64,000 nt of DNA, from contig CP020563.1 of assembly GCA_002082585.1 (NCBI GenBank), forward strand, positions 6,008,001 through 6,072,000. Direction: 5' to 3'. This document shows positions 1 to 64,000 of this stretch, piece after piece. The notes beneath the pieces were generated by a model. The model was not told the origin of the DNA. It did no database searches and saw only the letters and a program-made list of their open reading frames with translations. The stretch's first letter is position 1, and each line of letters opens with the position of its first letter. This DNA comes from Kitasatospora albolonga. Lineage in GTDB: Bacteria; Actinomycetota; Actinomycetes; Streptomycetales; Streptomycetaceae. A program made the position numbers and the translations under genes.

Positions 1-2
1 GG

Positions 3-1247
3 GTGCTCGTCCTGATGGGCCTGACCCTGGCGCAGGCGCTCGCGGTGATCGTGGCCGGCAACCTGTTCTGGCTGCTCACCGGGGTGCTCGCGGTCTCCGG
101 ACCGGCCTCGGGCACCCCGAGCGAGGTGATCACCCGGGCGATCTACGGCATCCGCGGCAACCGGGTCAACAACGCGGTCGTCGGCTGGGCGATCTCCGTC
201 TGCTACTTCGCCCTCAACCTGGCCGCCGCCGCGAGCGCCGCCACCGCGCTGACCGCACGGGCGGGCATCCCGGCGGGCGACGGCGTCACGGCCGCCGTCG
301 TGATCGTGATCGCCGCGCTCACCCTCGCCATCAGCGTCTACGGCCATGCGGCGATCGTGAAGCTGTACCTCCCCATCACCCTGGCGCTCGCCCTGGCCTT
401 CGCCGTCGTCGCCGTCAGCGTCCTCGGGCGTGCCGACCTCTCCTACCGCCCCGCCGAGCCGCTGCACGGCACCGCCCTGTGGGCGACCCTGGCGGCCGGA
501 CTCGCGCTGACCGCCTCGGCCCCGTTGTCGTACACCACCAGCGCCGACTTCTCCCGCTACCTGCCCCGTACGACACCGAAGCGGGCGATCGTCGGCTGGA
601 CCGCCCTGGGTGGCTTCCTGCCCGGCGTCGTCGTCTGCTCGCTCGGCGCGTTCGCCGCCACGGCGGTGGACATGAGCGATCCGCAGGCCGGACTGGAAGG
701 GCTGCTCCCGGCCTGGTTCGTCCCCGTCTTCCTGCTGGCCCTGGTCCTCGGCACGATCGCCATCAACGCGCTGACCGCCTACAGCGCGGGCCTCGCCCTC
801 CAGGCCGTGGGCCTGCGCATCCGGCGCTCGTACAGCGTGCTCGTGGACGGGGCGGCGGCGGTCTCCCTCACCCTGTACGCGCTGCTCGTCTCCGATCTCC
901 TGGACACCGTCAGCAACGTCCTCCGGCTCACCGTCGTCCTGCTCGGCCCCAGCATGGCCGTCTACGCCACCGACATCCTGCTCCGCCGCAACCGCTACGA
1001 CGGCCCGGCCCTCACGGACGAGAGCCGGGGCGGCCCGTTCTGGTACACCGCGGGCGTCAACCCGGCCGGAGCCCTCGCCCTCACGGCGGGCGTCACCGCC
1101 GCGGCCCTGTGCGTCGACACCGCGTACACCGGCCCGGTCGCCGCCGCCCTCGGAGGCGTCGACCTCTCGCTCCCGGCCGGGATCACCGTCGCCGCCGGGT
1201 GCTACGCGCTCCTGACGCGGACCGCACCGCTGACGCGGAACTCCTGA
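3..1247 (+). CDS. NCS1-family purine/cytosine permease (5' end outside window)
   Basis: Integral membrane transporter of the nucleobase:cation symporter-1 family, which imports cytosine, purines or related compounds with a cation. The 414 visible residues are almost entirely hydrophobic helices. They include the early segment PASGTPSEVITRAIYG and the helix around YTTSADFSRYLP, both typical of CodB/purine-cytosine permeases. The family is usually about 450-500 aa and no ribosome binding site precedes the first codon, so roughly the first 50 residues lie left of the window. The gene is convergent with the ArsR-type gene that follows. It looks like a housekeeping neighbour rather than part of the peptide cluster. 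The substrate cannot be assigned. Confidence 0.8.
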   Translation: MLVLMGLTLAQALAVIVAGNLFWLLTGVLAVSGPASGTPSEVITRAIYGIRGNRVNNAVVGWAISVCYFALNLAAAASAATALTARAGIPAGDGVTAAVVIVIAALTLAISVYGHAAIVKLYLPITLALALAFAVVAVSVLGRADLSYRPAEPLHGTALWATLAAGLALTASAPLSYTTSADFSRYLPRTTPKRAIVGWTALGGFLPGVVVCSLGAFAATAVDMSDPQAGLEGLLPAWFVPVFLLALVLGTIAINALTAYSAGLALQAVGLRIRRSYSVLVDGAAAVSLTLYALLVSDLLDTVSNVLRLTVVLLGPSMAVYATDILLRRNRYDGPALTDESRGGPFWYTAGVNPAGALALTAGVTAAALCVDTAYTGPVAAALGGVDLSLPAGITVAAGCYALLTRTAPLTRNS

Positions 1248-1301
1248 GGCGGGCCGCCGGGGACGGTGGCGCGGGCGGGCCCGAGGGGCGTGGTGCGGGG
1301 G

Positions 1302-2285
1302 TCAGGACTTGGTCCGGCATCCCGATGCCTGCGACCCGACCGCGGGGGCGGGTGTCCTGGGGCCGCTGCCCAGCAGGGAACGGCCCAGCGGAGTCACTGT
1401 GTGCAGCACCAGATTGCGGGTCCTGCGGGTGGTGATCAGGCCCGCCGCCCGCAGGACCGAGGTGTGCTGGCTGACCGCGGCGGCCGACACGCCCACCCGG
1501 TCGGCGAGTTCGCCGTTGGCGCAGCCCCTGCGCAGCTCCTCCAGGAGGGCTGCTCTGGTCCGGCCCATCAGCATCGCGAGGGCCGCCTCCGGGTTGCTGT
1601 CGCGGGTCGTGGTCTCGGCTCCGGCGCCGAGGGGGATGCTGGCCCGTGGGTCGGGCCGGACAGGGAACACCAGTGTCGGTGACGGATCGTGGGAGTCCGC
1701 CACCGAGGGGAGCAGGGTGCCCGGGTTGGTGAGGAAGAGCGAGGGCGACACCAGCAGTCCACGGCCGCCCAGTTCGATCTCGTGGCTCTCGGGCCCTTCG
1801 ATCTCCAGGACCGGTGCTCGCCAGTGGATGCGCGGATGCAGGCTCCGCAGCAGGGTCTCCACCCCGGAGGCGCTCATGATCTGCCGGTAGGCGTCGATGT
1901 CGCTGCCCAGCCGGGTCTGGATCTCGGTTCGGTAAGGAGCCAGGGCCAGCTTGGCGAACTCGTCGAGCAGCGAGGCGAGGTCACTGCGCGTCATGCCCCC
2001 CGGAGGCCGGTCGGGAAGCTCATGGGGCGACCGGTCGGCCGGGTCGGCGGCCAGGGCGATGAGGTCCTCGGCCGTGCGGCCCGACTCCGTGAAGCGCTGC
2101 AACGAGTGCCGTACGCGTGCGTTTCGGCCCACTCTGCGAGCTACGGACTGATGCCATATCCGGAAATAGCCTCCCGTTTTCTTCTGCCAGTTCTCCAGTG
2201 CGAAAGCTGCTTCGTGTGCAGGATCGACAGGGCCGGCCATACGGACACGGGAAAGATCTTCCACTGATAAGACGACACGGATCAC
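1302..2285 (-). CDS. ArsR-type winged-helix transcriptional regulator with a TTA codon
   Basis: DNA-binding regulator of 327 aa. The first ~230 residues resemble the N-terminal region found in long Streptomyces ArsR-like regulators. The last ~90 hold a winged helix-turn-helix (TRAALLEELRRGCANGELAD, then VSAAAVSQHTSVLRAAGLI). The start is GTG with GGAGGAG six bases upstream. Codon 6 is TTA (2268-2270), so translation should depend on the bldA leucyl-tRNA. The first ~60 codons are poorer in GC than the rest. It lies at the left edge of the peptide cluster next to a two-component system and may be cluster-linked. No ligand or target can be read from the sequence. Confidence 0.75.
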   Translation of the reverse strand: MIRVVLSVEDLSRVRMAGPVDPAHEAAFALENWQKKTGGYFRIWHQSVARRVGRNARVRHSLQRFTESGRTAEDLIALAADPADRSPHELPDRPPGGMTRSDLASLLDEFAKLALAPYRTEIQTRLGSDIDAYRQIMSASGVETLLRSLHPRIHWRAPVLEIEGPESHEIELGGRGLLVSPSLFLTNPGTLLPSVADSHDPSPTLVFPVRPDPRASIPLGAGAETTTRDSNPEAALAMLMGRTRAALLEELRRGCANGELADRVGVSAAAVSQHTSVLRAAGLITTRRTRNLVLHTVTPLGRSLLGSGPRTPAPAVGSQASGCRTKS

Positions 2286-2426
2286 GCTATGCTCCTCCCC
2301 CCCGAGAAGAGGGGCGGCGTGCGGATTCGGCCAAACCCCTCAGCGTAGGGGAATCATGCACGACCGGTATCGTCCTGCGGCATCGGCCTTTGGGTAGATA
2401 GCCCAAGCGGCCGGGAGAGGGTAGCA

Positions 2427-3158
2427 TCAGGGCGAATAACCGGTATGAATTGCTCCGCTTTCCCAGATCCATGCGGCGATCTCCACCCGATTACGCACCC
2501 GTAACTTTCCCTGAATGTTGGTCAGGTGCGTTTTGACCGTGGAGAGCGAGATGTCGAGCTCATCGGTGACCTCCTGATTGGTGCGACCGCGCGCCACCAG
2601 GCGTGCCACGTCCAACTCCCGCTCGGTGAGGGGAGGGCAGCCCGGGAGGTCCGGAGCATGGGGCGGCCCGGTCGGCCGGGAGACTTGGTTCCCGTGCCCC
2701 GCCGTCCGGCCGGAGCCGGGCGCGGGGCTGTCCGCCGAGAGCTGTTTGAGCAGCCGCAGCGCGACCGTGGGCGAGATCATCGCGGCGCCGGCCGCGACCG
2801 CCCTCACCGACTCGATCAGCAGCGCCGATCCGCTGTTCTTGAGCAGGAATCCGCAGGCCCCGCTGCGCAGCGCGCCGTAGAAGTAGTCGTCCAGGTCGAA
2901 GGTGGTGAAGATCAGGATGCGCAGCGGGTCGACGACATCGGGACCGGCCAGCAGGCGGGTCGCCTCAAGGCCGTTCAGCCGGGGCATACGGATGTCGACC
3001 AGACAGACGTCCGGGCGCAGCCGCCGGGCCAGCTCCACACAGGCGATACCGTCGGACGCCTCCGCGAGCACCTCGATATCGGGCTCGTTCTCCAGGATCA
3101 GCCGGAAGCCGGTACGTACCATCTCCTGGTCGTCGGCGATGAGCACCTTGATCGTCAC
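2427..3158 (-). CDS. NarL/FixJ-type response regulator with a TTA codon
   Basis: Two-component response regulator of 243 aa. The receiver domain occupies residues 1-120, with DD near residues 9-10, the phospho-acceptor Asp in VCLVDIRMP, Thr in FTTFD and Lys in LLKNSG. A ~45-residue linker rich in Gly and Pro follows, then a LuxR-type helix-turn-helix (LTERELDVARLVARGRTNQE). The start GTG overlaps the stop of the histidine kinase gene (GTGA), so the pair is translationally coupled. Leu219, in the recognition-helix region, is encoded by TTA (2502-2504), which points to bldA control. The two-component system is followed by ABC-2 exporter genes, a common arrangement for envelope-stress or antibiotic-resistance modules. 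Confidence 0.9.
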   Translation of the reverse strand: MTIKVLIADDQEMVRTGFRLILENEPDIEVLAEASDGIACVELARRLRPDVCLVDIRMPRLNGLEATRLLAGPDVVDPLRILIFTTFDLDDYFYGALRSGACGFLLKNSGSALLIESVRAVAAGAAMISPTVALRLLKQLSADSPAPGSGRTAGHGNQVSRPTGPPHAPDLPGCPPLTERELDVARLVARGRTNQEVTDELDISLSTVKTHLTNIQGKLRVRNRVEIAAWIWESGAIHTGYSP

Positions 3159-4405
3159 GGTGACGCCTTCCGGGCGGAGATGTCGGAGTCCCGGATCGGT
3201 ATGACGGCGGAGACCTCCCAGCCCCCGGAGTCGTCCGGTCCGCTGACGAGGCTACCGCCGACCGCACTCACCCGTTCGTGCAATCCGACCAGACCGTACC
3301 CCGGGCGTCCCCGCCCGGAGATCCGCAGGCTCCGCTTGCCGCTCGCGGCCGCCGGTTCATTGCGTACCCGGACCGCCAGACCGGCCGTCTCGCGCGTGAC
3401 GCGTACGAGGACCCCCGGGCTGTGGGGGGCGTGCTGGCGGATGTTGGTCAGCCCCTCGGTGACGATGCGGTGCGCCGTGGTGGCGACCTCGGGGGGAAGT
3501 TCCATGGTGCGGACGTCCTCGCCGAGCTCCAGCCGCACGGGAGGCCCGCCGCGCCGGAAGGACTCGACCAGGGCGGGAATCTGCGCGATGCCGTGCAGCG
3601 AGGCCGAAGAGGCGGTGGACGATCCGTCCTCCTCGCGCAGGACGGTCACCAGCTGCTGCATCGAGTCCATCGTCCGGGCCCCGGCCAGCTCGATGTCGTT
3701 GAAGATATCGCCGACCTTGCACGGCGCGGACTCCCACACCGCTCGTCCGGCCTGGGCCAGCACCACGATCCCGGTGACGTGATGGGCGACGAAGTCATGC
3801 AGATCACGGGCGAGTTCCAGCCGCTCGCCCTGCCGTATCCGCTGCATCATCCGGAGCCTGCGCGCGTCCTGGGCCCGCAGCTGGAGCCCCCGGCCGATCG
3901 CCGCCGCCGCGACGAAGGTGACCATGAGGATCGCCAGCGCGGTGCCGTCGGTGCTCTGCGCGACGCGCGCGGCTTGCAGCAGCAGCGCCAGGGTCAGGGC
4001 GCCGCAGGTGCCGAGCGAGGACACGAGGGGGCCGGAGCGCCGGGCATTCGCGATCAACAGCGCTGCCAGAGCCAGCAGTTCGGCCAGCCCCGGGGTATCG
4101 GTCGCCGTGCCGCGCAGCAGCATCAGGAGGGAGAGGGCCAGGGACCAGCCGGCGGCGAGATACACCAGCGGTGGCTTGAGACCGCCGGCGGGGCGGATCA
4201 GCGCCAGGCCCACGGGCAGCAGGCCGGCCAGGGGGAGCAGCGGCCCCGCGGCGTCGAGGCTCATGACCCAGTCGACGAGCAGCAGCAGGACGAAGGCCGT
4301 GGCCAGCGCCGCCGTGCCCAGGCGACCGCCGTCGTGATCCGTGTCCGCCCGTGCTGTGTCGTCGGTCCTCCGGGCAACGGTCCGGTGGAGGCTGTGTGGC
4401 CGCAA
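3155..4405 (-). CDS. NarL-partner sensor histidine kinase (HisKA_3 type)
   Basis: Membrane sensor kinase of about 416 aa. The N-terminal third has several hydrophobic helices with no large extracellular loop. A dimerisation/phosphoacceptor segment follows with LARDLHDFVAHHVTGIVV (His is the phospho-site), then a HATPase domain with N-box TEGLTNIRQHAP and G-box GRPGYGLVGLHERV. The open frame continues upstream to 4789, but that part is antisense-free shadow inside the ABC permease gene. I chose TTG at 4405 because GAAAGG lies eight bases before it; another TTG at 4432 is possible. It is paired with the overlapping response regulator. The lack of a sensor domain suggests intramembrane sensing together with the adjacent exporter. 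Confidence 0.8.
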   Translation of the reverse strand: MRPHSLHRTVARRTDDTARADTDHDGGRLGTAALATAFVLLLLVDWVMSLDAAGPLLPLAGLLPVGLALIRPAGGLKPPLVYLAAGWSLALSLLMLLRGTATDTPGLAELLALAALLIANARRSGPLVSSLGTCGALTLALLLQAARVAQSTDGTALAILMVTFVAAAAIGRGLQLRAQDARRLRMMQRIRQGERLELARDLHDFVAHHVTGIVVLAQAGRAVWESAPCKVGDIFNDIELAGARTMDSMQQLVTVLREEDGSSTASSASLHGIAQIPALVESFRRGGPPVRLELGEDVRTMELPPEVATTAHRIVTEGLTNIRQHAPHSPGVLVRVTRETAGLAVRVRNEPAAASGKRSLRISGRGRPGYGLVGLHERVSAVGGSLVSGPDDSGGWEVSAVIPIRDSDISARKASP

Positions 4406-4520
4406 AGGAACAGCCTTTCGGTGAGGGTTCAAGTGGCCGACGACCCGGTACGGGGGCAACCGGATCGTCGGCCACGTCTGTGGGGCGGCGTCCCCGCCGC
4501 GTGAAGGCGCGTGTGGTGGT

Positions 4521-6134
4521 TCAGCGGCGGGCTCTGCGCAGCTCGTCGGCGGCGAGGCCGACGAGCGCCAGGAACAGGGCCGCGCCCACGACCACCGCGG
4601 CGGCCGGGCCCTCGCCCGGCGCGCTGCCGAGGAAGTCCAGCTCGGGGACGCCGTTGAACATCGCGTACCACAGCAGCGGATAGACGGCCTGGAAAAGCCG
4701 GGCACCGCGGCTGAGGACACCGCACGCCAGCGCCAGCGCGGGCACGAAGAGTACCCCGCCCAGCCCGGCGGCCACCGCCGTCCCGTCACCGGAGAACGCC
4801 AGCCGCAGGATCGGGACGGAGGCCGTCAGCAGCCCGAACGTGATGCCGGCGAGCAGTCCGGCCAGCAGCCGCTGCCGGGCACCCGGGCAGGCGGCGAGCA
4901 GATCGTCCACGTTGCCTGCGTCCGCACGGTGGCCCAGCTGGGACCAGATCAGCACCGGCCACAGGACCGCCAGCGCCAGCACGGGGACGACCAGGCTCTC
5001 CACGTCCACCAGCGCGGCCGTGACCAGAAGCACCGCGGTACCGGCCCACCACCAGGGGCGAACCCCCTTCAGCAGCACCCGCAGTTCGCCGGAGAAGGTT
5101 CCGGGGAACGAGGCCCCGAACCGCACCGGAGTCATGTGCGCCGGGTCCAGGTCGAAGGAGGCGCTGCGCCTGCCCTCCTGCTCCATCTGGCCGGCCGGAC
5201 CCGAGGCGGCTGTGTCCTGGGTGAAGGCCCCGGCCGCACCCGCGACCAGTGCCCCTGCCCGGTTCACCGGCGCGGCGGGATCGAAGCGGCGGAACCACAG
5301 CACGGCGACCGTGGCGATCAGCACCGAAGCAGCGGTCAGCAGTACGGTGTTGAGCAGCAGGCCGCCGCCCGCATCACCCGGGCCGAGCCCGGCCCAGTCG
5401 AAGGTGGACAGTTTCCCGTCGGTGGCGGTGAGCCCGACCCCGAAGTGCACCGAGTCGACCGACCCGCCGCCCGCGGCGATGGCCGTACGCATGGAGTCGC
5501 TGATGCGGTCCATGCCCAGGAGGTCGTAGCCGCCCGAGGACTGGGCCGTCATCATGCCGACCATCCACACCACGAACCACACCAGGGCGCCGATGCCGCC
5601 GCGCAGTCCGGGGACGGTGTCGAGGAGGACCGCGCAGGCCGCGACCAGGGCCAGCAGAGGCAGGGTGATCAGGACGAAGGGCATGAGCAGCCGTACCGGG
5701 TCGACTGCGTACGACTCCCCCTTGAGCAGCTGCATCCCCACGGCCGTCAGCGCCAGCGCCAGCAGCATCGAACCGAGCACCAGCAGATTGCTGCAGAACT
5801 TGCCGAAGAGGTACGAGACCCGGCTCATCGGGGTCGCGGCCAGGATCTGGCCGACCCCGGTCCGCTCGTCCTTGGGGATGGTGCCCCGGGTGATGCTGAA
5901 CCCGGCGAGGGCCAGCCAGACGGCGCCGCCGAGCGCGGTGACCGTACCGACGTAGCCGCTGGTGTAGAGGCCGCGGTAATCGCTGATCTGGAAGATCTGG
6001 AAGTCGGAGTCACCGACCGGCGCCGCCAGCAGCCCCAGGGCCAGGGTCCCGAGCAGGACCACGAGATACGCGGGGCGCCGGCGCCTCTCCCGGAAGTCGG
6101 CGAGGGCCAGGGCTCCGACCGTGCCGCCCATCAC
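4521..6134 (-). CDS. ABC-2 type transporter permease
   Basis: Polytopic membrane permease of 537 aa with about twelve hydrophobic helices, arranged as two similar six-helix halves around a hydrophilic central stretch (~residues 290-345). The early region FSITRGTIPKDERTGVGQILAATP is characteristic of ABC-2 permeases fused as a pseudo-dimer. The start GTG overlaps the stop of the ATPase gene, so the two subunits are coupled. It probably forms an exporter with the ATPase. Its position beside a two-component system and near the NRPS genes suggests self-resistance or envelope detoxification, but the substrate is unknown. Confidence 0.8.
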   Translation of the reverse strand: MMGGTVGALALADFRERRRRPAYLVVLLGTLALGLLAAPVGDSDFQIFQISDYRGLYTSGYVGTVTALGGAVWLALAGFSITRGTIPKDERTGVGQILAATPMSRVSYLFGKFCSNLLVLGSMLLALALTAVGMQLLKGESYAVDPVRLLMPFVLITLPLLALVAACAVLLDTVPGLRGGIGALVWFVVWMVGMMTAQSSGGYDLLGMDRISDSMRTAIAAGGGSVDSVHFGVGLTATDGKLSTFDWAGLGPGDAGGGLLLNTVLLTAASVLIATVAVLWFRRFDPAAPVNRAGALVAGAAGAFTQDTAASGPAGQMEQEGRRSASFDLDPAHMTPVRFGASFPGTFSGELRVLLKGVRPWWWAGTAVLLVTAALVDVESLVVPVLALAVLWPVLIWSQLGHRADAGNVDDLLAACPGARQRLLAGLLAGITFGLLTASVPILRLAFSGDGTAVAAGLGGVLFVPALALACGVLSRGARLFQAVYPLLWYAMFNGVPELDFLGSAPGEGPAAAVVVGAALFLALVGLAADELRRARR

Positions 6135-7027
6135 CGCCCCACAGCCTGGGGCCGGGCGCCGGGCAGCGAGGAGGTCATCAGCAGATACGCGTCGTCCAGC
6201 CCGGGCGCGACGGCCTCGGCCTGCGCCAGCGGCTGACGGTTCGCCAGCAGCCGGACCCGTACCCCCCGCGGAGTACGCGTGGTGTCGCTGATGACGAACT
6301 GCCCGCGCAGACCGACCAGTTCCTCCGAGGGCACGGTGGCCTCCCAGACCGAGCCCTCGGCCAGGCGCAGCAGCTCCTCGGGGGTGCCGTGGCGGAGCAG
6401 CCGCCCCTGCGCCATGATCGCGATCCGGTCGGCGGTGGACGCCACATCGGAGACGATATGGGTGGAGAGGATGACCACCCGGTCGGAGGCGAGGCCGGAG
6501 AGGAGGTTGCGGAACCGCATGCGCTCCTCCGGGTCCAGGCCGGAGGTCGGCTCGTCGACGATGATCAGCCTGGGATCGTTCAGCAGGGCCTGGGCGATGC
6601 CCACCCGCTGGCGCATACCGCCGGACATGGACCCGAGCCGCCGGCCGGCCGCGTCGGTGAGGTTGACCAGCTCCAGCAGCTCGGAGATCCGCCCCCGGGC
6701 GGACTTGCGGTCCAGCCCCTTCGCCGACGCCAGGTAGCCCAGGAACTCCTTGGCGGTCAGCTGCGGATACACACCGAAGTCCTGCGGCAGGTAGCCGAGG
6801 GTCCGGCGCAGCTCACCCGGATGCTCACCGATGTCGGTGCCCTGCCACCGCACATGCCCGGACGTGGGTCTGGTCACCGTGGCGAGAACCCGCATCAGGG
6901 TCGATTTACCGGCGCCGTTGGGGCCGAGCAGCCCGAGCACTCCGGGTCCCAGGTCCAGGGAGAAGGAGTCGACGGCACGGGTGCCGCCGCGGTGGACCTT
7001 GGTCAGGTCCGTGATCTGGAGCTCCAT
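6131..7027 (-). CDS. ABC transporter ATP-binding protein
   Basis: Nucleotide-binding subunit of 298 aa for the ABC-2 permease that follows. Walker A is GPNGAGKST (~residue 35), the signature is SMSGGMRQRVGIAQ (~residue 135), Walker B is LIIVDEPTSGLD, and the switch His lies in ILSTHIVSD. A ~70-residue C-terminal extension follows. The gene overlaps the permease gene. Only six bases separate its ATG from the stop of a possible 28-codon leader ORF, which suggests translational coupling. The family (BcrA/DrrA-like) exports antibiotics, lipids or peptides. Confidence 0.88.
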   Translation of the reverse strand: MELQITDLTKVHRGGTRAVDSFSLDLGPGVLGLLGPNGAGKSTLMRVLATVTRPTSGHVRWQGTDIGEHPGELRRTLGYLPQDFGVYPQLTAKEFLGYLASAKGLDRKSARGRISELLELVNLTDAAGRRLGSMSGGMRQRVGIAQALLNDPRLIIVDEPTSGLDPEERMRFRNLLSGLASDRVVILSTHIVSDVASTADRIAIMAQGRLLRHGTPEELLRLAEGSVWEATVPSEELVGLRGQFVISDTTRTPRGVRVRLLANRQPLAQAEAVAPGLDDAYLLMTSSLPGARPQAVGR

Positions 7028-7033
7028 GCGTGC

Positions 7034-7120
7034 TCAGCCTTCCCTGAGGACCCGTACGGGACCGTCGGCCCCCGGGACCCGGCGTACGGCCGGGGCCGCC
7101 GGAGTGGTCGATTTCGTCAT
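7034..7120 (-). CDS. Possible 28-aa leader peptide upstream of the ABC exporter
   Basis: A 28-codon ORF (MTKSTTPAAPAVRR... ending VRVLREG) begins at an ATG with AGGAG nine bases upstream and stops six bases before the exporter ATPase start. Its codons carry the G/C third-position bias of real genes. The longer in-frame extension to 7243 does not: it uses CAA, CCT, AAA and AGA. It has no cysteines, so a lanthipeptide precursor is unlikely. It may simply couple translation to the ATPase, or be a small regulatory peptide. Function unknown. Confidence 0.35.
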   Translation of the reverse strand: MTKSTTPAAPAVRRVPGADGPVRVLREG

Positions 7121-7331
7121 GCCGTCATGCTCCTGGTGTGCGTACGGGGCGCACCATCTGCCTTTAGGGGGAGATCCGGGGCGGCCCATCGGCTTTTCGG
7201 CCGGAGGGGCCGCATCGTCCTTTTGGCCGATGCGCTTGTTCATGGTTCTTCCGGCCGGTGCCCGGTCCGGTCATCCGCGTGGATTTCCGCTTCGCCGGGC
7301 TTCTCGCCGGCCTCTGCGCGAACTCGGGGAA

Positions 7332-8093
7332 TCAGCTCTCCCGCGTCACCAGGACGCGCCCGCGGGGGCTTTCCACGGTGACCTTGTGAGCGGCGTCGGG
7401 GGTGTTCGGAATCTTGATCCGGTACTTCTCGCCGTCTTCGGCTTTGCCGTCGATCGCGTAACGGGTGTTGTCCTTGGGGAGGGTGAGTTTGATGTCACCG
7501 ATTTTCGTACGGGACGACACCCGGCTGGGGGCCTTGCTGAACGAGAGGGTGTGGTCGGCGTTGTCGCTGCGCACATCGACGTGCGCGGAGCCGGCGTCCC
7601 GCACGACGACCCGTCCGGTGCCGGAGCTCAGCCGCAGTGTGCCCGAGCTCCGCTCGACCCGGATCGCCCCCGTCCCGGTGGTGGCCGTCAGCGCGTTGGC
7701 GAGCCCCTCGGCCAGCACGTCGGCACCCGTGGTGACCACGGTGACGGCCACCCCCGACGGCACCTTGACGGTGTACTCGCTGCTGCAGTTGAGGACCATG
7801 CCGCTGCACTTCGCGGTGAGCTTGAGACGGTCGCCGTTCAGCTCCCAGGACGCGTTGCCGTCCTCGGCGGCCTGGCCGGTGAGGTCACGGTCGACGGTGA
7901 GTTCCGGGCCGTCGGCCGCCTCCAGGCGCAGGTTGCTCCCGGACTCCACGACCAGGGTCTTGCCCGTGAGGCCGAAGGTCCGGCTGTCGCTGCGGGGCTT
8001 GACGTCGAGGTCGCCGATCGAGCCGCAGGAGCTGAGGGCGAGCGTGGCCGCCAGGGCCGCCACGCCGGTACTCCATCGAGTGAGTGATTGCAT
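7332..8093 (-). CDS. DUF4097-type lipoprotein
   Basis: Exported lipoprotein of about 253 aa. It begins with MQSLTRW, a hydrophobic signal segment and the lipobox LSSC, so it should be lipid-anchored outside the membrane. The rest is a repetitive beta-strand pattern of short valine/threonine-rich segments (VKVPSGVAVTVVTTGADV, AIRVERSSGTLRLSSGTGRV), typical of the beta-helical DUF4097/DUF4098 fold. A start three codons upstream (8102) is also possible. Such proteins often sit beside two-component systems and ABC exporters in Streptomyces. The molecular role is not established. Confidence 0.75.
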   Translation of the reverse strand: MQSLTRWSTGVAALAATLALSSCGSIGDLDVKPRSDSRTFGLTGKTLVVESGSNLRLEAADGPELTVDRDLTGQAAEDGNASWELNGDRLKLTAKCSGMVLNCSSEYTVKVPSGVAVTVVTTGADVLAEGLANALTATTGTGAIRVERSSGTLRLSSGTGRVVVRDAGSAHVDVRSDNADHTLSFSKAPSRVSSRTKIGDIKLTLPKDNTRYAIDGKAEDGEKYRIKIPNTPDAAHKVTVESPRGRVLVTRES

Positions 8094-8142
8094 GCCATCC
8101 ATGCTTTCCGGCCCCGGTGGGCGGGGGTATCTGCCGATCGGG

Positions 8143-8179
8143 AGATTCTGGGAAACGCCGTAGATTCCGGAAACGCCGT
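8143..8179. repeat. Tandem direct repeat upstream of the lipoprotein gene
   Basis: Two adjacent copies of AGATTC-(TG/C)-GGAAACGCCGT, 19 and 18 bases long (8143-8161 and 8162-8179), differ at one or two positions. They lie 50-90 bases upstream of the DUF4097 lipoprotein start. Closely spaced direct repeats like this are typical binding sites for NarL-type response regulators, two of which are encoded in this window. Confidence 0.55.
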
Positions 8180-8184
8180 CCGGT

Positions 8185-9732
8185 TCAGGGAATGCCGAGC
8201 CAGCGCAGCTTCGGCCACAGCTCCGCCCAGGTGGTGCGCGGCCCCTCGCAGACCAGTACGTCCTCGTGCTGCCAGGGGTTCCGGGCCCGCAGTGTCAGCG
8301 GGCCGGCGGGCTCGCAGCGCCGGAAGTACGGCCGGGGGTCGGGACGCTGGTCGGCGGGGATACCGCTGAGACCGGCCAAAAGGACTACTCCGGTCCCCTC
8401 CGGGGGGCGCCCGAGGGCGTGGTACGAGTTGTGCCCGCTGTAGACGGGCGGCAGGCCGAGCTCCGGCCCGTAGCGGTCGAGCGCCCCGGCCTCGGCGTAG
8501 TTCCCCGCCACGATCACCGCGTCGCGCCGCTCCGCGGCCGGCAGCGACGCGTGCACCCGCGCCACCTGCCGGGCGTACTCCGGCCAGCCCATCTGCTGGG
8601 TCTGTACGTCGCTGAGGCCCTCCAGCGCTTCGTCGCGATGCCAGGCAGCCGGTGCCAGCGGCAGCGCGATCACCGCGGCCACCAGGGCGTTGGCCACCAG
8701 CAGGGAGCCGAGGGCGGCACGGCGCGGGTGCGATCCCGCCCAGCGCACGGCGGCCACGCAGCCGAACACCAGCAGGACCTGGAGGAGGCCGGTCAGATAG
8801 CGCGGCTGACCGGCGAGCAGGATCAGGATCAGCAGTACGGCCAGGTAGGCGCCGGCCACCACGCGGTACGTCCGCCAACCGGGGTGGCGGAGCAGGGCGA
8901 CGAGGCCGGCCACCCACAGCGGCGCCAGGAAGGGGCCGAGCAGGAGCAGTTGGGCGGGGATCAGCTCCACCCGGCCGGGCATCCCGCCGGACTCCGACAG
9001 CGCGCGGGCCATGGTGATCTGCGGCCAGCCGTTCACCGCCTGCCACACCAGATTGGGCAGGGTGATGAGCAGCCCCGCGGCCGCACCGCCCAGCAGCCAT
9101 CCGGTGCGCAGCAGGGACCGGGGGCCGTAGCGGAGCAGGCCGATGAGGAGTCCCAGGGCCAGCAGCGGCACCAGGCTCTTGGCCAGCATGCCGATTCCGA
9201 GGACCGCGCCGATCGGCAGCCACAGCCGCCGCTCACCGGTGTTCAGCATGCGCAGGAGCAGCAGGACGGCGGCCATCCAGACCACGGTGTCCACCGAGCC
9301 GGGGGTGAGCATGTGGCCGTAGGCCAGGGTGCTCGCCGAAACGCCCGTGGCCAGGGCCGCCAGGAGCTGTGCGGGGCCCCGGCCGCCGGCCTCCCGGGCG
9401 ATCAGCCCGGCCAGCAGCACACAGGCCCCGGCCAGCAGGGCGGCGGCGGCCCGGATCGCGGTGGGCGAGTCGCCCAGCAGCTCGGTCTGTGTCCGGGCCA
9501 GCAGGGGGACGAGCGGCGGCTGGTCCACGTACCCCCAGTCCAGCTGCTGTCCGGCCGCACGGAAGTACAGCTCGTCGCTGTGGTAGCCGTACCGGTCCGC
9601 CGTGCTCAGCAGGAGCAGGACGAGGGCCGCGGCCACCGCCAGGACGGGCCGGTGGTGGAACGGCGGTGGGCCGGGGGCCGGTGCGCTTTCCGGCCGGGGG
9701 TTGCTCGGCAGCGTGGTCCGGTGGCTGGTCAT
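8185..9732 (-). CDS. GT39/ArnT-like membrane glycosyltransferase
   Basis: Integral membrane glycosyltransferase of about 515 aa. It has roughly eleven hydrophobic helices followed by a ~130-residue extracytoplasmic C-terminal domain. The acidic motif YHSDELYF just after the first helix, followed by QQLDWGYVDQPPL, is typical of the PMT/ArnT superfamily (GT39/GT83), which transfers sugars from polyprenyl phosphates to extracytoplasmic acceptors. The start at 9732 is preceded by GAGGAA at seven bases; the frame extends upstream to 9915 without another convincing start. Mannopeptimycin biosynthesis uses polyprenyl-phosphomannose-dependent enzymes of this general kind, so it could glycosylate the NRPS product. 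It could equally be an envelope enzyme. Confidence 0.75.
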   Translation of the reverse strand: MTSHRTTLPSNPRPESAPAPGPPPFHHRPVLAVAAALVLLLLSTADRYGYHSDELYFRAAGQQLDWGYVDQPPLVPLLARTQTELLGDSPTAIRAAAALLAGACVLLAGLIAREAGGRGPAQLLAALATGVSASTLAYGHMLTPGSVDTVVWMAAVLLLLRMLNTGERRLWLPIGAVLGIGMLAKSLVPLLALGLLIGLLRYGPRSLLRTGWLLGGAAAGLLITLPNLVWQAVNGWPQITMARALSESGGMPGRVELIPAQLLLLGPFLAPLWVAGLVALLRHPGWRTYRVVAGAYLAVLLILILLAGQPRYLTGLLQVLLVFGCVAAVRWAGSHPRRAALGSLLVANALVAAVIALPLAPAAWHRDEALEGLSDVQTQQMGWPEYARQVARVHASLPAAERRDAVIVAGNYAEAGALDRYGPELGLPPVYSGHNSYHALGRPPEGTGVVLLAGLSGIPADQRPDPRPYFRRCEPAGPLTLRARNPWQHEDVLVCEGPRTTWAELWPKLRWLGIP

Positions 9733-9974
9733 GGGCACGTTCCTCAGAAAGGTGGACCGGAGCAGGACGACGGGCGCCGGCCGGGTGGCGCGGACGCGGA
9801 GCACGGGCCGCCGGGGAGCGGCGCCCGCTCCGGGCCCGTCGGTGCGACGGGCGCCCCGGGCCGGGCCGAACCACCGCACGGCCACACGGTGTCGGCCGGA
9901 CGCGGGGGGTGCCATCTGCCGTTCGGTGGATTCACCGTCGGCCTTTCCGGTCCGGCGCCGAGGTGCGGTGGGGG

Positions 9975-10949
9975 TCAGATGATGACCGACCGCTTGCCGG
10001 TGAGTGCGCTGATCCGGCGGGCGTCCCTGGTCAGATTGAGGCGCTTGAGCCAGCGGTCGGTCCCGTCGTAGCGGGAGACGAACGGCTCTCTGCCGTGCAC
10101 CACGCGGTAGTTGTCGACGAAGACGAGTTCACCGGGGGAGAGGGCGATCCGCTCGGTGTGCTCCAGCAGCGCCGCCTGGACCGCGTCGATGGCCTCCGAA
10201 GCCTCCTGGTCGCCCGGCACGGCGCGCATGAAGTCGATGTCGAACCTGAGGTAGGGGGCGTCGGCGGGGCCGAAGAGCACGGCGCCGCGATGGGTGCCGG
10301 GCGTCTCGCTCTCCGGCGTCGCGGGCAGGCTGCTGAGACTGTGCGAGTCGTCGGGCAGGAACAGGAAGCGTTCCTGGAACAGCACCGCGCGGATCTCCGC
10401 GGGGAGGTCGAGCGCGTCGGTGCGCACGATGGTCGTCCCCACCTGGGTGGGGTTGCGCAGGCAGAACAGCGAGACGTAGTCGCACCGGCAGGGGTGGAAG
10501 ACGTCCTCGGTGTGGAAGTTCAGCGCGAGGGTGCTGCTCGCGCTGGTGAGGGAGGTCTCCTCGCCGGGCGTCGGGCACACGTCGTGGACGAGACGGCCGG
10601 CCTGCTGGCTGATCCAGCCGAACGGCTCGGCCAGCGCGGCACCGCAGAGCAGCAGCACCGTCTCCTCGCGCTGGGCGGCCCCGAGCTTCGACGCGAGCTC
10701 CCAGCCGACGGGGGTCGGCTCCAGGGACTCCTGGACCGGCAGGTTGGACAGGACCGTGACGGCCGGCTCCTCGGCGCGGGCCCGAGCCAGGAACTCCCGG
10801 ATGCGGGAGGGCAGACGCTGTGCGGCGACGGTGGCCGCGGCGGCGATTTTCGCCGGGTCCCGCATAGGGCCGAAGGAGTCCAGGAACTCATCGGCGAGAT
10901 CGCCGACCGCGCGGCTTTCCGCATCGTTCAGGAGCAGACTTGCGGACAT
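9975..10949 (-). CDS. VioC/AsnO-like Fe(II)/2-oxoglutarate amino acid hydroxylase
   Basis: Cytosolic non-haem iron oxygenase of 324 aa in the clavaminate synthase-like family, whose members hydroxylate the beta carbon of free amino acids (AsnO on Asn, VioC on Arg, MppO on enduracididine). Iron ligands appear as HTE in LNFHTEDVFHP and the distal His in VVHGREPF. RYDGTDRWLKR supplies the 2-oxoglutarate-binding Arg region and closely matches AsnO and VioC. The start ATG has AAAGG eight bases upstream and follows MbtH by 41 bases in the same transcription unit. It probably makes a beta-hydroxylated building block; Asn (module 3) or a basic residue (modules 4 and 5) are candidates. The substrate is inferred. 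Confidence 0.85.
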   Translation of the reverse strand: MSASLLLNDAESRAVGDLADEFLDSFGPMRDPAKIAAAATVAAQRLPSRIREFLARARAEEPAVTVLSNLPVQESLEPTPVGWELASKLGAAQREETVLLLCGAALAEPFGWISQQAGRLVHDVCPTPGEETSLTSASSTLALNFHTEDVFHPCRCDYVSLFCLRNPTQVGTTIVRTDALDLPAEIRAVLFQERFLFLPDDSHSLSSLPATPESETPGTHRGAVLFGPADAPYLRFDIDFMRAVPGDQEASEAIDAVQAALLEHTERIALSPGELVFVDNYRVVHGREPFVSRYDGTDRWLKRLNLTRDARRISALTGKRSVII

Positions 10950-10990
10950 TTCTCACACCTTTCTCTGGTCGCTGCACCGAAATGCTTCCG

Positions 10991-11197
10991 CTATGAATTC
11001 GAGGCAATTCGGGTGCGAGGCCGGATATCGATCCAATGAGTTTCTATGTAATCGATGCAGGCGGTTCTCCCGTTCGGGCCGAAAGCGATTTCCCAGCCCG
11101 CCGGAACCTCTGCGAACCCGGGCCAGAGGCTATTCTGATCGTTATCGTTCCGCAGCACCAGAAAAGTGCCTTCCGGGTCGTCGAACGGATTCCCCAT
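10991..11197 (-). CDS. MbtH-like NRPS accessory protein
   Basis: A 68-residue MbtH-family protein, which binds NRPS adenylation domains and is often needed for their folding or activity. The family signature is visible: [16 protein letters not shown], the conserved Trp pair in [15 protein letters not shown], and the C-terminal [12 protein letters not shown]. The ATG has GGAGG five bases upstream. It is the first gene of the leftward unit, diverging from the NRPS unit across a 256-base intergenic region. Its codon use is less GC-rich than its neighbours (ATA, ACT, CAT, AAT). It is the only MbtH in the window, so it presumably serves all six adenylation domains. Confidence 0.95.
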
Positions 11198-11453
11198 GGA
11201 TTCCTCCGAAGTAGAGACGAGTTACCTTCTTTTTCTCATGCTTGGCATGATCGATGAGCACTGGCAAGCTATTTAAGCCTCCTCTTAAATTCGTGCCCGG
11301 AGAAGGTCGCCACGAGCCCGCCAGGGGCGCTGAGCAGGCCCTGTGTGCCGTCTGATCAAGGGTTATTGCTCAGGACTTAAGTGGCTGGAGTTCTCCTCGA
11401 GGGGTGGCTGACACTCATGGCAACCCACTGGAAATCGAACTGGAGGAGTACCT
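11198..11453. promoter_or_regulatory. Divergent promoter region of the peptide cluster
   Basis: This 256-base region separates mbtH (leftward) from the biosynthetic operon (rightward) and is clearly more AT-rich than the genes. It contains the inverted repeat ATTTAAG-CCTCCT-CTTAAAT (11271-11290), a separate perfect ACTTAAGT (11375-11382), and CATGC-TTG-GCATG (11237-11249). The shared TTAAG core suggests repeated sites for one regulator. No sigma consensus stands out clearly enough to call a start point. Confidence 0.6.
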
Positions 11454-12464
11454 GTGTCGATCATCGAAGCGGAAAGGAAACGGGCTCAGCTCACGGCTGC
11501 GGACATCTACAACTCGGCAGTAGCTTCGTGGGCCATCGCCGCCGCCTGGGAGGTGGGCGTTCTTGACGAGATATACAACACCGGAACGGTCGACGGGGAT
11601 GAGCTCGCCCAGAAGCTGGAGCTGGACCCGATCGCCGCGCGCGGCATGTATCAGGCGCTCGCGGCCGTTCGGATCGTGACCCGGGAAGACGGCAAGATCA
11701 GCGCCGGACCGCTCTTTGACGAAGTGAACCACTACCGGTCCTACTTCCACTGGCTGAGCCGTGGCTGCTCGGGGCTCTACACGGAAATGCCGTCCGTACT
11801 GCGGCAGGCCAACCGCGTCGGTGACGACTTCTACCGGCGTGATGCCAGGGCTATCAGCTACGCCTGCCGGGAGCTGACCACCTTCTCCTTCGACCCGGCG
11901 TTCTGGACCGCCCTGGAGCGCGTCCCGTTCGACTTCTCCGTGGTCGCCGACCTCGGGTGCGGCAGCGGCGAGCGCCTGATCCAGGTCGCCCGCAGATACC
12001 CGCACGTCCGCGGCCTGGGCATCGACATCGCCGAGGCGGCCGTCAGGATGACCACCGAGGAGGTGGCGCGCAACGGCCTGTCCGACCGGATCACGGCGGT
12101 GCTGGCCGACGCGCGCGGTCTGCGGACCCACCCCGCCTTCGCGGAGGTCGAGGTCCTCACCTGCTTCATGATGGGCCACGACTTCTGGCCCCGGGAGAGC
12201 GCCGTCGAGCGGCTGCGCACGCTCCGCGAACAGTTCCCGAACGTCCGCCGGTTCCTGCTCGGCGACGCCACCAGGACCGTCGGCTACGCCGACCACGAGA
12301 TCCCGCTGTTCAGCCTCGGCTTCGAGTCCGCCCACGACCTGATGGGCCAGTACATCCCCACCATCGACGAGTGGCACGGTGTCTTCGCCGAGACCGGCTG
12401 GACGCTCGTCGGCGAGGAGAAGATCAGCTCTCCCGCGGCCTCGGTCGTCTTCGAGCTGGAATGA
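11454..12464 (+). CDS. MppJ-like 2-oxoacid C-methyltransferase
   Basis: SAM-dependent methyltransferase of 336 aa that strongly resembles MppJ, the mannopeptimycin enzyme converting phenylpyruvate to beta-methylphenylpyruvate. Shared segments recalled from MppJ include AISYACRE, ADLGCGSGERLIQ (SAM site), CFMMGHDFWPRE and RRFLLGDATRTVG. The His of MMGHDFW and of SAHDLMG correspond to iron ligands in MppJ. The N-terminal ~100 residues are the dimerisation domain of plant-type O-methyltransferases. The start is GTG with GGAGGAG six bases upstream. It opens the biosynthetic operon and overlaps the next gene by ATGA. A beta-methylated 2-oxoacid, after transamination, would suit the Phe-like starter module. 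DptI/GlmT-type methylation of 2-oxoglutarate is the alternative. Confidence 0.85.
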   Translation: MSIIEAERKRAQLTAADIYNSAVASWAIAAAWEVGVLDEIYNTGTVDGDELAQKLELDPIAARGMYQALAAVRIVTREDGKISAGPLFDEVNHYRSYFHWLSRGCSGLYTEMPSVLRQANRVGDDFYRRDARAISYACRELTTFSFDPAFWTALERVPFDFSVVADLGCGSGERLIQVARRYPHVRGLGIDIAEAAVRMTTEEVARNGLSDRITAVLADARGLRTHPAFAEVEVLTCFMMGHDFWPRESAVERLRTLREQFPNVRRFLLGDATRTVGYADHEIPLFSLGFESAHDLMGQYIPTIDEWHGVFAETGWTLVGEEKISSPAASVVFELE

Positions 12465-13864
12465 CATCAGCCGTCATGAGCCAATCCACCCTGGTCAGAC
12501 GGCAGCCCGCGACGACCGGCTCCGGCCGGCTCGGACCCCTGCTGGACGGACTGATCCGGCACCACCACGTCCCCGGTGCCCAGCTCGCCGTGCTGCACCC
12601 CTCCTGGGGCCCCCTCGGGATCACCGTGGAGGCGGGAGAGGAGCGGTACGGCGGCGGGAGCCCGGTCACCCGCGGCTCCCGCTTCCCCGTCGGCTCCCTC
12701 ACCAAGGCTTTCACCTCGCTGCTCCTGCTGACCCTGGCCGACGACGGCGACATCGAACTGGACACCCCCATCGGCGACCAGTTCGACGAGCCGAGCACCT
12801 GGGCCGCCGACGCGGCGCGGGTGACACCCCGGCAGCTGCTGACGCACACCGGCGGACTGCCCGGAAGCCACTTCGAGGCCGAGGAGACCATCGGACGGGC
12901 CCGGTATCTCGCCCGGGCGACCGCCGTTCCGGCGGTCTGCGCCCCCGGAGCGGCCTTCTCCTACTCCAACGTCGGCATGGTGGCGGCGGGCCACCTCGCG
13001 GAGCTGGTGCTGGGCATGGACTGGGAGGAGGCGCTGCGCACCGTCGTCCTGAACCCGCTGGGCATCGTCCCGGCCTGGGTCACGGGTCCCGCCGGAGCGC
13101 ATGTGCCGGGGCACACCGCACGGCCCGAGCAGGGTGACGCGGTGCCGGTCGCCCAACTGCTCCCACCGGCCCAGGCCCCGGCCGGTGCGCTGGCCCTCAG
13201 CGCCTGGGACCTGCTCAGGTTCGGCCGGCTGCTGACCGATGCCCCGGTGCGCCCGAGCGGCGGGCTGCTGCCGCCGGTGAGGGTCACCGAGGCCATGAGG
13301 CGGCTCCAGCCGGGCACCGACGCGTTCGGGCTCGCCGACGGCTGGGGGCTGGGAGTGGCCGGCTACCGGGAGCCCGGCGGACCCGTCTGGGTCGGTCATG
13401 ACGGCACCGGGGACGGCACCTCCTGTCACCTCCGGGTCGACCCGTACGAAGGCACGGTCGTGGCCCTCACCACCAACGCGGGCACCGGGCTGGCCCTGTG
13501 GGAGGACCTGGTGGGGGAGCTCCGCCAGGAGGGTCTGGGGATCGCCCACCACCCCTTCGCCCGGCCGCGCGGCACGGCGCCGCCCGCGGAACCCTCCCTG
13601 CTCGCCCGCTGCGCCGGGACCTATGTCAACGGCGGTACCTCCTACGAGTTCGTCCAGGACGCCGGAGGGCTCCGGCTGGACCAGGGCGGCGCGGCCTACG
13701 CCCGGATCACCCTGCGGGCCGACCTCGCCTTCTCGGTCGTCGAGCTCACGACCGACAGGACGGCCTACTCCGGCCGCTTCCTGGCAGATCCCGGTACGGG
13801 GCGGATCGACCGCATGCAGCTCAGCGGGCGCCTCGCGGCGCGTGACGGACACCAGCACGGCTAA
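12461..13864 (+). CDS. PBP-type (beta-lactamase fold) trans-acting thioesterase/peptide cyclase
   Basis: Serine hydrolase of 467 aa with the class C beta-lactamase/PBP4 fold. The catalytic SxxK is SLTK in FPVGSLTKAF (~residue 85), the YxN motif is YSN in AAFSYSNVG, and the third motif is HDG in WVGHDGTGDG. A ~100-residue lipocalin-like C-terminal domain follows. There is no signal peptide, so it should act in the cytoplasm. Stand-alone enzymes of this family (SurE, MppK, DsaJ, WolJ) release and macrocyclise NRPS peptides whose last residue is D. Here the last module ends in an epimerase domain and no thioesterase is fused, which fits. The start overlaps the methyltransferase stop (ATGA); ATG 12476 is an alternative. 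Confidence 0.85.
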   Translation: MTSAVMSQSTLVRRQPATTGSGRLGPLLDGLIRHHHVPGAQLAVLHPSWGPLGITVEAGEERYGGGSPVTRGSRFPVGSLTKAFTSLLLLTLADDGDIELDTPIGDQFDEPSTWAADAARVTPRQLLTHTGGLPGSHFEAEETIGRARYLARATAVPAVCAPGAAFSYSNVGMVAAGHLAELVLGMDWEEALRTVVLNPLGIVPAWVTGPAGAHVPGHTARPEQGDAVPVAQLLPPAQAPAGALALSAWDLLRFGRLLTDAPVRPSGGLLPPVRVTEAMRRLQPGTDAFGLADGWGLGVAGYREPGGPVWVGHDGTGDGTSCHLRVDPYEGTVVALTTNAGTGLALWEDLVGELRQEGLGIAHHPFARPRGTAPPAEPSLLARCAGTYVNGGTSYEFVQDAGGLRLDQGGAAYARITLRADLAFSVVELTTDRTAYSGRFLADPGTGRIDRMQLSGRLAARDGHQHG

Positions 13865-13872
13865 TCACCGTC

Positions 13873-13904
13873 CGGTGCGCCCGGCTCTTCGGCCGGGCGC
13901 ACCG
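13873..13904 (+). terminator. Intra-operon 13-bp perfect hairpin
   Basis: A perfect 13-bp stem (13873-13885 with 13892-13904, starting CGGTGCGCCC) has a six-base loop TCTTCG and fills the 75-base gap between the trans thioesterase and the first NRPS gene. There is no U-tract. It may attenuate transcription, stabilise a processed mRNA end, or set the low thioesterase/NRPS ratio. Confidence 0.55.
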
Positions 13905-13939
13905 AACGGGCCTCAGCAACCGAAAGGGCAGGTCACTCC

Positions 13940-16900
13940 ATGTCGCACGAGGCGGCTTCCTCGACCGAACGGCACCAGCGCGGCACCGCCGAAGGGCCTG
14001 AGAAGCAGATGGCGGGCGATACCCTCGCCAGGATCGCCGACACGCTGCCTCGTCTGCTGCGCCGACAGGTGGCGCGAGACCCCGAAGCTCCGGCACTCGT
14101 CTGCGGCGCCGAGACCCTTTCCTATGCCGAACTGGACCTGCGGACCAACCGGTTGGCCCATCTGCTGATCGACCGCGGCACCGGTCCCGGGGACCTGGTC
14201 GCCCTGCACCTCCAGCGCGGCACCGACTTCGTCCTGTCGGCCCTGGCCGCCGTCAAGGCCGGTGCGGCCTTCCTGCCGGTGGACCCCGCCTACCCGGCCG
14301 AACGCGTGGCGTACGTGCTCGGCGACGCCCGGCCGCAGACCGTGGTGACGGCGGACGCCGCACCGCGGGGCACCCCGGACCCGGCCACCGTCCTCACCGT
14401 CGGCCCGGACGGGGTCACCGCCCTGGCGGCCGACCGGCCCGGCGAGGACCCCGTCGCCGCCGGGCGGGTCCCGGCCGGGCAGCCGGGCGACGCGGCCTAC
14501 GTCATCTACACCTCCGGCTCCTCCGGACGCCCCAAGGGCGTGGTCGTCCCCCACAACGGCCTGGCCTTCCTGGCCGAGCAGCACGTCAGCCGGCTCGGCG
14601 CGGGCCCGGGGTCCCGGGTGCTGCAGTTCGCCAGCCCCAGCTTCGACGCCTCCGTCTTCGAACTGTCCATGGCCCTGCTCACCGGCGGCACCCTGGTGCT
14701 CGCCGCCCAGGACCGGCTGGAAGTGGGACCGGCCTTCGCGAAGCTGCTCACCGAGGAGCGCATCACCCATGTGACCCTGCCGCCCGCCGTCCTGGCCACC
14801 CTCCCCGACAAGGCCGTCCCGCCGGGCGTCACCCTCGTCACGGCGGGGGAGGCATGTTCGGCACGGGTGGCCGCACGCTGGGCCACCGACCGGCTCATGG
14901 TCAACGGCTACGGGCCGACCGAGACCACCGTGTGCGCGACCATGAGCGCCCCCCTGCCCGGGGACGGCACGACCCCCGACATCGGCGGCGCCGTGGTGGG
15001 CACCCGGGTCCATGTACTCGACGACCGGCTCCGGCCGGTGTCCGACGGGGTCCCGGGCGAGCTGTACGTGGCGGGCGAAAGCCTGGCCATCGGCTATCTG
15101 CACCGGCCCGCCCTGACCGCCGAGCGGTTCGTCGCCGACCCGTTCGGCCCGCCCGGCAGCCGCCTCTACCGCACCGGTGACATGGTCGAGCGCTCCGGGG
15201 ACGGGACCCTGCGCTACCGGGGGCGCTCCGACGACCAGGTCAAGATCCGGGGATTCAGGGTCGAGCTCGGCGAGGTGGAGGCGGCGGCCCTCACCCACCC
15301 GGACGTCGCCGAGGCCGCCGCCGGGGCGCGCGACGACGACCGGGGCCACCGGCGGCTCGTGGTGTACGTACGGGCCGAGGCCGGGCGCCCGGCACCGGAC
15401 CGCGCGGCACTCGCCGCCCATCTCGGCGCCACCCTGCCCGGGTTCATGCTGCCCTCGGCCGTGGTACCGGTGAGCCGCTTCCCGCTGGGGCCGACCGGCA
15501 AGGTGGACCGGGGACGGCTGCCCGCACCGGACTGGCGGGCCGCCGCAGGCGCCCATGTGCCCGCCGCCGACCGGACCGAGGAGACCGTCGCCGCCCTCTG
15601 GGCGGAGGTCCTCGGCACCGATGTCCCCGGCATGGACGACGACTTCCTCGACCTGGGGGGCGACTCGCTCCTCGCGGTCCGGGTCCTGGCCCGGCTGCGG
15701 GCGGAGCTCGGCGTCCGGCTGAGCCCACGGGACCTCTTCACGGCCACCACCCCCAGGGGCCTGGCGGACCTGGCCAGGAACGCGCGCGACACCGGTGCCG
15801 CGGCCGGGCCCGGGCCCGCGCCCGTAGCGGACGACCACGACGCCGCGCCCATGTCCTTCGCACAGGAGGGCCTGTGGTTCCTGCACGACACCGCCCCGGA
15901 ACAGGTCGGCTACGGGGCCGCGGTGGGGATCGAACTGCGGGGCGCCCTGGACGAGCCCGCCCTGCGGTCCGCGCTGCGCGAACTGACGGCACGCCACCCG
16001 GTCCTGCGCACCACCTTCCGCGCCCGGGAGGACCTGGACGGCCGGCACCCGCACGGGGCGCAGGGCACGCAGCTCGTCCATCCCCCCACCGACCCGGTCC
16101 TCGCCGTCGCCGATCTCCGGGACCTGCCCGCCGACCGGGCGGCACAGGAGCGTGAGCGGCTGGTCGCCGAGGAGACCGCCCGGTCCTTCGACCTCGTCGA
16201 AGGACCGCTGCTGCGCACCCTGCTGCTCCGTCTGCCCGGGGACCACCACCTGCTGGTCCTCAACCAGCACCACATCGTCACCGACGGCTGGTCGGCCAGA
16301 CTGCTGACCGGCGAACTGCTCGGCCTGTACGAGAGTGCCGCGGCGGGCGAGGAGTTCACCCGCCCCGACCCGGCCCCCGCCCCGTACCAGCGGTACGCGC
16401 GCATCCAGCGCGAGCACGCCCGGACCGGGGCCTGGGACGAGGACCTCGCCTACTGGCGCCGCGCCCTGGCGGAGCTGCCCACGCTCGACCTTCCCACCGA
16501 CCGCCCCCGCTCGGCCGCCGTCCGGCCCGGCGGAGCGCTGCACCGTTTCACGCTCCCCGCCGACGTCGTGACCGGCCTGCGCGCGCTCTCGCGGGAGCGC
16601 CGGGCGACGCTGTTCACCACCCTGCTCGCCGGGGTGCACACGGTCCTCGCCCAGCACTCCGGACAGGACGACTTCGCTCTGGGCACCGCCGCCTCGGGGC
16701 GGGGCGACGGCGACTGGGAGCGCACCCCGGGGTTCTTCGTCAACCTCGTACCGCTGCGCAACCGCCTGGACGCGCGGCGCCCCTTCGCCGACTTCCTGGA
16801 CGCCGTACGGGACACCACCCTGGAGGCCCTGGAGCATGCCGCCGTGCCCTTCGACCGGCTGGTCGACGCGCTGCACGTGCGGCGGGAGCCCGGCCGGATG

Positions 16901-19900
16901 CCGCTGGTCCAGACGGTCGTCTCCTACCAGGAGCCGCTGCTGACCCCGCACCGCCGCGCCGGACTGGAGGTGGCGGAGGCCGAACTCCCCCGCTCCACAG
17001 CCCGGTTCGACCTGCTCTTCGAGTTCTGGGACCACGGGCAGAAGCTGGCCGCCGACATCGAGTACAGCACCGCGCTCTTCGACGCCGCGACCGTCGAGAG
17101 GCTCGCCGACCATCTGACCGCCCTGCTGCGCGCCGCCGTCGCCGCCCCCGCCACCCCGGCCGGCCGGCTGCTCCCGGCCGGTGCGGGCACGGCCGAGGAG
17201 CAGGCGGCCGCGCGCCGGTGGAACGACACCGCCGTGGACTACCCGCGCGACCGGTGTGTGCACGAGCTGTTCGAGGAGGTCGCCGCAGCCCGCCCGGACC
17301 AGGTGGCACTGGTCTTCCAGGACGACACGCTCACCTACGGCGCGCTCGACGCCCGTGCCAACCAACTGGCACACCGGCTCGCCGAGGAGGGCATCGGCCG
17401 GGGCTCGCTCGTCCCCGTCTGCGCGGAACGCGGCCCCGATCTGGTCACCGGGCTCCTCGCGGTCCTCAAGGCGGGCGGCGCCTACGCGCTCCTCGACATG
17501 GGGCTGCCCCGGGAGCGCCTGCATGCCATGCTCCAGGACCTGGACACCCCCGTCGCCCTCGTCCAGGACCATCTCGGCGAGACCCTGCGGCGGGCCTGGC
17601 CCGCCGACCGGCCGTGCACCCTGCTCCCGCTCGGCGCCGACGGGGCGACCGACCGGCAGCCGACCGGCAGTCCGGGGGCCGCCGCCACGGCCACCGACCC
17701 GGCGACCGTGATGTTCACCTCGGGCTCGACAGGCCGCCCCAAGGGAGTGGTCGCCCCCCACCGGGCGCTCGTGCGCACCTTCGTCGGCACCGAGTTCGTA
17801 CGCTTCGGACCCGACGAGGTGATCCTCCAGTCCGCCCCCGTCTCCTGGGACGCGTTCCTGCTGGAGCTGTTCGGGGCGCTGCTGCACGGGGCCCGCTGTG
17901 TGCTCCAGCCGGGGCCCGTACCGGAGCCCGAGGCCATCGCCGAGCTGGTCGAGCGGCACGCGGTCACCACCCTGTGGCTGTCCTCGAGCCTGTTCAACGT
18001 CATGGCCGAGGAGTACCCCGGCGTCTTCGACCGGCTGCGCCAGGTGATGACGGGCGGCGAGGCGGTCTCCGTCGAGCACGCCGCGCGCGTACTGCGGCGG
18101 GTCCCGGGGCTGTGCCTGGTCAACGGCTACGGGCCGGTGGAGAGCATGGTGTTCGCCACCAGCCACCGGGTGCGTCCGGCGGACCTGGAGCGGGCGTCCG
18201 TACCGATCGGGCGGCCGATCGCCAACACCCGCGTGTACGTCCTGGACACCGAAGGCCGTCCGGTGCCCGACGGCATACCGGGGGAGCTGTACATCGGCGG
18301 CGACGGCCTGGCGACCGGCTACCTCCACCAGCCCGGACTCACCGCCGAACGGTTCGCCCCCGCGGCCTTCGGCCCGGACGAACGGCTCTACCGGACCGGC
18401 GATCTGGCCCGTCGGCTGCCCACGGGGGAGCTGGAGTTCCTCGGCCGGGCGGACGACCAGGTCAAGATCCGAGGTTTCCGTATCGAGCCGGGAGAGATCG
18501 TCCGGGCGCTGCTGCGCCACCCCGGGATCGCCGATGCCGCCGTCACCGCCACGGCGGCCGGGACGGACCGCCGTCTGGTGGCCCACGTGGTGCCGAAGAC
18601 ACCGGGCACCGCCCCGGACGCCCCGGAACTGCGCCTGCTGCTCGGCGAGTCGCTGCCTTCGTACATGGTGCCCGCGGCCTTCGTGACGCTGGACGCGCTG
18701 CCGCTGACCGCCGCGGGAAAGCTGGACCGGGGGGCGCTGCCCGTACCGGCGGCCGACGCCGGCCGCCCGGCCCGGCCCTATGTGGCCCCGCGCGACGACC
18801 GCGAGCGGCTGCTCGCCGACCTCTGGTGCCGGCTGCTGGACGTGGAGCGCGTCGGCGTCGAGGACAACTTCTTCGAGCTCGGCGGCGACTCCATCCTGAC
18901 CATGCGGGTGGCGGCGCGGGCCCGGGCGGAGGGCTTCGCCCTGCGCTCCGGCGACGTGCTGCGCCACCAGACCGTCGCGGCGCTGGCGGCGGCGGGCAGC
19001 TGGGTGCGGGACACCGGGCGGGACGCGGAGCAGTCGGCCGTCGAGGGCGACGTACCGCTGTCCCCGATCCAGCGCTGGTTCTTCGGCACCGCGACCGGCC
19101 GGGTGGAGCACTTCGACCAGACCGTACGGGCCGAGCTCGACGCGGCGGTGGACGGGGACGCGCTGGAGACCGCGCTGCGGTCCCTGACCACGCACCACGA
19201 CGCACTGCGCCTGCGGTTCACGGAGGCGGACGGCCGCTTCGCCCACAACGCCCCCGAGGAACAGGGGAGCCTGCTGCGCCACGAGGATCTCTCCCGACTC
19301 CCCGCGGACCAGCAGAACGCGCGGATCGCGGAGGTGGCCACCGCTGAGGCCGCGTTCGACCTGGCCACCGGGCCGCTGCTGACGGGCGTGCTGTTCCGGC
19401 TCGGTGCCGCCCGCCGCCCGCACCTGGTCCTGGCCGCCCACCACCTGGTGGTCGACGGGGTCTCCTGGCGGATTCTGCTGGAGGACCTGGCCACCGCGTA
19501 CGGGCAGGCCGTGGCCGGGGAGCAGGTGGCCCTCGGCCACAAGACGACCTCCTTCCGCTCCTGGGCGACGGACCTCGCGGCGCGGACCCGCGCGGGAGCC
19601 TTCGAGGCCGAGCGCGGTCACTGGGAGGAACTTCTGGCCGGGGACGCGCCGGGGCTGCCGCGCGACTTCCAGGGCCGTAACACGGCCGGTTCGCTGCGCA
19701 CCCTCACCGTCCGCCTCGGCCGGGCGGAGAGCGAGGCCCTGCTGCGTGAGGTACCGGCGCTGTACCGGGCCGGGGCCGACGACGTCCTGCTGGCCGCGCT
19801 GGGTGCCGCGCTCGCCGACTGGACGGGCCGGGACCGCTTCCTGGTGGATCTGGAGGGGCACGGGCGCGAGGAGGAGCACACCGCCGCCGGACTGTCCCGC

Positions 19901-22900
19901 ACCGTCGGCTGGTTCACCAGCCTCTACCCCGTCGCCCTGCGGCCCGCCCCGCCCGCGCTGGGCTGGCCCACCGCGATCAAGTCCATGAAGGAGCAGCTAC
20001 GGGCCGTCCCCGGGGCCGGACTCGGCTACGGCGCGCTGCGCGAGGCCGCCGACCACCGCGCGGAGCGCCACCGTACGCCCGAGATCAGCTTCAACTACCT
20101 GGGCCGTACCGAGGCCCTGCCCGGTGGCGGTCTCTTCGCGCCCGGCGCCCACCCCGAGCTGTGGCTCCGCCAGGACCCGGAGCACGAGCGCCCGCATCTG
20201 ATCGATGTCATCGGCAGCGTCCGCGACGGATCGCTGGAACTGCTGTGGCAGTTCTCCGACCAGATCCACCGGGAGGAGACCGTACGGGCCCTCGCCGACC
20301 GGATGACCGGGGCAGTGCGAGCCATCGCGGCGCACCGGGACGAGCCGGGCGCCGGCGGCCGCACCCCCTCCGACTTTCCGCTGCTCGGCCTCGACCAGGC
20401 ATCCGTCGACCTGCTCGCGGGCGACGGGCGGACGGTCGAGGACCTGTACCCGCTCACTCCGATGCAGGCCGGGATGCTGTTCCACAGCCTCGAAGCGGGG
20501 CAGCGGGGTGCCTACGTCGCCCAGATATCCTTCCGGCTCGACGGGGTGGAGCGGACCGAACTGCTGGCCCGGGCCTGGCAGCTGGTGGTGGACCGGACGC
20601 CGGTGCTGCGTACCACCTTCGTGGAGGAGGGCGCGGGCGAGCCGGTGCAGCGGGTGCTGCGCCATATGACCGCGCCGCTGCGCGAGCTCGACTGGACCGG
20701 ACTGCCGGAGCAGGAGCGGAGCCGGGCGCTGCGGGACCTCTTCGCCACCGAACGCGAGCGGGGCTTCGACCTGGCCGCCGGGCCCCTGACCCGGCTCACG
20801 GCGGCCCGCACCGACGGCCGCACCCTCCGGCTGATGTGGACCTTCCACCACGCGCTGCTGGACGGCTGGAGCCTCTACCAGGTACTGGCCGACCTGTTCA
20901 CCACGTACGCCGCGCTGCTCGACCCGGCGGCAGGCTCCGACGCCCCGGGGACCCCCCGGCCGCCCTTCAGCGACTACGTACGGTGGCTGAGCGCCCAGGA
21001 CGACTCGGCGGCGCGGCGTCATTTCACCGAGGCGCTGGCCGGTCTGACCACACCCACCGCACTGCCCTACGACCGCAGGCCCGGGGCGGCCCACCAGCCG
21101 CGCTCCACCGCGCGGCTGCGGACCGAGCTCCCCGCCGAACTCTCGCGGCGGGTCTACGCCCTGGCCCGGACATGGCAGGTCACGGCCAACACCGTGGTCC
21201 AGGGTGCCTGGTCGCTGCTGCTGGCCCGGCTGTCGGGACAGCCGGACGTCTGCTTCGGCTCGACCGTGTCCGGCCGCCCCGCGGAACTGGACGGTGCGCA
21301 GGACATGATCGGTCTGTTCATCAACACCCTGCCGGTACGGGTGTCCACGGACGGCACCGGAAGGCTGGGCGGCTGGCTCCAGGAGATCCAGCGCTTGCAG
21401 TCCCGTTCCCGCGAGTTCGGGCACCTCTCCCTGCCGACGATCCAGTCCTGCGGCGAGATCGAGTCGCCCGCCCGGCTCTTCGACAGCGTGCTGGTCTTCG
21501 AGAACTACCCCGTCGACGAGGCGGCGCTCGCCGGTTCCGGACTCCGCATGGGCGAGCTGACCGGCGATGCCGAGACGACGAACTACCCGCTGGTGGTGGG
21601 CGTGTACCCGCAGGAGCGTATGGCGTTCTCCTTCGCCTACGACCCGGAGCTGTTCGACGAGGAGACGGTGGCCGGTCTCTCGCACCGGCTCGGCGTACTC
21701 CTCGAAGGGTTCGTGGACGCGGAGGAGGACACCGGGCCCGGTCAGGGCCAGGGCCCCCGCCTGGCCCGGCTGCCCTGGCTCAGCGCCGCGGAACGGCACG
21801 AACTCCTCGTCACCAGCAACGACACCGGGCGGGAGACGGACACCGCCACCGTGGTGCAGCGCATCGCCCGCCAGGCCCGGCGCACCCCCGAGGCCGTCGC
21901 CGTACGGGACGGCGGCCACCGTCTCCGCTACGCCGAACTGGCCGCCCGGTCCGATGCCCTGGCCGCCCGGCTGGTGGCCGCCGGGGTCGGGAGCGAGGAC
22001 GTGGTGGCGGTGGGCATGAGTCCGTCCGCCGACCTCCTGGTCGCGCTGCTCGCCGTATGGAAGGCCGGGGCCGCCTACACCCCGCTCGATCTGGCGCACC
22101 CCGCGCACCGGCTCGCCACCCTGCTCACCGAGTCCGGTGCGGTCCTCGCCCTGGCAGACCCCGGCAGCGCGGAGCTGCTGCGCCCCCTGGTTCCGGCCGG
22201 CTGCCGCCTCGAGGTGCTGGAGCAGGGGACCGGCGCGGCCGGTGAGCGGCCGGCCGACGGCCCGACGGTGCTCCCGGAACCCGGGCAGGCCGCCTATGTG
22301 CTCTACACCTCGGGTTCCACCGGACTGCCCAAGGGCGTCGTCATCGAGCACGGGGCCCTCGCGCACTACGTGGACCACTCCGCCGAGAGCTACACCGGGC
22401 TGCGGGGGGCGTCGCTGCTGCACTCCTCGCTCGCCTTCGACCTCACGGTGACCGCGCTGTGGACGCCGCTGACCCTGGGCGGGGAGGTCGTCGTGGCAGG
22501 TCTGGAGCACGAGGAGCTGGAACGGCTGGCCGCCACCGGAGACCTGCCGACCTTCGTCAAGGCGACCCCGGCCCACCTCGCCCTCCTCGACCAGCTCCCG
22601 GACGCGTCCGACGGCTCCGCCGACCTGGTGGTGGGCGGTGAACAGCTGCCGAGCGAGGCGCTGGACGGCTGGCGCGCCCGGCACCCGGGCAGCGCGGTGA
22701 TCAACGAGTACGGGCCCACCGAGGCCACCGTCGGCTGTGTGATCCACCGGGTCGAACCGGGCGAGCCGCTGCGGCCCGGCCCCGTGCCCATCGGGTTCCC
22801 CATCCGCAACACCCAGGTCTACGTGCTGGACGAACTGCTCCAGCCGGTGCCCGTCGGCGCCGCGGGCGAGCTGTACCTCGGCGGCAGGGGGCTCGCCCGT

Positions 22901-23647
22901 GGCTACCGGCGCAGCCCCGGCAGGACCGCCGAGCGCTTCGTCGCCAGCCCCTTCGGAGCTCCGGGCAGCAGGCTGTACCGCACCGGAGACCTGGTCCGCC
23001 GCCGCACCGACGGCGCACTCGAATACATCGGCCGCACCGACGACCAGGTCAAGGTGCGTGGCTTCCGGGTCGAACTCGGCGACGTGGAGAGCGCGGTGAT
23101 ACGGCACCCGGACCTCACCGCCGCCGCGGTGGTGCTGGTCGGGGGGAGCCTGGTGGCGCACGTCGTGCCCGTCGACGGGGCGGCCCCCGAGGAGGCCCAG
23201 ATCCGCACCTTCCTGTCCGGGCTGCTGCCCGAGCACATGGTGCCCGCGCGCGTGGTGCGCACGGCCGCGCTGCCGCTCACCCCCAACGGGAAGGTCGACC
23301 GCAAGGCGCTGCGGGAGGTACCGGCCCCAGCGCCCGGCACCTCCGGGTACGTGGCGCCCCGCACCCCCACCGAGCAGGCGCTCGCCGGGATCTGGAGCGA
23401 GGTGCTGGGCGTGGAGAAGGTCGGCGCCACCGACGACTTCGTGACGCTCGGCGGCGATTCGATCCGCAGCCTCGCGGTGATGGCACAGGTCCGTACGGCC
23501 TTCCGCGTGCGGCTCACCCCGCGTGAGGCGCTGGGCGCCGGGACCATCGCCGATCTGGCCGCGGTGGTGGAGGAGAAGGTTCTGCGCGATCTGATGCGGC
23601 AGGCGGCGGAGAGCGGATACGGCGGGAACGAGGCACGAGGAGCATGA
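13940..23647 (+). CDS. NRPS 1: modules 1-3, A-T / C-A-T-E / C-A-T
   Basis: Non-ribosomal peptide synthetase of 3235 aa. Approximate domains: A1 40-540, T1 at LGGDSL 572; C2 from 637 (HHIVTDG 777), A2 1095-1600, T2 1650, E2 from 1706 (HHLVVDG 1833, EGHGRE 1971); C3 from 2169 (HHALLDG 2302), A3 2628-3120, T3 3170. There is no C domain before A1, so module 1 is the starter. C2 starts like LCL domains and C3 like DCL domains, matching the E domain between them. Specificity residues by hand alignment to GrsA: A1 DAFTVAGVCK (Phe-like), A2 DALWMGGVFK (Val/aliphatic-like, uncertain), A3 DLTKVGEVGK (Asn, a good match). It overlaps NRPS 2 by ATGA. Confidence 0.95.
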
Positions 23648-26600
23648 GCATGGACAACGACGTATCCCTCAGCGGCGGCATGGACGCCCTCCCGGCGCAT
23701 CTGCGGGAGGAGCTGCTGCGCCGGCTGGCAGGCGGTGCCGGTGCCGGGGACCGGTCCGAGGCGGTCGGCACCGGGCCGCGCCCGGCCCGGCTGCCGCTCT
23801 CCCCGGGCCAGCAGCGCCTGTTCTTCCTGAACGGTCTGAACCCCGACGGCAGCGAGTACACCAGCGCCTTCGGGCTGCGCCTGTCCGGTGAGCCGGACAC
23901 CGAGGCCCTGGCGCGCGCCGTGGACCTGCTCGTGGCGCGCCACGAGGTGCTGCGGACCACGTACGCCGCCGATGACGACGGGCTGCGGCAGGTGGTGCAC
24001 GAACCGGTGCCGGGGGTCCTCACCCTGACCGGTGATCTCCCGGCCGCCGGGATGGACAGCGCGATACGCGCGGAACTCGCCCGGCCGTTCGACCTCACCC
24101 GGGGACCGCTGCTGCGCGCCACCCTTCTCAGCGCGTCCGCCCTGGACCATGTCCTGCTGCTCACCGCGCACCACAGCGTCATGGACGGCTGGTCCTCCGC
24201 AGTCCTCTTCGACGAACTCAGCACCGCCTACACGGCGTTGACGGAGGGGCGCGATCCCGGACTGCCCCCGGTCGAGGTGCAGTACGCCGACTTCGCCCAC
24301 CGGCAGCGCGAACGGCTGACCGGGAAGGAGCTGGAGCCGGGCTTCGCCTACTGGAGGAAGCGGCTGGCCGGTGTCCAGCCGCTGGACCTGCCCACGGACC
24401 GGCCGCGCCCCGCGGTGCGCGGCACGGCGGGAGCCGTCCACCGGTTCCCCGTACCGAAGGAACTGACCGACCGGCTCGGACAGCTGGCACAGGAGCAGGG
24501 CACCACCCTGTTCACCGTGCTGATGGCGTCCTTCCAGCTGCTGGCCGCCCGCGTCTCGGGTCAGCGGGACATCACGGTGGGCACCGTGACCTCGGGCCGG
24601 GGTCTGCCCGAGGTCGAGCGCGCGGTCGGCTTCTACGTCAACACGCTCGTGCTGCGCACCGAGGTGGACGAGAGCGAACCGTTCACCGCGCTCCTGGCCC
24701 AGGTGCGCGAACACGTCCTGGACGGCTTCGAGCACGACGAGGTGCCCTTCGAGCAACTGGTCGAGGTGCTGGAACCGGTCCGTGATCCCAGCCGCACCCC
24801 GCTGTTCCAGGCCATGCTGGTGCTGCAGAACACCCTGGGCGACCCTCCCCGGCTGCCCGGCCTCACCGTGGAGACCCTGGAACTCCCGCTCCGGGAGACC
24901 GGCCTGGACCTGAGTCTGGAGTTCCGGGAGGTGGCCGACGGGCTGGACGCGGGCATCGCCTACAGCACCGAGCTCTTCGACGAGGCGAGTGTCCGGGCGC
25001 TGGCGGACCAGCTCGTGAACGTGTTCGACACCGTCACCGCGAGCCCCGCCGCGCCGCTCCGCAGCCTGCCGCTCCGGCCCCCGGGCATGCCCGCCGGGCC
25101 GCGTGCCGAAAAGGACCCCGACCGCACCGGGGAGGAGGGCCCGCGGACCGTCGTCGAGGCATTCGAGGCACAGGCGGCCCGCACCCCGGACGCCGTCGCC
25201 GTGGTGCACGGGGACACCGAACTCACCTTCGCCGAGCTGGACCGCCGGGCCGGTCTGCTCGCCCACCGGCTGACCGGGCTGGGCATCGGGCCCGAGCGCA
25301 CCGTGGCGCTGGTACTGGACCGCGACGCGGACTTCGTCGTCGCGCTCTGGGCCGTCCTCAAGGCCGGCGGGGTCTATGTGCCGCTGAACACCGAGGAACC
25401 CGCCGAGCGGATCTCCGAGACGCTGCGCGAGGTGGCCCCCGCGCTGGTGCTCACCACCGGCGACCCCGGCAGGGCGGTCCCCGACGCGCTGCCGCGCCTG
25501 ACCCTCGACCCGCCCGGCACCCCCGTGGGCCGGGGCACACCCGGGCCCGCGCCCCGGGTGTCCCCCGAGGACGCGGCGTACGTCATCCACACCTCCGGCT
25601 CCACGGGGCGCCCCAAGGGCGTCCTGGTCGAACACCGCAGCCTGGCCAACCTGTTCGCCCGGCACCGCGCCGAACTGTACGGGCCCGCCGAGCGGCTGCT
25701 CGGCCGCAAGCTGAGGGTGGCGCTCACCACGGTCCCCACCTTCGACGCCTCCTGGGACTCGCTGCTCGCCGTCGCCGACGGGCACACCCTGCACCTGATC
25801 CCCGCCGCTGTCCGGCTCGACGCCGATGACCTGGTGGCCTACAGCCGTGAGCGGCGTATCGACTTCTTCGAGCTCACCCCGTCCCTCGCCAGACCGTTGC
25901 TGGCGGCGGGGCTGCTGGCCCCGGACGGGCACCGGCCCGGCACCCTGGCACTCGGCGGCGAACCCGTCGGCGAAGAGCTCTGGCGCGAACTGGCCACCAC
26001 CCCCGGCCTGACCGCGTACAACTTCTACGGACCCGCGGAGTGCACCGTCGACACCGTCACCGCCCGGCTCGACGATCCCTCGCGCCCCCTGCTCGGCCGA
26101 CCCGTCCGCCACACCCGCGCCCATGTGCTCGACCCCTATCTGCGCCCCGTCCCCGACGGCGTACGAGGTGAGCTGTACCTGGCGGGGCTGCCGGTGGCAC
26201 GCGGCTATCTGCACCGGCCCGGACTCACCGCCGAACGGTTCGTCGCCGACCCGTTCGGCGCTCCGGGCGACCGGATGTACCGCACCGGTGATCTGGTCCG
26301 GCGCACCGGGGACGGGCAGCTGGAGTACCTGGGCCGCGGCGACGACCAGGTCAAGATCAACGGTGTCCGGATCGAACCGGGCGAGGTCGAGGCGGCCCTC
26401 GGCAGCCACCCGGAGGTGGCGGACTGCGCCGTGGCGGTCCGCGAGAACGGATCGGGCGGGTACCGTCTCGTCGCCTTCGTGGTCCTCACCGAAGGAGCCA
26501 CCGTCCATGCGGCACGGCTCCGTGAGCATCTGACCGGGCTGCTGCCCGCCCCCATGATCCCCACCGGGTTCCGGTCCGTGGACGCGCTGCCGCGCACCCC

Positions 26601-29600
26601 CGGCGGTAAAATCGACCGGCGCGCTCTCCCGGCCTCCGCCGACGAGGAGCCTCCGGCCGGCCATGTCCCGCCCAGCACCCCGGTGGAGCGCACGCTGGCC
26701 GGGATCTGGTCCGAGCTGCTGGGCGTGGACCGCGTCGGTACCGAGGACAACTTCTTCGCCCTCGGCGGCGACTCGATCCTCAGCATCCAGGCCGTCTCCC
26801 GCGCCCGGGCGGCCGGGCTGCGCCTGAGATCCAAGGACATCCTGGTCAAGCAGACCATCGCCAGGATCGCCCTCGGCCTCACCCCGGAGCAGGCCGGGAA
26901 CGCGGGCGTCACGGCCTGGCGGGGAGGCCCGGCTCCGCTCGGCCCGATCCAGCTCGGTCTGCTGGCCGGCCGCGACGAGATCCCCCGCTACTCCATGTCG
27001 CTGCTGCTGGAGCTGGCCGGGGGCACGGACACCGGAGCACTGCGGGAGGCGGTCGCGGCGCTGGTCGCCCACCACCCCGCACTGCGCACCCGCTTCTCCC
27101 GGCGGGACGGCGACTGGGTCCAGGAGCCGGTGGAGCGGGAGGCCGCCGAAATCTTCAGCCACCACGACCTGTCCGCCCTCGGACCGGACGCGTACGAGTC
27201 CGCGGTGCGGAAGGCCGCCGCTGCCGCCCGGGCCGAACTCGAACCGTACACCGGGCCCCTGCTGCGGGCGGTCCTGGTCACCGGCGGCCCGGGCCTGCCG
27301 TCCCGGCTGCTGCTGACGGCCCACCACCTGGTGGTGGACGGCGTCTCCTGGCGCATCCTGCTGGACGACCTCACACAGGCGTACGAACAGCGCGCGGCGG
27401 GCCGGCCGATCGCCCTGGACCCGGCCACCACTCCGTTCGCCGAGTGGGCGAGCCGGCTCGCCGACCATGTGCGGGGCGGCGCCCTGGACGGTGAACTCCC
27501 TCACTGGACCGCGGTCACCGAGGGGGAACCCTGCCGCATCCCCCTCGACCACGACGGCGACAACACCGCCGGGTCCGTCGAGCGGGTGGACTTCTCGCTC
27601 ACCCGCGAGGAGTCCGAGGCCCTGCTGCGCCAGGTGCCCGCCGCCTATCTGACCCGGATCGACGATCTGCTGCTGACCGCACTGGGCGACGTCCTCGCCC
27701 GGTGGACCGGCCGGAACCGGGTCGTCATAGGACTGGAGGGGCACGGCCGCGAGGAGATCCTCGACGGGGTGGACCTCTCCCGCACCGTCGGCTGGTTCAC
27801 CGCCGCCCACCCCGTGGCGCTCGACCTGCCGGACACGGGGGACTGGGGCGACCGGCTGAAGGCCGTCAAGGAACAGCTGCGCGCCGTACCCGGCCGAGGA
27901 GTGGGGTACGGCGCACTCGCCGCGCTCACCCGGCCGAGCACCCTGCCGGAGCCGTGGAAGCCGCCGGTCGGCTTCAACTACCACGGGCAGCTGGACAACA
28001 CCTTCACACGCGGCTCGCTCTACCTCGCCCACCTGGGCGATCCGGGCCGGCAGCTCGACGACAGCCATCCGCGGGAGCACGCGATCGACGTGGTGGGAGC
28101 CGTCCAGGACGGCGTACTCACCCTGTCCTGGCACTACTCCCGGGCGCTGCACGACCGGGAGACCGTGGAGCGCCTCGGGCAGGGCATGATGAGCGCCCTG
28201 CGGGAGATCGTCGGACACTGCGCCGCACCGTCGGCGGGAGGGCGCACCCCTTCCGACTACCCGCTGGTCCGGCTGGACCAGCCCGCCGTGGACCGCCTGG
28301 CGGGCAACGGCCGGGGCGTCGCCGACGTCCTGCCGCTGACACCCCTCCAGAGCGGCATGCTCTTCCACACCCTCGTGGACGCCGACAGCACCGCCTATGT
28401 GGACCAGCTGGCCCTGCGACTGGACGGCGTACGCGAACCGGACGCGCTGGCCGCCGCCTGGCGCGAAGTCTTCGGGCGCACCGCGACGCTGCGGTCCACC
28501 GTCCACTGGGAAGGGCTGCCCGACCCCGTACAGCTGATCCGGAACGACCTGGAGCTGCCCGTCACACTGCTGGACCGGCGCGGGCTGACCGCTGAGCAGC
28601 ACGAGGCGGAACTCGACGAGCTGCTGGCGGCGGACCGCGCGCTCGGCATCGATCTGCGAGAGGGCCCGCTCACCCGGGTGACCTTGCTCCGCACCGCGGA
28701 CGACGCCGTGTATCTGCTGTGGACCTTCAGCCATCTGCTGCTGGACGGCTGGAGCACCGTACGGGTCTTCGACGACGTCCTGGAGTGCTACGCGGCGGCC
28801 ACCGCGGGCCGCACACCTGTGCTGCCGAGCCGACTGCCGTTCCGCGACTATGTGGAGTGGCTCTCGGGCCAGGAACACACGGCCGCGCTCACCCACTGGC
28901 GGGAACTCCTGGGCGGATTCACCGCGCCCAACTCCCTCCCGGTGGACCGGCAGCCCGCGGAGTCGCACCGGTCGCGGGCCACCGGATCGCGGCACTTCGC
29001 GCTCGCCCCGGAGACCGGGCGACGGCTCGCCGACTGGTGCCGGGAGAACCGCGTCACCCTCAGCACCCTGGTGCAGGGCGCCTGGGCGGTCCTGCTGTCC
29101 CGGCACAGTGGCGATGACGACGTGGTCTTCGGCGTCGCCGTCTCCGGCCGCACCCCCGAGGTGCCGGGCATCGAGAGCAGCATCGGCATGTTCGTCAACA
29201 CCGTCCCGGTGCGGGCACAACTGACCGATACCGACAAGCAGTTCGCCGTCTGGCTGCGCGAACTCCAGGCGGTCCGGGCCGAGACCGCCGCGCACGACCA
29301 TCTCGCGCTGAACGACATCCAGCGCTGCGCGGACCTGGCCCCGGGCGACCGGCTCTTCGACAGCATGGTCGTCTTCGAGAACTACCCCATCGACAACAGC
29401 GCCGCCGGCCGCGACGGGGTGGGGGTGAGCGTGCTGCGCGCGACCGATGTCAGCACCCTGCCGCTCACCCTGAGCAGTCACTACGACACCACACTGCGCT
29501 GCGAACTCCTCTACGACCCGCAGCTGTTCGACGCCGCCACCGTCGGCCGTCTCGCCGCGCGGCTGACCGCGCTCCTCGACGGCGTGGCGGACGACCCCGG

Positions 29601-32600
29601 GATCGGCCTCGGCGCTCTGCCCTGGGTACCGGCGGACGAGCGGCGCGCCCTGCTCGGCGCGTGGAACGACACCGCCATGCCGCGCCGCACCGAGAGCCTT
29701 GTGCAGGAGCTGTTCGACACGCAGGTCCGCCGGGCCCCCGACGGGATCGCGGTCCTGGACGCCCACGGCGGCGAGTCGCTGACCTTCCGCGCCCTGGACG
29801 AGCGGGCCGGCCTGCTCGCCCACCGGCTGCGCGCCGCAGGCGCCGGCCGCGGCCGACTGGTCGGGCTGCACCTGGAACGCGGCACCGATCTCGTGACCGC
29901 TGTCCTCGCCGTACTCAGGACGGGCGCCGCCTATGTGCCGCTGGACCCCGAATACCCCCGGGAGCAGCTGGAGTTCATGCTCGAGGACGCCGCACCGGCA
30001 GCCGTGCTCACCCAGGAGTCCCTCGCCGGACGGCTGCCGGAGGCCGAGGCCGAGACCCTGATCCTCGAGACCGCCCTGAGCCCCTCTCCCGAGGTCCCGC
30101 CCACCGCACCACCGGTCGGGGCCGAGGCCGACGACCCGGTCTACGTCGTGTACACCTCGGGGTCCACCGGACGGCCCAAGGGCGTCGTGGTCACCCACCG
30201 CAACCTGGTGCACATCGCGGCGGCCTGGGACGAGCTCTACGACCTCACCGCCAAGAAGCTCCGCTTCATGTCGGTCACCAGCCTGTCCGTCGACCTCTTC
30301 TTCGCGGACCTGCTGCGGTCGGTCTTCTTCGGCGGCTCCATCGTGGTCGTTCCCACCGAGCTGGTCACCGACCCCAGGCGGCTGCTCGACCTCATCGACC
30401 GTACCGGTGGCACCGCCATCGAGCTGGCGCCCTCGCTGGCCAAGACCCTGGTCGAGGAGGTGGAGGCCGACGGCCGGCGGCTGCCGCCACTGGACCTGAT
30501 GTCGGTCGGCTCCGAGGCATGGCACGTGGAGGACTGCCGGGAACTCCTCGCCCGCGTCCATCCGTCGACCATGGTGGTCAACGCCTACGGAGCCACCGAG
30601 GCCACCGTCGACTCCACCGTGCTGGTCCTCTCCTCCGAGCTGCTGGAGCAGTACACCACCTACGTGCCGATCGGACGGCCCCTGGGCAACACCACCGTGC
30701 ACCTCCTGGACGACCGGGGCGCCCTGGTGCCCGTCGGCGTCCCCGGCCATATCCACATCGGCGGCGACGGCGTCAGCGCGGGCTACCGGAACCGCCCCGA
30801 ACTGACCGGCCGGCACTTCGTCCCCGACCCCTTCACCCCCGGCGGGAGGCTCTACCGGCCCGGCGATCTGGCCCGCCGCCGCGCCGACGGCAGCCTGGAG
30901 TTCATCGGCCGGGCCGACCACCAGGTCAAGATCCGCGGCTTCCGGATCGAACCCGGCGAGGTCGAAAGCGCCCTCACCGCACTGAAGGAGATCGGCGAGG
31001 CCGTCGTGGTCGCCCGCCGCGACCGGGGCCGCGACCGCCTGATCGGCTACGTCGTCCCCGCGGCCGAGGGCGCCACCGTGGACCTCTCCGCGGTCCGGGC
31101 CGGGCTCGCCGCCGTACTGGCCCCCGCGATGGTGCCCTCCGCCTTCGTCGTCCTGGAGCGGATACCCCGCCTCCTCGGCGGCAAGGCCGACCGCCGCTCG
31201 CTGCCGGAACCGCCCGCCGACCAGCGCCCCGAGAAGGAGTACGTCGCCCCCCTGGGACACCTCGAACGGCTGCTGGCCGGCATCTGGTCGCAGGTCCTGG
31301 GCGTGCCGCTGGTCGGGGCCGAGGACAACTTCTTCGAGCTCGGCGGTGATTCCCTGCTCAGCATCCGGGTCATCGGCCGTCTGCGCGCCGCCGTCGGCAC
31401 CGACCTCTCCCCACGGGTCCTGTTCACCGCGCCCACCGTGCGGTCCCTGGCCGCACGGGTCGCCGGGGCCACGGCGGGCGGCCCGCCCGGGGACGGTGTC
31501 GTCCCGGCCGGCCGGGACGGGGCGCCGCCGCTCTCCTTCGGTCAGCAGCGGCTCTGGTTCCTGAACCAGGTCGGCCCGGCGGGCGCCGAGTACAACTCCC
31601 CGCTGGGCCTGCGGATCACCGGCCCGGTGGACGGCGACGCCCTGGAGGCGGCCCTGGCCGGCCTGGTCGACCGGCACGAGGCGCTGCGCACCGTCTTCCG
31701 GGCCGAACAGGGTTCGCCCCGGCAGCTCGTCCGGCCCCCGGGAGCGCCCTTCCCCCTGATACGTACCGATCTGTCGGAGCTGCCGGACGATGTTCGCGAG
31801 CAGCGGCTGCACGCCCTGGCAGCCGAGGACGGCTCGCACCGGTTCGACCTGGAATGGGGGCCGCTGCTGCGGGCGCGGCTGATCCGGCTCGCGGACGACG
31901 CGCACGTACTGACCCTGTGCCTGCACCACATCGTCACCGACGGCCGGTCGGCCGGCATCATGCTGCACGACCTGGCGGCGCTCTACCGCGCCCGGCTGGA
32001 CGGGACACCGGCGGACCTGCCCGCGCTCCCCGTACAGTTCGCGGACTACGCGGTCTGGCAGCGCCGCCGCTGGGAAGCGGACGGAGAGCGGCAACTCGCC
32101 TACTGGCAGCGGCAGCTGGCCGGTCTGGAACCCCTGGAGCTGCCGACCGACCGGCCGCTGCCCCCGGTGCGGCCGACCACGGGCGCGGAGGTGGAGTTCA
32201 CCGTGGGGCCGGAGGTCGCCGAGCGGCTGAAGGAGATCAGCCGGGACCATGGCGCCACCCTGTTCATGACGCTCGTGGCCGGTACCCAGGTGCTGCTCGC
32301 GCACTACTCGGGCCAGGACGACATCGCGGTGGGCACCGTGTCCGCCGGGCGGGACCGCGCCGAACTGGCCGGAGTGGTCGGCTTCTTCGTCGACACCCTG
32401 GTGCTGCGCTCGGCCGTGGACTGGGAGGCGGACTTCGGCGGCTTCCTCAGCCAGGTGCGCGAGACCGTCAACAGCGCCTTCGACCACGCGGACGTGCCTT
32501 TCGACCGGATCGTCGACGCGTTGCGCCTCGACCGTGATCCGAGCCGTACACCGCTCTTCCGGACGATGGTCGTCCTCCAGGACGCGCCCGGCACCCTGCC

Positions 32601-35600
32601 ACCGCTCGGCCCCGGCACCGTCGAGGAGTTCGGTCTCCCGGCCGCCGGCGCGCCCTTCGACCTCACCTTCCAGTTCCAGGAGACGGAAGGCGGCATCGAC
32701 GCGGCCCTCCAGTACAGCACCGGCCTCTTCGACGCCGGTACCGCGCGGCGGATGGCCGCCGCCCTGGTGACACTGCTCGGCGCCGTCGCCGACCGGCCCC
32801 GCCGACGGCTGCGCGAGCTGCCCTACGTCCCCGACGAGAGCCCTCGCGCCCCGGCCGACCGGCCCTGGCACGACGAGCCCGCGGACGGCGAGGCGGACAT
32901 CGCACCGCATGTGCTGATGCAGCGCCGCGCCCAGGAGGCACCCGGTGCGGTGGCCGTGGTCGCCGCCGACGGCACGGAGGTCGGCTACGCCGAGCTCGAT
33001 GCCCGTGCCGATGCCCTCGCCCGGCGGCTGGTGGCACACGGCGTACGACCCGACACGCTGGTCGGAGTGTTCGCCGACCGCAGTGTGGAGATGGTGGTCG
33101 GCGCCCTCGCCGTGCTGAAGGCGGGCGGCGGCTATGTGCCGCTGGACCCGCAGTACCCCGCCGACCGGATCGGGGCCATGATCAGCGGAACCGCCGTACC
33201 GCTCGTCCTCGCCCAGCCGCACCTCCAGGACCGGCTGCCGGACGGCGACTTCGCCGTGCTGCCCCTCGACGAGGCCGCCTCCGGCAGCGCCGCCACCGCT
33301 GCGGCGGCACTGCCGGGCGAGCCGGGCGCCCCGTACCGGCAGACGCTGGACCAGATCGCCTACGTGGTCCACACCTCCGGGTCCACCGGCCGCCCCAAGG
33401 CCGTGATGATCACGCACGGAGCGATCGGCCGCGCGGCACGCGTGCTGCGGCGCGCCTGGGGCATCGGGCCGGGCAGCCGGGTCCTGCAGTACGCTCCGGC
33501 GAGCTTCGACGGCGGGGTGTGCGATCTGTTCTGCACGCTCACCGCGGGCGCGACGCTCTGCCTGACCAGCCCCCGCCCCGCCCCCGACCCCGTGGGCGAG
33601 ATCATCAGGACCGGTGCGACCGTGGCGGTCCTGCCCCCGGCCCTGCTCGCCGCCATGGAACCGGAGCGGCTGGAAGGCCGGCCGGTGACCATCGCGGCAG
33701 CCGGTGACGTCTGCCCGCCGGGGCTGGTCCGGGCCTGGTCCGGCGGGCGTGGCTTCTTCAACGTCTACGGACCCAGCGAGGGCACGCTCGTCTCGACCCT
33801 GTGGAGCCCCGCCGGACCGGACGGCCTCGACGACACCGCGATGACCGTGCCCGTCGGCACCCGGCTTCCCGGGGTGGGGCTCTATGTTCTGGACCGCTTC
33901 CTGCGGCCGGTGCCCACCGGCGTACCCGGCGAGCTCTACATCGACGGCCCGGGGCTTGCCCGCGGGTACGCCGGACAGCCGGGGCTGACCGCCGAGCGCT
34001 TCGTCGCCAACCCCTACGGCTCCGCAGGCGGCCGGATGTACCGTACCGGCGACCTGGTACGGCAACGGGCCGACGGGAACCTGGAGTTCGTCAGCCGTGC
34101 CGACAGCCAGGTCAAGGTGCGCGGCCACCGGGTGGAGCCCGGCGACATCGAGGCGGCGCTGATGCGCCGGCCGGGGGTCGCGGACGCGGCGGTCACCGTG
34201 TGGAAGCCGGTCGGCGGCCGGGAGGTGCTGGCGGCCTATGTGGCCCCGGAGCCGGGCGTACGCACCGCCGACATCGACCCCGACGGGCTGAAGGCGGCCA
34301 TCGCCCTGACCCTGCCCGGGTACATGGTCCCGGCCGCCGTCCAGGTCCTCGACGCCCTGCCCCTGGGCACCAACGGCAAGGTGGACCGGCGGCTGCTGCC
34401 CCGGCCCGCCGAGCCCCGGGAGGGCCGCGCGTACACCGCGCCCCGGACCCCCCAGGAGAAGATCCTGGAGCGGGTGTGGGCCGAGACCCTCGGCCTGGAG
34501 CGGGTCGGCGTCGAGGACCGGTTCTTCGACCTCGGCGGCGACTCCATCCTGAGCATCCAGGTGATGGCCCGTGCCCGCCGGGCCGGGCTGCGGCTGGACA
34601 CCCAGGACATCTTCCTGCACCAGACGATCGCGGAGCTGGCCGCGGTCGGCGAGTTCGTCGGCGACACGGCGGGCGACGCCCGCCCGCCCGCCGTCGGGCC
34701 GGTGCCGCTGACCCCGGTGCAGCGCTGGTTCTTCGCCACCCACGACGTGCCCCACCACTTCAATCAGTCGATGCTGGTGGAGCTGCGGGGACGGGCCGAC
34801 GAACAGGCCCTGCGCACCGCCCTGGAGGCGCTGATCGAGCACCATGACGCGCTCCGCATGCGCTTCACCCGCGACGGCGACCGCTGGGACCAGCAGAACC
34901 CGCCCCACACCCCGGGCAGCGCCGGCCTGTTGCGGGTGGTGGACGCCACCGGCACAGCCGAGGACGCCCTCGACGGCCTGATGGAGCGGGAGGCCACCCG
35001 GGCCCAGGCGGGCTTCTCGCTCGCCGAAGGCCCCCTGCTCGCGGCGGTCCTGTTCGACCTGGGCGAGGAGCGGCGCGGACGGGTCTTCCTCACGGCCCAT
35101 CATCTCGTCGTGGACACCGTCTCCTGGAACATCCTGCTGGACGACCTGGAAGTGGCCTACACCCAGGCGGTCGCCGGAGCCCCGGTGGATCTGGGGCCCC
35201 GCGGCACCACCTTCCAGGAGTGGTCGACCCGGCTGAGCGCCCACACGCGCCAGGGCGGCCTGGACCACGAGCTCTCCTACTGGCGGGCCGTGGACACCGA
35301 CCTGCCGCTGCCCAGGGACTTCGCGGGCACCCCGAAGGCGGCCGACGGCCGGCAGGCCGAGATCCTGCTCGGCCCCGAGGAGTCCGTGCTGCTGACGGAC
35401 CATGCCCCGACCGTCTACCGCACCCGGGTCGAGGAGGTGGTGCTCAGTGCCCTGGCCCGGACGCTGGCCCGCTGGACCGGACACGGTGCCGTCGCCGTCG
35501 ACCTGGAGGGCCACGGCCGCGAGCGGCTGCTCGACGGCGTCGACCTCTCCCGCACCGTGGGCTGGTTCACTTCGGTGCACCCGGTCCGCCTGGACGCTCC

Positions 35601-36018
35601 GGAGGGCGCCGGGTGGCGCGAGCTGATCCGCGCCGTACGCAGACAGCTCAGGGCCGTCCCCGGCAAGGGCATGGGGTACGGGCCGCTGCGCCATCTGCGC
35701 GAGGGTCTCCCCGGCGCCGGACCGGGCGGACCGGACCCCGAGGTGGTTTTCAACTTCCTCGGCCGGCACCGGACCCGGAGCCGCTCCGACGACGGCCTCT
35801 ACCACGCACTCCACGGAGCCCTGGGCGAGGACCTGAGCCCGGACGACCGCACCAGCCACCTGCTGGAGATCGTCGGCGGCATCAAGGACGGCCGGCTCGC
35901 CTTCACCTGGTACTACTCATCAGCCGTCCACGAACCGCGGACAATCGCCCGTCTCGCGCGGGACTTCGAAGAGGCCCTGCGGGAGATCGCCGCCGAGTGC
36001 GCGGAGGCCACGCGATGA
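23644..36018 (+). CDS. NRPS 2: modules 4-6, C-A-T-E / C-A-T / C-A-T-E, no thioesterase
   Basis: Non-ribosomal peptide synthetase of 4124 aa. Approximate domains: C4 from 50 (HHSVMDG 176), A4 503-990, T4 1040, E4 1098-1560; C5 from 1564 (SHLLLDG 1697), A5 2008-2515, T5 2566; C6 from 2629 (HHIVTDG 2761), A6 3093-3580, T6 3630, E6 3688 to the end (HHLVVDT 3819, EGHGRE 3955). C5 is of DCL type; C4 and C6 are of LCL type. Hand-read specificity residues: A4 DADEAGFVDK and A5 DLAEMVAVDK (acidic pockets, so basic residues), A6 DGCVAAVLVK (unassigned). The protein ends right after the E domain with no TE or reductase, so release must occur in trans. ATG 23650 is an alternative start. Confidence 0.95.
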
Positions 36019-37334
36019 CGGACGTACGCCAGGAGGGCACGGGAGAGCCCGCCGCCCGGGCACTCTCCGCTCCGGAGCCCGTCGGCAAGGAGGCCGGGCC
36101 GGAGCTGCCGCTGCGGCGCAACCGCGCCTACCACCTGCTGTGGATCGGTACCACCTCGTCCGAGGTCGGCCTGAACCTCTCCAACATCGCCTTTCCGCTG
36201 CTGGCCCTCGCGGCCACCGGTTCCCCCGGCGTCGCCGGTGCTGTCGGGGCGGTGAACGCCCTGGCCCAAGTGGCGGTCGGACTGCCGGCGGGGGCACTGG
36301 TCGACCGCTGGGACCGCAAGAAGATCATGCTGAGCTGTCTCTTCGCCCGGATGGCGGCCCTGGGCTGCCTGACGGCGGCCGTCGCGGCCGGTTACCCGGC
36401 GGTGTGGCTGATGCTGCTGACCGCCGCGGTCGCGGGCGGCGCCTCCAGCCTCTTCGACCCGGCCGAGCACGCCTCGCTGCCCATGGTGGTCACCAGGAGC
36501 CAGCTGCCGACGGCGCTCTCGGTGAACACCGCGCGGATGCATGTGGGACAGCTGGTCGGCACCTCGGGCGGCGGCTTCCTCTTCGGCATCGGCAGAGCCG
36601 TGCCCTTCCTGGCCGACGCCCTCGCCCACCTGATCGCGATGGTTTCCATCTGGTTCGTCGACCTGCCCGCGCGGGAGCGCAGCCGCAGGCCGATGTCGCT
36701 GATCCACCGGGATATCGCCGCCGGCTTCGGCTTCCTCTGGAAGCAGAGGTTCCTGCGCACCTCCACCCTGGTCCTGCTGGTCCTCAACTTCCTTTTCCAG
36801 GTGCTCTTCCTGGTCACCGTCGTGGCCGCCGAACGCGGTGGCGCGGCGCCCGGACAGATCGGCGTCATGGCCGCCATGTTCGGGGTCGGGGGACTGCTGG
36901 GCGCCCTGGTCGCGCCGAGGATCTACCACGCGGTCAGCCCGCGCCGGGCCATCCTCGGCGTCATCTGGATTCTCGCGGTCCTGGTGCCGCTGATGGCACT
37001 CACCGAGGAGGTCATGGTCTGGGGGCTGCTGCTCGCGGGTATGTCGTTCATGGCTCCCACCGCCTACACCGTTCTCGGTACGCAGCAGATCCTGATGACG
37101 CCCGACGACATGCGTGGGCGCCTCAGCTCGGCGACCAACCTCTTCAGCGGCGGCGCCCAGGCCGCCGGGGCCGCCGGGGGCGGCCTGCTCGCGCAGTGGC
37201 TGACCGGGGCGCAGGCCATGCTCTGCTGCGCCGCGGGTCTCGCCCTGCTGGCACTCGTGGCGACCGCGGCCCGTGGGCTGCGGCTGCCGCCCGCCGTCGG
37301 GGAACAGCCGACCGGACCTGCCGGAGAGGACTGA
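36015..37334 (+). CDS. MFS exporter of the peptide cluster
   Basis: Major facilitator superfamily transporter of 439 aa with about twelve hydrophobic helices. The loop after helix 2 carries the family motif as [11 protein letters not shown]. The fold resembles the enterobactin-exporter-like MFS_3 group common in secondary-metabolite clusters. Its ATG overlaps the NRPS 2 stop (ATGA), making it the last gene of the biosynthetic operon and the likely product exporter. The frame remains open far upstream inside NRPS 2, but only the overlapping start makes sense. The first ~35 residues are hydrophilic and cytosolic. Confidence 0.9.
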
Positions 37335-37339
37335 GCCAT

Positions 37340-37424
37340 GGCACGGGCGGCGAAAGAAAGTCCGGGGAAGGGCAAGGGCAAGAGGAAGAGGGAGGAGGAA
37401 GGGGAGGGGAAGAGGGAGGGGCAG
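37340..37424. repeat. Purine-rich low-complexity tract between convergent genes
   Basis: After the exporter stop the + strand is almost entirely purine, including an uninterrupted A/G run of over 40 bases around 37381-37424. It consists of GGGA, GGAGG and GAAGAGG blocks with many three- and four-guanine runs. It lies in the convergent gap before the second histidine kinase. It could form a G-quadruplex or triplex and slow transcription. An ORF across it (MARAAKESPGKGKG...) reads into the antisense of the kinase and is not credible. Confidence 0.5.
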
Positions 37425-37460
37425 GCGGTGCCCGGTACCGTCCGGGCGCCCCGGGTCCGG

Positions 37461-38771
37461 TCAGCCGCCCCCGGGTCCGGCGGCCAGCGGAAAGTCCGCG
37501 GTCACCTGCCAGCCGACGGGGTGCGCCGGTTCGGCCGTGAGCCTCCCGTCCAGCTCCCGGACCCGCTGCTCCAGGGCCTCGATACCCGTACCACCGCCCT
37601 CCCGTTCGGCTTGGGCGGCGGCCGGGTCGTCCTCGGCACCGTCACCGTCGTCCACGACGTGGACCCGCAGCACCTCGGTGCCGCTGCCGCCGTCCCCCGC
37701 CGTCCCACTGGAGCGGCGGGCTATCGTGACCGTCACCCCGGAAGCCGACGGGGCGTGCCGGCGGACGTTGGTGAGCGCCTCCAGCACCACGCGGTACCCG
37801 ACCGAGCCGACGCGGTTCGGCACCGTGTCCAGGGTGCCGGGTGCCATGTGCAGCCGGGTGGGGATGGTCCCCGTCCGGTTGAACCGCTCGATGAGTGTGG
37901 GGACCTCCTCCAGGGTGAGGGCGCGTCCGGTCTCCTCGCGCGGTGCGGCCCCGGGCTCCCGTGCCCCGGCGGGCCGGGGGAGCTTCTCGTCGCCGTCCAG
38001 ATCGCGCAGAATTCGGATCGTCCGGTCCATGGCCTCCAGGGCGTTCACCCCGGCCGTCTCGATCTGCGGCAGCAGGGCCAGCGCGCGCTCCGGAGAGCTC
38101 CGGGCGAGCGTCTGCGCCGCCTGGGAGAGCACCATCACCCCGGTCACGTCATGGGCCGCGAAGTCGTGGAGATCGCGGGCGATGGCGAGCCGCCCGGCCC
38201 GGCGCTCGGCCGCCACGGCGATCCGGCGGTGGCTGTCCAGGGACCGCAGATAGCAGGAGGCGCCCACGGCGATGGCCGCCGCCACACCCCAGATCACGCA
38301 GAGCCCGAGTGTCTCGCGGGTGCCCGCGGGCGGCTCGATGGTCAGCGCGATCCGCAGGGGCAGCACCGTCACCGTCGCGGTCATGGCCAGCGAGACAACC
38401 GTGGCGACCAGGGGCCCCGGGTGCCGGACGGACGGGACGATGATCACCAGAAGCGCGAACGTCTCCAGCAGAATCCACAGTGCCGTGGCGTTGTCGACGG
38501 GCCCTCGGTAGACCGCTGTCACACCCAGCGAGACCAGACACACGACCGGGACCGTGGAGACCATCCGCTTCATCCCTGTCGCGGGCAGCCACACCGTGTG
38601 CACCACGGCCGCCAGCACCGCGACCAGGGTCGAGGTCAGGATGAGGGGATGGATGTCACCCCCTTGTGCGACTGCGGTCACCAGGACCACGACAGCCAGC
38701 ATCGCGGCACCAACAGGTCTGGCGAGAAGGCACAGTTGGTTCCACACGTGAGCCGATGTTACAGCGTGCAA
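37461..38771 (-). CDS. Sensor histidine kinase of the right-hand two-component system
   Basis: Membrane histidine kinase of up to 436 aa. About six hydrophobic helices occupy residues 15-180. A HisKA_3 phosphoacceptor region follows with AIARDLHDFAAHDVTGVMVL, then a degenerate-looking HATPase domain with N-box LEALTNVRRHAP and a glycine-rich GGGTGIEALEQRV. The catalytic domain contains a low-complexity Gly/Ala/Glu insert. It diverges from its response regulator with only ten bases between the outermost start codons. The TTG at 38771 has no ribosome binding site; the GTG at 38747 or a later start may be the true one. It resembles the left-hand kinase in architecture. Confidence 0.82.
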   Translation of the reverse strand: MHAVTSAHVWNQLCLLARPVGAAMLAVVVLVTAVAQGGDIHPLILTSTLVAVLAAVVHTVWLPATGMKRMVSTVPVVCLVSLGVTAVYRGPVDNATALWILLETFALLVIIVPSVRHPGPLVATVVSLAMTATVTVLPLRIALTIEPPAGTRETLGLCVIWGVAAAIAVGASCYLRSLDSHRRIAVAAERRAGRLAIARDLHDFAAHDVTGVMVLSQAAQTLARSSPERALALLPQIETAGVNALEAMDRTIRILRDLDGDEKLPRPAGAREPGAAPREETGRALTLEEVPTLIERFNRTGTIPTRLHMAPGTLDTVPNRVGSVGYRVVLEALTNVRRHAPSASGVTVTIARRSSGTAGDGGSGTEVLRVHVVDDGDGAEDDPAAAQAEREGGGTGIEALEQRVRELDGRLTAEPAHPVGWQVTADFPLAAGPGGG

Positions 38772-38781
38772 GGATCATGTT

Positions 38782-39426
38782 ATGACGACCCGGATTGTGA
38801 TCGCAGACGACCAGCGAAGCGTGAGGGAAGGGTTCCGCTGCATTCTCGACCAGCAGCCGGACATGAAAGTCGTGGGTGAGGCGGCGGACGGCCGCGAGGC
38901 GCTGGAACTGGCCCGTACGGAACGCCCCCACGTACTGCTTGCCGATATCCAGATGCCCACCATGGACGGGCTGGAACTCACCCGCGAACTGGCCCAGAAG
39001 GTCCCGTCGGTCCGGGTGGTGGTGGTCACCACCTTCGACCTGGACGAATACGTGCATACGGCGTTGCGCTCCGGTGCCTACGGCTTCCTGCTGAAGCGGT
39101 CCGGCGCGGCCCTGCTGGTCGAGGCGGTACGGGCCGCGGTGAACGGGGACTCGCTGATCAGCCCGCAGATCACCACACGGCTGCTGCGCAGTGTCACCGC
39201 GCCCCGGCGGGCGGACCCCGCCGGCACCGAGCGGCTGACCCCGCGTGAGCTGGAGATCGCCAAGCTGGTCGCCGACGGAATGACCAACGCCGACATCGGG
39301 GCGGAACTCTTCATCTCGTCCGGGACGGTGAAGACCCACCTCACCCATATCCAGGGGAAGTTGGATGTACGCAACCGGGTGGGGATCGCGGCCTGGGTGT
39401 GGGACGCGGGGCTCCAGGGGAAGTAG
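38782..39426 (+). CDS. NarL/FixJ-type response regulator of the right-hand two-component system
   Basis: Response regulator of 214 aa. The receiver has DD near residue 10, the phospho-Asp in VLLADIQMPTMDG, Thr in VTTFDLDEY and Lys in LLKRSG. The LuxR-type helix-turn-helix runs from LTPRELEIAKLVADGMTNAD to the end. ATG is preceded by AAGGA at seven bases. It is clearly related to the left-hand regulator (both share the TFDLD...ALRSGA.GFLLK pattern) but has a much shorter linker and no TTA codon. It is transcribed away from its kinase partner. It is a candidate pathway-specific activator of the peptide operon. Confidence 0.9.
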   Translation: MTTRIVIADDQRSVREGFRCILDQQPDMKVVGEAADGREALELARTERPHVLLADIQMPTMDGLELTRELAQKVPSVRVVVVTTFDLDEYVHTALRSGAYGFLLKRSGAALLVEAVRAAVNGDSLISPQITTRLLRSVTAPRRADPAGTERLTPRELEIAKLVADGMTNADIGAELFISSGTVKTHLTHIQGKLDVRNRVGIAAWVWDAGLQGK

Positions 39427-39448
39427 TGCCCCGCGGCCCACGGGCGCG

Positions 39449-39500
39449 CCCCGGCCGGGAGACGGGAACCTGTGCCGGTCCCTCCGTCCTCCGGCCGGGG
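39449..39500. terminator. Inverted repeat between convergent genes
   Basis: CCCCGGCCGG at 39449-39458 pairs perfectly with CCGGCCGGGG at 39491-39500 across a 32-base loop that can pair further inside (GGGA with TCCC). It lies between the convergent response regulator and oxygenase genes, so it is a plausible bidirectional terminator. The long loop and missing U-tract lower confidence. Confidence 0.4.
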
Positions 39501-39515
39501 CATCGCCCCCGGTGG

Positions 39516-40526
39516 TCAGGGCCGGGGCCAGTCGTCCCAGTCCGCGGCCGTCATGGTGACCATGATCTTCCGGTCGCCCTCGTAGGGCGCCCGGCCGTGG
39601 CTGGCCAGGATGTTGTCGACCATCAGCATGTCGCCCGTCTCCCAGACGGGCCCCACGGACGTCCGCTCGAACGCCGCGTGGATCGTGGCGAGATCATCGG
39701 CCCCGATGGGGCTGCCGTCACCGAGATAGGCGTTCCGGGGCAGGTCCTCCTCGGGGAAGAACGAAAGCAGGGTCTCCGCCGTCTCGGCCGGCAGCGAGCC
39801 GACGTGGAAGAGATGGGCCTGGTTGAACCACACCGTCTCCCCGGTGACCGGGTGGTCGGCGAGCGCCGGGCGTACCTGGTGGGTCCGCAGCAGATCCCCG
39901 TCCCACTCCCACGAGATGGCGTTGGTACGGCAGTACTCCTCGACGGCCGTCCGGTCCTCGGTCTGGAACGCCTCCTGCCAGGACAGTCCGACACCGTCGT
40001 GGTAGGCCCGGGTGTAGCGCACACCGTGCTCGGCGAACCGGTCCACCAGATCGCGGGGCAGCTCGGCGAGCACGGAACGGCTGTCGGCCACCGGGGTCTG
40101 TCCGCCGGTACGCGACGGCACAGCCGCGAGGAAGAACAGGTGGTCCGGCCAACGGGACGAGTAGGAACTCTCGTTGTGCTGCGGAATCCGCTGGTCGGCG
40201 GGGTATTCGGTGGAGGTGTAGACCGTTCCTTCGACCCGGGAGCGCGGAGTGGACCGCTCGGTGTACTCCAGCGCACCGCCGCCCAGCAGGGCCGCGGTCT
40301 CGGCGAGGTCCACCGGGTCGGTCAGGGTGCCGCCGGAGAGCCGTACCGCGCCGTGCCGCAGCACCAGCCGCCGCAGCTGGTCCCGGTGCGTGAGCAGCCA
40401 CTCCCGGCGGTCCCTCCCGGTGCTGGGAGCGGAGACCGTGGGCAGTGTCGTACCGGAGTTCTCGATGGAGGACACAGGGATGTCCTGACCTGTGCCCGGG
40501 ATGCTTTCGGCGCGGGGTTCTGGCAT
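39516..40526 (-). CDS. SyrP/TauD-like Fe(II)/2-oxoglutarate oxygenase
   Basis: Non-haem iron oxygenase of about 336 aa, distinct from the VioC/AsnO-like enzyme on the left. Iron ligands are visible as HNE in IPQHNESSYSSRWP and the distal His in ILASHGRAPYEGDRK, which also carries the 2-oxoglutarate-binding Arg. These motifs resemble SyrP, which beta-hydroxylates an NRPS-bound Asp in syringomycin assembly, and other TauD-like tailoring enzymes. ATG 40526 has GAGGTG nine bases upstream; GTG 40538 is an alternative. It is the rightmost cluster gene, convergent with the response regulator. Substrate unknown: a carrier-protein-bound residue or the released peptide are both possible. The 205-base gap to pucR holds a 10-bp direct repeat (CCGGTGCTCC at 40651 and 40664). 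Confidence 0.8.
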   Translation of the reverse strand: MPEPRAESIPGTGQDIPVSSIENSGTTLPTVSAPSTGRDRREWLLTHRDQLRRLVLRHGAVRLSGGTLTDPVDLAETAALLGGGALEYTERSTPRSRVEGTVYTSTEYPADQRIPQHNESSYSSRWPDHLFFLAAVPSRTGGQTPVADSRSVLAELPRDLVDRFAEHGVRYTRAYHDGVGLSWQEAFQTEDRTAVEEYCRTNAISWEWDGDLLRTHQVRPALADHPVTGETVWFNQAHLFHVGSLPAETAETLLSFFPEEDLPRNAYLGDGSPIGADDLATIHAAFERTSVGPVWETGDMLMVDNILASHGRAPYEGDRKIMVTMTAADWDDWPRP

Positions 40527-40731
40527 GGCCTGCGCCACCTCGCTTCTCTGAGTCGGGAGCCTCGCTTCCCGGCTATCCTCGCCGCGCCCGATCCGGCCCC
40601 ACCAGGCGGTTTAGCGGACACTGAAAACAACGTGGACGTCCGCCCCCCGTCCGGTGCTCCGGCCCGGTGCTCCACCGTCCCGCGGCGCAGGAGGCCGTAC
40701 CGCCCGCGGGCCACCCCTGCGGCTCCACCTC

Positions 40732-41961
40732 CTACAGCCGCGCCCGCTTCACCGCCATGTGCAGCAGCAGCCGGTCCTCGCCGTCGCCCAGGTCGAGGCC
40801 GGTGATCTGCTCGATCCGGGAGAGGCGGTAGTAGAGCGTCTGGCGGTGGATGCCCAGCTCGGCGGCCGTCCGGCCGGCCTGGCCCGCGCAGTCCAGGAAC
40901 ACCTCCGCCGTGTGCGCCAGCTCCTTGTGCAGCGGGGTCAGCAGGGTGGCCACCGCCGGGTCCGCCGGGTCCGTGCCGGTGCCGGGGAGGGCGGTGAGCA
41001 GACGGTACGGGCCGATGGCCGACCAGCGGGCGACCGGGCCGAAGCGGGTCTCGGCCCGGGCCGCCCGGGCCGCCGCCACCGCCTCCCGCCAGGAGGCCGT
41101 CAGCTCCTCCAGGCCCCGGCGGGGCGCCGCGATCCCCCCGGCGGCTCCCGGGCCCGCCGACGTACGCAACCGGTCGGCGGCGCTCGTCGCAGGGTCCAGG
41201 CGGTCCGCCGAGCGCAGCCTGATCAGCGCGGCCAGGGAGACGGGGCCCACGCCCCTCGGACCTGCCCCGGAGCCTCCCGTGGCGGCGGTGGGCCCGACGC
41301 CTCCGGAAGCGCTGGACCCGGCGCCCGCGCCCCCCGGCGCGGCGACCGTCGCCAGGGCCGCCGCCGAGGCCACGCCCCGTACCGACGGGGTGTCGTCGGC
41401 CGTCCACGGCGTCACGCACACCACCGCGTGCAGCCCCTCCGCGTCCTGGCCCAGCGCCTCCCGCAGCGCCGCCACCGCCGTGTCGTGCCGACGGCCCGGC
41501 CCGGCCGTGAGCACCGCGCCGAACTCCCGCGAGAGGTCCGCGCCCGCCCGCGCCTCGTCCGAGAGCAGCGCCCCGATCCGGGCGGCGACCTCCATCGCGG
41601 CGGCCAGCTGCCCGTCGGTCGGCCCGGGGGAGGTGTCCAGGAGCCAGACGTAACCGAGGACGACGCCCCGATGGCGTGCCGGAAGGCAGACGCGGTCCCG
41701 GTAGACCCCGGCCTCCGGGGCGGCGGGGATGCGGACCGGGCCGGTCGCCCGGGTGATGCCGAACCCCTCGAACCAGGCGCGGACGGCCGGGGTGGAGCGG
41801 CGGGTCAGGATCGAGCGGGTGCGGACCGGGTCCATCGCGCTGTCGTCGTCGCTGTCGTGGGCCCCGAAGGCGACCAGGCCGAAATCGCGGTTCTCCAGGG
41901 TGGCGGGGGCGCCGAGGAGGGCGGAGATCTCGTCGACCAGTTCCTGGTAATCGCCTGTCAC
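40732..41961 (-). CDS. PucR-family regulator of proline catabolism
   Basis: Transcriptional regulator of about 409 aa. The N-terminal GAF-like region begins [19 protein letters not shown] low-complexity Gly/Ala-rich middle follows, and the C terminus has the PucR helix-turn-helix ([20 protein letters not shown]). The frame is open to 42021, but GTG 41961 gives the N terminus expected for these proteins. It diverges from proline dehydrogenase and P5C dehydrogenase, which in Streptomyces it is expected to activate in response to proline. This block is core chromosome and marks the right edge of the peptide cluster. Confidence 0.85.
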
Positions 41962-42100
41962 CCGGCCATTCTCGCACCCCACGCCCGGTTTCTTCAGACA
42001 GATGTCTGAGATGGCGGCCACGGATGCGTGACAGGTGTCGATGGCACAGGATCGGAGCGGTACCTAGATTTCACGGTGGTTATCCGTGCCGTACCAGTGT

Positions 42101-42131
42101 GTTCATGTCCGTTCACCTACGTTCATGTACG
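42101..42131 (+). promoter_or_regulatory. Three 10-bp tandem repeats upstream of proline dehydrogenase
   Basis: GTTCATGTCC, GTTCACCTAC and GTTCATGTAC follow one another without a gap in the pucR-proline dehydrogenase intergenic region, 43-72 bases before the dehydrogenase start. Spacing of exactly one helical turn suggests a multimeric activator site, most simply for the divergently encoded PucR protein. Confidence 0.55.
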
Positions 42132-42172
42132 TACCGTTACGGCCCTTCGTCCGAATATTCGTGGAGGTCCCC

Positions 42173-43099
42173 GTGCTGGGTCCCGTGATTCTCGCCGCAT
42201 CGCGCAGCGACAAGATGCGCCGGTTCGTCTCGGCCGCGCCCGGCACCAAGCAGGTCGTCGACCGCTTCATCGCCGGGGAGACCGTCGACCAGGTCATCCC
42301 GATCGTCGAGGACGCCGCGGGCAAGGGCCTGGAGGTCACGCTCGACGTCGTCGGCGAGGACATCACCACCCCCGCCCAGGCCGAGGCCGCCCGCGACGCC
42401 TACCTGGAGCTCATCGAGCGCCTGAAAGCCCTGGACCTGGGCCCGCGCGCCGAGATGTCCGTGAAGCTCTCCATGTTCGGCCAGGCGCTGGAGGGCGGCC
42501 ACGAGCTCGCCCTCGCCAATGTGCGCCCCGTCGTGGAGGCCGCCGACGCCATCGGTACCACGGTCACCCTGGACGCCGAGGACCACACCACCCTCGACTC
42601 GATGTTCGCCATCCACGAGGAGCTGCGGAAGGACTTCCCGCAGACCGGCTGTGTCATCCAGTCCTACCTGTTCCGCACCGAGGACGACGCCCGCCGCCTG
42701 GCCGCCGCGGGCAGCCGCGTCCGCATCGTGAAGGGCGCCTACAAGGAGCCCGCGTCCGTCGCGTACCAGGACAAGGCCGAGATCGACAAGGCGTACGTCC
42801 GTATCACCCGCATCCTGATGGAGGGCGCGGGCTACCCGATGATCGGGTCCCACGACCCCCGTCTCATCGCCATCGCCCAGGAGCTGGGCCGCCAGGCCGG
42901 GCGCAAACTGGATGAGTACGAGTTCCAGATGCTGTACGGCATCCGCAGCGACGAGCACGTCCGGCTCGCGGCCGAGGGCCACCGGATGCGCGTCTACACG
43001 GCGTACGGCACCGACTGGTACGGATATTTCATGCGCCGCCTCGCGGAGAAGCCGGCCAACCTGCTGTTCTTCGGCCGCTCGGTCCTCACCAAGGGCTGA
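42173..43099 (+). CDS. Proline dehydrogenase
   Basis: Flavoenzyme of 308 aa that oxidises L-proline to delta-1-pyrroline-5-carboxylate, the first step of proline degradation. The PRODH TIM-barrel is visible in TLDVVGEDITT, EMSVKLSMFG, TVTLDAEDHTTLD, VRIVKGAYKEP and the C-terminal YGTDWYGYFMRRLAEKPAN, whose tandem Arg binds the proline carboxylate in the family. I chose GTG 42173, which has GGAGG five bases upstream; the frame is open to 42086 without such a site. The P5C dehydrogenase gene follows by 54 bases, so the two enzymes form an operon as separate proteins instead of a fused PutA. Confidence 0.93.
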   Translation: MLGPVILAASRSDKMRRFVSAAPGTKQVVDRFIAGETVDQVIPIVEDAAGKGLEVTLDVVGEDITTPAQAEAARDAYLELIERLKALDLGPRAEMSVKLSMFGQALEGGHELALANVRPVVEAADAIGTTVTLDAEDHTTLDSMFAIHEELRKDFPQTGCVIQSYLFRTEDDARRLAAAGSRVRIVKGAYKEPASVAYQDKAEIDKAYVRITRILMEGAGYPMIGSHDPRLIAIAQELGRQAGRKLDEYEFQMLYGIRSDEHVRLAAEGHRMRVYTAYGTDWYGYFMRRLAEKPANLLFFGRSVLTKG

Positions 43100-43153
43100 A
43101 CCGGTCCCCGGGCCGACCCCCATCCCCGCCGACACCAAGGAGACAAGGCACTC

Positions 43154-44785
43154 ATGGACGCCGTCACCCAGGTCCCCGCGCCGGTCAACGAGCCGGTTCA
43201 CTCCTACGCCCCGGGCTCCCCGGAGCGCGCCCGCCTGGAGGTGAAGCTCAAGGAGCTCGCCGACAACCCGATCGACCTGCCGATGACCATCGGCGGCGAG
43301 AAGCGGATGGGCGGCGGCGAGCGGGTGAACGTCGTGCAGCCGCACAACCACCAGGCCGTCATCGGCACCTTCGCCGGGGCCACCGAGCAGGACGCCCAGG
43401 ACGCCATCGACGCGGCCCTCGCCGCCGCTCCGGCCTGGCGCGCGATGTCCTTCGACGACCGCGCGGCGATCATCCTGCGCGCCGCCGAGCTGCTGGCGGG
43501 CCCCTGGCGCGAGACGCTGGCCGCCTCCACCATGCTCGGCCAGTCCAAGACCGCCCAGCAGGCCGAGATCGACACCCCCTGCGAGCTCGTCGACTTCTGG
43601 CGCTTCAACGTGCACTACGCGCGCCAGATCCTCGCCGAGCAGCCCCCGGCCAACTCCCCGGGCGTGTGGAACCGTATGGACCACCGCCCGCTGGAGGGCT
43701 TCGTCTACGCGATCACGCCGTTCAACTTCACGGCCATCGCGGGCAACCTCCCCACCGCCCCCGCCCTCATGGGCAACGTCGTGGTGTGGAAGCCGTCCCC
43801 GACCCAGACCCACGCCGCCGTGCTGCTGATGCAGCTCCTGGAGGAGGCCGGGCTGCCCAAGGGCGTCATCAACCTGGTCACCGGCGACGGCATCGCCGTC
43901 TCCGAGGTGGCACTGAACCACCGCGACCTGGCCGGTATCCACTTCACCGGCTCGACCCCCACCTTCCAGCACCTGTGGAAGACGGTCGGCAACAACATCG
44001 CCACCTACCGCACCTACCCGCGGCTCGTCGGCGAGACCGGCGGCAAGGACTTCGTCGTCGCGCACCCCAGCGCCGACCGCGCCGTGCTGAAGACCGCGCT
44101 GACCCGCGGCTCCTTCGAGTTCCAGGGCCAGAAGTGCTCCGCGTCCTCGCGTGCGTACGTCCCCGCCTCCATCTGGAACTCCGGTTTCAAGGAGGAGTTC
44201 GCGGCCGAGGTCGACTCCATCAAGATGGGTGACGTCACCGACCTGAGCAACTTCATCGGGGCCGTCATCGACGACCGCTCGTTCGCCAAGAACAAGGCCG
44301 CGATCGACCGCGCCAAGACCGACCCGGCGTGCACGATCGTCGCGGGCGGCACCTACGACGACTCGGTGGGCTACTTCGTCCGCCCGACGGTCATCGAGTG
44401 CACCGACCCCGAGAACGAGGTCTTCACGACCGAGTACTTCGGCCCGATCCTCGCGGTCCACGTCTACGAGGACGAGAACTACGACGCGATGCTGGAGCAG
44501 ATGGAGTCGGTCTCCGACTACGCGCTGACCGGCTCGGTCATCGCGGGCGACCGCGCCGCCGCCGCGTACACGATGGAGAAGCTCCGCTACGCCGCGGGCA
44601 ACTTCTACATCAACGACAAGTCGACCGGCGCCGTCGTCGGCCAGCAGCCCTTCGGCGGCGGCCGCGCCTCCGGCACCAACGACAAGGCGGGCGCCCCGCA
44701 GAACCTCCAGCGCTGGACCCTCACCCGGGCCATCAAGGAGACCCTGGTCCCGCCGACCGACTACACCTACCCCCACCAGGGCTGA
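43154..44785 (+). CDS. pruA: L-glutamate gamma-semialdehyde (P5C) dehydrogenase
   Basis: NAD-dependent aldehyde dehydrogenase of 543 aa that converts glutamate semialdehyde to glutamate, the second step of proline degradation. The catalytic Cys lies in FEFQGQKCSASSR and the general base Glu in VGETGGKDFVV. YAITPFNFTAIAGN and PFGGGRASGTNDKAG are P5C dehydrogenase type motifs, and the length is typical of the PruA/RocA group. It sits 54 bases downstream of proline dehydrogenase in one operon under the divergent PucR regulator. A pair of strong hairpins follows. Confidence 0.95.
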   Translation: MDAVTQVPAPVNEPVHSYAPGSPERARLEVKLKELADNPIDLPMTIGGEKRMGGGERVNVVQPHNHQAVIGTFAGATEQDAQDAIDAALAAAPAWRAMSFDDRAAIILRAAELLAGPWRETLAASTMLGQSKTAQQAEIDTPCELVDFWRFNVHYARQILAEQPPANSPGVWNRMDHRPLEGFVYAITPFNFTAIAGNLPTAPALMGNVVVWKPSPTQTHAAVLLMQLLEEAGLPKGVINLVTGDGIAVSEVALNHRDLAGIHFTGSTPTFQHLWKTVGNNIATYRTYPRLVGETGGKDFVVAHPSADRAVLKTALTRGSFEFQGQKCSASSRAYVPASIWNSGFKEEFAAEVDSIKMGDVTDLSNFIGAVIDDRSFAKNKAAIDRAKTDPACTIVAGGTYDDSVGYFVRPTVIECTDPENEVFTTEYFGPILAVHVYEDENYDAMLEQMESVSDYALTGSVIAGDRAAAAYTMEKLRYAAGNFYINDKSTGAVVGQQPFGGGRASGTNDKAGAPQNLQRWTLTRAIKETLVPPTDYTYPHQG

Positions 44786-44825
44786 CGGCCCTCCCCGGGG
44801 CGCCGCAGCACGACGCCCCGGGCCC

Positions 44826-44894
44826 GGGTCCCCCGTGGGGACCCCTCCCAGCACCGCCCCCCGACCGGTCCCCCTACCGGCCGGGGGGCGGTTT
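44826..44894. terminator. Tandem hairpin bidirectional terminator
   Basis: A perfect 8-bp hairpin (GGGTCCCC-CGT-GGGGACCC, 44826-44844) is followed by a 17-bp stem with one wobble (44853-44869 pairing with 44876-44892, six-base loop), then TTT. It lies between the convergent P5C dehydrogenase and nitroreductase genes. Confidence 0.8.
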
Positions 44895-44908
44895 CCACGT
44901 AGGTGTCC

Positions 44909-45631
44909 TCAGATCTCCACGAGCACCTGGTCCAGCGACTTGCGGACGAGGTCGGGGACCTCGCAGTCGTCGGACGGGTAGCCGACGGGGATCACCGCGA
45001 ACGCCTTCTCGTTCTCCGGCCGGTCCAGCACCTCACCGAGGAAGCGCATCGGGCTCGGGGTGTGGACCAGCGCGGCGAGCCCGGACAGGTGCAGGGCGCC
45101 GAGCAGCATCCCCACCGCGATGCCCACCGACTCGTCGACGTAGTAGTGCTTGCGCCTGGTGCCGTCCTCGCCCAGCCAGTAGCGCTGCTGGAACACCACG
45201 ATCAGGCCGGGCGCGTCCGTCATATGGGCCTTGACCGCGTCGGTGCCCAGCGGGCGGAGCGCCGCGAGCCACTCCTCGCCGAGCCGCCCGTCGTAACTCA
45301 GCTTCTCCTCGTGCTCGGCGGCCTCCCGGATGCGGCGGCGCACCTCCGGGTCCTTGACCAGGACGAAGGTCCACGGCTGCTGGTGGGCACCGGAGGGGGC
45401 GGTGGCCGCGCAGGCGACGGCGTCGCGCAGCACCTGTTCGGGGACCGGGTCGGGGGAGAACGCGCGGACGGTCCGGCGCTCGTCCATGCGCCGCCGCAGC
45501 CGGGCGGCCCGGGCGAGGGACTCCTCGGGGGCGATCCGCTCGGGGCGGTAGGGCGTGGGGCGGTACGGGTCGCCATGGGTGGGCGACCAGGGGCGGGGCG
45601 CGGATGCGGGCGCGGGTGTGGTGTCGGGCAT
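44909..45631 (-). CDS. Nitroreductase-family flavoprotein
   Basis: FMN-dependent reductase-like protein of about 240 aa. The family start RRTVRAFSPDPVPEQVL, the FMN-binding stretch AATAPSGAHQQPWTFVLV and the later VGIAVGMLLGALHLSGLAAL are clear. The C-terminal PVGYPSDD is also typical. The first ~40 residues are Pro-rich and probably disordered; the frame is open further upstream, but ATG 45631 is the last sensible start before the conserved core. Members reduce nitroaromatics, quinones or halogenated phenols; the substrate is unknown. It diverges from the secreted protease gene across 204 bases. Confidence 0.8.
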   Translation of the reverse strand: MPDTTPAPASAPRPWSPTHGDPYRPTPYRPERIAPEESLARAARLRRRMDERRTVRAFSPDPVPEQVLRDAVACAATAPSGAHQQPWTFVLVKDPEVRRRIREAAEHEEKLSYDGRLGEEWLAALRPLGTDAVKAHMTDAPGLIVVFQQRYWLGEDGTRRKHYYVDESVGIAVGMLLGALHLSGLAALVHTPSPMRFLGEVLDRPENEKAFAVIPVGYPSDDCEVPDLVRKSLDQVLVEI

Positions 45632-45835
45632 GGGCGCAGTGTGCGGCGCGGGGGCGGGCGGGGGAAGCGGGGCTTCGGTCAGGTACGGGGCCGGTCCCGG
45701 ACAGTGTCCGGTGAGCGGGGGCGACGGCCTGGCGTCAACTGCCTCCAGGGCAGGCGGTCTTGTGGTGAAGGTAATGAGCATGTCAAATTCCTTCTCGGTA
45801 CGTCCCCACACGTCACCCGAGAAGGAGCTCCCCCC

Positions 45836-46909
45836 ATGAGACGCAACCCCCGTGCGCGCCTGAGCCTTTCCCTGCTGCTCGTCGCCGGTGCCCTCGGCCT
45901 CGGCGCGGCCCCCGCCACCTCCGCCGAAGCCCGCTCCGCCGCCGCTGCCCCCTCGGCGATCCCCTCCGCGTCCGCGTACGCGCTCGACGCCGCCGTCGAA
46001 CGCGAGCTCGGCGCCGACACCGCCGGAACCTACCTCGACCGGAAGACCGGCGACCTGGTCGTCACCGTCACCACCGACCGGGCCGAGGAGCGGGCCCGCG
46101 CCACCGGGGCCACCGTCCGCCGGGTGGCCCGCAGCGCCGCCCAGCTCGACGCCGCCATGAAGACCCTGGAGGCCGAGGCGAAGATCACCGGCACCTCCTG
46201 GGGCATCGACCCGCGCACCAACCAGGTCGCGGTGGAGGCCGACTCCTCCGTCTCCGCCCGGGACATGGCCCGCCTCGAAGCCGTCGCGAAGCGGCTCGGC
46301 GGCGCGGTGAGCATCAGCCGCGTACCCGGCGTCTTCGACCGCGAGGTGCTGGGCGGCGGGGCCATCTACGGCGGCGGCAGCCGCTGCTCGGCCGCCTTCA
46401 ACGTCACCAAGGGCGGGGCCCGTTACTTCGTGACCGCCGGGCACTGCACCAACATCTCCGCCAACTGGTCGGCCACCTCGGGCGGTCCGGTCATCGGTGT
46501 CCGCGAGGGCACCAGCTTCCCGGTCAACGACTACGGCATCGTCCGCTACACCGACGGCTCCTCGCCCGCCGGAACCGTCGACCTCTACAACGGCTCCACC
46601 CAGGACATCAGCTCCGCCGCCAACGCCGTCGTCGGCCAGGCGATCCGCAAGAGCGGCTCCACCACCAAGGTGACCTCCGGAACGGTCACCGCCGTCAACG
46701 TCACCGTCAACTACAGCGACGGGCCCGTCTACGGCATGGTCCGCACCACCGCCTGCTCGGCCGGCGGCGACAGCGGCGGCGCCCACTTCGCCGGGACCGT
46801 CGCCCTCGGCATCCACTCCGGCAGCTCCGGTTGCTCCGGCACGAGCGGTTCGGCCATCCACCAGCCGGTGGTGGAGGCGCTCTCGGCGTACGGCGTCTCG
46901 GTGTACTAG
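45836..46909 (+). CDS. Secreted streptogrisin-like serine protease (preproenzyme)
   Basis: Extracellular chymotrypsin-fold protease (S1E, streptogrisin/alpha-lytic type) of 357 aa. A signal peptide (residues 1-31, MRRNPRARLSLSLLLVAGAL then an Ala-rich cleavage region) is followed by a ~135-residue pro-domain. The mature enzyme probably starts near VLGGGAIYGGGSRCS. The triad is His in VTAGHCTN, Asp in VNDYGIVRY and Ser in AGGDSGGAHF; disulfide Cys pairs fit streptogrisin A/B. The C terminus EALSAYGVSVY is nearly identical to the streptogrisin ending. ATG is preceded by GAAGGAG. A strong hairpin follows the stop codon. Confidence 0.93.
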   Translation: MRRNPRARLSLSLLLVAGALGLGAAPATSAEARSAAAAPSAIPSASAYALDAAVERELGADTAGTYLDRKTGDLVVTVTTDRAEERARATGATVRRVARSAAQLDAAMKTLEAEAKITGTSWGIDPRTNQVAVEADSSVSARDMARLEAVAKRLGGAVSISRVPGVFDREVLGGGAIYGGGSRCSAAFNVTKGGARYFVTAGHCTNISANWSATSGGPVIGVREGTSFPVNDYGIVRYTDGSSPAGTVDLYNGSTQDISSAANAVVGQAIRKSGSTTKVTSGTVTAVNVTVNYSDGPVYGMVRTTACSAGGDSGGAHFAGTVALGIHSGSSGCSGTSGSAIHQPVVEALSAYGVSVY

Positions 46910-46919
46910 AACCGGGAGG

Positions 46920-46958
46920 CCGGGGTACGGAGCCCGCGCGACCGGCTCCGTACCCCGG
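46920..46958 (+). terminator. 15-bp perfect hairpin after the protease gene
   Basis: The arms 46920-46934 and 46944-46958 are perfect complements (15 bp, beginning CCGGGGTACGG) around a nine-base loop, starting eleven bases after the protease stop. A clear U-tract is lacking, as is common in high-GC actinomycetes. Confidence 0.75.
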
Positions 46959-47006
46959 ATCGGCCCTGCGTGCCTGGTGGGAGCGGGTGTTTGGGAAACT
47001 GGGATC

Positions 47007-47558
47007 ATGACCGAGCTCCCCGCGGTGCACGCCGCCCACACCTATGAGCTGACCGCGGCTGTACGGGACGAGATCCGCGCCCTGCTGGACTCCGCCTTCG
47101 ACGGCGACTTCGGCGACGACGACTGGGAGCACTCCCTCGGCGGCGTCCACGCCCTCGTCCGCGACACCGGCGGGCTCCTGATCGCCCACGGCTCCGTCGT
47201 CCAGCGCCGGGTGCTCCACGAGGGCCGCTCGCTGCGCGCCGGATACGTCGAGGCCGTCGCCGTCCGCCCCGGCCGCCGCCGCCAGGGGCTCGGCCACCGG
47301 GTGATGGCCGCGCTGGAGCGGGTCGTCGACGGGGCCTACGAGTTCGGCGCCCTGTCCGCCTCCGACGCGGGCGCGGCGCTCTACGCGGCGCGCGGCTGGC
47401 AGGTGTGGCCGGGGAGCCTCGCCGCCCTCGGGCCGCACGGGACCGTCCCGCTGCCGGAGGAGGAGGGCAGCACCTACGTCCGCCCGGCCGCCGGGCACGT
47501 ACTGCCCGCCGCCGCCCACCCGCTCGTCTTCGACTGGCGCGACGGCGACCTGCTGTAG
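47007..47558 (+). CDS. AAC(2')-type aminoglycoside N-acetyltransferase homologue
   Basis: GNAT acetyltransferase of 183 aa that closely resembles the chromosomal AAC(2') enzymes of mycobacteria. Matching segments include AFDGDFGDDDWEHSLGG, the acetyl-CoA-binding region GYVEAVAVRPGRRRQGLGH, GAYEFGALSASDAGAALYAA and the C-terminal FDWRDGDLL. Members acetylate the 2' amino group of aminoglycosides, although a housekeeping role is suspected in some hosts. ATG 47007 aligns with the family start; the frame opens at 46977. It lies between the protease terminator and a convergent oxidoreductase, with no aminoglycoside biosynthesis genes nearby. Confidence 0.85.
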   Translation: MTELPAVHAAHTYELTAAVRDEIRALLDSAFDGDFGDDDWEHSLGGVHALVRDTGGLLIAHGSVVQRRVLHEGRSLRAGYVEAVAVRPGRRRQGLGHRVMAALERVVDGAYEFGALSASDAGAALYAARGWQVWPGSLAALGPHGTVPLPEEEGSTYVRPAAGHVLPAAAHPLVFDWRDGDLL

Positions 47559-47603
47559 GGGAGACGGGCACAACTCGCTCCAGAAGAGGGCCGAGGTGCC
47601 GTC

Positions 47604-47622
47604 AGGGCCGGTCAACGGCCCT
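47604..47622. terminator. Short hairpin between convergent genes
   Basis: AGGGCCG-GTCAA-CGGCCCT is a perfect 7-bp stem with a five-base loop. It lies in the 74-base gap between the convergent acetyltransferase and oxidoreductase genes. Confidence 0.55.
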
Positions 47623-47632
47623 TCCCCGGGCC

Positions 47633-48652
47633 TCAGTCGGCGATCCGGATCAGCATCTTGCCGGTGTTCTCGCCCCGCAGCATCCCGAGGAACCCGTCCA
47701 CCGTCCGCTCGAAGCCGTCCACCACCGTGACATCGGGCACGACCAGCCCGCTCCGGAGGTGCGGCACCAGGAACTCCTCCAACTCGGCCATCACGTCGGG
47801 ATAGTTGCGCACCATCACCCCTTCCAGCCGCAGGCTCTTCTCCACGATGTCGAACAGGTTGCGCGGGGCGGCGGGCGGCTCGTGCGCGGAGTGGTACTGG
47901 GAGATGGCGCCGACCCAGGCGATCCGCCCGTGCTCGCGGAGCACGGAGATCGCGCCCTCCAGATGGTCCCCGCCGACGTTGTCGACGTACGCGTCGATGC
48001 CGTCCGGCGCCGCCTTCGCCAGCAGCTCACCGACCGGGCCGTCGTGGTAGTCGAACGCCGCGTCGAAGCCGAGCTCGCCGGTCAGCCGGGCCACCTTCGC
48101 GGGCGTCCCGGCGCTGCCGATGATCCGCCCGGCACCGAGCAGCCTGGCGAAGCGCCCCACCGCCGTACCGACCCCGCCTGCCGCCGCCGAGACGAAGAGG
48201 TCCTGACCGGCCCGGAACTCCAGCGTCCGGGTGAGCGCCACATAGGCGGTGAGCCCGGTGCCGCCGAGGAGCGACATGTACGCGGTGAGCGGGACCCCGT
48301 CGTACGAGGGCACCTTCCGCACCCCGGCGTCGCCCGGCGCCACCACGGCATGGGTCCGCCACCCCTCGCGGTGCAGGACGAGGTCGCCCTCCGCCAGCTC
48401 CGGGGCGCGGGAGGCGATCACCCGGCCCAGCGCGCGCCCCTCACGCGGGGCGCCCAGGTCCCATCCGCTGTCCATCTCCTCGCGGTGGTACGGGTCCACG
48501 GAGAGGTAGAGGTTCTCCACGACGGCCGTGCCGGGGGCGGGCTCGGGGACCGGTGCCTCGTGGACGGAGAAGAGGTCCGGCGTCGGGAAGCCCTGCGGGC
48601 GGGCGGCGAGGTGGATGGTGCGGGCGGTACCGGTGGTGCGCTGCGTCGTCAT
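47633..48652 (-). CDS. MDR-family NADP-dependent oxidoreductase (CurA/leukotriene-reductase type)
   Basis: Zinc-independent medium-chain reductase of 339 aa. The N-terminal GroES-like domain contains ENLYLSVDPYHREEM, a hallmark of the alkenal/one oxidoreductase (YncB/CurA) group. The Rossmann fold has AAAGGVGTAVGRFARLLGA and FDYHDG, and the C-terminal part has IVEKSLRLEGVMVRNYPD. These enzymes reduce activated C=C bonds with NADPH. ATG 48652 fits the family start although no strong ribosome binding site is seen; the frame is open to 48721. It is divergent from the LysR gene, which probably controls it. Confidence 0.88.
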   Translation of the reverse strand: MTTQRTTGTARTIHLAARPQGFPTPDLFSVHEAPVPEPAPGTAVVENLYLSVDPYHREEMDSGWDLGAPREGRALGRVIASRAPELAEGDLVLHREGWRTHAVVAPGDAGVRKVPSYDGVPLTAYMSLLGGTGLTAYVALTRTLEFRAGQDLFVSAAAGGVGTAVGRFARLLGAGRIIGSAGTPAKVARLTGELGFDAAFDYHDGPVGELLAKAAPDGIDAYVDNVGGDHLEGAISVLREHGRIAWVGAISQYHSAHEPPAAPRNLFDIVEKSLRLEGVMVRNYPDVMAELEEFLVPHLRSGLVVPDVTVVDGFERTVDGFLGMLRGENTGKMLIRIAD

Positions 48653-48719
48653 GGTGTCGACCGTAGGAGGAAGAGGTGCGGGTGGGGGAGAGGGGGATGT
48701 CGATGGAAGAATCGTTTCC

Positions 48720-48860
48720 ATGAACAGCTTTCATGGGTCGGGTTTCCCCGGGTCGGGTTTCCCCTGGTCCGGTTTCCCTGAGTCCGGCCTTCCGGGGTCC
48801 GGTCTTCCTGGGCCCGGCTCTCCGGGGGCACGATGCCCCGGCCCTCCGGGGGCGCGATGA
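48720..48860 (+). CDS. Possible 46-aa leader peptide of SGFPx repeats coupled to the LysR gene
   Basis: An ORF starting MNSFHGSGFPGSGFPWSGFP contains five to six pentapeptide repeats (SGFPx/SGLPx). Its TGA stop overlaps the ATG of the LysR gene (ATGA). GGAAG lies ten bases before its ATG. The repeat DNA could be non-coding, but the uninterrupted frame and the exact stop-start overlap suggest translational coupling. No known function. Confidence 0.35.
   Translation: MNSFHGSGFPGSGFPWSGFPESGLPGSGLPGPGSPGARCPGPPGAR
48736..48825 (+). repeat. Minisatellite: six 15-bp units
   Basis: Six contiguous imperfect copies of GGTCGGGTTTCCCCG run from 48736 to 48825. The first two differ by one base and later ones diverge (for example GGTCCGGTCTTCCTG). 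A small hairpin GGGGCA-CGA-TGCCCC (48825-48839) follows just before the LysR start. The array lies inside the divergent promoter region of the oxidoreductase and LysR genes. Confidence 0.85.
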
Positions 48861-49774
48861 CCGACCTCGCCCCGCATGAACTCCGCGTCATCGTCGCCGT
48901 CGCCGACGCCCAGGGGTTCTCCGCCGCCGCCCGCGCCCTCGGCATGACGCAGTCCGCCGTCTCCCACTCCGTCCGGACCAGCGAGCGCCGGATCGGCGCC
49001 CTGCTCTTCGAGCGCGGCCGACGGGGCGCCACGCCCACCCCCGCCGGTGAGGTGGTCGCCGGACACGCCCGGCGCATCCTGCGGCTGCTCGAGGTGATGG
49101 GTGCCGAGGCCCGGGGGACCGCCGCGGGGCCCACCGGCTCGGACACCGTGAGCGGGCCGCTGCGGATCGCCGCGTTCCGCAGTGCCGCCCTGTATCTGCT
49201 GCCGCCCGCGCTGGAGCGTCTCACGGCCCGCCATCCGGGGGTCGAGCCGGTGGTGCGCATGGTGCGCGAGGTGGGGCGGGGCACGGCCGGTGAGGTGCTG
49301 GACGGGCGGGCCGATCTGGCCGTCGCGACGATCGGGACCACCTCGCCGGTCCCGCCCGAGCTGGTCGGCGGCGTACTGCTGGAGGAGGAGTACTCCCTGG
49401 TGCACCCGGCCGGGCACGCCGCGCCCCGGACGCTGCCCCTGGTCGACTGGGCCGAGAACTGCACCTCGTACACGCGCGACTGGTGGGCGGCCCAGGCATG
49501 GATTCCCCGGGCGACGGTGGAGGCCGAGGACGACGGAGCGGTGCTCTCGATGGTGTCCCGTGGTCTCGGTATGGCGATCATGCCCGGTCTGTCCCTGTAC
49601 GGAGCACCCGACGGAATCGAGATCACTGCTCTCGGACCCGATCGGCCCACCCGCTCGATCGGCTATGTCACCACCCCTGAGCAGGCACGATCCCTCGCCG
49701 TACGGGCGTTGATCCGGGAGTTGCGAGCACAGCGCGGTGGAGCGGCCGTCTCAGATAGTAGGAAGTCCGACTAA
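48857..49774 (+). CDS. LysR-family transcriptional regulator
   Basis: Regulator of 305 aa. The N-terminal winged helix-turn-helix is VAVADAQGFSAAARALGMTQ followed by SAVSHSVRTSERRIGALLFE. The C-terminal two-lobed effector domain begins near PLRIAAFRS and includes ADLAVATIGTTSP and VSRGLGMAIMPGL. ATG 48857 is used because it directly precedes the conserved TDLAPHELRVIVAVA start and overlaps the stop of the repeat ORF. It is divergent from the MDR oxidoreductase, the usual arrangement for a LysR regulator and its target. The inducer is unknown. Confidence 0.88.
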   Translation: MTDLAPHELRVIVAVADAQGFSAAARALGMTQSAVSHSVRTSERRIGALLFERGRRGATPTPAGEVVAGHARRILRLLEVMGAEARGTAAGPTGSDTVSGPLRIAAFRSAALYLLPPALERLTARHPGVEPVVRMVREVGRGTAGEVLDGRADLAVATIGTTSPVPPELVGGVLLEEEYSLVHPAGHAAPRTLPLVDWAENCTSYTRDWWAAQAWIPRATVEAEDDGAVLSMVSRGLGMAIMPGLSLYGAPDGIEITALGPDRPTRSIGYVTTPEQARSLAVRALIRELRAQRGGAAVSDSRKSD

Positions 49775-50005
49775 CTGTAGAGACAGAGCGGCCCGACTGT
49801 CCTAGCTTTGTAGGAGCCGAACGAATCGCTCGATCGAGCGACTGTGGCGGTCGCGGGCGCGCGCCCCGAAGCAGGTAACCCCCTGCGGCGTACGCCCCCC
49901 GCTCCTTCCGGCACCTCGAAATCCGATCCCGGCCCGGCCCCGGCGCCGCACCGCGATGTGCGCCCCGCCCCCGGCATCCACGCGATCTCAAGGAGTCGAT
50001 CCATC

Positions 50006-50134
50006 ATGGCCAACACCACCACCCGCCGCGTCCGTCACAGCTCCCGCGCCGCCGAGGCCGAGCGCAAGAACGCCGCCGCCGCCCTCCAGCGCGCCCTGGA
50101 CCGCCGGGACAACGGCGGCTCGACCGGCCACTGA
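50006..50134 (+). CDS. Small 42-aa basic hypothetical protein
   Basis: A 42-residue ORF ([20 protein letters not shown]... to DNGGSTGH) starts with ATG ten bases after AGGAG. It is highly charged and probably forms one amphipathic Ala/Arg/Glu helix in the middle ([19 protein letters not shown]). Codon use is strongly biased like real genes. It lies 149 bases before leuB in the same direction, with a 231-base non-coding stretch upstream that presumably carries its promoter. Function unknown. Confidence 0.65.
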
Positions 50135-50283
50135 GCCGAGGGCCCGCCGGCCCCGACCGGAACACCCGTCCCGGAACACCCACCTCGGAACATCCGTCCC
50201 GGGCGGCCCCGGAACACCAGTTCCCTGTCCGCATCGTGGACGTCATATGTCATGGGGTGGGACGCACCGTTAGGCTTTCCCGT

Positions 50284-51330
50284 ATGTCTCGCAGCATCGA
50301 TCTCGCAGTGATCCCCGGTGACGGAATCGGCCAGGAAGTCGTGGCCCAGGGCCTCAAGGTCCTCAACGCTGTCCTCCCGCAGGATGTGAAGCTGGAGACC
50401 AAGGAGTACGACCTTGGCGCCCAGCGCTGGCACCGCACCGGGGAGACCCTCCCGGACGCGGAGCTGGAGGCGCTCAGGAGCCACGACGCCATCCTCCTCG
50501 GCGCGATCGGTGACCCGTCCGTGCCGTCCGGCGTCCTGGAGCGCGGGCTGCTGCTGAAGCTGCGTTTCGCCTTCGACCACTTCATCAACCTGCGCCCCTC
50601 CAAGCTCTTCCCGAACACCGCGACCCCCCTCGCGGGCCGCCCCGACATCGACTTCGTCGTCGTCCGCGAGGGCACCGAGGGCCCGTACACCGGCAACGGC
50701 GGCTCGCTGCGCACCGGCACCCCCGCCGAGGTCGCCACCGAGGTCAGCGTCAACACGGCGTACGGCGTCGAGCGCGTGGTCCGGGATGCCTTCGAGCGCG
50801 CGGCCGCCCGGCCCCGCAAGAAGCTGACGCTGGTCCACAAGAACAACGTCCTCGTCTACGCCGGTCACCTCTGGAAGAACACCTTCGACAAGGTCGCCGC
50901 CGAGTACCCGCAGGTCTCCACCGACTATCTGCACGTCGACGCCGCGACGATCTTCTTCGTCACCCAGCCGGAGCGCTTCGACGTCATCGTCACCGACAAC
51001 CTCTTCGGCGACATCCTCACCGACCTCGCCGCCGCCGTGACCGGCGGTATCGGCCTGGCCGCCTCCGGCAACATCAACCCGACGGGCGCGTTCCCGTCGA
51101 TGTTCGAGCCCGTCCACGGCTCCGCCCCCGACATCGCGGGCCAGGGCAAGGCCGACCCCACCGCCACGGTCCTCTCCGTCGCCCTCCTGCTGCGCCACCT
51201 CGGTTACGAGGCCGAGGCCGTGCGCATCGAGGACGCCGTCTCCGCCGACCTCGCGGAGCGCGACGGGGCCGCCGCCCCGCGCACGACCGACCAGATCGGC
51301 GACGCCCTCGCGGTACGCGTAGCGAGCTGA
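50284..51330 (+). CDS. leuB: 3-isopropylmalate dehydrogenase
   Basis: NAD-dependent beta-decarboxylating dehydrogenase of 348 aa in leucine biosynthesis, converting 3-isopropylmalate to 2-oxoisocaproate. Visible motifs are [11 protein letters not shown] at the N terminus, the substrate-binding [12 protein letters not shown], the catalytic Lys in [10 protein letters not shown], the metal-binding [19 protein letters not shown] and the NAD-binding [22 protein letters not shown] 50284 aligns with the family start; the frame opens at 50236. ilvE follows, so branched-chain amino acid genes are grouped here, and cimA lies 3.7 kb further on. Confidence 0.96.
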
Positions 51331-51350
51331 CCCGACGACTCCACTTCGAG

Positions 51351-51380
51351 GCCGCCGGGTCGCATTCAGCGCCCGGCGGC
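51351..51380 (+). terminator. Hairpin after leuB
   Basis: GCCGCCGGG (51351-51359) pairs perfectly with CCCGGCGGC (51372-51380) around a 12-base loop, twenty bases after the leuB stop, followed by a short TT. The remaining ~200 bases before ilvE must hold the ilvE promoter; I see no clear consensus. Confidence 0.65.
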
Positions 51381-51588
51381 TTCACCTGTGCGGCCCCCGG
51401 GTGCCACCATCGACCCCTGGACCGCAATCCCACCATTTCGTGCCTGGCCCCCCGCAAGAGATAATCGAACGCGGGGCCGTGGCTCGCGGTGAAGCTCGGA
51501 CGTCCTAGGACCTGACCGGAAAGCGTCGGGAGGAGGACGGGCGTGGGCGCGGTCCATCACACACAAGACCGGTGAAGGACACGCACTC

Positions 51589-52692
51589 ATGACGACGCCC
51601 ACGATCGAGCTCAAGCCCTCCTCGAACCCGCTGTCCGACGCGGAGCGCGAGGCGATTCTGGCCAACCCCGGATTCGGCCGGCACTTCACCGATCACATGG
51701 TGACGATCCGCTGGACCGAGGGCCGCGGCTGGCACGACGCCGAGCTGGTCCCCTACGGCCCGCTGTCCCTGGACCCGGCCAACATGACCCTGCACTACGC
51801 GCAGGAGATCTTCGAGGGGCTCAAGGCGTACCGCCAGCCCGACGGCTCGGTCGCCTCGTTCCGCCCCGACGCCAACGCCCGCCGCTTCCAGCGCTCGGCC
51901 GCCCGCCTCGCCATGCCCGAGCTGCCCGTCGAGACGTTCATCGCGGCCTGCGACGCGCTGGTGCAGCAGGACAAGGCGTGGGTCCCGGCGCACGGCGGCG
52001 AGGAGTCGCTGTACCTCCGCCCGTTCATGATCGCGACCGAGGTCGGCCTCGGTGTGAAGCCGGCCAACGAGTACCTCTTCCTGGTCATCGCCTCGCCCGC
52101 AGGCGCCTACTTCCCCGGTGGCGTGAAGCCCGTCTCCATCTGGCTCTCCGAGAACCGCGTCCGCGCCGTCCCCGGCGGCGTCGGCGACGCCAAAACCGGC
52201 GGCAACTACGCGGCCTCCCTCCTCGCCCAGGCCGAGGCCGCCGAGCACGGCTGCGCCCAGGTCGCCTACCTCGACGCCGTCGAGCACAAGTGGGTCGAGG
52301 AGCTCGGCGGGATGAACCTGTACTTCGTGTACGAGCAGGAGGACGGCTCCAGGAAGATCATCACGCCCGCCCTCACCGGCTCCCTGCTCGCCGGGGTCAC
52401 CCGCGACTCCCTCCTCAAGGTCGCCCGCGACCTCGGTTACGGCTCCGAGGAGGGCCGGATCTCCATCGACCAGTGGCGCGACGACACCGCGAAGGGCACC
52501 CTCACCGAGGTCTTCGCCTGCGGCACCGCCGCCGTCATCACCCCGGTCGGCACCGTGAAGACCGCGGGCGGCGAGTGGACCCAGGGCGACGGCACGCCCG
52601 GCGAGGTCACCATGAAGCTGCGCGAGCGCCTGCTCGACATCCAGCGCGGCACCGCCGAGGACACCCACGGCTGGATGCACCCGCTCGGCTAG
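51589..52692 (+). CDS. ilvE: Branched-chain amino acid aminotransferase
   Basis: PLP-dependent fold-type IV aminotransferase of 367 aa that makes Leu, Ile and Val from their 2-oxoacids and glutamate. The PLP Lys is in [16 protein letters not shown]; substrate and cofactor regions include [38 protein letters not shown] and [16 protein letters not shown] has AAGGA upstream, and length and start match the family. A U-tract terminator follows immediately. Confidence 0.96.
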
Positions 52693-52712
52693 TCCCCCCG
52701 GGCTCCTGGGAG

Positions 52713-52746
52713 AGGCCGCACCGCCCCGAGGCCGGTGCGGCCTTTT
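52713..52746 (+). terminator. Intrinsic terminator after ilvE
   Basis: An 11-bp perfect stem, AGGCCGCACCG (52713-52723) with CGGTGCGGCCT (52733-52743), has a nine-base loop and ends in TTTT. It is one of the most canonical terminators in the window. Confidence 0.9.
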
Positions 52747-52759
52747 CCGTACCCGACGA

Positions 52760-52833
52760 CTAGAGCACCGCTCTAAAAGGGCCGCAAGAAACTTCCGTAC
52801 GGCTTCGCGGTAAAGTTAGAGTGACACTCTAAC
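52760..52833. promoter_or_regulatory. Twin palindromic operators for the downstream TetR regulator
   Basis: GTTAGAGTGACACTCTAAC (52815-52833) is a perfect 19-bp palindrome. TAGAGC-ACC-GCTCTA (52761-52775) is a second dyad, and the 17-mers around the two agree at 12 positions, with CTCTAA shared. They flank the probable promoter of the agmatine deiminase-tetR operon, whose start is at 52862. Confidence 0.75.
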
Positions 52834-52861
52834 TGTCTCACCCGGAAGCCCAGGAGCCCCC

Positions 52862-53908
52862 ATGCCGGCCGCCACCCCCACCCCCTTCCGCATGCCCCCC
52901 GAGTGGGCCCCCCACGAGCGCACCTGGATGGCGTGGCCCGGTCCCAACCCCACCTTCGCCTCCGACGCCGAGCTGGACGGGGCCCGCCGTGCCTGGGCCG
53001 CCGTCGCCCGGGCCGTACGCCGGTTCGAGCCGGTCACGATGGTGGTCGGGCCGGGGCAGGAGGAGGGGGCCGCCGCACTCCTCGGGCCCGACGTCGAGCT
53101 GGTCGTACGCCCCCTGGACGACGCCTGGATGCGGGACATCGGGCCCACCTTCGTCACCGACGGCCGCACCCTCGCCGCCGTCGACTGGACGTTCAACGGC
53201 TGGGGCGCCCAGGGCTGGGCCCGCTGGGAGAGCGACCAGCACATCGCCCGGGCCGTCGCCGAGCTGACCGGCACCCCCGCCCACAGCTCCCCGCTCGTCA
53301 ACGAGGGCGGCGCGATCCACGTGGACGGCGAGGGCACCGTCCTGCTCACCGAGACCGTCCAGCTCGGCGAGGAGCGCAACCCCGGCTGGACCCGCGAGCA
53401 GGTCGAGGCGGAGATCCACGCCCGCCTGGGCACCGAGAAGGCGATCTGGCTGCCGCGCGGGCTGACCGGCGACTACGGGACGTACGGCACGCTCGGCCAT
53501 GTCGACATCGTGGCCGCCTTCGTCCGCCCGGGCACCGTCGTCGCCCACGTCCAGCCCGACCCGGCCCACCCCGACCACGAGGTCACCCGGGAGCTGCTGG
53601 CCGTCCTGCGGGCCGCCACCGACGCCCGGGGCCGCCCGCTGGAGGTCATCGAGGTGCCCGCGCCCACCGTGCTGCGCGACGAGGACGGCGAGTGGGTCGA
53701 CTACTCCTACATCAACCACTACCTCTGCAACGACGGCGTGGTCCTCTGCGCCTTCGACGACCCGCGCGACGAGGAGGCCGCCGCGATCTTCCGGGGCCTC
53801 TTCCCGGACCGTACGGTGACCCTTGTCGACGCCCGTACGATCTTTGCCGGCGGTGGAGGCATCCACTGCATCACCCAGCAGCAGCCGAAGGTACGAGCGA
53901 CCCCATGA
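52862..53908 (+). CDS. aguA: Agmatine deiminase
   Basis: Guanidine-modifying enzyme of 348 aa (peptidyl-arginine deiminase PAD_porph family) that hydrolyses agmatine to N-carbamoylputrescine and ammonia. The pentein catalytic residues are visible: acidic Asp in DDAWMRDIGPTF, His in LGHVDIVAAF, and the nucleophilic Cys near the C terminus in GGGGIHCITQQQP. The N-terminal MPPEWAPHERTWMAWP is also characteristic. It overlaps the downstream TetR gene (ATGA), so both are one operon under the twin palindromes. It links arginine/agmatine breakdown to the regulator. Confidence 0.92.
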   Translation: MPAATPTPFRMPPEWAPHERTWMAWPGPNPTFASDAELDGARRAWAAVARAVRRFEPVTMVVGPGQEEGAAALLGPDVELVVRPLDDAWMRDIGPTFVTDGRTLAAVDWTFNGWGAQGWARWESDQHIARAVAELTGTPAHSSPLVNEGGAIHVDGEGTVLLTETVQLGEERNPGWTREQVEAEIHARLGTEKAIWLPRGLTGDYGTYGTLGHVDIVAAFVRPGTVVAHVQPDPAHPDHEVTRELLAVLRAATDARGRPLEVIEVPAPTVLRDEDGEWVDYSYINHYLCNDGVVLCAFDDPRDEEAAAIFRGLFPDRTVTLVDARTIFAGGGGIHCITQQQPKVRATP

Positions 53909-54552
53909 CCCCCGCCCCCCGCCGCACCCACCACGCCGCCCCGCCCCGTGAGGACGTCCTCGCCGCCGCCATGGCCACCGTCGCCGCGCGCGGCCTCGAC
54001 GGGCTGACCATGGCCGGGCTCGGGCGCGAGGTGGGGATGAGCAGCGGGCACCTCCTCTACTACTTCCGCACCAAGGACGAGCTGCTGCTCCAGACCCTGG
54101 AGTGGAGCGAGAACCGCCTCGGGGCCGAGCGGCGCGCCCTCCTCGCCGGGCCGGGGACCGCCCGCGAGCGGCTGGAGGCGTACATCGGCCTCTACCTCCC
54201 CGCCGGTCACCGCGACCCCCACTGGACGCTCTGGCTGGAGGTGTGGGGCCGCTCCCAGAACGCGGACGACGACGCCAGGGCCCGGCAGGCCGCCATCGAG
54301 GGGGCCTGGCACCGGGACCTGGTGGCGCTGCTGGCGGAGGGGGTCTCGCGCGGGGAGTTCCGGGCGGTGGACGCCGACCGGTTCGCGACCCGGCTGCGGG
54401 CGCTGCTGGACGGGTTCAGCGTCCATGTGACGGTGGGCATTCCGGGGACGGGCCGTGACCAGGTGCTCGTCCAGGCGGCGGAGTTCCTGGACGAGACGCT
54501 CACGCCCACCCGGCCCGGGGGCGGTGCGACGGGTGTCACGACCGCATCCTGA
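53905..54552 (+). CDS. TetR-family transcriptional regulator
   Basis: Regulator of 215 aa. The N-terminal DNA-binding domain includes VLAAAMATVAARGLDGLTMA, LGREVGMSSGHLLYYFRTKD and ELLLQTLEWSE, a typical TetR helix-turn-helix with the YYF signature. The C-terminal ligand domain is of the BetI-like TetR_C type (WTLWLEVWGRSQNADDDAR). The ATG overlaps the agmatine deiminase stop; the long open frame upstream is a shadow of that gene. It probably represses its own operon through the two palindromes at 52760-52833, with a polyamine or agmatine as a plausible but unproven ligand. Confidence 0.9.
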   Translation: MTPAPRRTHHAAPPREDVLAAAMATVAARGLDGLTMAGLGREVGMSSGHLLYYFRTKDELLLQTLEWSENRLGAERRALLAGPGTARERLEAYIGLYLPAGHRDPHWTLWLEVWGRSQNADDDARARQAAIEGAWHRDLVALLAEGVSRGEFRAVDADRFATRLRALLDGFSVHVTVGIPGTGRDQVLVQAAEFLDETLTPTRPGGGATGVTTAS

Positions 54553-54609
54553 GACACCGCCGTCACGGACGCGTCACTGTGCGAGACTTCTCCCGTGTCC
54601 TCGTTCGTC

Positions 54610-54645
54610 ATGATTATTGGCAGCAGGCGCGCCGGTCCGCAGTGA
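54610..54645 (+). CDS. Possible leader peptide with tandem ATT isoleucine codons
   Basis: A short ORF, MIIGSRRAGPQ, carries two adjacent ATT Ile codons, which are rare in such a GC-rich genome. It lies 55 bases before an intrinsic terminator and 360 bases before cimA, an isoleucine-pathway gene. No ribosome binding site is visible and the ATG could instead be part of a -10 element (CATGAT). It is a hypothesis only. Confidence 0.25.
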   Translation: MIIGSRRAGPQ

Positions 54646-54666
54646 CCGTCCCGTACCACCCCGTAC

Positions 54667-54726
54667 GGCACGGCCACCGTGCCCCAGACCCGCGCGCAGA
54701 CCTCTCGCACCCGCGAGGGGTTTTTT
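54667..54726 (+). terminator. Hairpin plus intrinsic terminator in the cimA leader
   Basis: A 7-bp hairpin GGCACGG-CCA-CCGTGCC (54667-54683) is followed by CCTCTCGC-ACCC-GCGAGGGG (54701-54720; 8 bp with one wobble) and TTTTTT (54721-54726). The latter is a textbook Rho-independent terminator. It lies 150 bases after the tetR stop and 280 before cimA. It may end the tetR operon or act as a cimA attenuator. A further 8-bp hairpin, CCGGCCCG-CACC-CGGGCCGG, sits at 54733-54752. Confidence 0.8.
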
Positions 54727-54786
54727 CGTTTTCCGGCCCGCACCCGGGCCGGAGCCGCGCACGCGGGATGATGGGGGCAAGTGGAA

Positions 54787-54967
54787 CTGGGGCCTGTTCC
54801 GGGTCCCCCGTCTGTGCGGCGACGCCCAGCACGCACACTCGCCGCACGGCGACGCAGGACAGGTGGCTCCGCCACATGACCTGCGACACCGCACGCCGAT
54901 CGCACGCACCGAACGCCGCCGCACCCGCGCTTCGCGCGGACGACGGGGGACCCGGAACAGGCCCCAG
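54787..54967. repeat. 181-bp structured element closed by a 26-bp perfect inverted repeat
   Basis: Bases 54787-54812 (starting CTGGGGCCTGTTCC) are the exact reverse complement of 54942-54967. Between them are three further hairpins: 54815-54822 with 54839-54846 (8 bp), 54853-54858 with 54880-54885 enclosing GTGGC-TCC-GCCAC, and CCGCGC-TTC-GCGCGG (54925-54939). Together they would fold as a four-way junction just upstream of cimA. No target-site duplication is evident. It fills most of the 453-base gap between tetR and cimA, where I find no protein gene. Confidence 0.85.
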
Positions 54968-55005
54968 ACCGTCCGGTCCACTCATCCGACAGGAGCCAGA
55001 CCAGC

Positions 55006-56613
55006 ATGACCACCAAGGCCAACGCCACCGACGACAGTTTCCATGTCTTCGACACCACACTGCGCGACGGTGCTCAGCGTGAGGGCATCAACCTGACGGT
55101 CGCCGACAAGCTGACCATCGCCCGGCACCTGGACACCTTCGGGGTCGGATACATCGAGGGCGGCTGGCCGGGTGCCAACCCCCGTGACACGGAGTTCTTC
55201 GCCCGCGCCCAGCAGGAGATCACGTTCGAGAACGCCCAGCTCGTGGCGTTCGGCGCGACCCGCAGGGCCGGGGGCACGGCGGCCGACGACCCCCAGGTGA
55301 AGGCGCTGCTGAACTCCGGCGCCCCGGTGATCACGCTGGTCGCCAAGTCCCATGACCGCCATGTCGAGCTGGCCCTGCGCACCACCCTGGACGAGAACCT
55401 GGAGATGGTCCGCGACACCGTCTCCCACCTGCGCGAACAGGGCCGCCGGGTCTTCGTGGACTGCGAGCACTTCTTCGACGGCTACCGGGCCAACGCGGAG
55501 TACGCGAAATCCGTGGTCCGCACCGCGTACGAGGCGGGCGCCGAGGTCGTCATCCTCTGCGACACCAACGGCGGCATGCTCCCCGCCCAGGTCCAGGCCG
55601 TCGTCTCCACGGTCATCGCGGACACCGGGGCCCGGCTCGGCATCCACGCCCAGGACGACACCGGCTGCGCGGTCGCCAACACCCTGGCCGCCGTGGACGC
55701 GGGCGCCACCCACGTCCAGTGCACGGCCAACGGGTACGGCGAGCGGGTCGGCAACGCCAACCTCTTCCCCGTGGTCGCCGCCCTGGAGCTGAAGTACGGC
55801 ATGAAGGTGCTGCCCGAGGGCGCCCTCGCCGAGATGACCCGGATCTCGCACGCCATCGCCGAGGTCGTCAACCTCACCCCCTCCACCCACCAGCCGTACG
55901 TGGGTGTCTCGGCCTTCGCCCACAAGGCCGGGCTGCACGCCTCCGCGATCAAGGTCGACCCGGACCTCTACCAGCACATCGACCCCGAGCGGGTCGGCAA
56001 CACCATGCGGATGCTGGTCTCCGACATGGCGGGCCGCGCCTCCATCGAGCTGAAGGGCAAGGAGCTGGGCGTCGACCTCGGCGACGACCGCGCCCTGGTC
56101 GGCCGGGTCGTGGAGCGGGTCAAGGAACGCGAGCTCCAGGGCTACACCTACGAGGCCGCCGACGCCTCCTTCGAACTCCTGCTGCGCGGCGAGGTGGAGG
56201 GCCGGGCCCGGCGCTACTTCCGTACGGAGTCCTGGCGCGCGATCGTCGAGGACCGCCCCGACGGCACCCACGCCAACGAGGCCACCGTGAAGCTCTGGGC
56301 CAAGGGCGAGCGGATCGTCGCCACCGCGGAGGGCAACGGCCCGGTCAACGCCCTGGACCGGGCCCTGCGCGTCGCCCTGGAGCGGATCTACCCGCAGCTC
56401 GCCAAGCTGGAGCTGGTCGACTACAAGGTCCGCATCCTGGAGGGCCGTACGGGCACCGAGTCCACCACCCGGGTCCTGATCACCACGGGCGACGGAGCCG
56501 CGGACTGGGCGACCGTGGGGGTCGCCGAGAACGTCATCGCCGCGTCCTGGCAGGCGCTGGAGGACGCGTACACCTACGGCCTGCTCCGCGCGGGCGTGGA
56601 GCCCACGGAGTAG
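55006..56613 (+). CDS. cimA: (R)-citramalate synthase
   Basis: Acyltransferase of 535 aa in the HMGL/LeuA superfamily. It condenses acetyl-CoA with pyruvate to citramalate, giving 2-oxobutyrate for isoleucine synthesis independently of threonine. The N-terminal TIM barrel shows DTTLRDGAQREG, the metal-binding CTANGYGERVGNANL and HAQDDTGCAVANT. The C-terminal LeuA-type regulatory domain includes EATVKLWAKGERIVATAEGN and DYKVRILEG, so allosteric feedback control is expected. The length and DGAQREGI motif suit the citramalate synthase subgroup better than isopropylmalate synthase. AGGAG precedes the ATG by 12 bases. A structured leader lies upstream and a strong terminator downstream. Confidence 0.92.
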   Translation: MTTKANATDDSFHVFDTTLRDGAQREGINLTVADKLTIARHLDTFGVGYIEGGWPGANPRDTEFFARAQQEITFENAQLVAFGATRRAGGTAADDPQVKALLNSGAPVITLVAKSHDRHVELALRTTLDENLEMVRDTVSHLREQGRRVFVDCEHFFDGYRANAEYAKSVVRTAYEAGAEVVILCDTNGGMLPAQVQAVVSTVIADTGARLGIHAQDDTGCAVANTLAAVDAGATHVQCTANGYGERVGNANLFPVVAALELKYGMKVLPEGALAEMTRISHAIAEVVNLTPSTHQPYVGVSAFAHKAGLHASAIKVDPDLYQHIDPERVGNTMRMLVSDMAGRASIELKGKELGVDLGDDRALVGRVVERVKERELQGYTYEAADASFELLLRGEVEGRARRYFRTESWRAIVEDRPDGTHANEATVKLWAKGERIVATAEGNGPVNALDRALRVALERIYPQLAKLELVDYKVRILEGRTGTESTTRVLITTGDGAADWATVGVAENVIAASWQALEDAYTYGLLRAGVEPTE

Positions 56614-56630
56614 GTCCAGCCCGCCCGGCC

Positions 56631-56671
56631 ACGAGAGCCGCCACCCCGCCCCCGGGGATGGCGGCTCTCGT
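56631..56671 (+). terminator. Large hairpin terminator after cimA
   Basis: ACGAGAGCCGCCA (56631-56643) pairs perfectly with TGGCGGCTCTCGT (56659-56671), and CCCC/GGGG pairs inside the loop. It begins 18 bases after the cimA stop. Confidence 0.85.
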
Positions 56672-56745
56672 ACGTTCAAGAGGTGAACGCTCAACCCGCC
56701 CTCCCCGCCCGGCAGATGAGACCCGACCAATGTCGACGTGAAGTA

Positions 56746-56814
56746 TTGACGGCTCTGTATCGGCGCGGTTAACTCCAGCCGCAACGCCGGTACCGGTTCC
56801 GGAACCGGTACCGG
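56746..56814 (+). promoter_or_regulatory. Promoter and 28-bp palindromic operator of the LacI operon
   Basis: A -35 box TTGACG (56746-56751) and -10 box TTAACT (56769-56774) are spaced by 17 bases. A perfect 28-bp palindrome centred on CCGGTTCC|GGAACCGG spans 56787-56814, about where transcription would start, and ends 39 bases before the lacI-type gene. LacI-family repressors bind such palindromes, so autoregulation of the whole operon is likely. Confidence 0.8.
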
Positions 56815-56853
56815 AAACCTCTCCAGCACGTCTCCCGGCCCCTGGAGGCCCCG

Positions 56854-57828
56854 ATGCGCGTCACCATCGCCGATGTCGCCCGCGAGGCCGGCGTCAGCAA
56901 GACGACCGTGTCACGGGTCATCAACACCAAGGGCGAGGTGGACGGGACGACCGCCGCCCGCGTTCGTGAAGTGATCGCACAGCTCGGCTATGTACCCAGC
57001 TCCGGAGCCGTGGGCCTGGCCCGCGGCTCCAGCCGTACGGTCGGGATGCTGGTCCCCTCGCTGACCTGGCCGTGGATGGGCGAACTGCTCCAGGGGGTCG
57101 TCGACACCGTCGAGGCCGCCGACTACGGGCTGCTGCTGTTCACCTGCAACCGGGGCGCCGAGTCCGTCCAGCGCTTCACCGGTCAGGTGTCGGCGCGCGC
57201 CTTCGACGGGCTCGTCGTCGTGGAGCCCGAGAACACCCTCGGCCACCTCACCGCCCTGCACCGCGACGGCCTGCCGATCGTCCTCATCGACGACCGGGGC
57301 CACCACCCCGCGTTCCCCTCCGTCGTGACCACCAACCACGAGGGAGGAGCATCGGCGGCCCGCCACCTGCTCGCCGCCGGACGCTCCCGGCCCGTCGTCC
57401 TCACGGGCCCCCGCCACTTCGGCTGCGTACGGGACCGGCTGGGCGGATTCCGCTCGGTCCTCCCCGACGCCCATGTCGCCGAGGGGGACTTCACTGAGCT
57501 GGGCGGCCGTCTCGCGACGGAGGAACTCCTCGCCCGGGGCGTCGCCTTCGACTCCGTCTTCGCGCACAACGACATCAGCGCCGCCGGGGTGCTCCGGGCC
57601 CTGCGGGTCGCCGGGCGCCGGGTCCCCGACGATGTCGCGGTCGTCGGCTTCGACGACATCCCGATGGCCGAACACACCGAACCGCCCCTCACCACCGTGC
57701 GCCAGCCCACCCGCCGCATGGGGGAGACGGCGGCCCGGATGCTGCTCTCCCACCTCGGCGGCACGCCCGTACCGGACGGCCCGGCCGTGCTGCCCACCGA
57801 ACTGGTCGTGCGCCACTCGGCGCCGTGA
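56854..57828 (+). CDS. LacI-family transcriptional regulator
   Basis: Sugar-responsive repressor of 324 aa. The N-terminal helix-turn-helix and hinge read VTIADVAREAGVSKTTVSRV, then INTKGEVDGTTAARVREVI. The C-terminal periplasmic-binding-protein-like domain includes MLVPSLTWPWMGELLQGVVD, VVTTNHEGGASAA and DVAVVGFDDIPMAEHTEPPL. It heads an operon with an Opp-type ABC transporter and a GH1 beta-glucosidase, so the inducer is probably a beta-glucoside such as a cello- or laminari-oligosaccharide. The palindrome just upstream is its probable operator. Confidence 0.92.
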   Translation: MRVTIADVAREAGVSKTTVSRVINTKGEVDGTTAARVREVIAQLGYVPSSGAVGLARGSSRTVGMLVPSLTWPWMGELLQGVVDTVEAADYGLLLFTCNRGAESVQRFTGQVSARAFDGLVVVEPENTLGHLTALHRDGLPIVLIDDRGHHPAFPSVVTTNHEGGASAARHLLAAGRSRPVVLTGPRHFGCVRDRLGGFRSVLPDAHVAEGDFTELGGRLATEELLARGVAFDSVFAHNDISAAGVLRALRVAGRRVPDDVAVVGFDDIPMAEHTEPPLTTVRQPTRRMGETAARMLLSHLGGTPVPDGPAVLPTELVVRHSAP

Positions 57829-57919
57829 CGGACCCGGCCGCCCGGCCGCGCCCCGCCCGCCCCCTTCCTCCCTCCGCCGGATCACCGTGACCCGGCGGCA
57901 GCCCCTTCCTGGAGTCGCC

Positions 57920-59599
57920 ATGTCCGTACGCCGTCGCACCACGCTCAGAGCGGTCGCCGCAGCCACCGTCGTCATCGCCCTCGCCGCAGGCTGCTCGAAC
58001 GCCAACTCGGGTGCGGGCAAGGGCGGTGTCGGGGGAGCCACCGGCGTACTGACCCTCGGCAAGCCGGACGGGCCGCAGACCAACAACAGCAACCCGTTCC
58101 TCAACACCTCGGCGGGCGCCACCCTCGGCTACCGGTACATGATCTACGAGCCGCTGGCCATGACGAACATGATCAAGCCCACCGACAAGGCGGACCCCTG
58201 GCTCGCCACCGACTGGGAGTGGGAGGCCAACTTCACCAAGGTCACCTTCACCCTGGACGAGCGGGCGAAGTGGGCCGACGGCAAGCCCCTGACGGCGGCC
58301 GACGTGGAGTTCACCTTCAACCTCCTGAAGAAGCACTCGGCGCTCAACTGGAACGGCATCCCCTTCGACGGGGTCGCCGTCGAGGACGGGAAGGTCGTCC
58401 TGACCTTCAAGGAGTCCCAGTTCGTCAACCAGAACAAGATCATCCAGACGTTCATCGTGCCCAAGCACATCTGGGAGAAGGTCAAGAACCCCGAGACCTG
58501 GCCCAACCGGACGCCGGTCGGCTCCGGCCCGTACCGGCTCAAGACGTTCACCCCGCAGACCACCACCCTGACCGCCACGCCGACCTACTGGAACGGCCGG
58601 ACCAAGGTCAAGGAGCTCCGCTACACCGCGTACAACGACAACAGCGCCGCCACCACCGCGCTGGCCACCGGCAAGGTCGAGTGGTCCTTCGTCTTCATGC
58701 CGAACCACAAGCAGCTCTACATCGACAAGGACCCCAAGAACCACAAGCTGTGGTTCCCCTCCGGCCTCGGCGTCCACGGCCTCTGGTTCAACACCGCCCG
58801 CAAGCCCTTCGACAACCCGGCGCTGCGCCGGGCGATGGCGATGGTCGTCGACCGCAGGGCCATCCACATCCAGGCGCAGGCCACGCTCTACCCGGAGATC
58901 ACCAGCCCCACCGGTATCCCGCTCCCGGCCGGTGAGCCCTTCCTCGCCCCCGAGTACCGCAGCGCCACCACCCGGCCCGATGTCGCCGGAGCGAAGAAGC
59001 TGCTGGCCGAGGCCGGGTTCACGCTGAGCGGCGGGGTGCTCAAGGACCCGTCCGGCAAGCCGGTGACGCTCACCTTCACCGACCCGGCCGGGTGGAACGA
59101 CTACATCACCGGTCTCGCCATCATCAAGGACAACATCAAGCAGCTCGGCATCGAGGCCAAGGTCAAGACCCAGACCGCCGAAGCCTGGGGCGTGGACGTG
59201 GCCAACGGCAACTTCGACGCCACCCTGCGCTGGACCAACAGCGGCGCCACGCCCTACGACATGTACCAGAACGTCATGGACGGCGCGCTCCTCCAGCCCA
59301 TCGGCAAGAGCTCCCAGCAGGGCAACTTCGGCCGCTTCAAGAGCGAGGAGGCCACCACCGCCCTCCAGGCGTACGCCAACGCCAAGGACCAGAAGACCCG
59401 CACCGAGGCCATGAACGCCCTCCAGAAGATCTTCGTGGAGCAGGCCCCCATGATCCCGACGGCCGCCGCCCCGATCGGCGCCGAGTACTCCACGAAGAAC
59501 TGGATCGGCTGGCCCACCGAGGCCAACCCGTACGCCCCGCCGCAGCACACCCAGCCCAGCGCGCTGGAGATCGTGCTGAACCTCACGCCCGCCAAGTAA
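57920..59599 (+). CDS. Family 5 (Opp/Dpp-type) solute-binding lipoprotein
   Basis: Extracellular substrate-binding protein of 559 aa for the ABC transporter encoded downstream. The signal segment [20 protein letters not shown] ends in the lipobox LAAGC, so it is lipid-anchored. SBP_bac_5 features include [49 protein letters not shown] and [14 protein letters not shown]. Although the family is named for peptides, many members bind beta-linked oligosaccharides, and the LacI/GH1 context supports sugar uptake here. ATG 57920 has GGAG five bases upstream; the open frame further upstream is a shadow of the regulator gene. Confidence 0.9.
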
Positions 59600-59618
59600 G
59601 TACGGGGAAGAACCGGCC

Positions 59619-60797
59619 ATGACCACCGATCAGTCCGAGAACGTACGGGCCGGAGCCGACGCCGCCGCGGGCGCCGGACCCACCGGCACCGACGTGGTGC
59701 TCGAAGCACGCGGAGTCACCAAGCACTTCCCCCTGCGCCGCACCGCCCGCGACCTCCTCACCCGCGAGCGCCGCAGCGTCCACGCCGTCGACGACGTCTC
59801 GCTCCGGCTCCGGCGCGGCACCGTCACGGCCCTGGTGGGGGAGTCCGGCTCGGGCAAGTCCACCGTCGCCCGCCTGCTCGCCCGGCTCCACCCGCTCACC
59901 TCGGGCGAGATCCGGCTCGGCGGCGAGCCGGTCGTGGCCGGTGGCGGCCGGTCCTTCCGCCGTTACGTCCGCCGGGTCCAGCTCATCTTCCAGGACCCGT
60001 TCGCCTCGCTGAACCCGGTGCACACCGTCCGCTACCACCTGACCCGCGCCCTGAAGATCCACGGCCGGGCGGGCAGCGGGAAGGAGGAGCTGGAGCGGGC
60101 CCTGACCGATCTGCTGAACCGGGTCCAGCTCACCCCGGCCCACCAGTACCTGGACAAGTTCCCGCACGAGCTCTCCGGCGGGCAGCGCCAGCGCGTCGCC
60201 ATCGCCCGCGCGCTCGGCGCCGACCCGCAGGTGCTCCTCGCCGACGAGCCCGTCTCCATGCTCGACGTGTCGATCCGCCTCGGCGTCCTCAACCTGCTCC
60301 GCGACCTCAAGGAGCGCCTGCACCTGGCGATCCTCTACATCACCCACGACATCGCCTCCGCCCGCTACTTCGCCGACACCACCCTCGTCATGTACGCGGG
60401 CCGGATCGTCGAGGGCGGCGACAGCGAGACCGTGACCCAGCGCCCCGCCCACCCCTACACCCAGCTCCTCATCGCCTCCGCGCCCGACCCCGACCGGGTG
60501 GCCGCGGCGGCCGACCAGGAGGAGACCGGCACCGGCGAACCGCCCTCCCTCATCACCCCGCCGCCCGGCTGCCGCTTCCACCCCCGCTGCCCGCAGGCCA
60601 TGGAGCGCTGCCGCACCGAACTCCCGCCCCGCTTCGACCTGGCGGACGGCCAGTGGGCGGCCTGCTGGCTGTACGAGGGCCAGGGCGTGCGGTCGTACGG
60701 GAACGGGGACGCGGGCGCGAAGCCGTACGGGAACGAGGGCACGGCGGCGACCGGCACCCCGGCGCCCGGCACCACCGCGCGGGAGGTCTCCCGGTGA
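59619..60797 (+). CDS. Opp/Dpp-type ABC transporter ATPase (DppF-like)
   Basis: Cytoplasmic ATPase subunit of 392 aa. Walker A is [12 protein letters not shown] (~residue 75), the signature is [16 protein letters not shown], Walker B is [12 protein letters not shown], and the switch His is in YITHDIASA. The oligopeptide/dipeptide C-terminal domain has the [14 protein letters not shown] cysteine cluster, as in Fe-S-containing members. The last ~45 residues form a Gly/Ala-rich tail in which a YGN-containing segment is duplicated, unusual for the family. The stop overlaps the following permease start (GTGA). Confidence 0.92.
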
Positions 60798-61774
60798 AGT
60801 ACCTCCTCCAGCGCATCGCCTTCTACACCGTGACCGCCTGGGCCGCCATCACCATCAACTTCCTCATCCCGCGCCTGATGCCCGGCGACCCCGTACAGGC
60901 CCTGCTCAGCCGCTACCAGGGCCAGCTGGACACCAAGGCCATCGACTCCCTCAAGGCCCTCTTCGGCCTCGACGAGGAGCAGTCGCTCTGGCAGCAGTAC
61001 ACCGACTACTGGGCGCACCTCCTCGACGGCGACCTCGGCCTCTCCTTCACCTTCTTCCCGACCCCGGTCAGCGAGGTGATCACCCAGTCCCTCCCCTGGA
61101 CGCTCGCCCTGGTCGGCGTCACCACCCTCATCAGCTTCGTCCTCGGCACCGGCATCGGCGTCTACAGCGGCTGGAAGCGCGGCTCCTGGCTGGACGGACT
61201 GCTGCCCGTCACCACGTTCATCTCCTCCATCCCCTACTTCTGGCTCGGCCTCATCGCCATCGCGCTGTTCGCCGAGAAGTGGTCGCTCTTCCCGAACTCC
61301 GGCGGCTACGACAGCGCCCTCGTCCCGGCCTTCGACTGGCCGTTCCTCTCCAGCGCGCTCTACCACGCGGTCCTGCCCGGCGTGACGATCGTGCTCAGCG
61401 CCGTGGCCGGCTGGATTCTCGGCATGCGCAACATGATGGTCACCGTCTCCTCCGAGGACTACGTGATGGTGGCGCAGGCCAAGGGGCTCTCCGAGCGGCG
61501 CGTCATGTTCGGCTACGCGGCCCGCAACGCGGTCCTTCCCAACATCTCGGGCTTCGCCCTCTCCCTCGGCTTCATCGTCGGCGGCACGCTGCTGGTCGAG
61601 ATGGTCTTCACCTACCCGGGCATCGGCTTCCAGCTGCTCCAGGCGGTCGGCGCCAAGGACTACCCGCTGATGCAGGGCGTCTTCCTGATCATCACGCTCT
61701 CCGTCCTCGCCGCGAACCTCCTGGCCGACCTGGTCTACGCGGCCCTCGACCCCCGCATCCGGAAGGAGGCGTAG
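60794..61774 (+). CDS. Opp/Dpp-type ABC transporter permease (DppB-like)
   Basis: Inner-membrane permease of 326 aa with six hydrophobic helices. The N-terminal [20 protein letters not shown] and PGDPVQALL are typical of DppB/OppB. The conserved EAA-type loop is [20 protein letters not shown], and the C terminus ends [14 protein letters not shown]. The start is GTG 60794 with GGGAGG seven bases upstream, overlapping the ATPase stop; the longer upstream frame is not used. The next permease start touches its stop (TAGTG). Confidence 0.92.
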
Positions 61775-62777
61775 TGTCCATCACCGCCACCGACACCGCC
61801 GTCCTGGACGGCGCACCCGCCCCCGAGGCGCCCACCCGCCGGGCCCGGCTCCGGTTCCTGCGCGGCGGAAAGACCCGCACCGGGCTGATCGTCCTGACGT
61901 TCTTCGTCCTGCTGGCCGTCATCGGCCCGTGGATCGCCCCGTACGACCCCGACGCCATGAGCGACCAGCTCCTCCAACCCCCCTCCGGGGCCCACTGGTT
62001 CGGCACCACCCACACCGGGCAGGACGTCTTCTCCCAGATCCTCGTGGGCACCCGGGGCGTCCTCGTCGTCGGGTTCGTCGCGGCCCTCGTCGCCACCGTG
62101 CTCTCGGTCCTCATCGGGGTCACCGCGGGCTTCCTCGGCGGGGCGGTCGACGAGATCCTCTCCGCGCTCGCCAACATCTTCCTGGTGCTGCCCGGACTCC
62201 CGCTGATCATCATCGTCGCGAGCTTCGTCCCCGACACCGGAGACCTGCTCATCGCCTTCGCCATCGCCCTGACCTCCTGGGCCTGGGGCTCGCGCATCCT
62301 GCGCGCCCAGACGCTGTCGCTGCGCCGCCGCGACTACGTGGAGGCGGCCCGCGCCACCGGGGAGCCGACCTGGCGGATCATCCTCTTCGAGATCATGCCG
62401 AACCTCACCGCCGTGATCGCCTCCGGTTTCGTCGGCACCGTCATCTTCGCCGTCCTCACCGAGATCACCCTCGCCTTCATCGGGGTCGCGGACATCTCGC
62501 ACTGGAACTGGGGCACGGTCCTGTTCTGGGCCCAGTCCAACCAGGCCCTCGCCCAGGGCGCCTGGTGGTGGTTCGTCCCGGCCGGCCTCTGCATCGCCCT
62601 GCTGGGCACGGCGCTCGCCCTCATCAACTTCGGCATCGACGAGTTCGTCAACCCGCGCCTGCGCACCGCCACCGGCTCCTCCCGGAAGGTGAAGATGCGC
62701 GTCGGCTTCACCCCCGTGGCCCGCAGGCCGCTGACCGGCGACCGTCCCGAGCACCGCACCAGCAAGGAGCCGCGCCC

Positions 62778-62781
<4 letters not shown>
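61774..62781 (+). CDS. Opp/Dpp-type ABC transporter permease (DppC-like)
   Basis: Second membrane permease, 335 aa with six hydrophobic helices. DppC/OppC features are APYDPDAMSDQLLQPPSGAH, HWFGTTHTGQDVFSQIL, the EAA-type loop RRRDYVEAARATGEPTWRI and the C-terminal NFGIDEFVNPRL. GTG 61774 is preceded by GGAAGGAGG and overlaps the DppB-like stop by one base. A ~40-residue basic tail follows the last conserved motif. The gene overlaps the next ATPase by ATGA. It pairs with the DppB-like subunit to form the pore. Confidence 0.92.

Positions 62782-64000
<1,219 letters not shown>

What the first reader, a model, noticed from the sequence alone, without database searches (positions are those of the whole stretch)
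11454..37334. Predicted strictly alternating L/D cyclic hexapeptide released by a stand-alone PBP-type thioesterase
Seen: six NRPS modules with E domains in 2, 4 and 6, LCL/DCL condensation domains at matching places, no TE at the C terminus, and a cytoplasmic SxxK/YxN/HDG serine hydrolase overlapping the operon. Known: SurE/MppK-type enzymes cyclise peptides with a D C-terminal residue. Inference: the product is cyclo(L-D-L-D-L-D), with residue 1 as nucleophile and residue 6 (D) as acyl donor. The combination of predicted residues (Phe-like, X, Asn, basic, basic, X) does not match a cyclic hexapeptide I can name.
Basis: partly seen in the sequence, partly recalled or inferred. Interest (0 to 1): 0.85.

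Follow-up and report, generated by a model that had tools for sequence, protein, structure and literature searches.

The report
Faulknamycin-like cyclic hexapeptide gene cluster
This Streptomyces stretch is an assembly line that most likely builds a ring of six amino acids of alternating handedness, closed by a stand-alone enzyme; the same layout is already known from the cyclofaulknamycin cluster, so the interest lies in a probably new molecule, not in a new mechanism.

Summary
Two NRPS genes carry six modules (A-T | C-A-T-E | C-A-T || C-A-T-E | C-A-T | C-A-T-E) with matching LCL/DCL condensation domains and no C-terminal TE. A SurE/Ulm16-type serine hydrolase lies directly upstream. A cyclic L-D-L-D-L-D hexapeptide is the best reading (about 0.8). 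The plan is not new: the published cyclofaulknamycin (flk) cluster has the same domain order, and its cyclase FlkO has been assayed. New here are the cluster's extent (about 1302-40538), a syntenic cluster in another genome, and sharper residues: Phe-like, probably beta-methyl-Phe (MppJ homologue); D-Val-like; Asn; D-unknown with an acidic pocket; a module-5 code identical to flk A4, whose product residue is capreomycidine, here without an E domain (so L); D-unknown. An arginine-hydroxylase-type dioxygenase and a PMT-like gene suggest further tailoring. The open-licence papers searched showed no compound that I recognised as this one; the product is unproven. New member of a known kind, with probably new chemistry.

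The parts
1302..2285 (-). ArsR-type regulator (flk has an ArsR-family FlkW)
   Evidence: HTH_20/ArsR hits; 58% orthologue in G556 cluster
2427..4459 (-). two-component pair 1: LuxR-type regulator 2427-3158; kinase ending at 3155, start uncertain (open frame up to 4789, but its first part overlaps the permease gene)
   Evidence: Pfam; syntenic in G556, 66% and 47%; overlap and start codons
4521..7027 (-). ABC transporter pair (permease 4521-6134, ATPase 6131-7027)
   Evidence: Pfam (permease given there only to 4786); G556 orthologues 67% over all 537 residues and 76%
7332..8102 (-). DUF4097 protein, probable lipoprotein (N-terminus by eye)
   Evidence: Pfam 26.8 bits; 41% orthologue in G556
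8185..9915 (-). PMT-family (PF13231) membrane glycosyltransferase, possible glycosylation of the product; no counterpart in the G556 stretch
   Evidence: Pfam 72 bits; no NCBIfam hit; no hit in the 59-kb G556 stretch at E 1e-8
9975..10949 (-). Fe(II)/alpha-ketoglutarate dioxygenase of the arginine-hydroxylase type (TauD1)
   Evidence: 205 bits to VioC, 217 to 6daw; HTE...H and DxD aligned (residue roles recalled); NCBIfam GntD 328 bits (cut-off 345), VioC 280 (cut-off 418.6)
10991..11197 (-). MbtH-like protein (68 aa)
   Evidence: reading frame; 53% orthologue at the same place in G556; family assignment by motif, recalled; NCBIfam gave no hit
11454..12464 (+). MppJ-type C-methyltransferase (phenylpyruvate beta-methylation expected)
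   Evidence: 402 bits to MppJ 4kib over residues 7-336 of 336; 73.5% orthologue in G556
12461..13864 (+). stand-alone PBP-type thioesterase / peptide cyclase (length of the database protein, 462 aa, fits start 12476)
   Evidence: PF00144; Ulm16 213 bits, SurE 190 bits over both domains; motifs
13940..23647 (+). NRPS-A: A1-T1-C2-A2-T2-E2-C3-A3-T3
23644..36018 (+). NRPS-B: C4-A4-T4-E4-C5-A5-T5-C6-A6-T6-E6, no TE
36015..37334 (+). MFS exporter, overlaps NRPS-B
   Evidence: Pfam; 71% orthologue in G556
37461..39426 (.). two-component pair 2 (kinase 37461-38771 -, regulator 38782-39426 +)
   Evidence: Pfam; syntenic in G556, 55% and 75%
39516..40538 (-). second TauD-family dioxygenase (TauD2), substrate unknown
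   Evidence: Pfam 139 bits; 71% orthologue at the other end of the G556 cluster

Best explanation
The cluster (about 1302-40538) makes a head-to-tail cyclic hexapeptide of the faulknamycin type. Module 1, which lacks a C domain, loads an aromatic residue, probably beta-methyl-Phe made from phenylpyruvate by the MppJ-type enzyme. Module 2 adds a Val-like residue and its E domain turns it D. Module 3 adds Asn. Module 4 adds a residue of unknown kind (pocket D239/E278/D331, likely cationic), made D. Module 5 adds L-beta-hydroxy-Arg or L-capreomycidine, supplied by TauD1. Module 6 adds an unidentified residue, made D. The stand-alone PBP-type TE takes the hexapeptidyl chain from T6 onto its SxxK serine and closes the ring with the amine of residue 1. 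The MFS protein exports it and the PMT-like enzyme may glycosylate a hydroxyl. Shown here: gene set, domain order, condensation subtypes, homologies, codes, synteny. Inferred: every chemical step and the product. The 0.8 is for the cyclic L-D-L-D-L-D hexapeptide and its release; the single residues are less certain.
For: Domain order and E/LCL/DCL pattern. TE related to the assayed cyclases SurE and Ulm16 across both domains. Presumed FlkO proteins (P0010 50%, P0011 48%) rank 9th and 10th, after the window's own protein, its clade of six at 62-71% and one at 49%. TE-family genes have NRPS sequence beside them in 40 of 42 loci given to the call (L016-L044, L046-L058; L050 repeats the place of L022; the two without, L032 and L033, are shortened by contig ends), against 0 of 5 weaker matches of the hydrolase elsewhere in this genome (L002-L006) (with the low-complexity filter on, one search had 26 of the first 29). 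No TE family on NRPS-B. Syntenic cluster in G556. flk has the same module order and makes cyclofaulknamycin (PMC8399532); FlkO was assayed in vitro (PMC11735501). A5 code DLAESGAVDK is identical to flk A4 (Table 3). A1 DAFTVAGVC agrees with flk A1 in 7 of 9 positions; A2 DALWMGGVF agrees with flk A3 (Val) in 6 of 9.
Against: No product, expression or enzyme data. I could assign neither the A4 nor the A6 code. In flk the capreomycidine code is at module 4, with an E domain; here the same code is at module 5 without E, so the on-line ring formation reported for faulknamycin (PMC10367076, passage) may not apply. The only VioD homologue over cut-off in this genome lies in a streptothricin-type cluster 2.6 Mb away, and the G556 genome has none over cut-off, so free capreomycidine is not clearly supplied. 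Linear iso-faulknamycin was isolated from the flk strain. FlkO accepts only small D residues at the C terminus; whether this enzyme fits residue 6 was not tested. Module 1 has no C domain, and an unseen starter is not excluded.
Confidence: 0.8

Rival explanations
1. Same cyclic hexapeptide, but residue 5 is unmodified Arg (or Orn/Lys), and TauD1 hydroxylates another residue or acts after release.
For: The published prediction for code DLAESGAVDK was 'Arg, Orn, Lys' (PMC8399532 Table 3). TauD1 is below the cut-off of all five NCBIfam models it matches. None of the 27 loose VioD-model matches in this genome lies in the window; none over cut-off in G556.
Against: The flk domain with the identical code feeds a capreomycidine residue, and flk too has a VioC homologue and no VioD-type gene in its cluster. 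TauD1 keeps the aligned metal-site and guanidinium-site residues of VioC (roles recalled).
Confidence: 0.35
2. Residues 4 and/or 5 are enduracididines, as in mannopeptimycin, with TauD1 as the MppO-like beta-hydroxylase and PMT as mannosyltransferase.
For: TauD1 scores best against GntD, an L-enduracididine beta-hydroxylase model (328 bits, cut-off 345). MTase is MppJ-like. A PMT gene is present.
Against: No MppR-type (ADC) or class I/II aminotransferase family among the cluster genes scanned with Pfam. The only ADC-family match in the genome is 5.7 Mb away with 39 bits, which is over that family's cut-off of 29.8; its neighbours were not read. MppP and MppQ were not searched genome-wide.
Confidence: 0.1
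3. The hydrolase acts mainly as a hydrolase or editing enzyme and the released product is linear.
For: Iso-faulknamycin (linear) was isolated with the cyclic form from the flk strain, and the first faulknamycin report found only the linear form.
Against: [quoted passage not shown] Iso-faulknamycin begins with Thr, not with the module-1 residue, which fits opening of a formed ring. The terminal E domain matches the D-acyl requirement.
Confidence: 0.1

Closest known systems
(Cyclo)faulknamycin cluster flk of Streptomyces albus J1074 (PMC8399532)
   Same: Same module order with E in 2, 4 and 6 and no C in module 1; two NRPS proteins of three modules; stand-alone MppK/SurE-type hydrolase; MbtH; VioC homologue without VioD-type gene in the cluster; methyl- and mannosyltransferase genes; two two-component pairs; ABC and MFS; ArsR regulator; code DLAESGAVDK present.
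   Different: That code is at module 5 (no E) here and at module 4 (E) in flk; modules 2 to 6 have other codes at their places; FlkX (type II TE), a DeoR/GlpR regulator and sugar-transporter genes of flk not seen among the genes scanned in 1302-40538; TauD2 and the DUF4097 gene are not named in the flk text read. Known from the paper's text only: no flk sequence was aligned here except the presumed FlkO.
Mannopeptimycin cluster mpp
   Same: MppJ-type methyltransferase (402 bits); MppK-type hydrolase and mannosyltransferase homologues according to PMC8399532.
   Different: No MppR-type gene in the cluster; Asn and Val-like residues have no counterpart in mannopeptimycin (Gly, Ser, Tyr, beta-MePhe, beta-hydroxyenduracididine; PMC11496134, passages). 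Its NRPS layout was not compared: the source paper is not held.
Biffamycin cluster bif (PMC13285481, outline and passages)
   Same: SurE-type cyclisation, alpha-ketoglutarate hydroxylase for a basic residue, mannosyltransferase and MFS exporter.
   Different: Cyclotetrapeptide; SurE is fused to the NRPS there and free-standing here.
SurE, Ulm16, PenA, WolJ, FlkO (PBP-type TEs)
   Same: Two-domain serine hydrolases; for SurE and Ulm16 aligned here with the SxxK, YxN and HDG motifs; N-terminal L plus C-terminal D ring closure as the family rule.
   Different: This enzyme belongs to a separate clade (62-71% to six database proteins, 50% or less to the others listed, 120 of 1028 listed).

Membership tests
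PBP-type (SurE/MppK-type) thioesterase | SxxK, YxN and HDG-type motifs of the serine hydrolase | tested here: met
   GSLTK, YSN, GHDG aligned with nine relatives and with SurE and Ulm16
PBP-type (SurE/MppK-type) thioesterase | Hydrolase domain plus C-terminal lipocalin-like domain | tested here: met
   SurE 6ksu aligned over residues 18-453 of 462, Ulm16 8fek over 18-198 and 230-458; by sequence only, no model was made
PBP-type (SurE/MppK-type) thioesterase | Separate gene next to an NRPS without C-terminal TE and with a terminal E domain | tested here: met
PBP-type (SurE/MppK-type) thioesterase | Gly at the SurE G235 position (pocket for a C-terminal D residue) | tested here: inconclusive
   PAGALALSA here lines up with AAAGGLVGSA in SurE. 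The first G is kept, the second is Ala; which of the two is G235 depends on an assumed 20-residue tag in the chain. P0010 and P0011 have the same G-A
PBP-type (SurE/MppK-type) thioesterase | Head-to-tail macrolactam formation | not testable with these tools
   needs enzyme assay
Faulknamycin-type cluster | A-T-C-A-T-E-C-A-T // C-A-T-E-C-A-T-C-A-T-E with free-standing hydrolase | tested here: met
   against the text of PMC8399532
Faulknamycin-type cluster | VioC-type hydroxylase and the A-domain code of the capreomycidine module | tested here: met
   the code sits at module 5 instead of 4, and TauD1 is below the VioC model's cut-off
Faulknamycin (the same product) | A-domain codes of all six modules as in flk Table 3 | tested here: not met
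   modules 2 to 6 differ at their places (the A6 row was cut off, its Thr is from the text)
Mannopeptimycin-type cluster | MppJ-type C-methyltransferase | tested here: met
Mannopeptimycin-type cluster | Enduracididine genes MppP, MppQ, MppR in the cluster | tested here: not met
   no ADC or class I/II aminotransferase family among the cluster genes scanned with Pfam; ADC family in the genome only at 0.3 Mb; no direct comparison with Mpp sequences

The most novel reading that the evidence does not exclude
The product is a glycosylated, doubly cationic cyclic hexapeptide that merges the mannopeptimycin and faulknamycin lines: cyclo(L-beta-MePhe - D-Val-like - L-Asn - D-cationic - L-beta-hydroxy-Arg or L-capreomycidine - D-X), with sugar added after export. 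Position 4 has been switched to a cationic residue by two pocket differences (D239, E278 here; N239, Q278 in orthologous clusters).
Probability: 0.25. Interest if true: 0.5.

Novelty: new member of a known kind. Interest (0 to 1): 0.36.

Why it matters
Mannopeptimycin and biffamycin, glycopeptides with related tailoring logic, are antibacterial, although cyclofaulknamycin showed no activity in the range tested, so an unassigned member with two possibly cationic positions is a sensible target for isolation. The orthologous clusters, whose A-domain codes are alike except at module 4, are a natural experiment on A-domain specificity. The TE clade widens the pool of candidate peptide cyclases. None of this changes the understanding of how such clusters work.

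Tried and rejected
My first protein for the TE was a wrong frame (36140-37540) and several ORF guesses were wrong frames; these rows were dropped. The MbtH query was in a wrong frame (stop inside) and its absence there means nothing. My note was written before the alignments; the by-eye reading of the module-5 code in it was corrected to DLAESGAVD. The ABC permease was first cut at 4786; one search shows that it runs to 4521, so the kinase start is later than 4789. Capreomycidine supply in trans: a VioD homologue over cut-off exists at C1:3423678, but it sits with a VioC homologue, a KamA-family aminomutase and a carbamoyltransferase, which I read as a streptothricin-type cluster (the name is recalled). 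14 of 199 sampled Streptomyces genomes, this one included, have one over cut-off; of the four genomes tested by handle one has (G413), the syntenic G556 has not. So it is no evidence for capreomycidine here. A-domain swap at module 4: sliding identity shows only a mild dip, so subdomain exchange was not claimed. A literature search for six code strings found no paper, although Table 3 of PMC8399532 holds the A5 code, printed column by column. Searches for a published hexapeptide with these features gave none that I recognised as this one; some searches listed all papers found (11, 7 and 8), one search listed 25 of 83; most were seen as listings only. PMC6022709 concerned N-methyl-Phe peptides (passages). 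The library holds open-licence papers only. Complete flk or mpp sequences were not at hand for alignment; that P0010/P0011 are FlkO is inferred from the organism name of P0010 and the contig length of P0011. No structure prediction was run.
Full report
WHAT IS THERE. The window lies at 6,008,001-6,072,000 of an 8.03-Mb, one-contig genome. On the plus strand, five genes follow each other: an MppJ-type methyltransferase (11454-12464), a PF00144 serine hydrolase (12461 or 12476 to 13864), NRPS-A (13940-23647), NRPS-B (23644-36018) and an MFS exporter (36015-37334). Three of the four junctions overlap or can overlap by four bases; the hydrolase and NRPS-A are 75 bases apart. Motif order gives six modules with E domains in 2, 4 and 6. 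A FastTree of the C and E domains with those of eight other proteins places C3 and C5, which follow E domains, in one clade with other post-E domains, and C2, C4 and C6 in another; two comparison domains of P0355 were mislabelled by my motif rule. Pfam finds no thioesterase domain on either NRPS.

THE CLUSTER IS LARGER THAN THE FINDING. Genome G556 (same family, another genus) carries a cluster with the same genes in the same order around the NRPSs: ArsR-type regulator, two-component pair, ABC pair, DUF4097, dioxygenase TauD1, MbtH, MTase (73.5%), TE (65%), NRPS-A (65%), NRPS-B (66%), MFS (71%), second two-component pair. A second dioxygenase, TauD2, is at the right end in the window (39516-40538) and at the left end in G556 (71% identity), so it probably belongs too. 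The PMT-family gene at 8185-9915 has no counterpart in the G556 stretch. Of the flanking genes queried, the permease at 3-1247 on the left and the PucR-type regulator and two proline-catabolism genes (40732-44785) on the right have no hit in the 59-kb G556 stretch; genes further right were not queried. I therefore put the cluster at about 1302-40538.

THE HYDROLASE. It aligns with Ulm16 (213 bits) and SurE (190 bits) over both the hydrolase and the C-terminal domain. Its own clade has six proteins at 62-71% identity in the 120 listed of 1028 matches; the others listed are at 50% or less, among them P0010 (named S. albidoflavus) and P0011, presumably FlkO. In 392 Streptomyces genomes sampled, 63, this one included, have a match at E <= 1e-50. 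Of the 42 family loci that I gave to, 40 have NRPS sequence beside the gene; the two others are shortened by contig ends, and one place is counted twice (L022/L050). With the low-complexity filter on, 26 of the first 29 had it. Of five weaker matches of the hydrolase elsewhere in this genome (L002-L006) none has. The SxxK, YxN and HDG motifs are conserved. The SurE G235 position could not be fixed with certainty: of the two neighbouring glycines of SurE the first is Gly and the second Ala here, as in P0010 and P0011.

CODES. Using window A1 as reference and motif-anchored alignment (position numbers of the GrsA scheme recalled): A1 DAFTVAGVCK, A2 DALWMGGVFK, A3 DLTKVGEVGK, A4 DADEAGFVDK, A5 DLAESGAVDK, A6 DGCVAAVLVK. 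Orthologous sequences (P0130, P0142, P0238 and G556 for NRPS-B; P0244, P0253 and G556 for NRPS-A) keep A1, A3 and A6, nearly keep A2 and A5, and differ at A4: N239/Q278 in all four A4 sequences instead of D239/E278 (P0238 and G556 have the same code). Table 3 of the cyclofaulknamycin paper gives DLAESGAVDK for flk A4, whose residue in the product is D-capreomycidine, DAWTVAAVCK for flk A1 (beta-hydroxy-Phe in the product) and DAFWLGGTFK for Val. Asn for A3 is recalled. A4 and A6 remain unassigned.

TAILORING. TauD1 aligns with VioC, CmnC, 4m23 (L-arginine beta-hydroxylase) and 6daw at 190-218 bits. The HTE and distal His, the DxD of the guanidinium site and the Gln after FGW are kept; their roles are recalled. 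NCBIfam ranks GntD (328, cut-off 345) above VioC (280, cut-off 418.6), both below cut-off, so an arginine-type hydroxylase is likely and the exact substrate is open. The MTase is MppJ-like (402 bits), which together with the Phe-like A1 suggests beta-methyl-Phe; flk also has a methyltransferase gene but its residue 1 is beta-hydroxy-Phe, so this step is only likely. Whether capreomycidine forms is open: the VioD homologue over cut-off lies in a streptothricin-type cluster, G556 has none over cut-off, and ring formation on the NRPS has been reported for faulknamycin (PMC10367076, passage), whereas deletion of a VioD-type gene elsewhere in the flk strain's genome cut production strongly.

MECHANISM. 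The best reading is assembly L-D-L-D-L-D and head-to-tail release by the stand-alone PBP-type TE. PBP-type TEs join an N-terminal L residue to a C-terminal D residue, and five, FlkO among them, have been assayed in vitro (PMC11735501, section 7 part 1 read). FlkO accepts only small D residues at the C terminus; whether residue 6 here is small is unknown.

KNOWN OR NEW. The text of PMC8399532 (section 15 read in both parts) gives FlkP as A-PCP-C-A-PCP-E-C-A-PCP and FlkS as C-A-PCP-E-C-A-PCP-C-A-PCP-E, with a closely similar set of accessory genes. The alternating plan with free-standing cyclase is therefore published. The predicted residues differ from faulknamycin at five of six positions and differ from mannopeptimycin, and the searches named in Tried and rejected showed no compound that I recognised as this one. 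I rate it a new member of a known kind with a probably new product.

Noticed in passing
23644-36018 (A4 domain, about residues 490-1015): Only module 4 varies strongly in its specificity code among orthologous clusters: D239/E278 here, N239/Q278 in four other sequences.
   Followed up: partly
8185-9915: PMT-family glycosyltransferase gene present here but without counterpart in the otherwise syntenic G556 stretch: gain or loss of a glycosylation step.
   Followed up: partly
L073 (same genome, C1:3412000-3431999): Second cluster with VioC and VioD homologues over the NCBIfam cut-offs, a KamA-family aminomutase, a carbamoyltransferase and an A-domain protein: looks like a streptothricin-type cluster.
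   Followed up: partly
39516-40538: TauD2, a clavaminate-synthase-like dioxygenase of unknown substrate, lies at the opposite end of the cluster in G556.
   Followed up: partly
P0353, P0355 (database proteins): NRPS-B-like proteins of S. gamaensis and S. celluloflavus share codes DLAESGAID and DGSMGAILV at their second and third A domains, so a wider family with an unassigned last residue exists.
   Followed up: no
L062-L064 (G447): Another cluster with two NRPS frames (the first cut by the fetched stretch), a TE relative, a 39% TauD1 relative, MFS, ABC and two-component genes but no MTase or PMT hit: a more distant relative.
   Followed up: partly
23644-36018, C5 domain: Condensation motif begins SH instead of HH in C5 (SHLLLDG); P0130, P0353 and P0355 share the Ser at this place.
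   Followed up: no
L079 (same genome, C1:296371-296988): One ADC-family gene (39 bits, over Pfam's cut-off), the fold family of MppR; neighbours not read.
   Followed up: no
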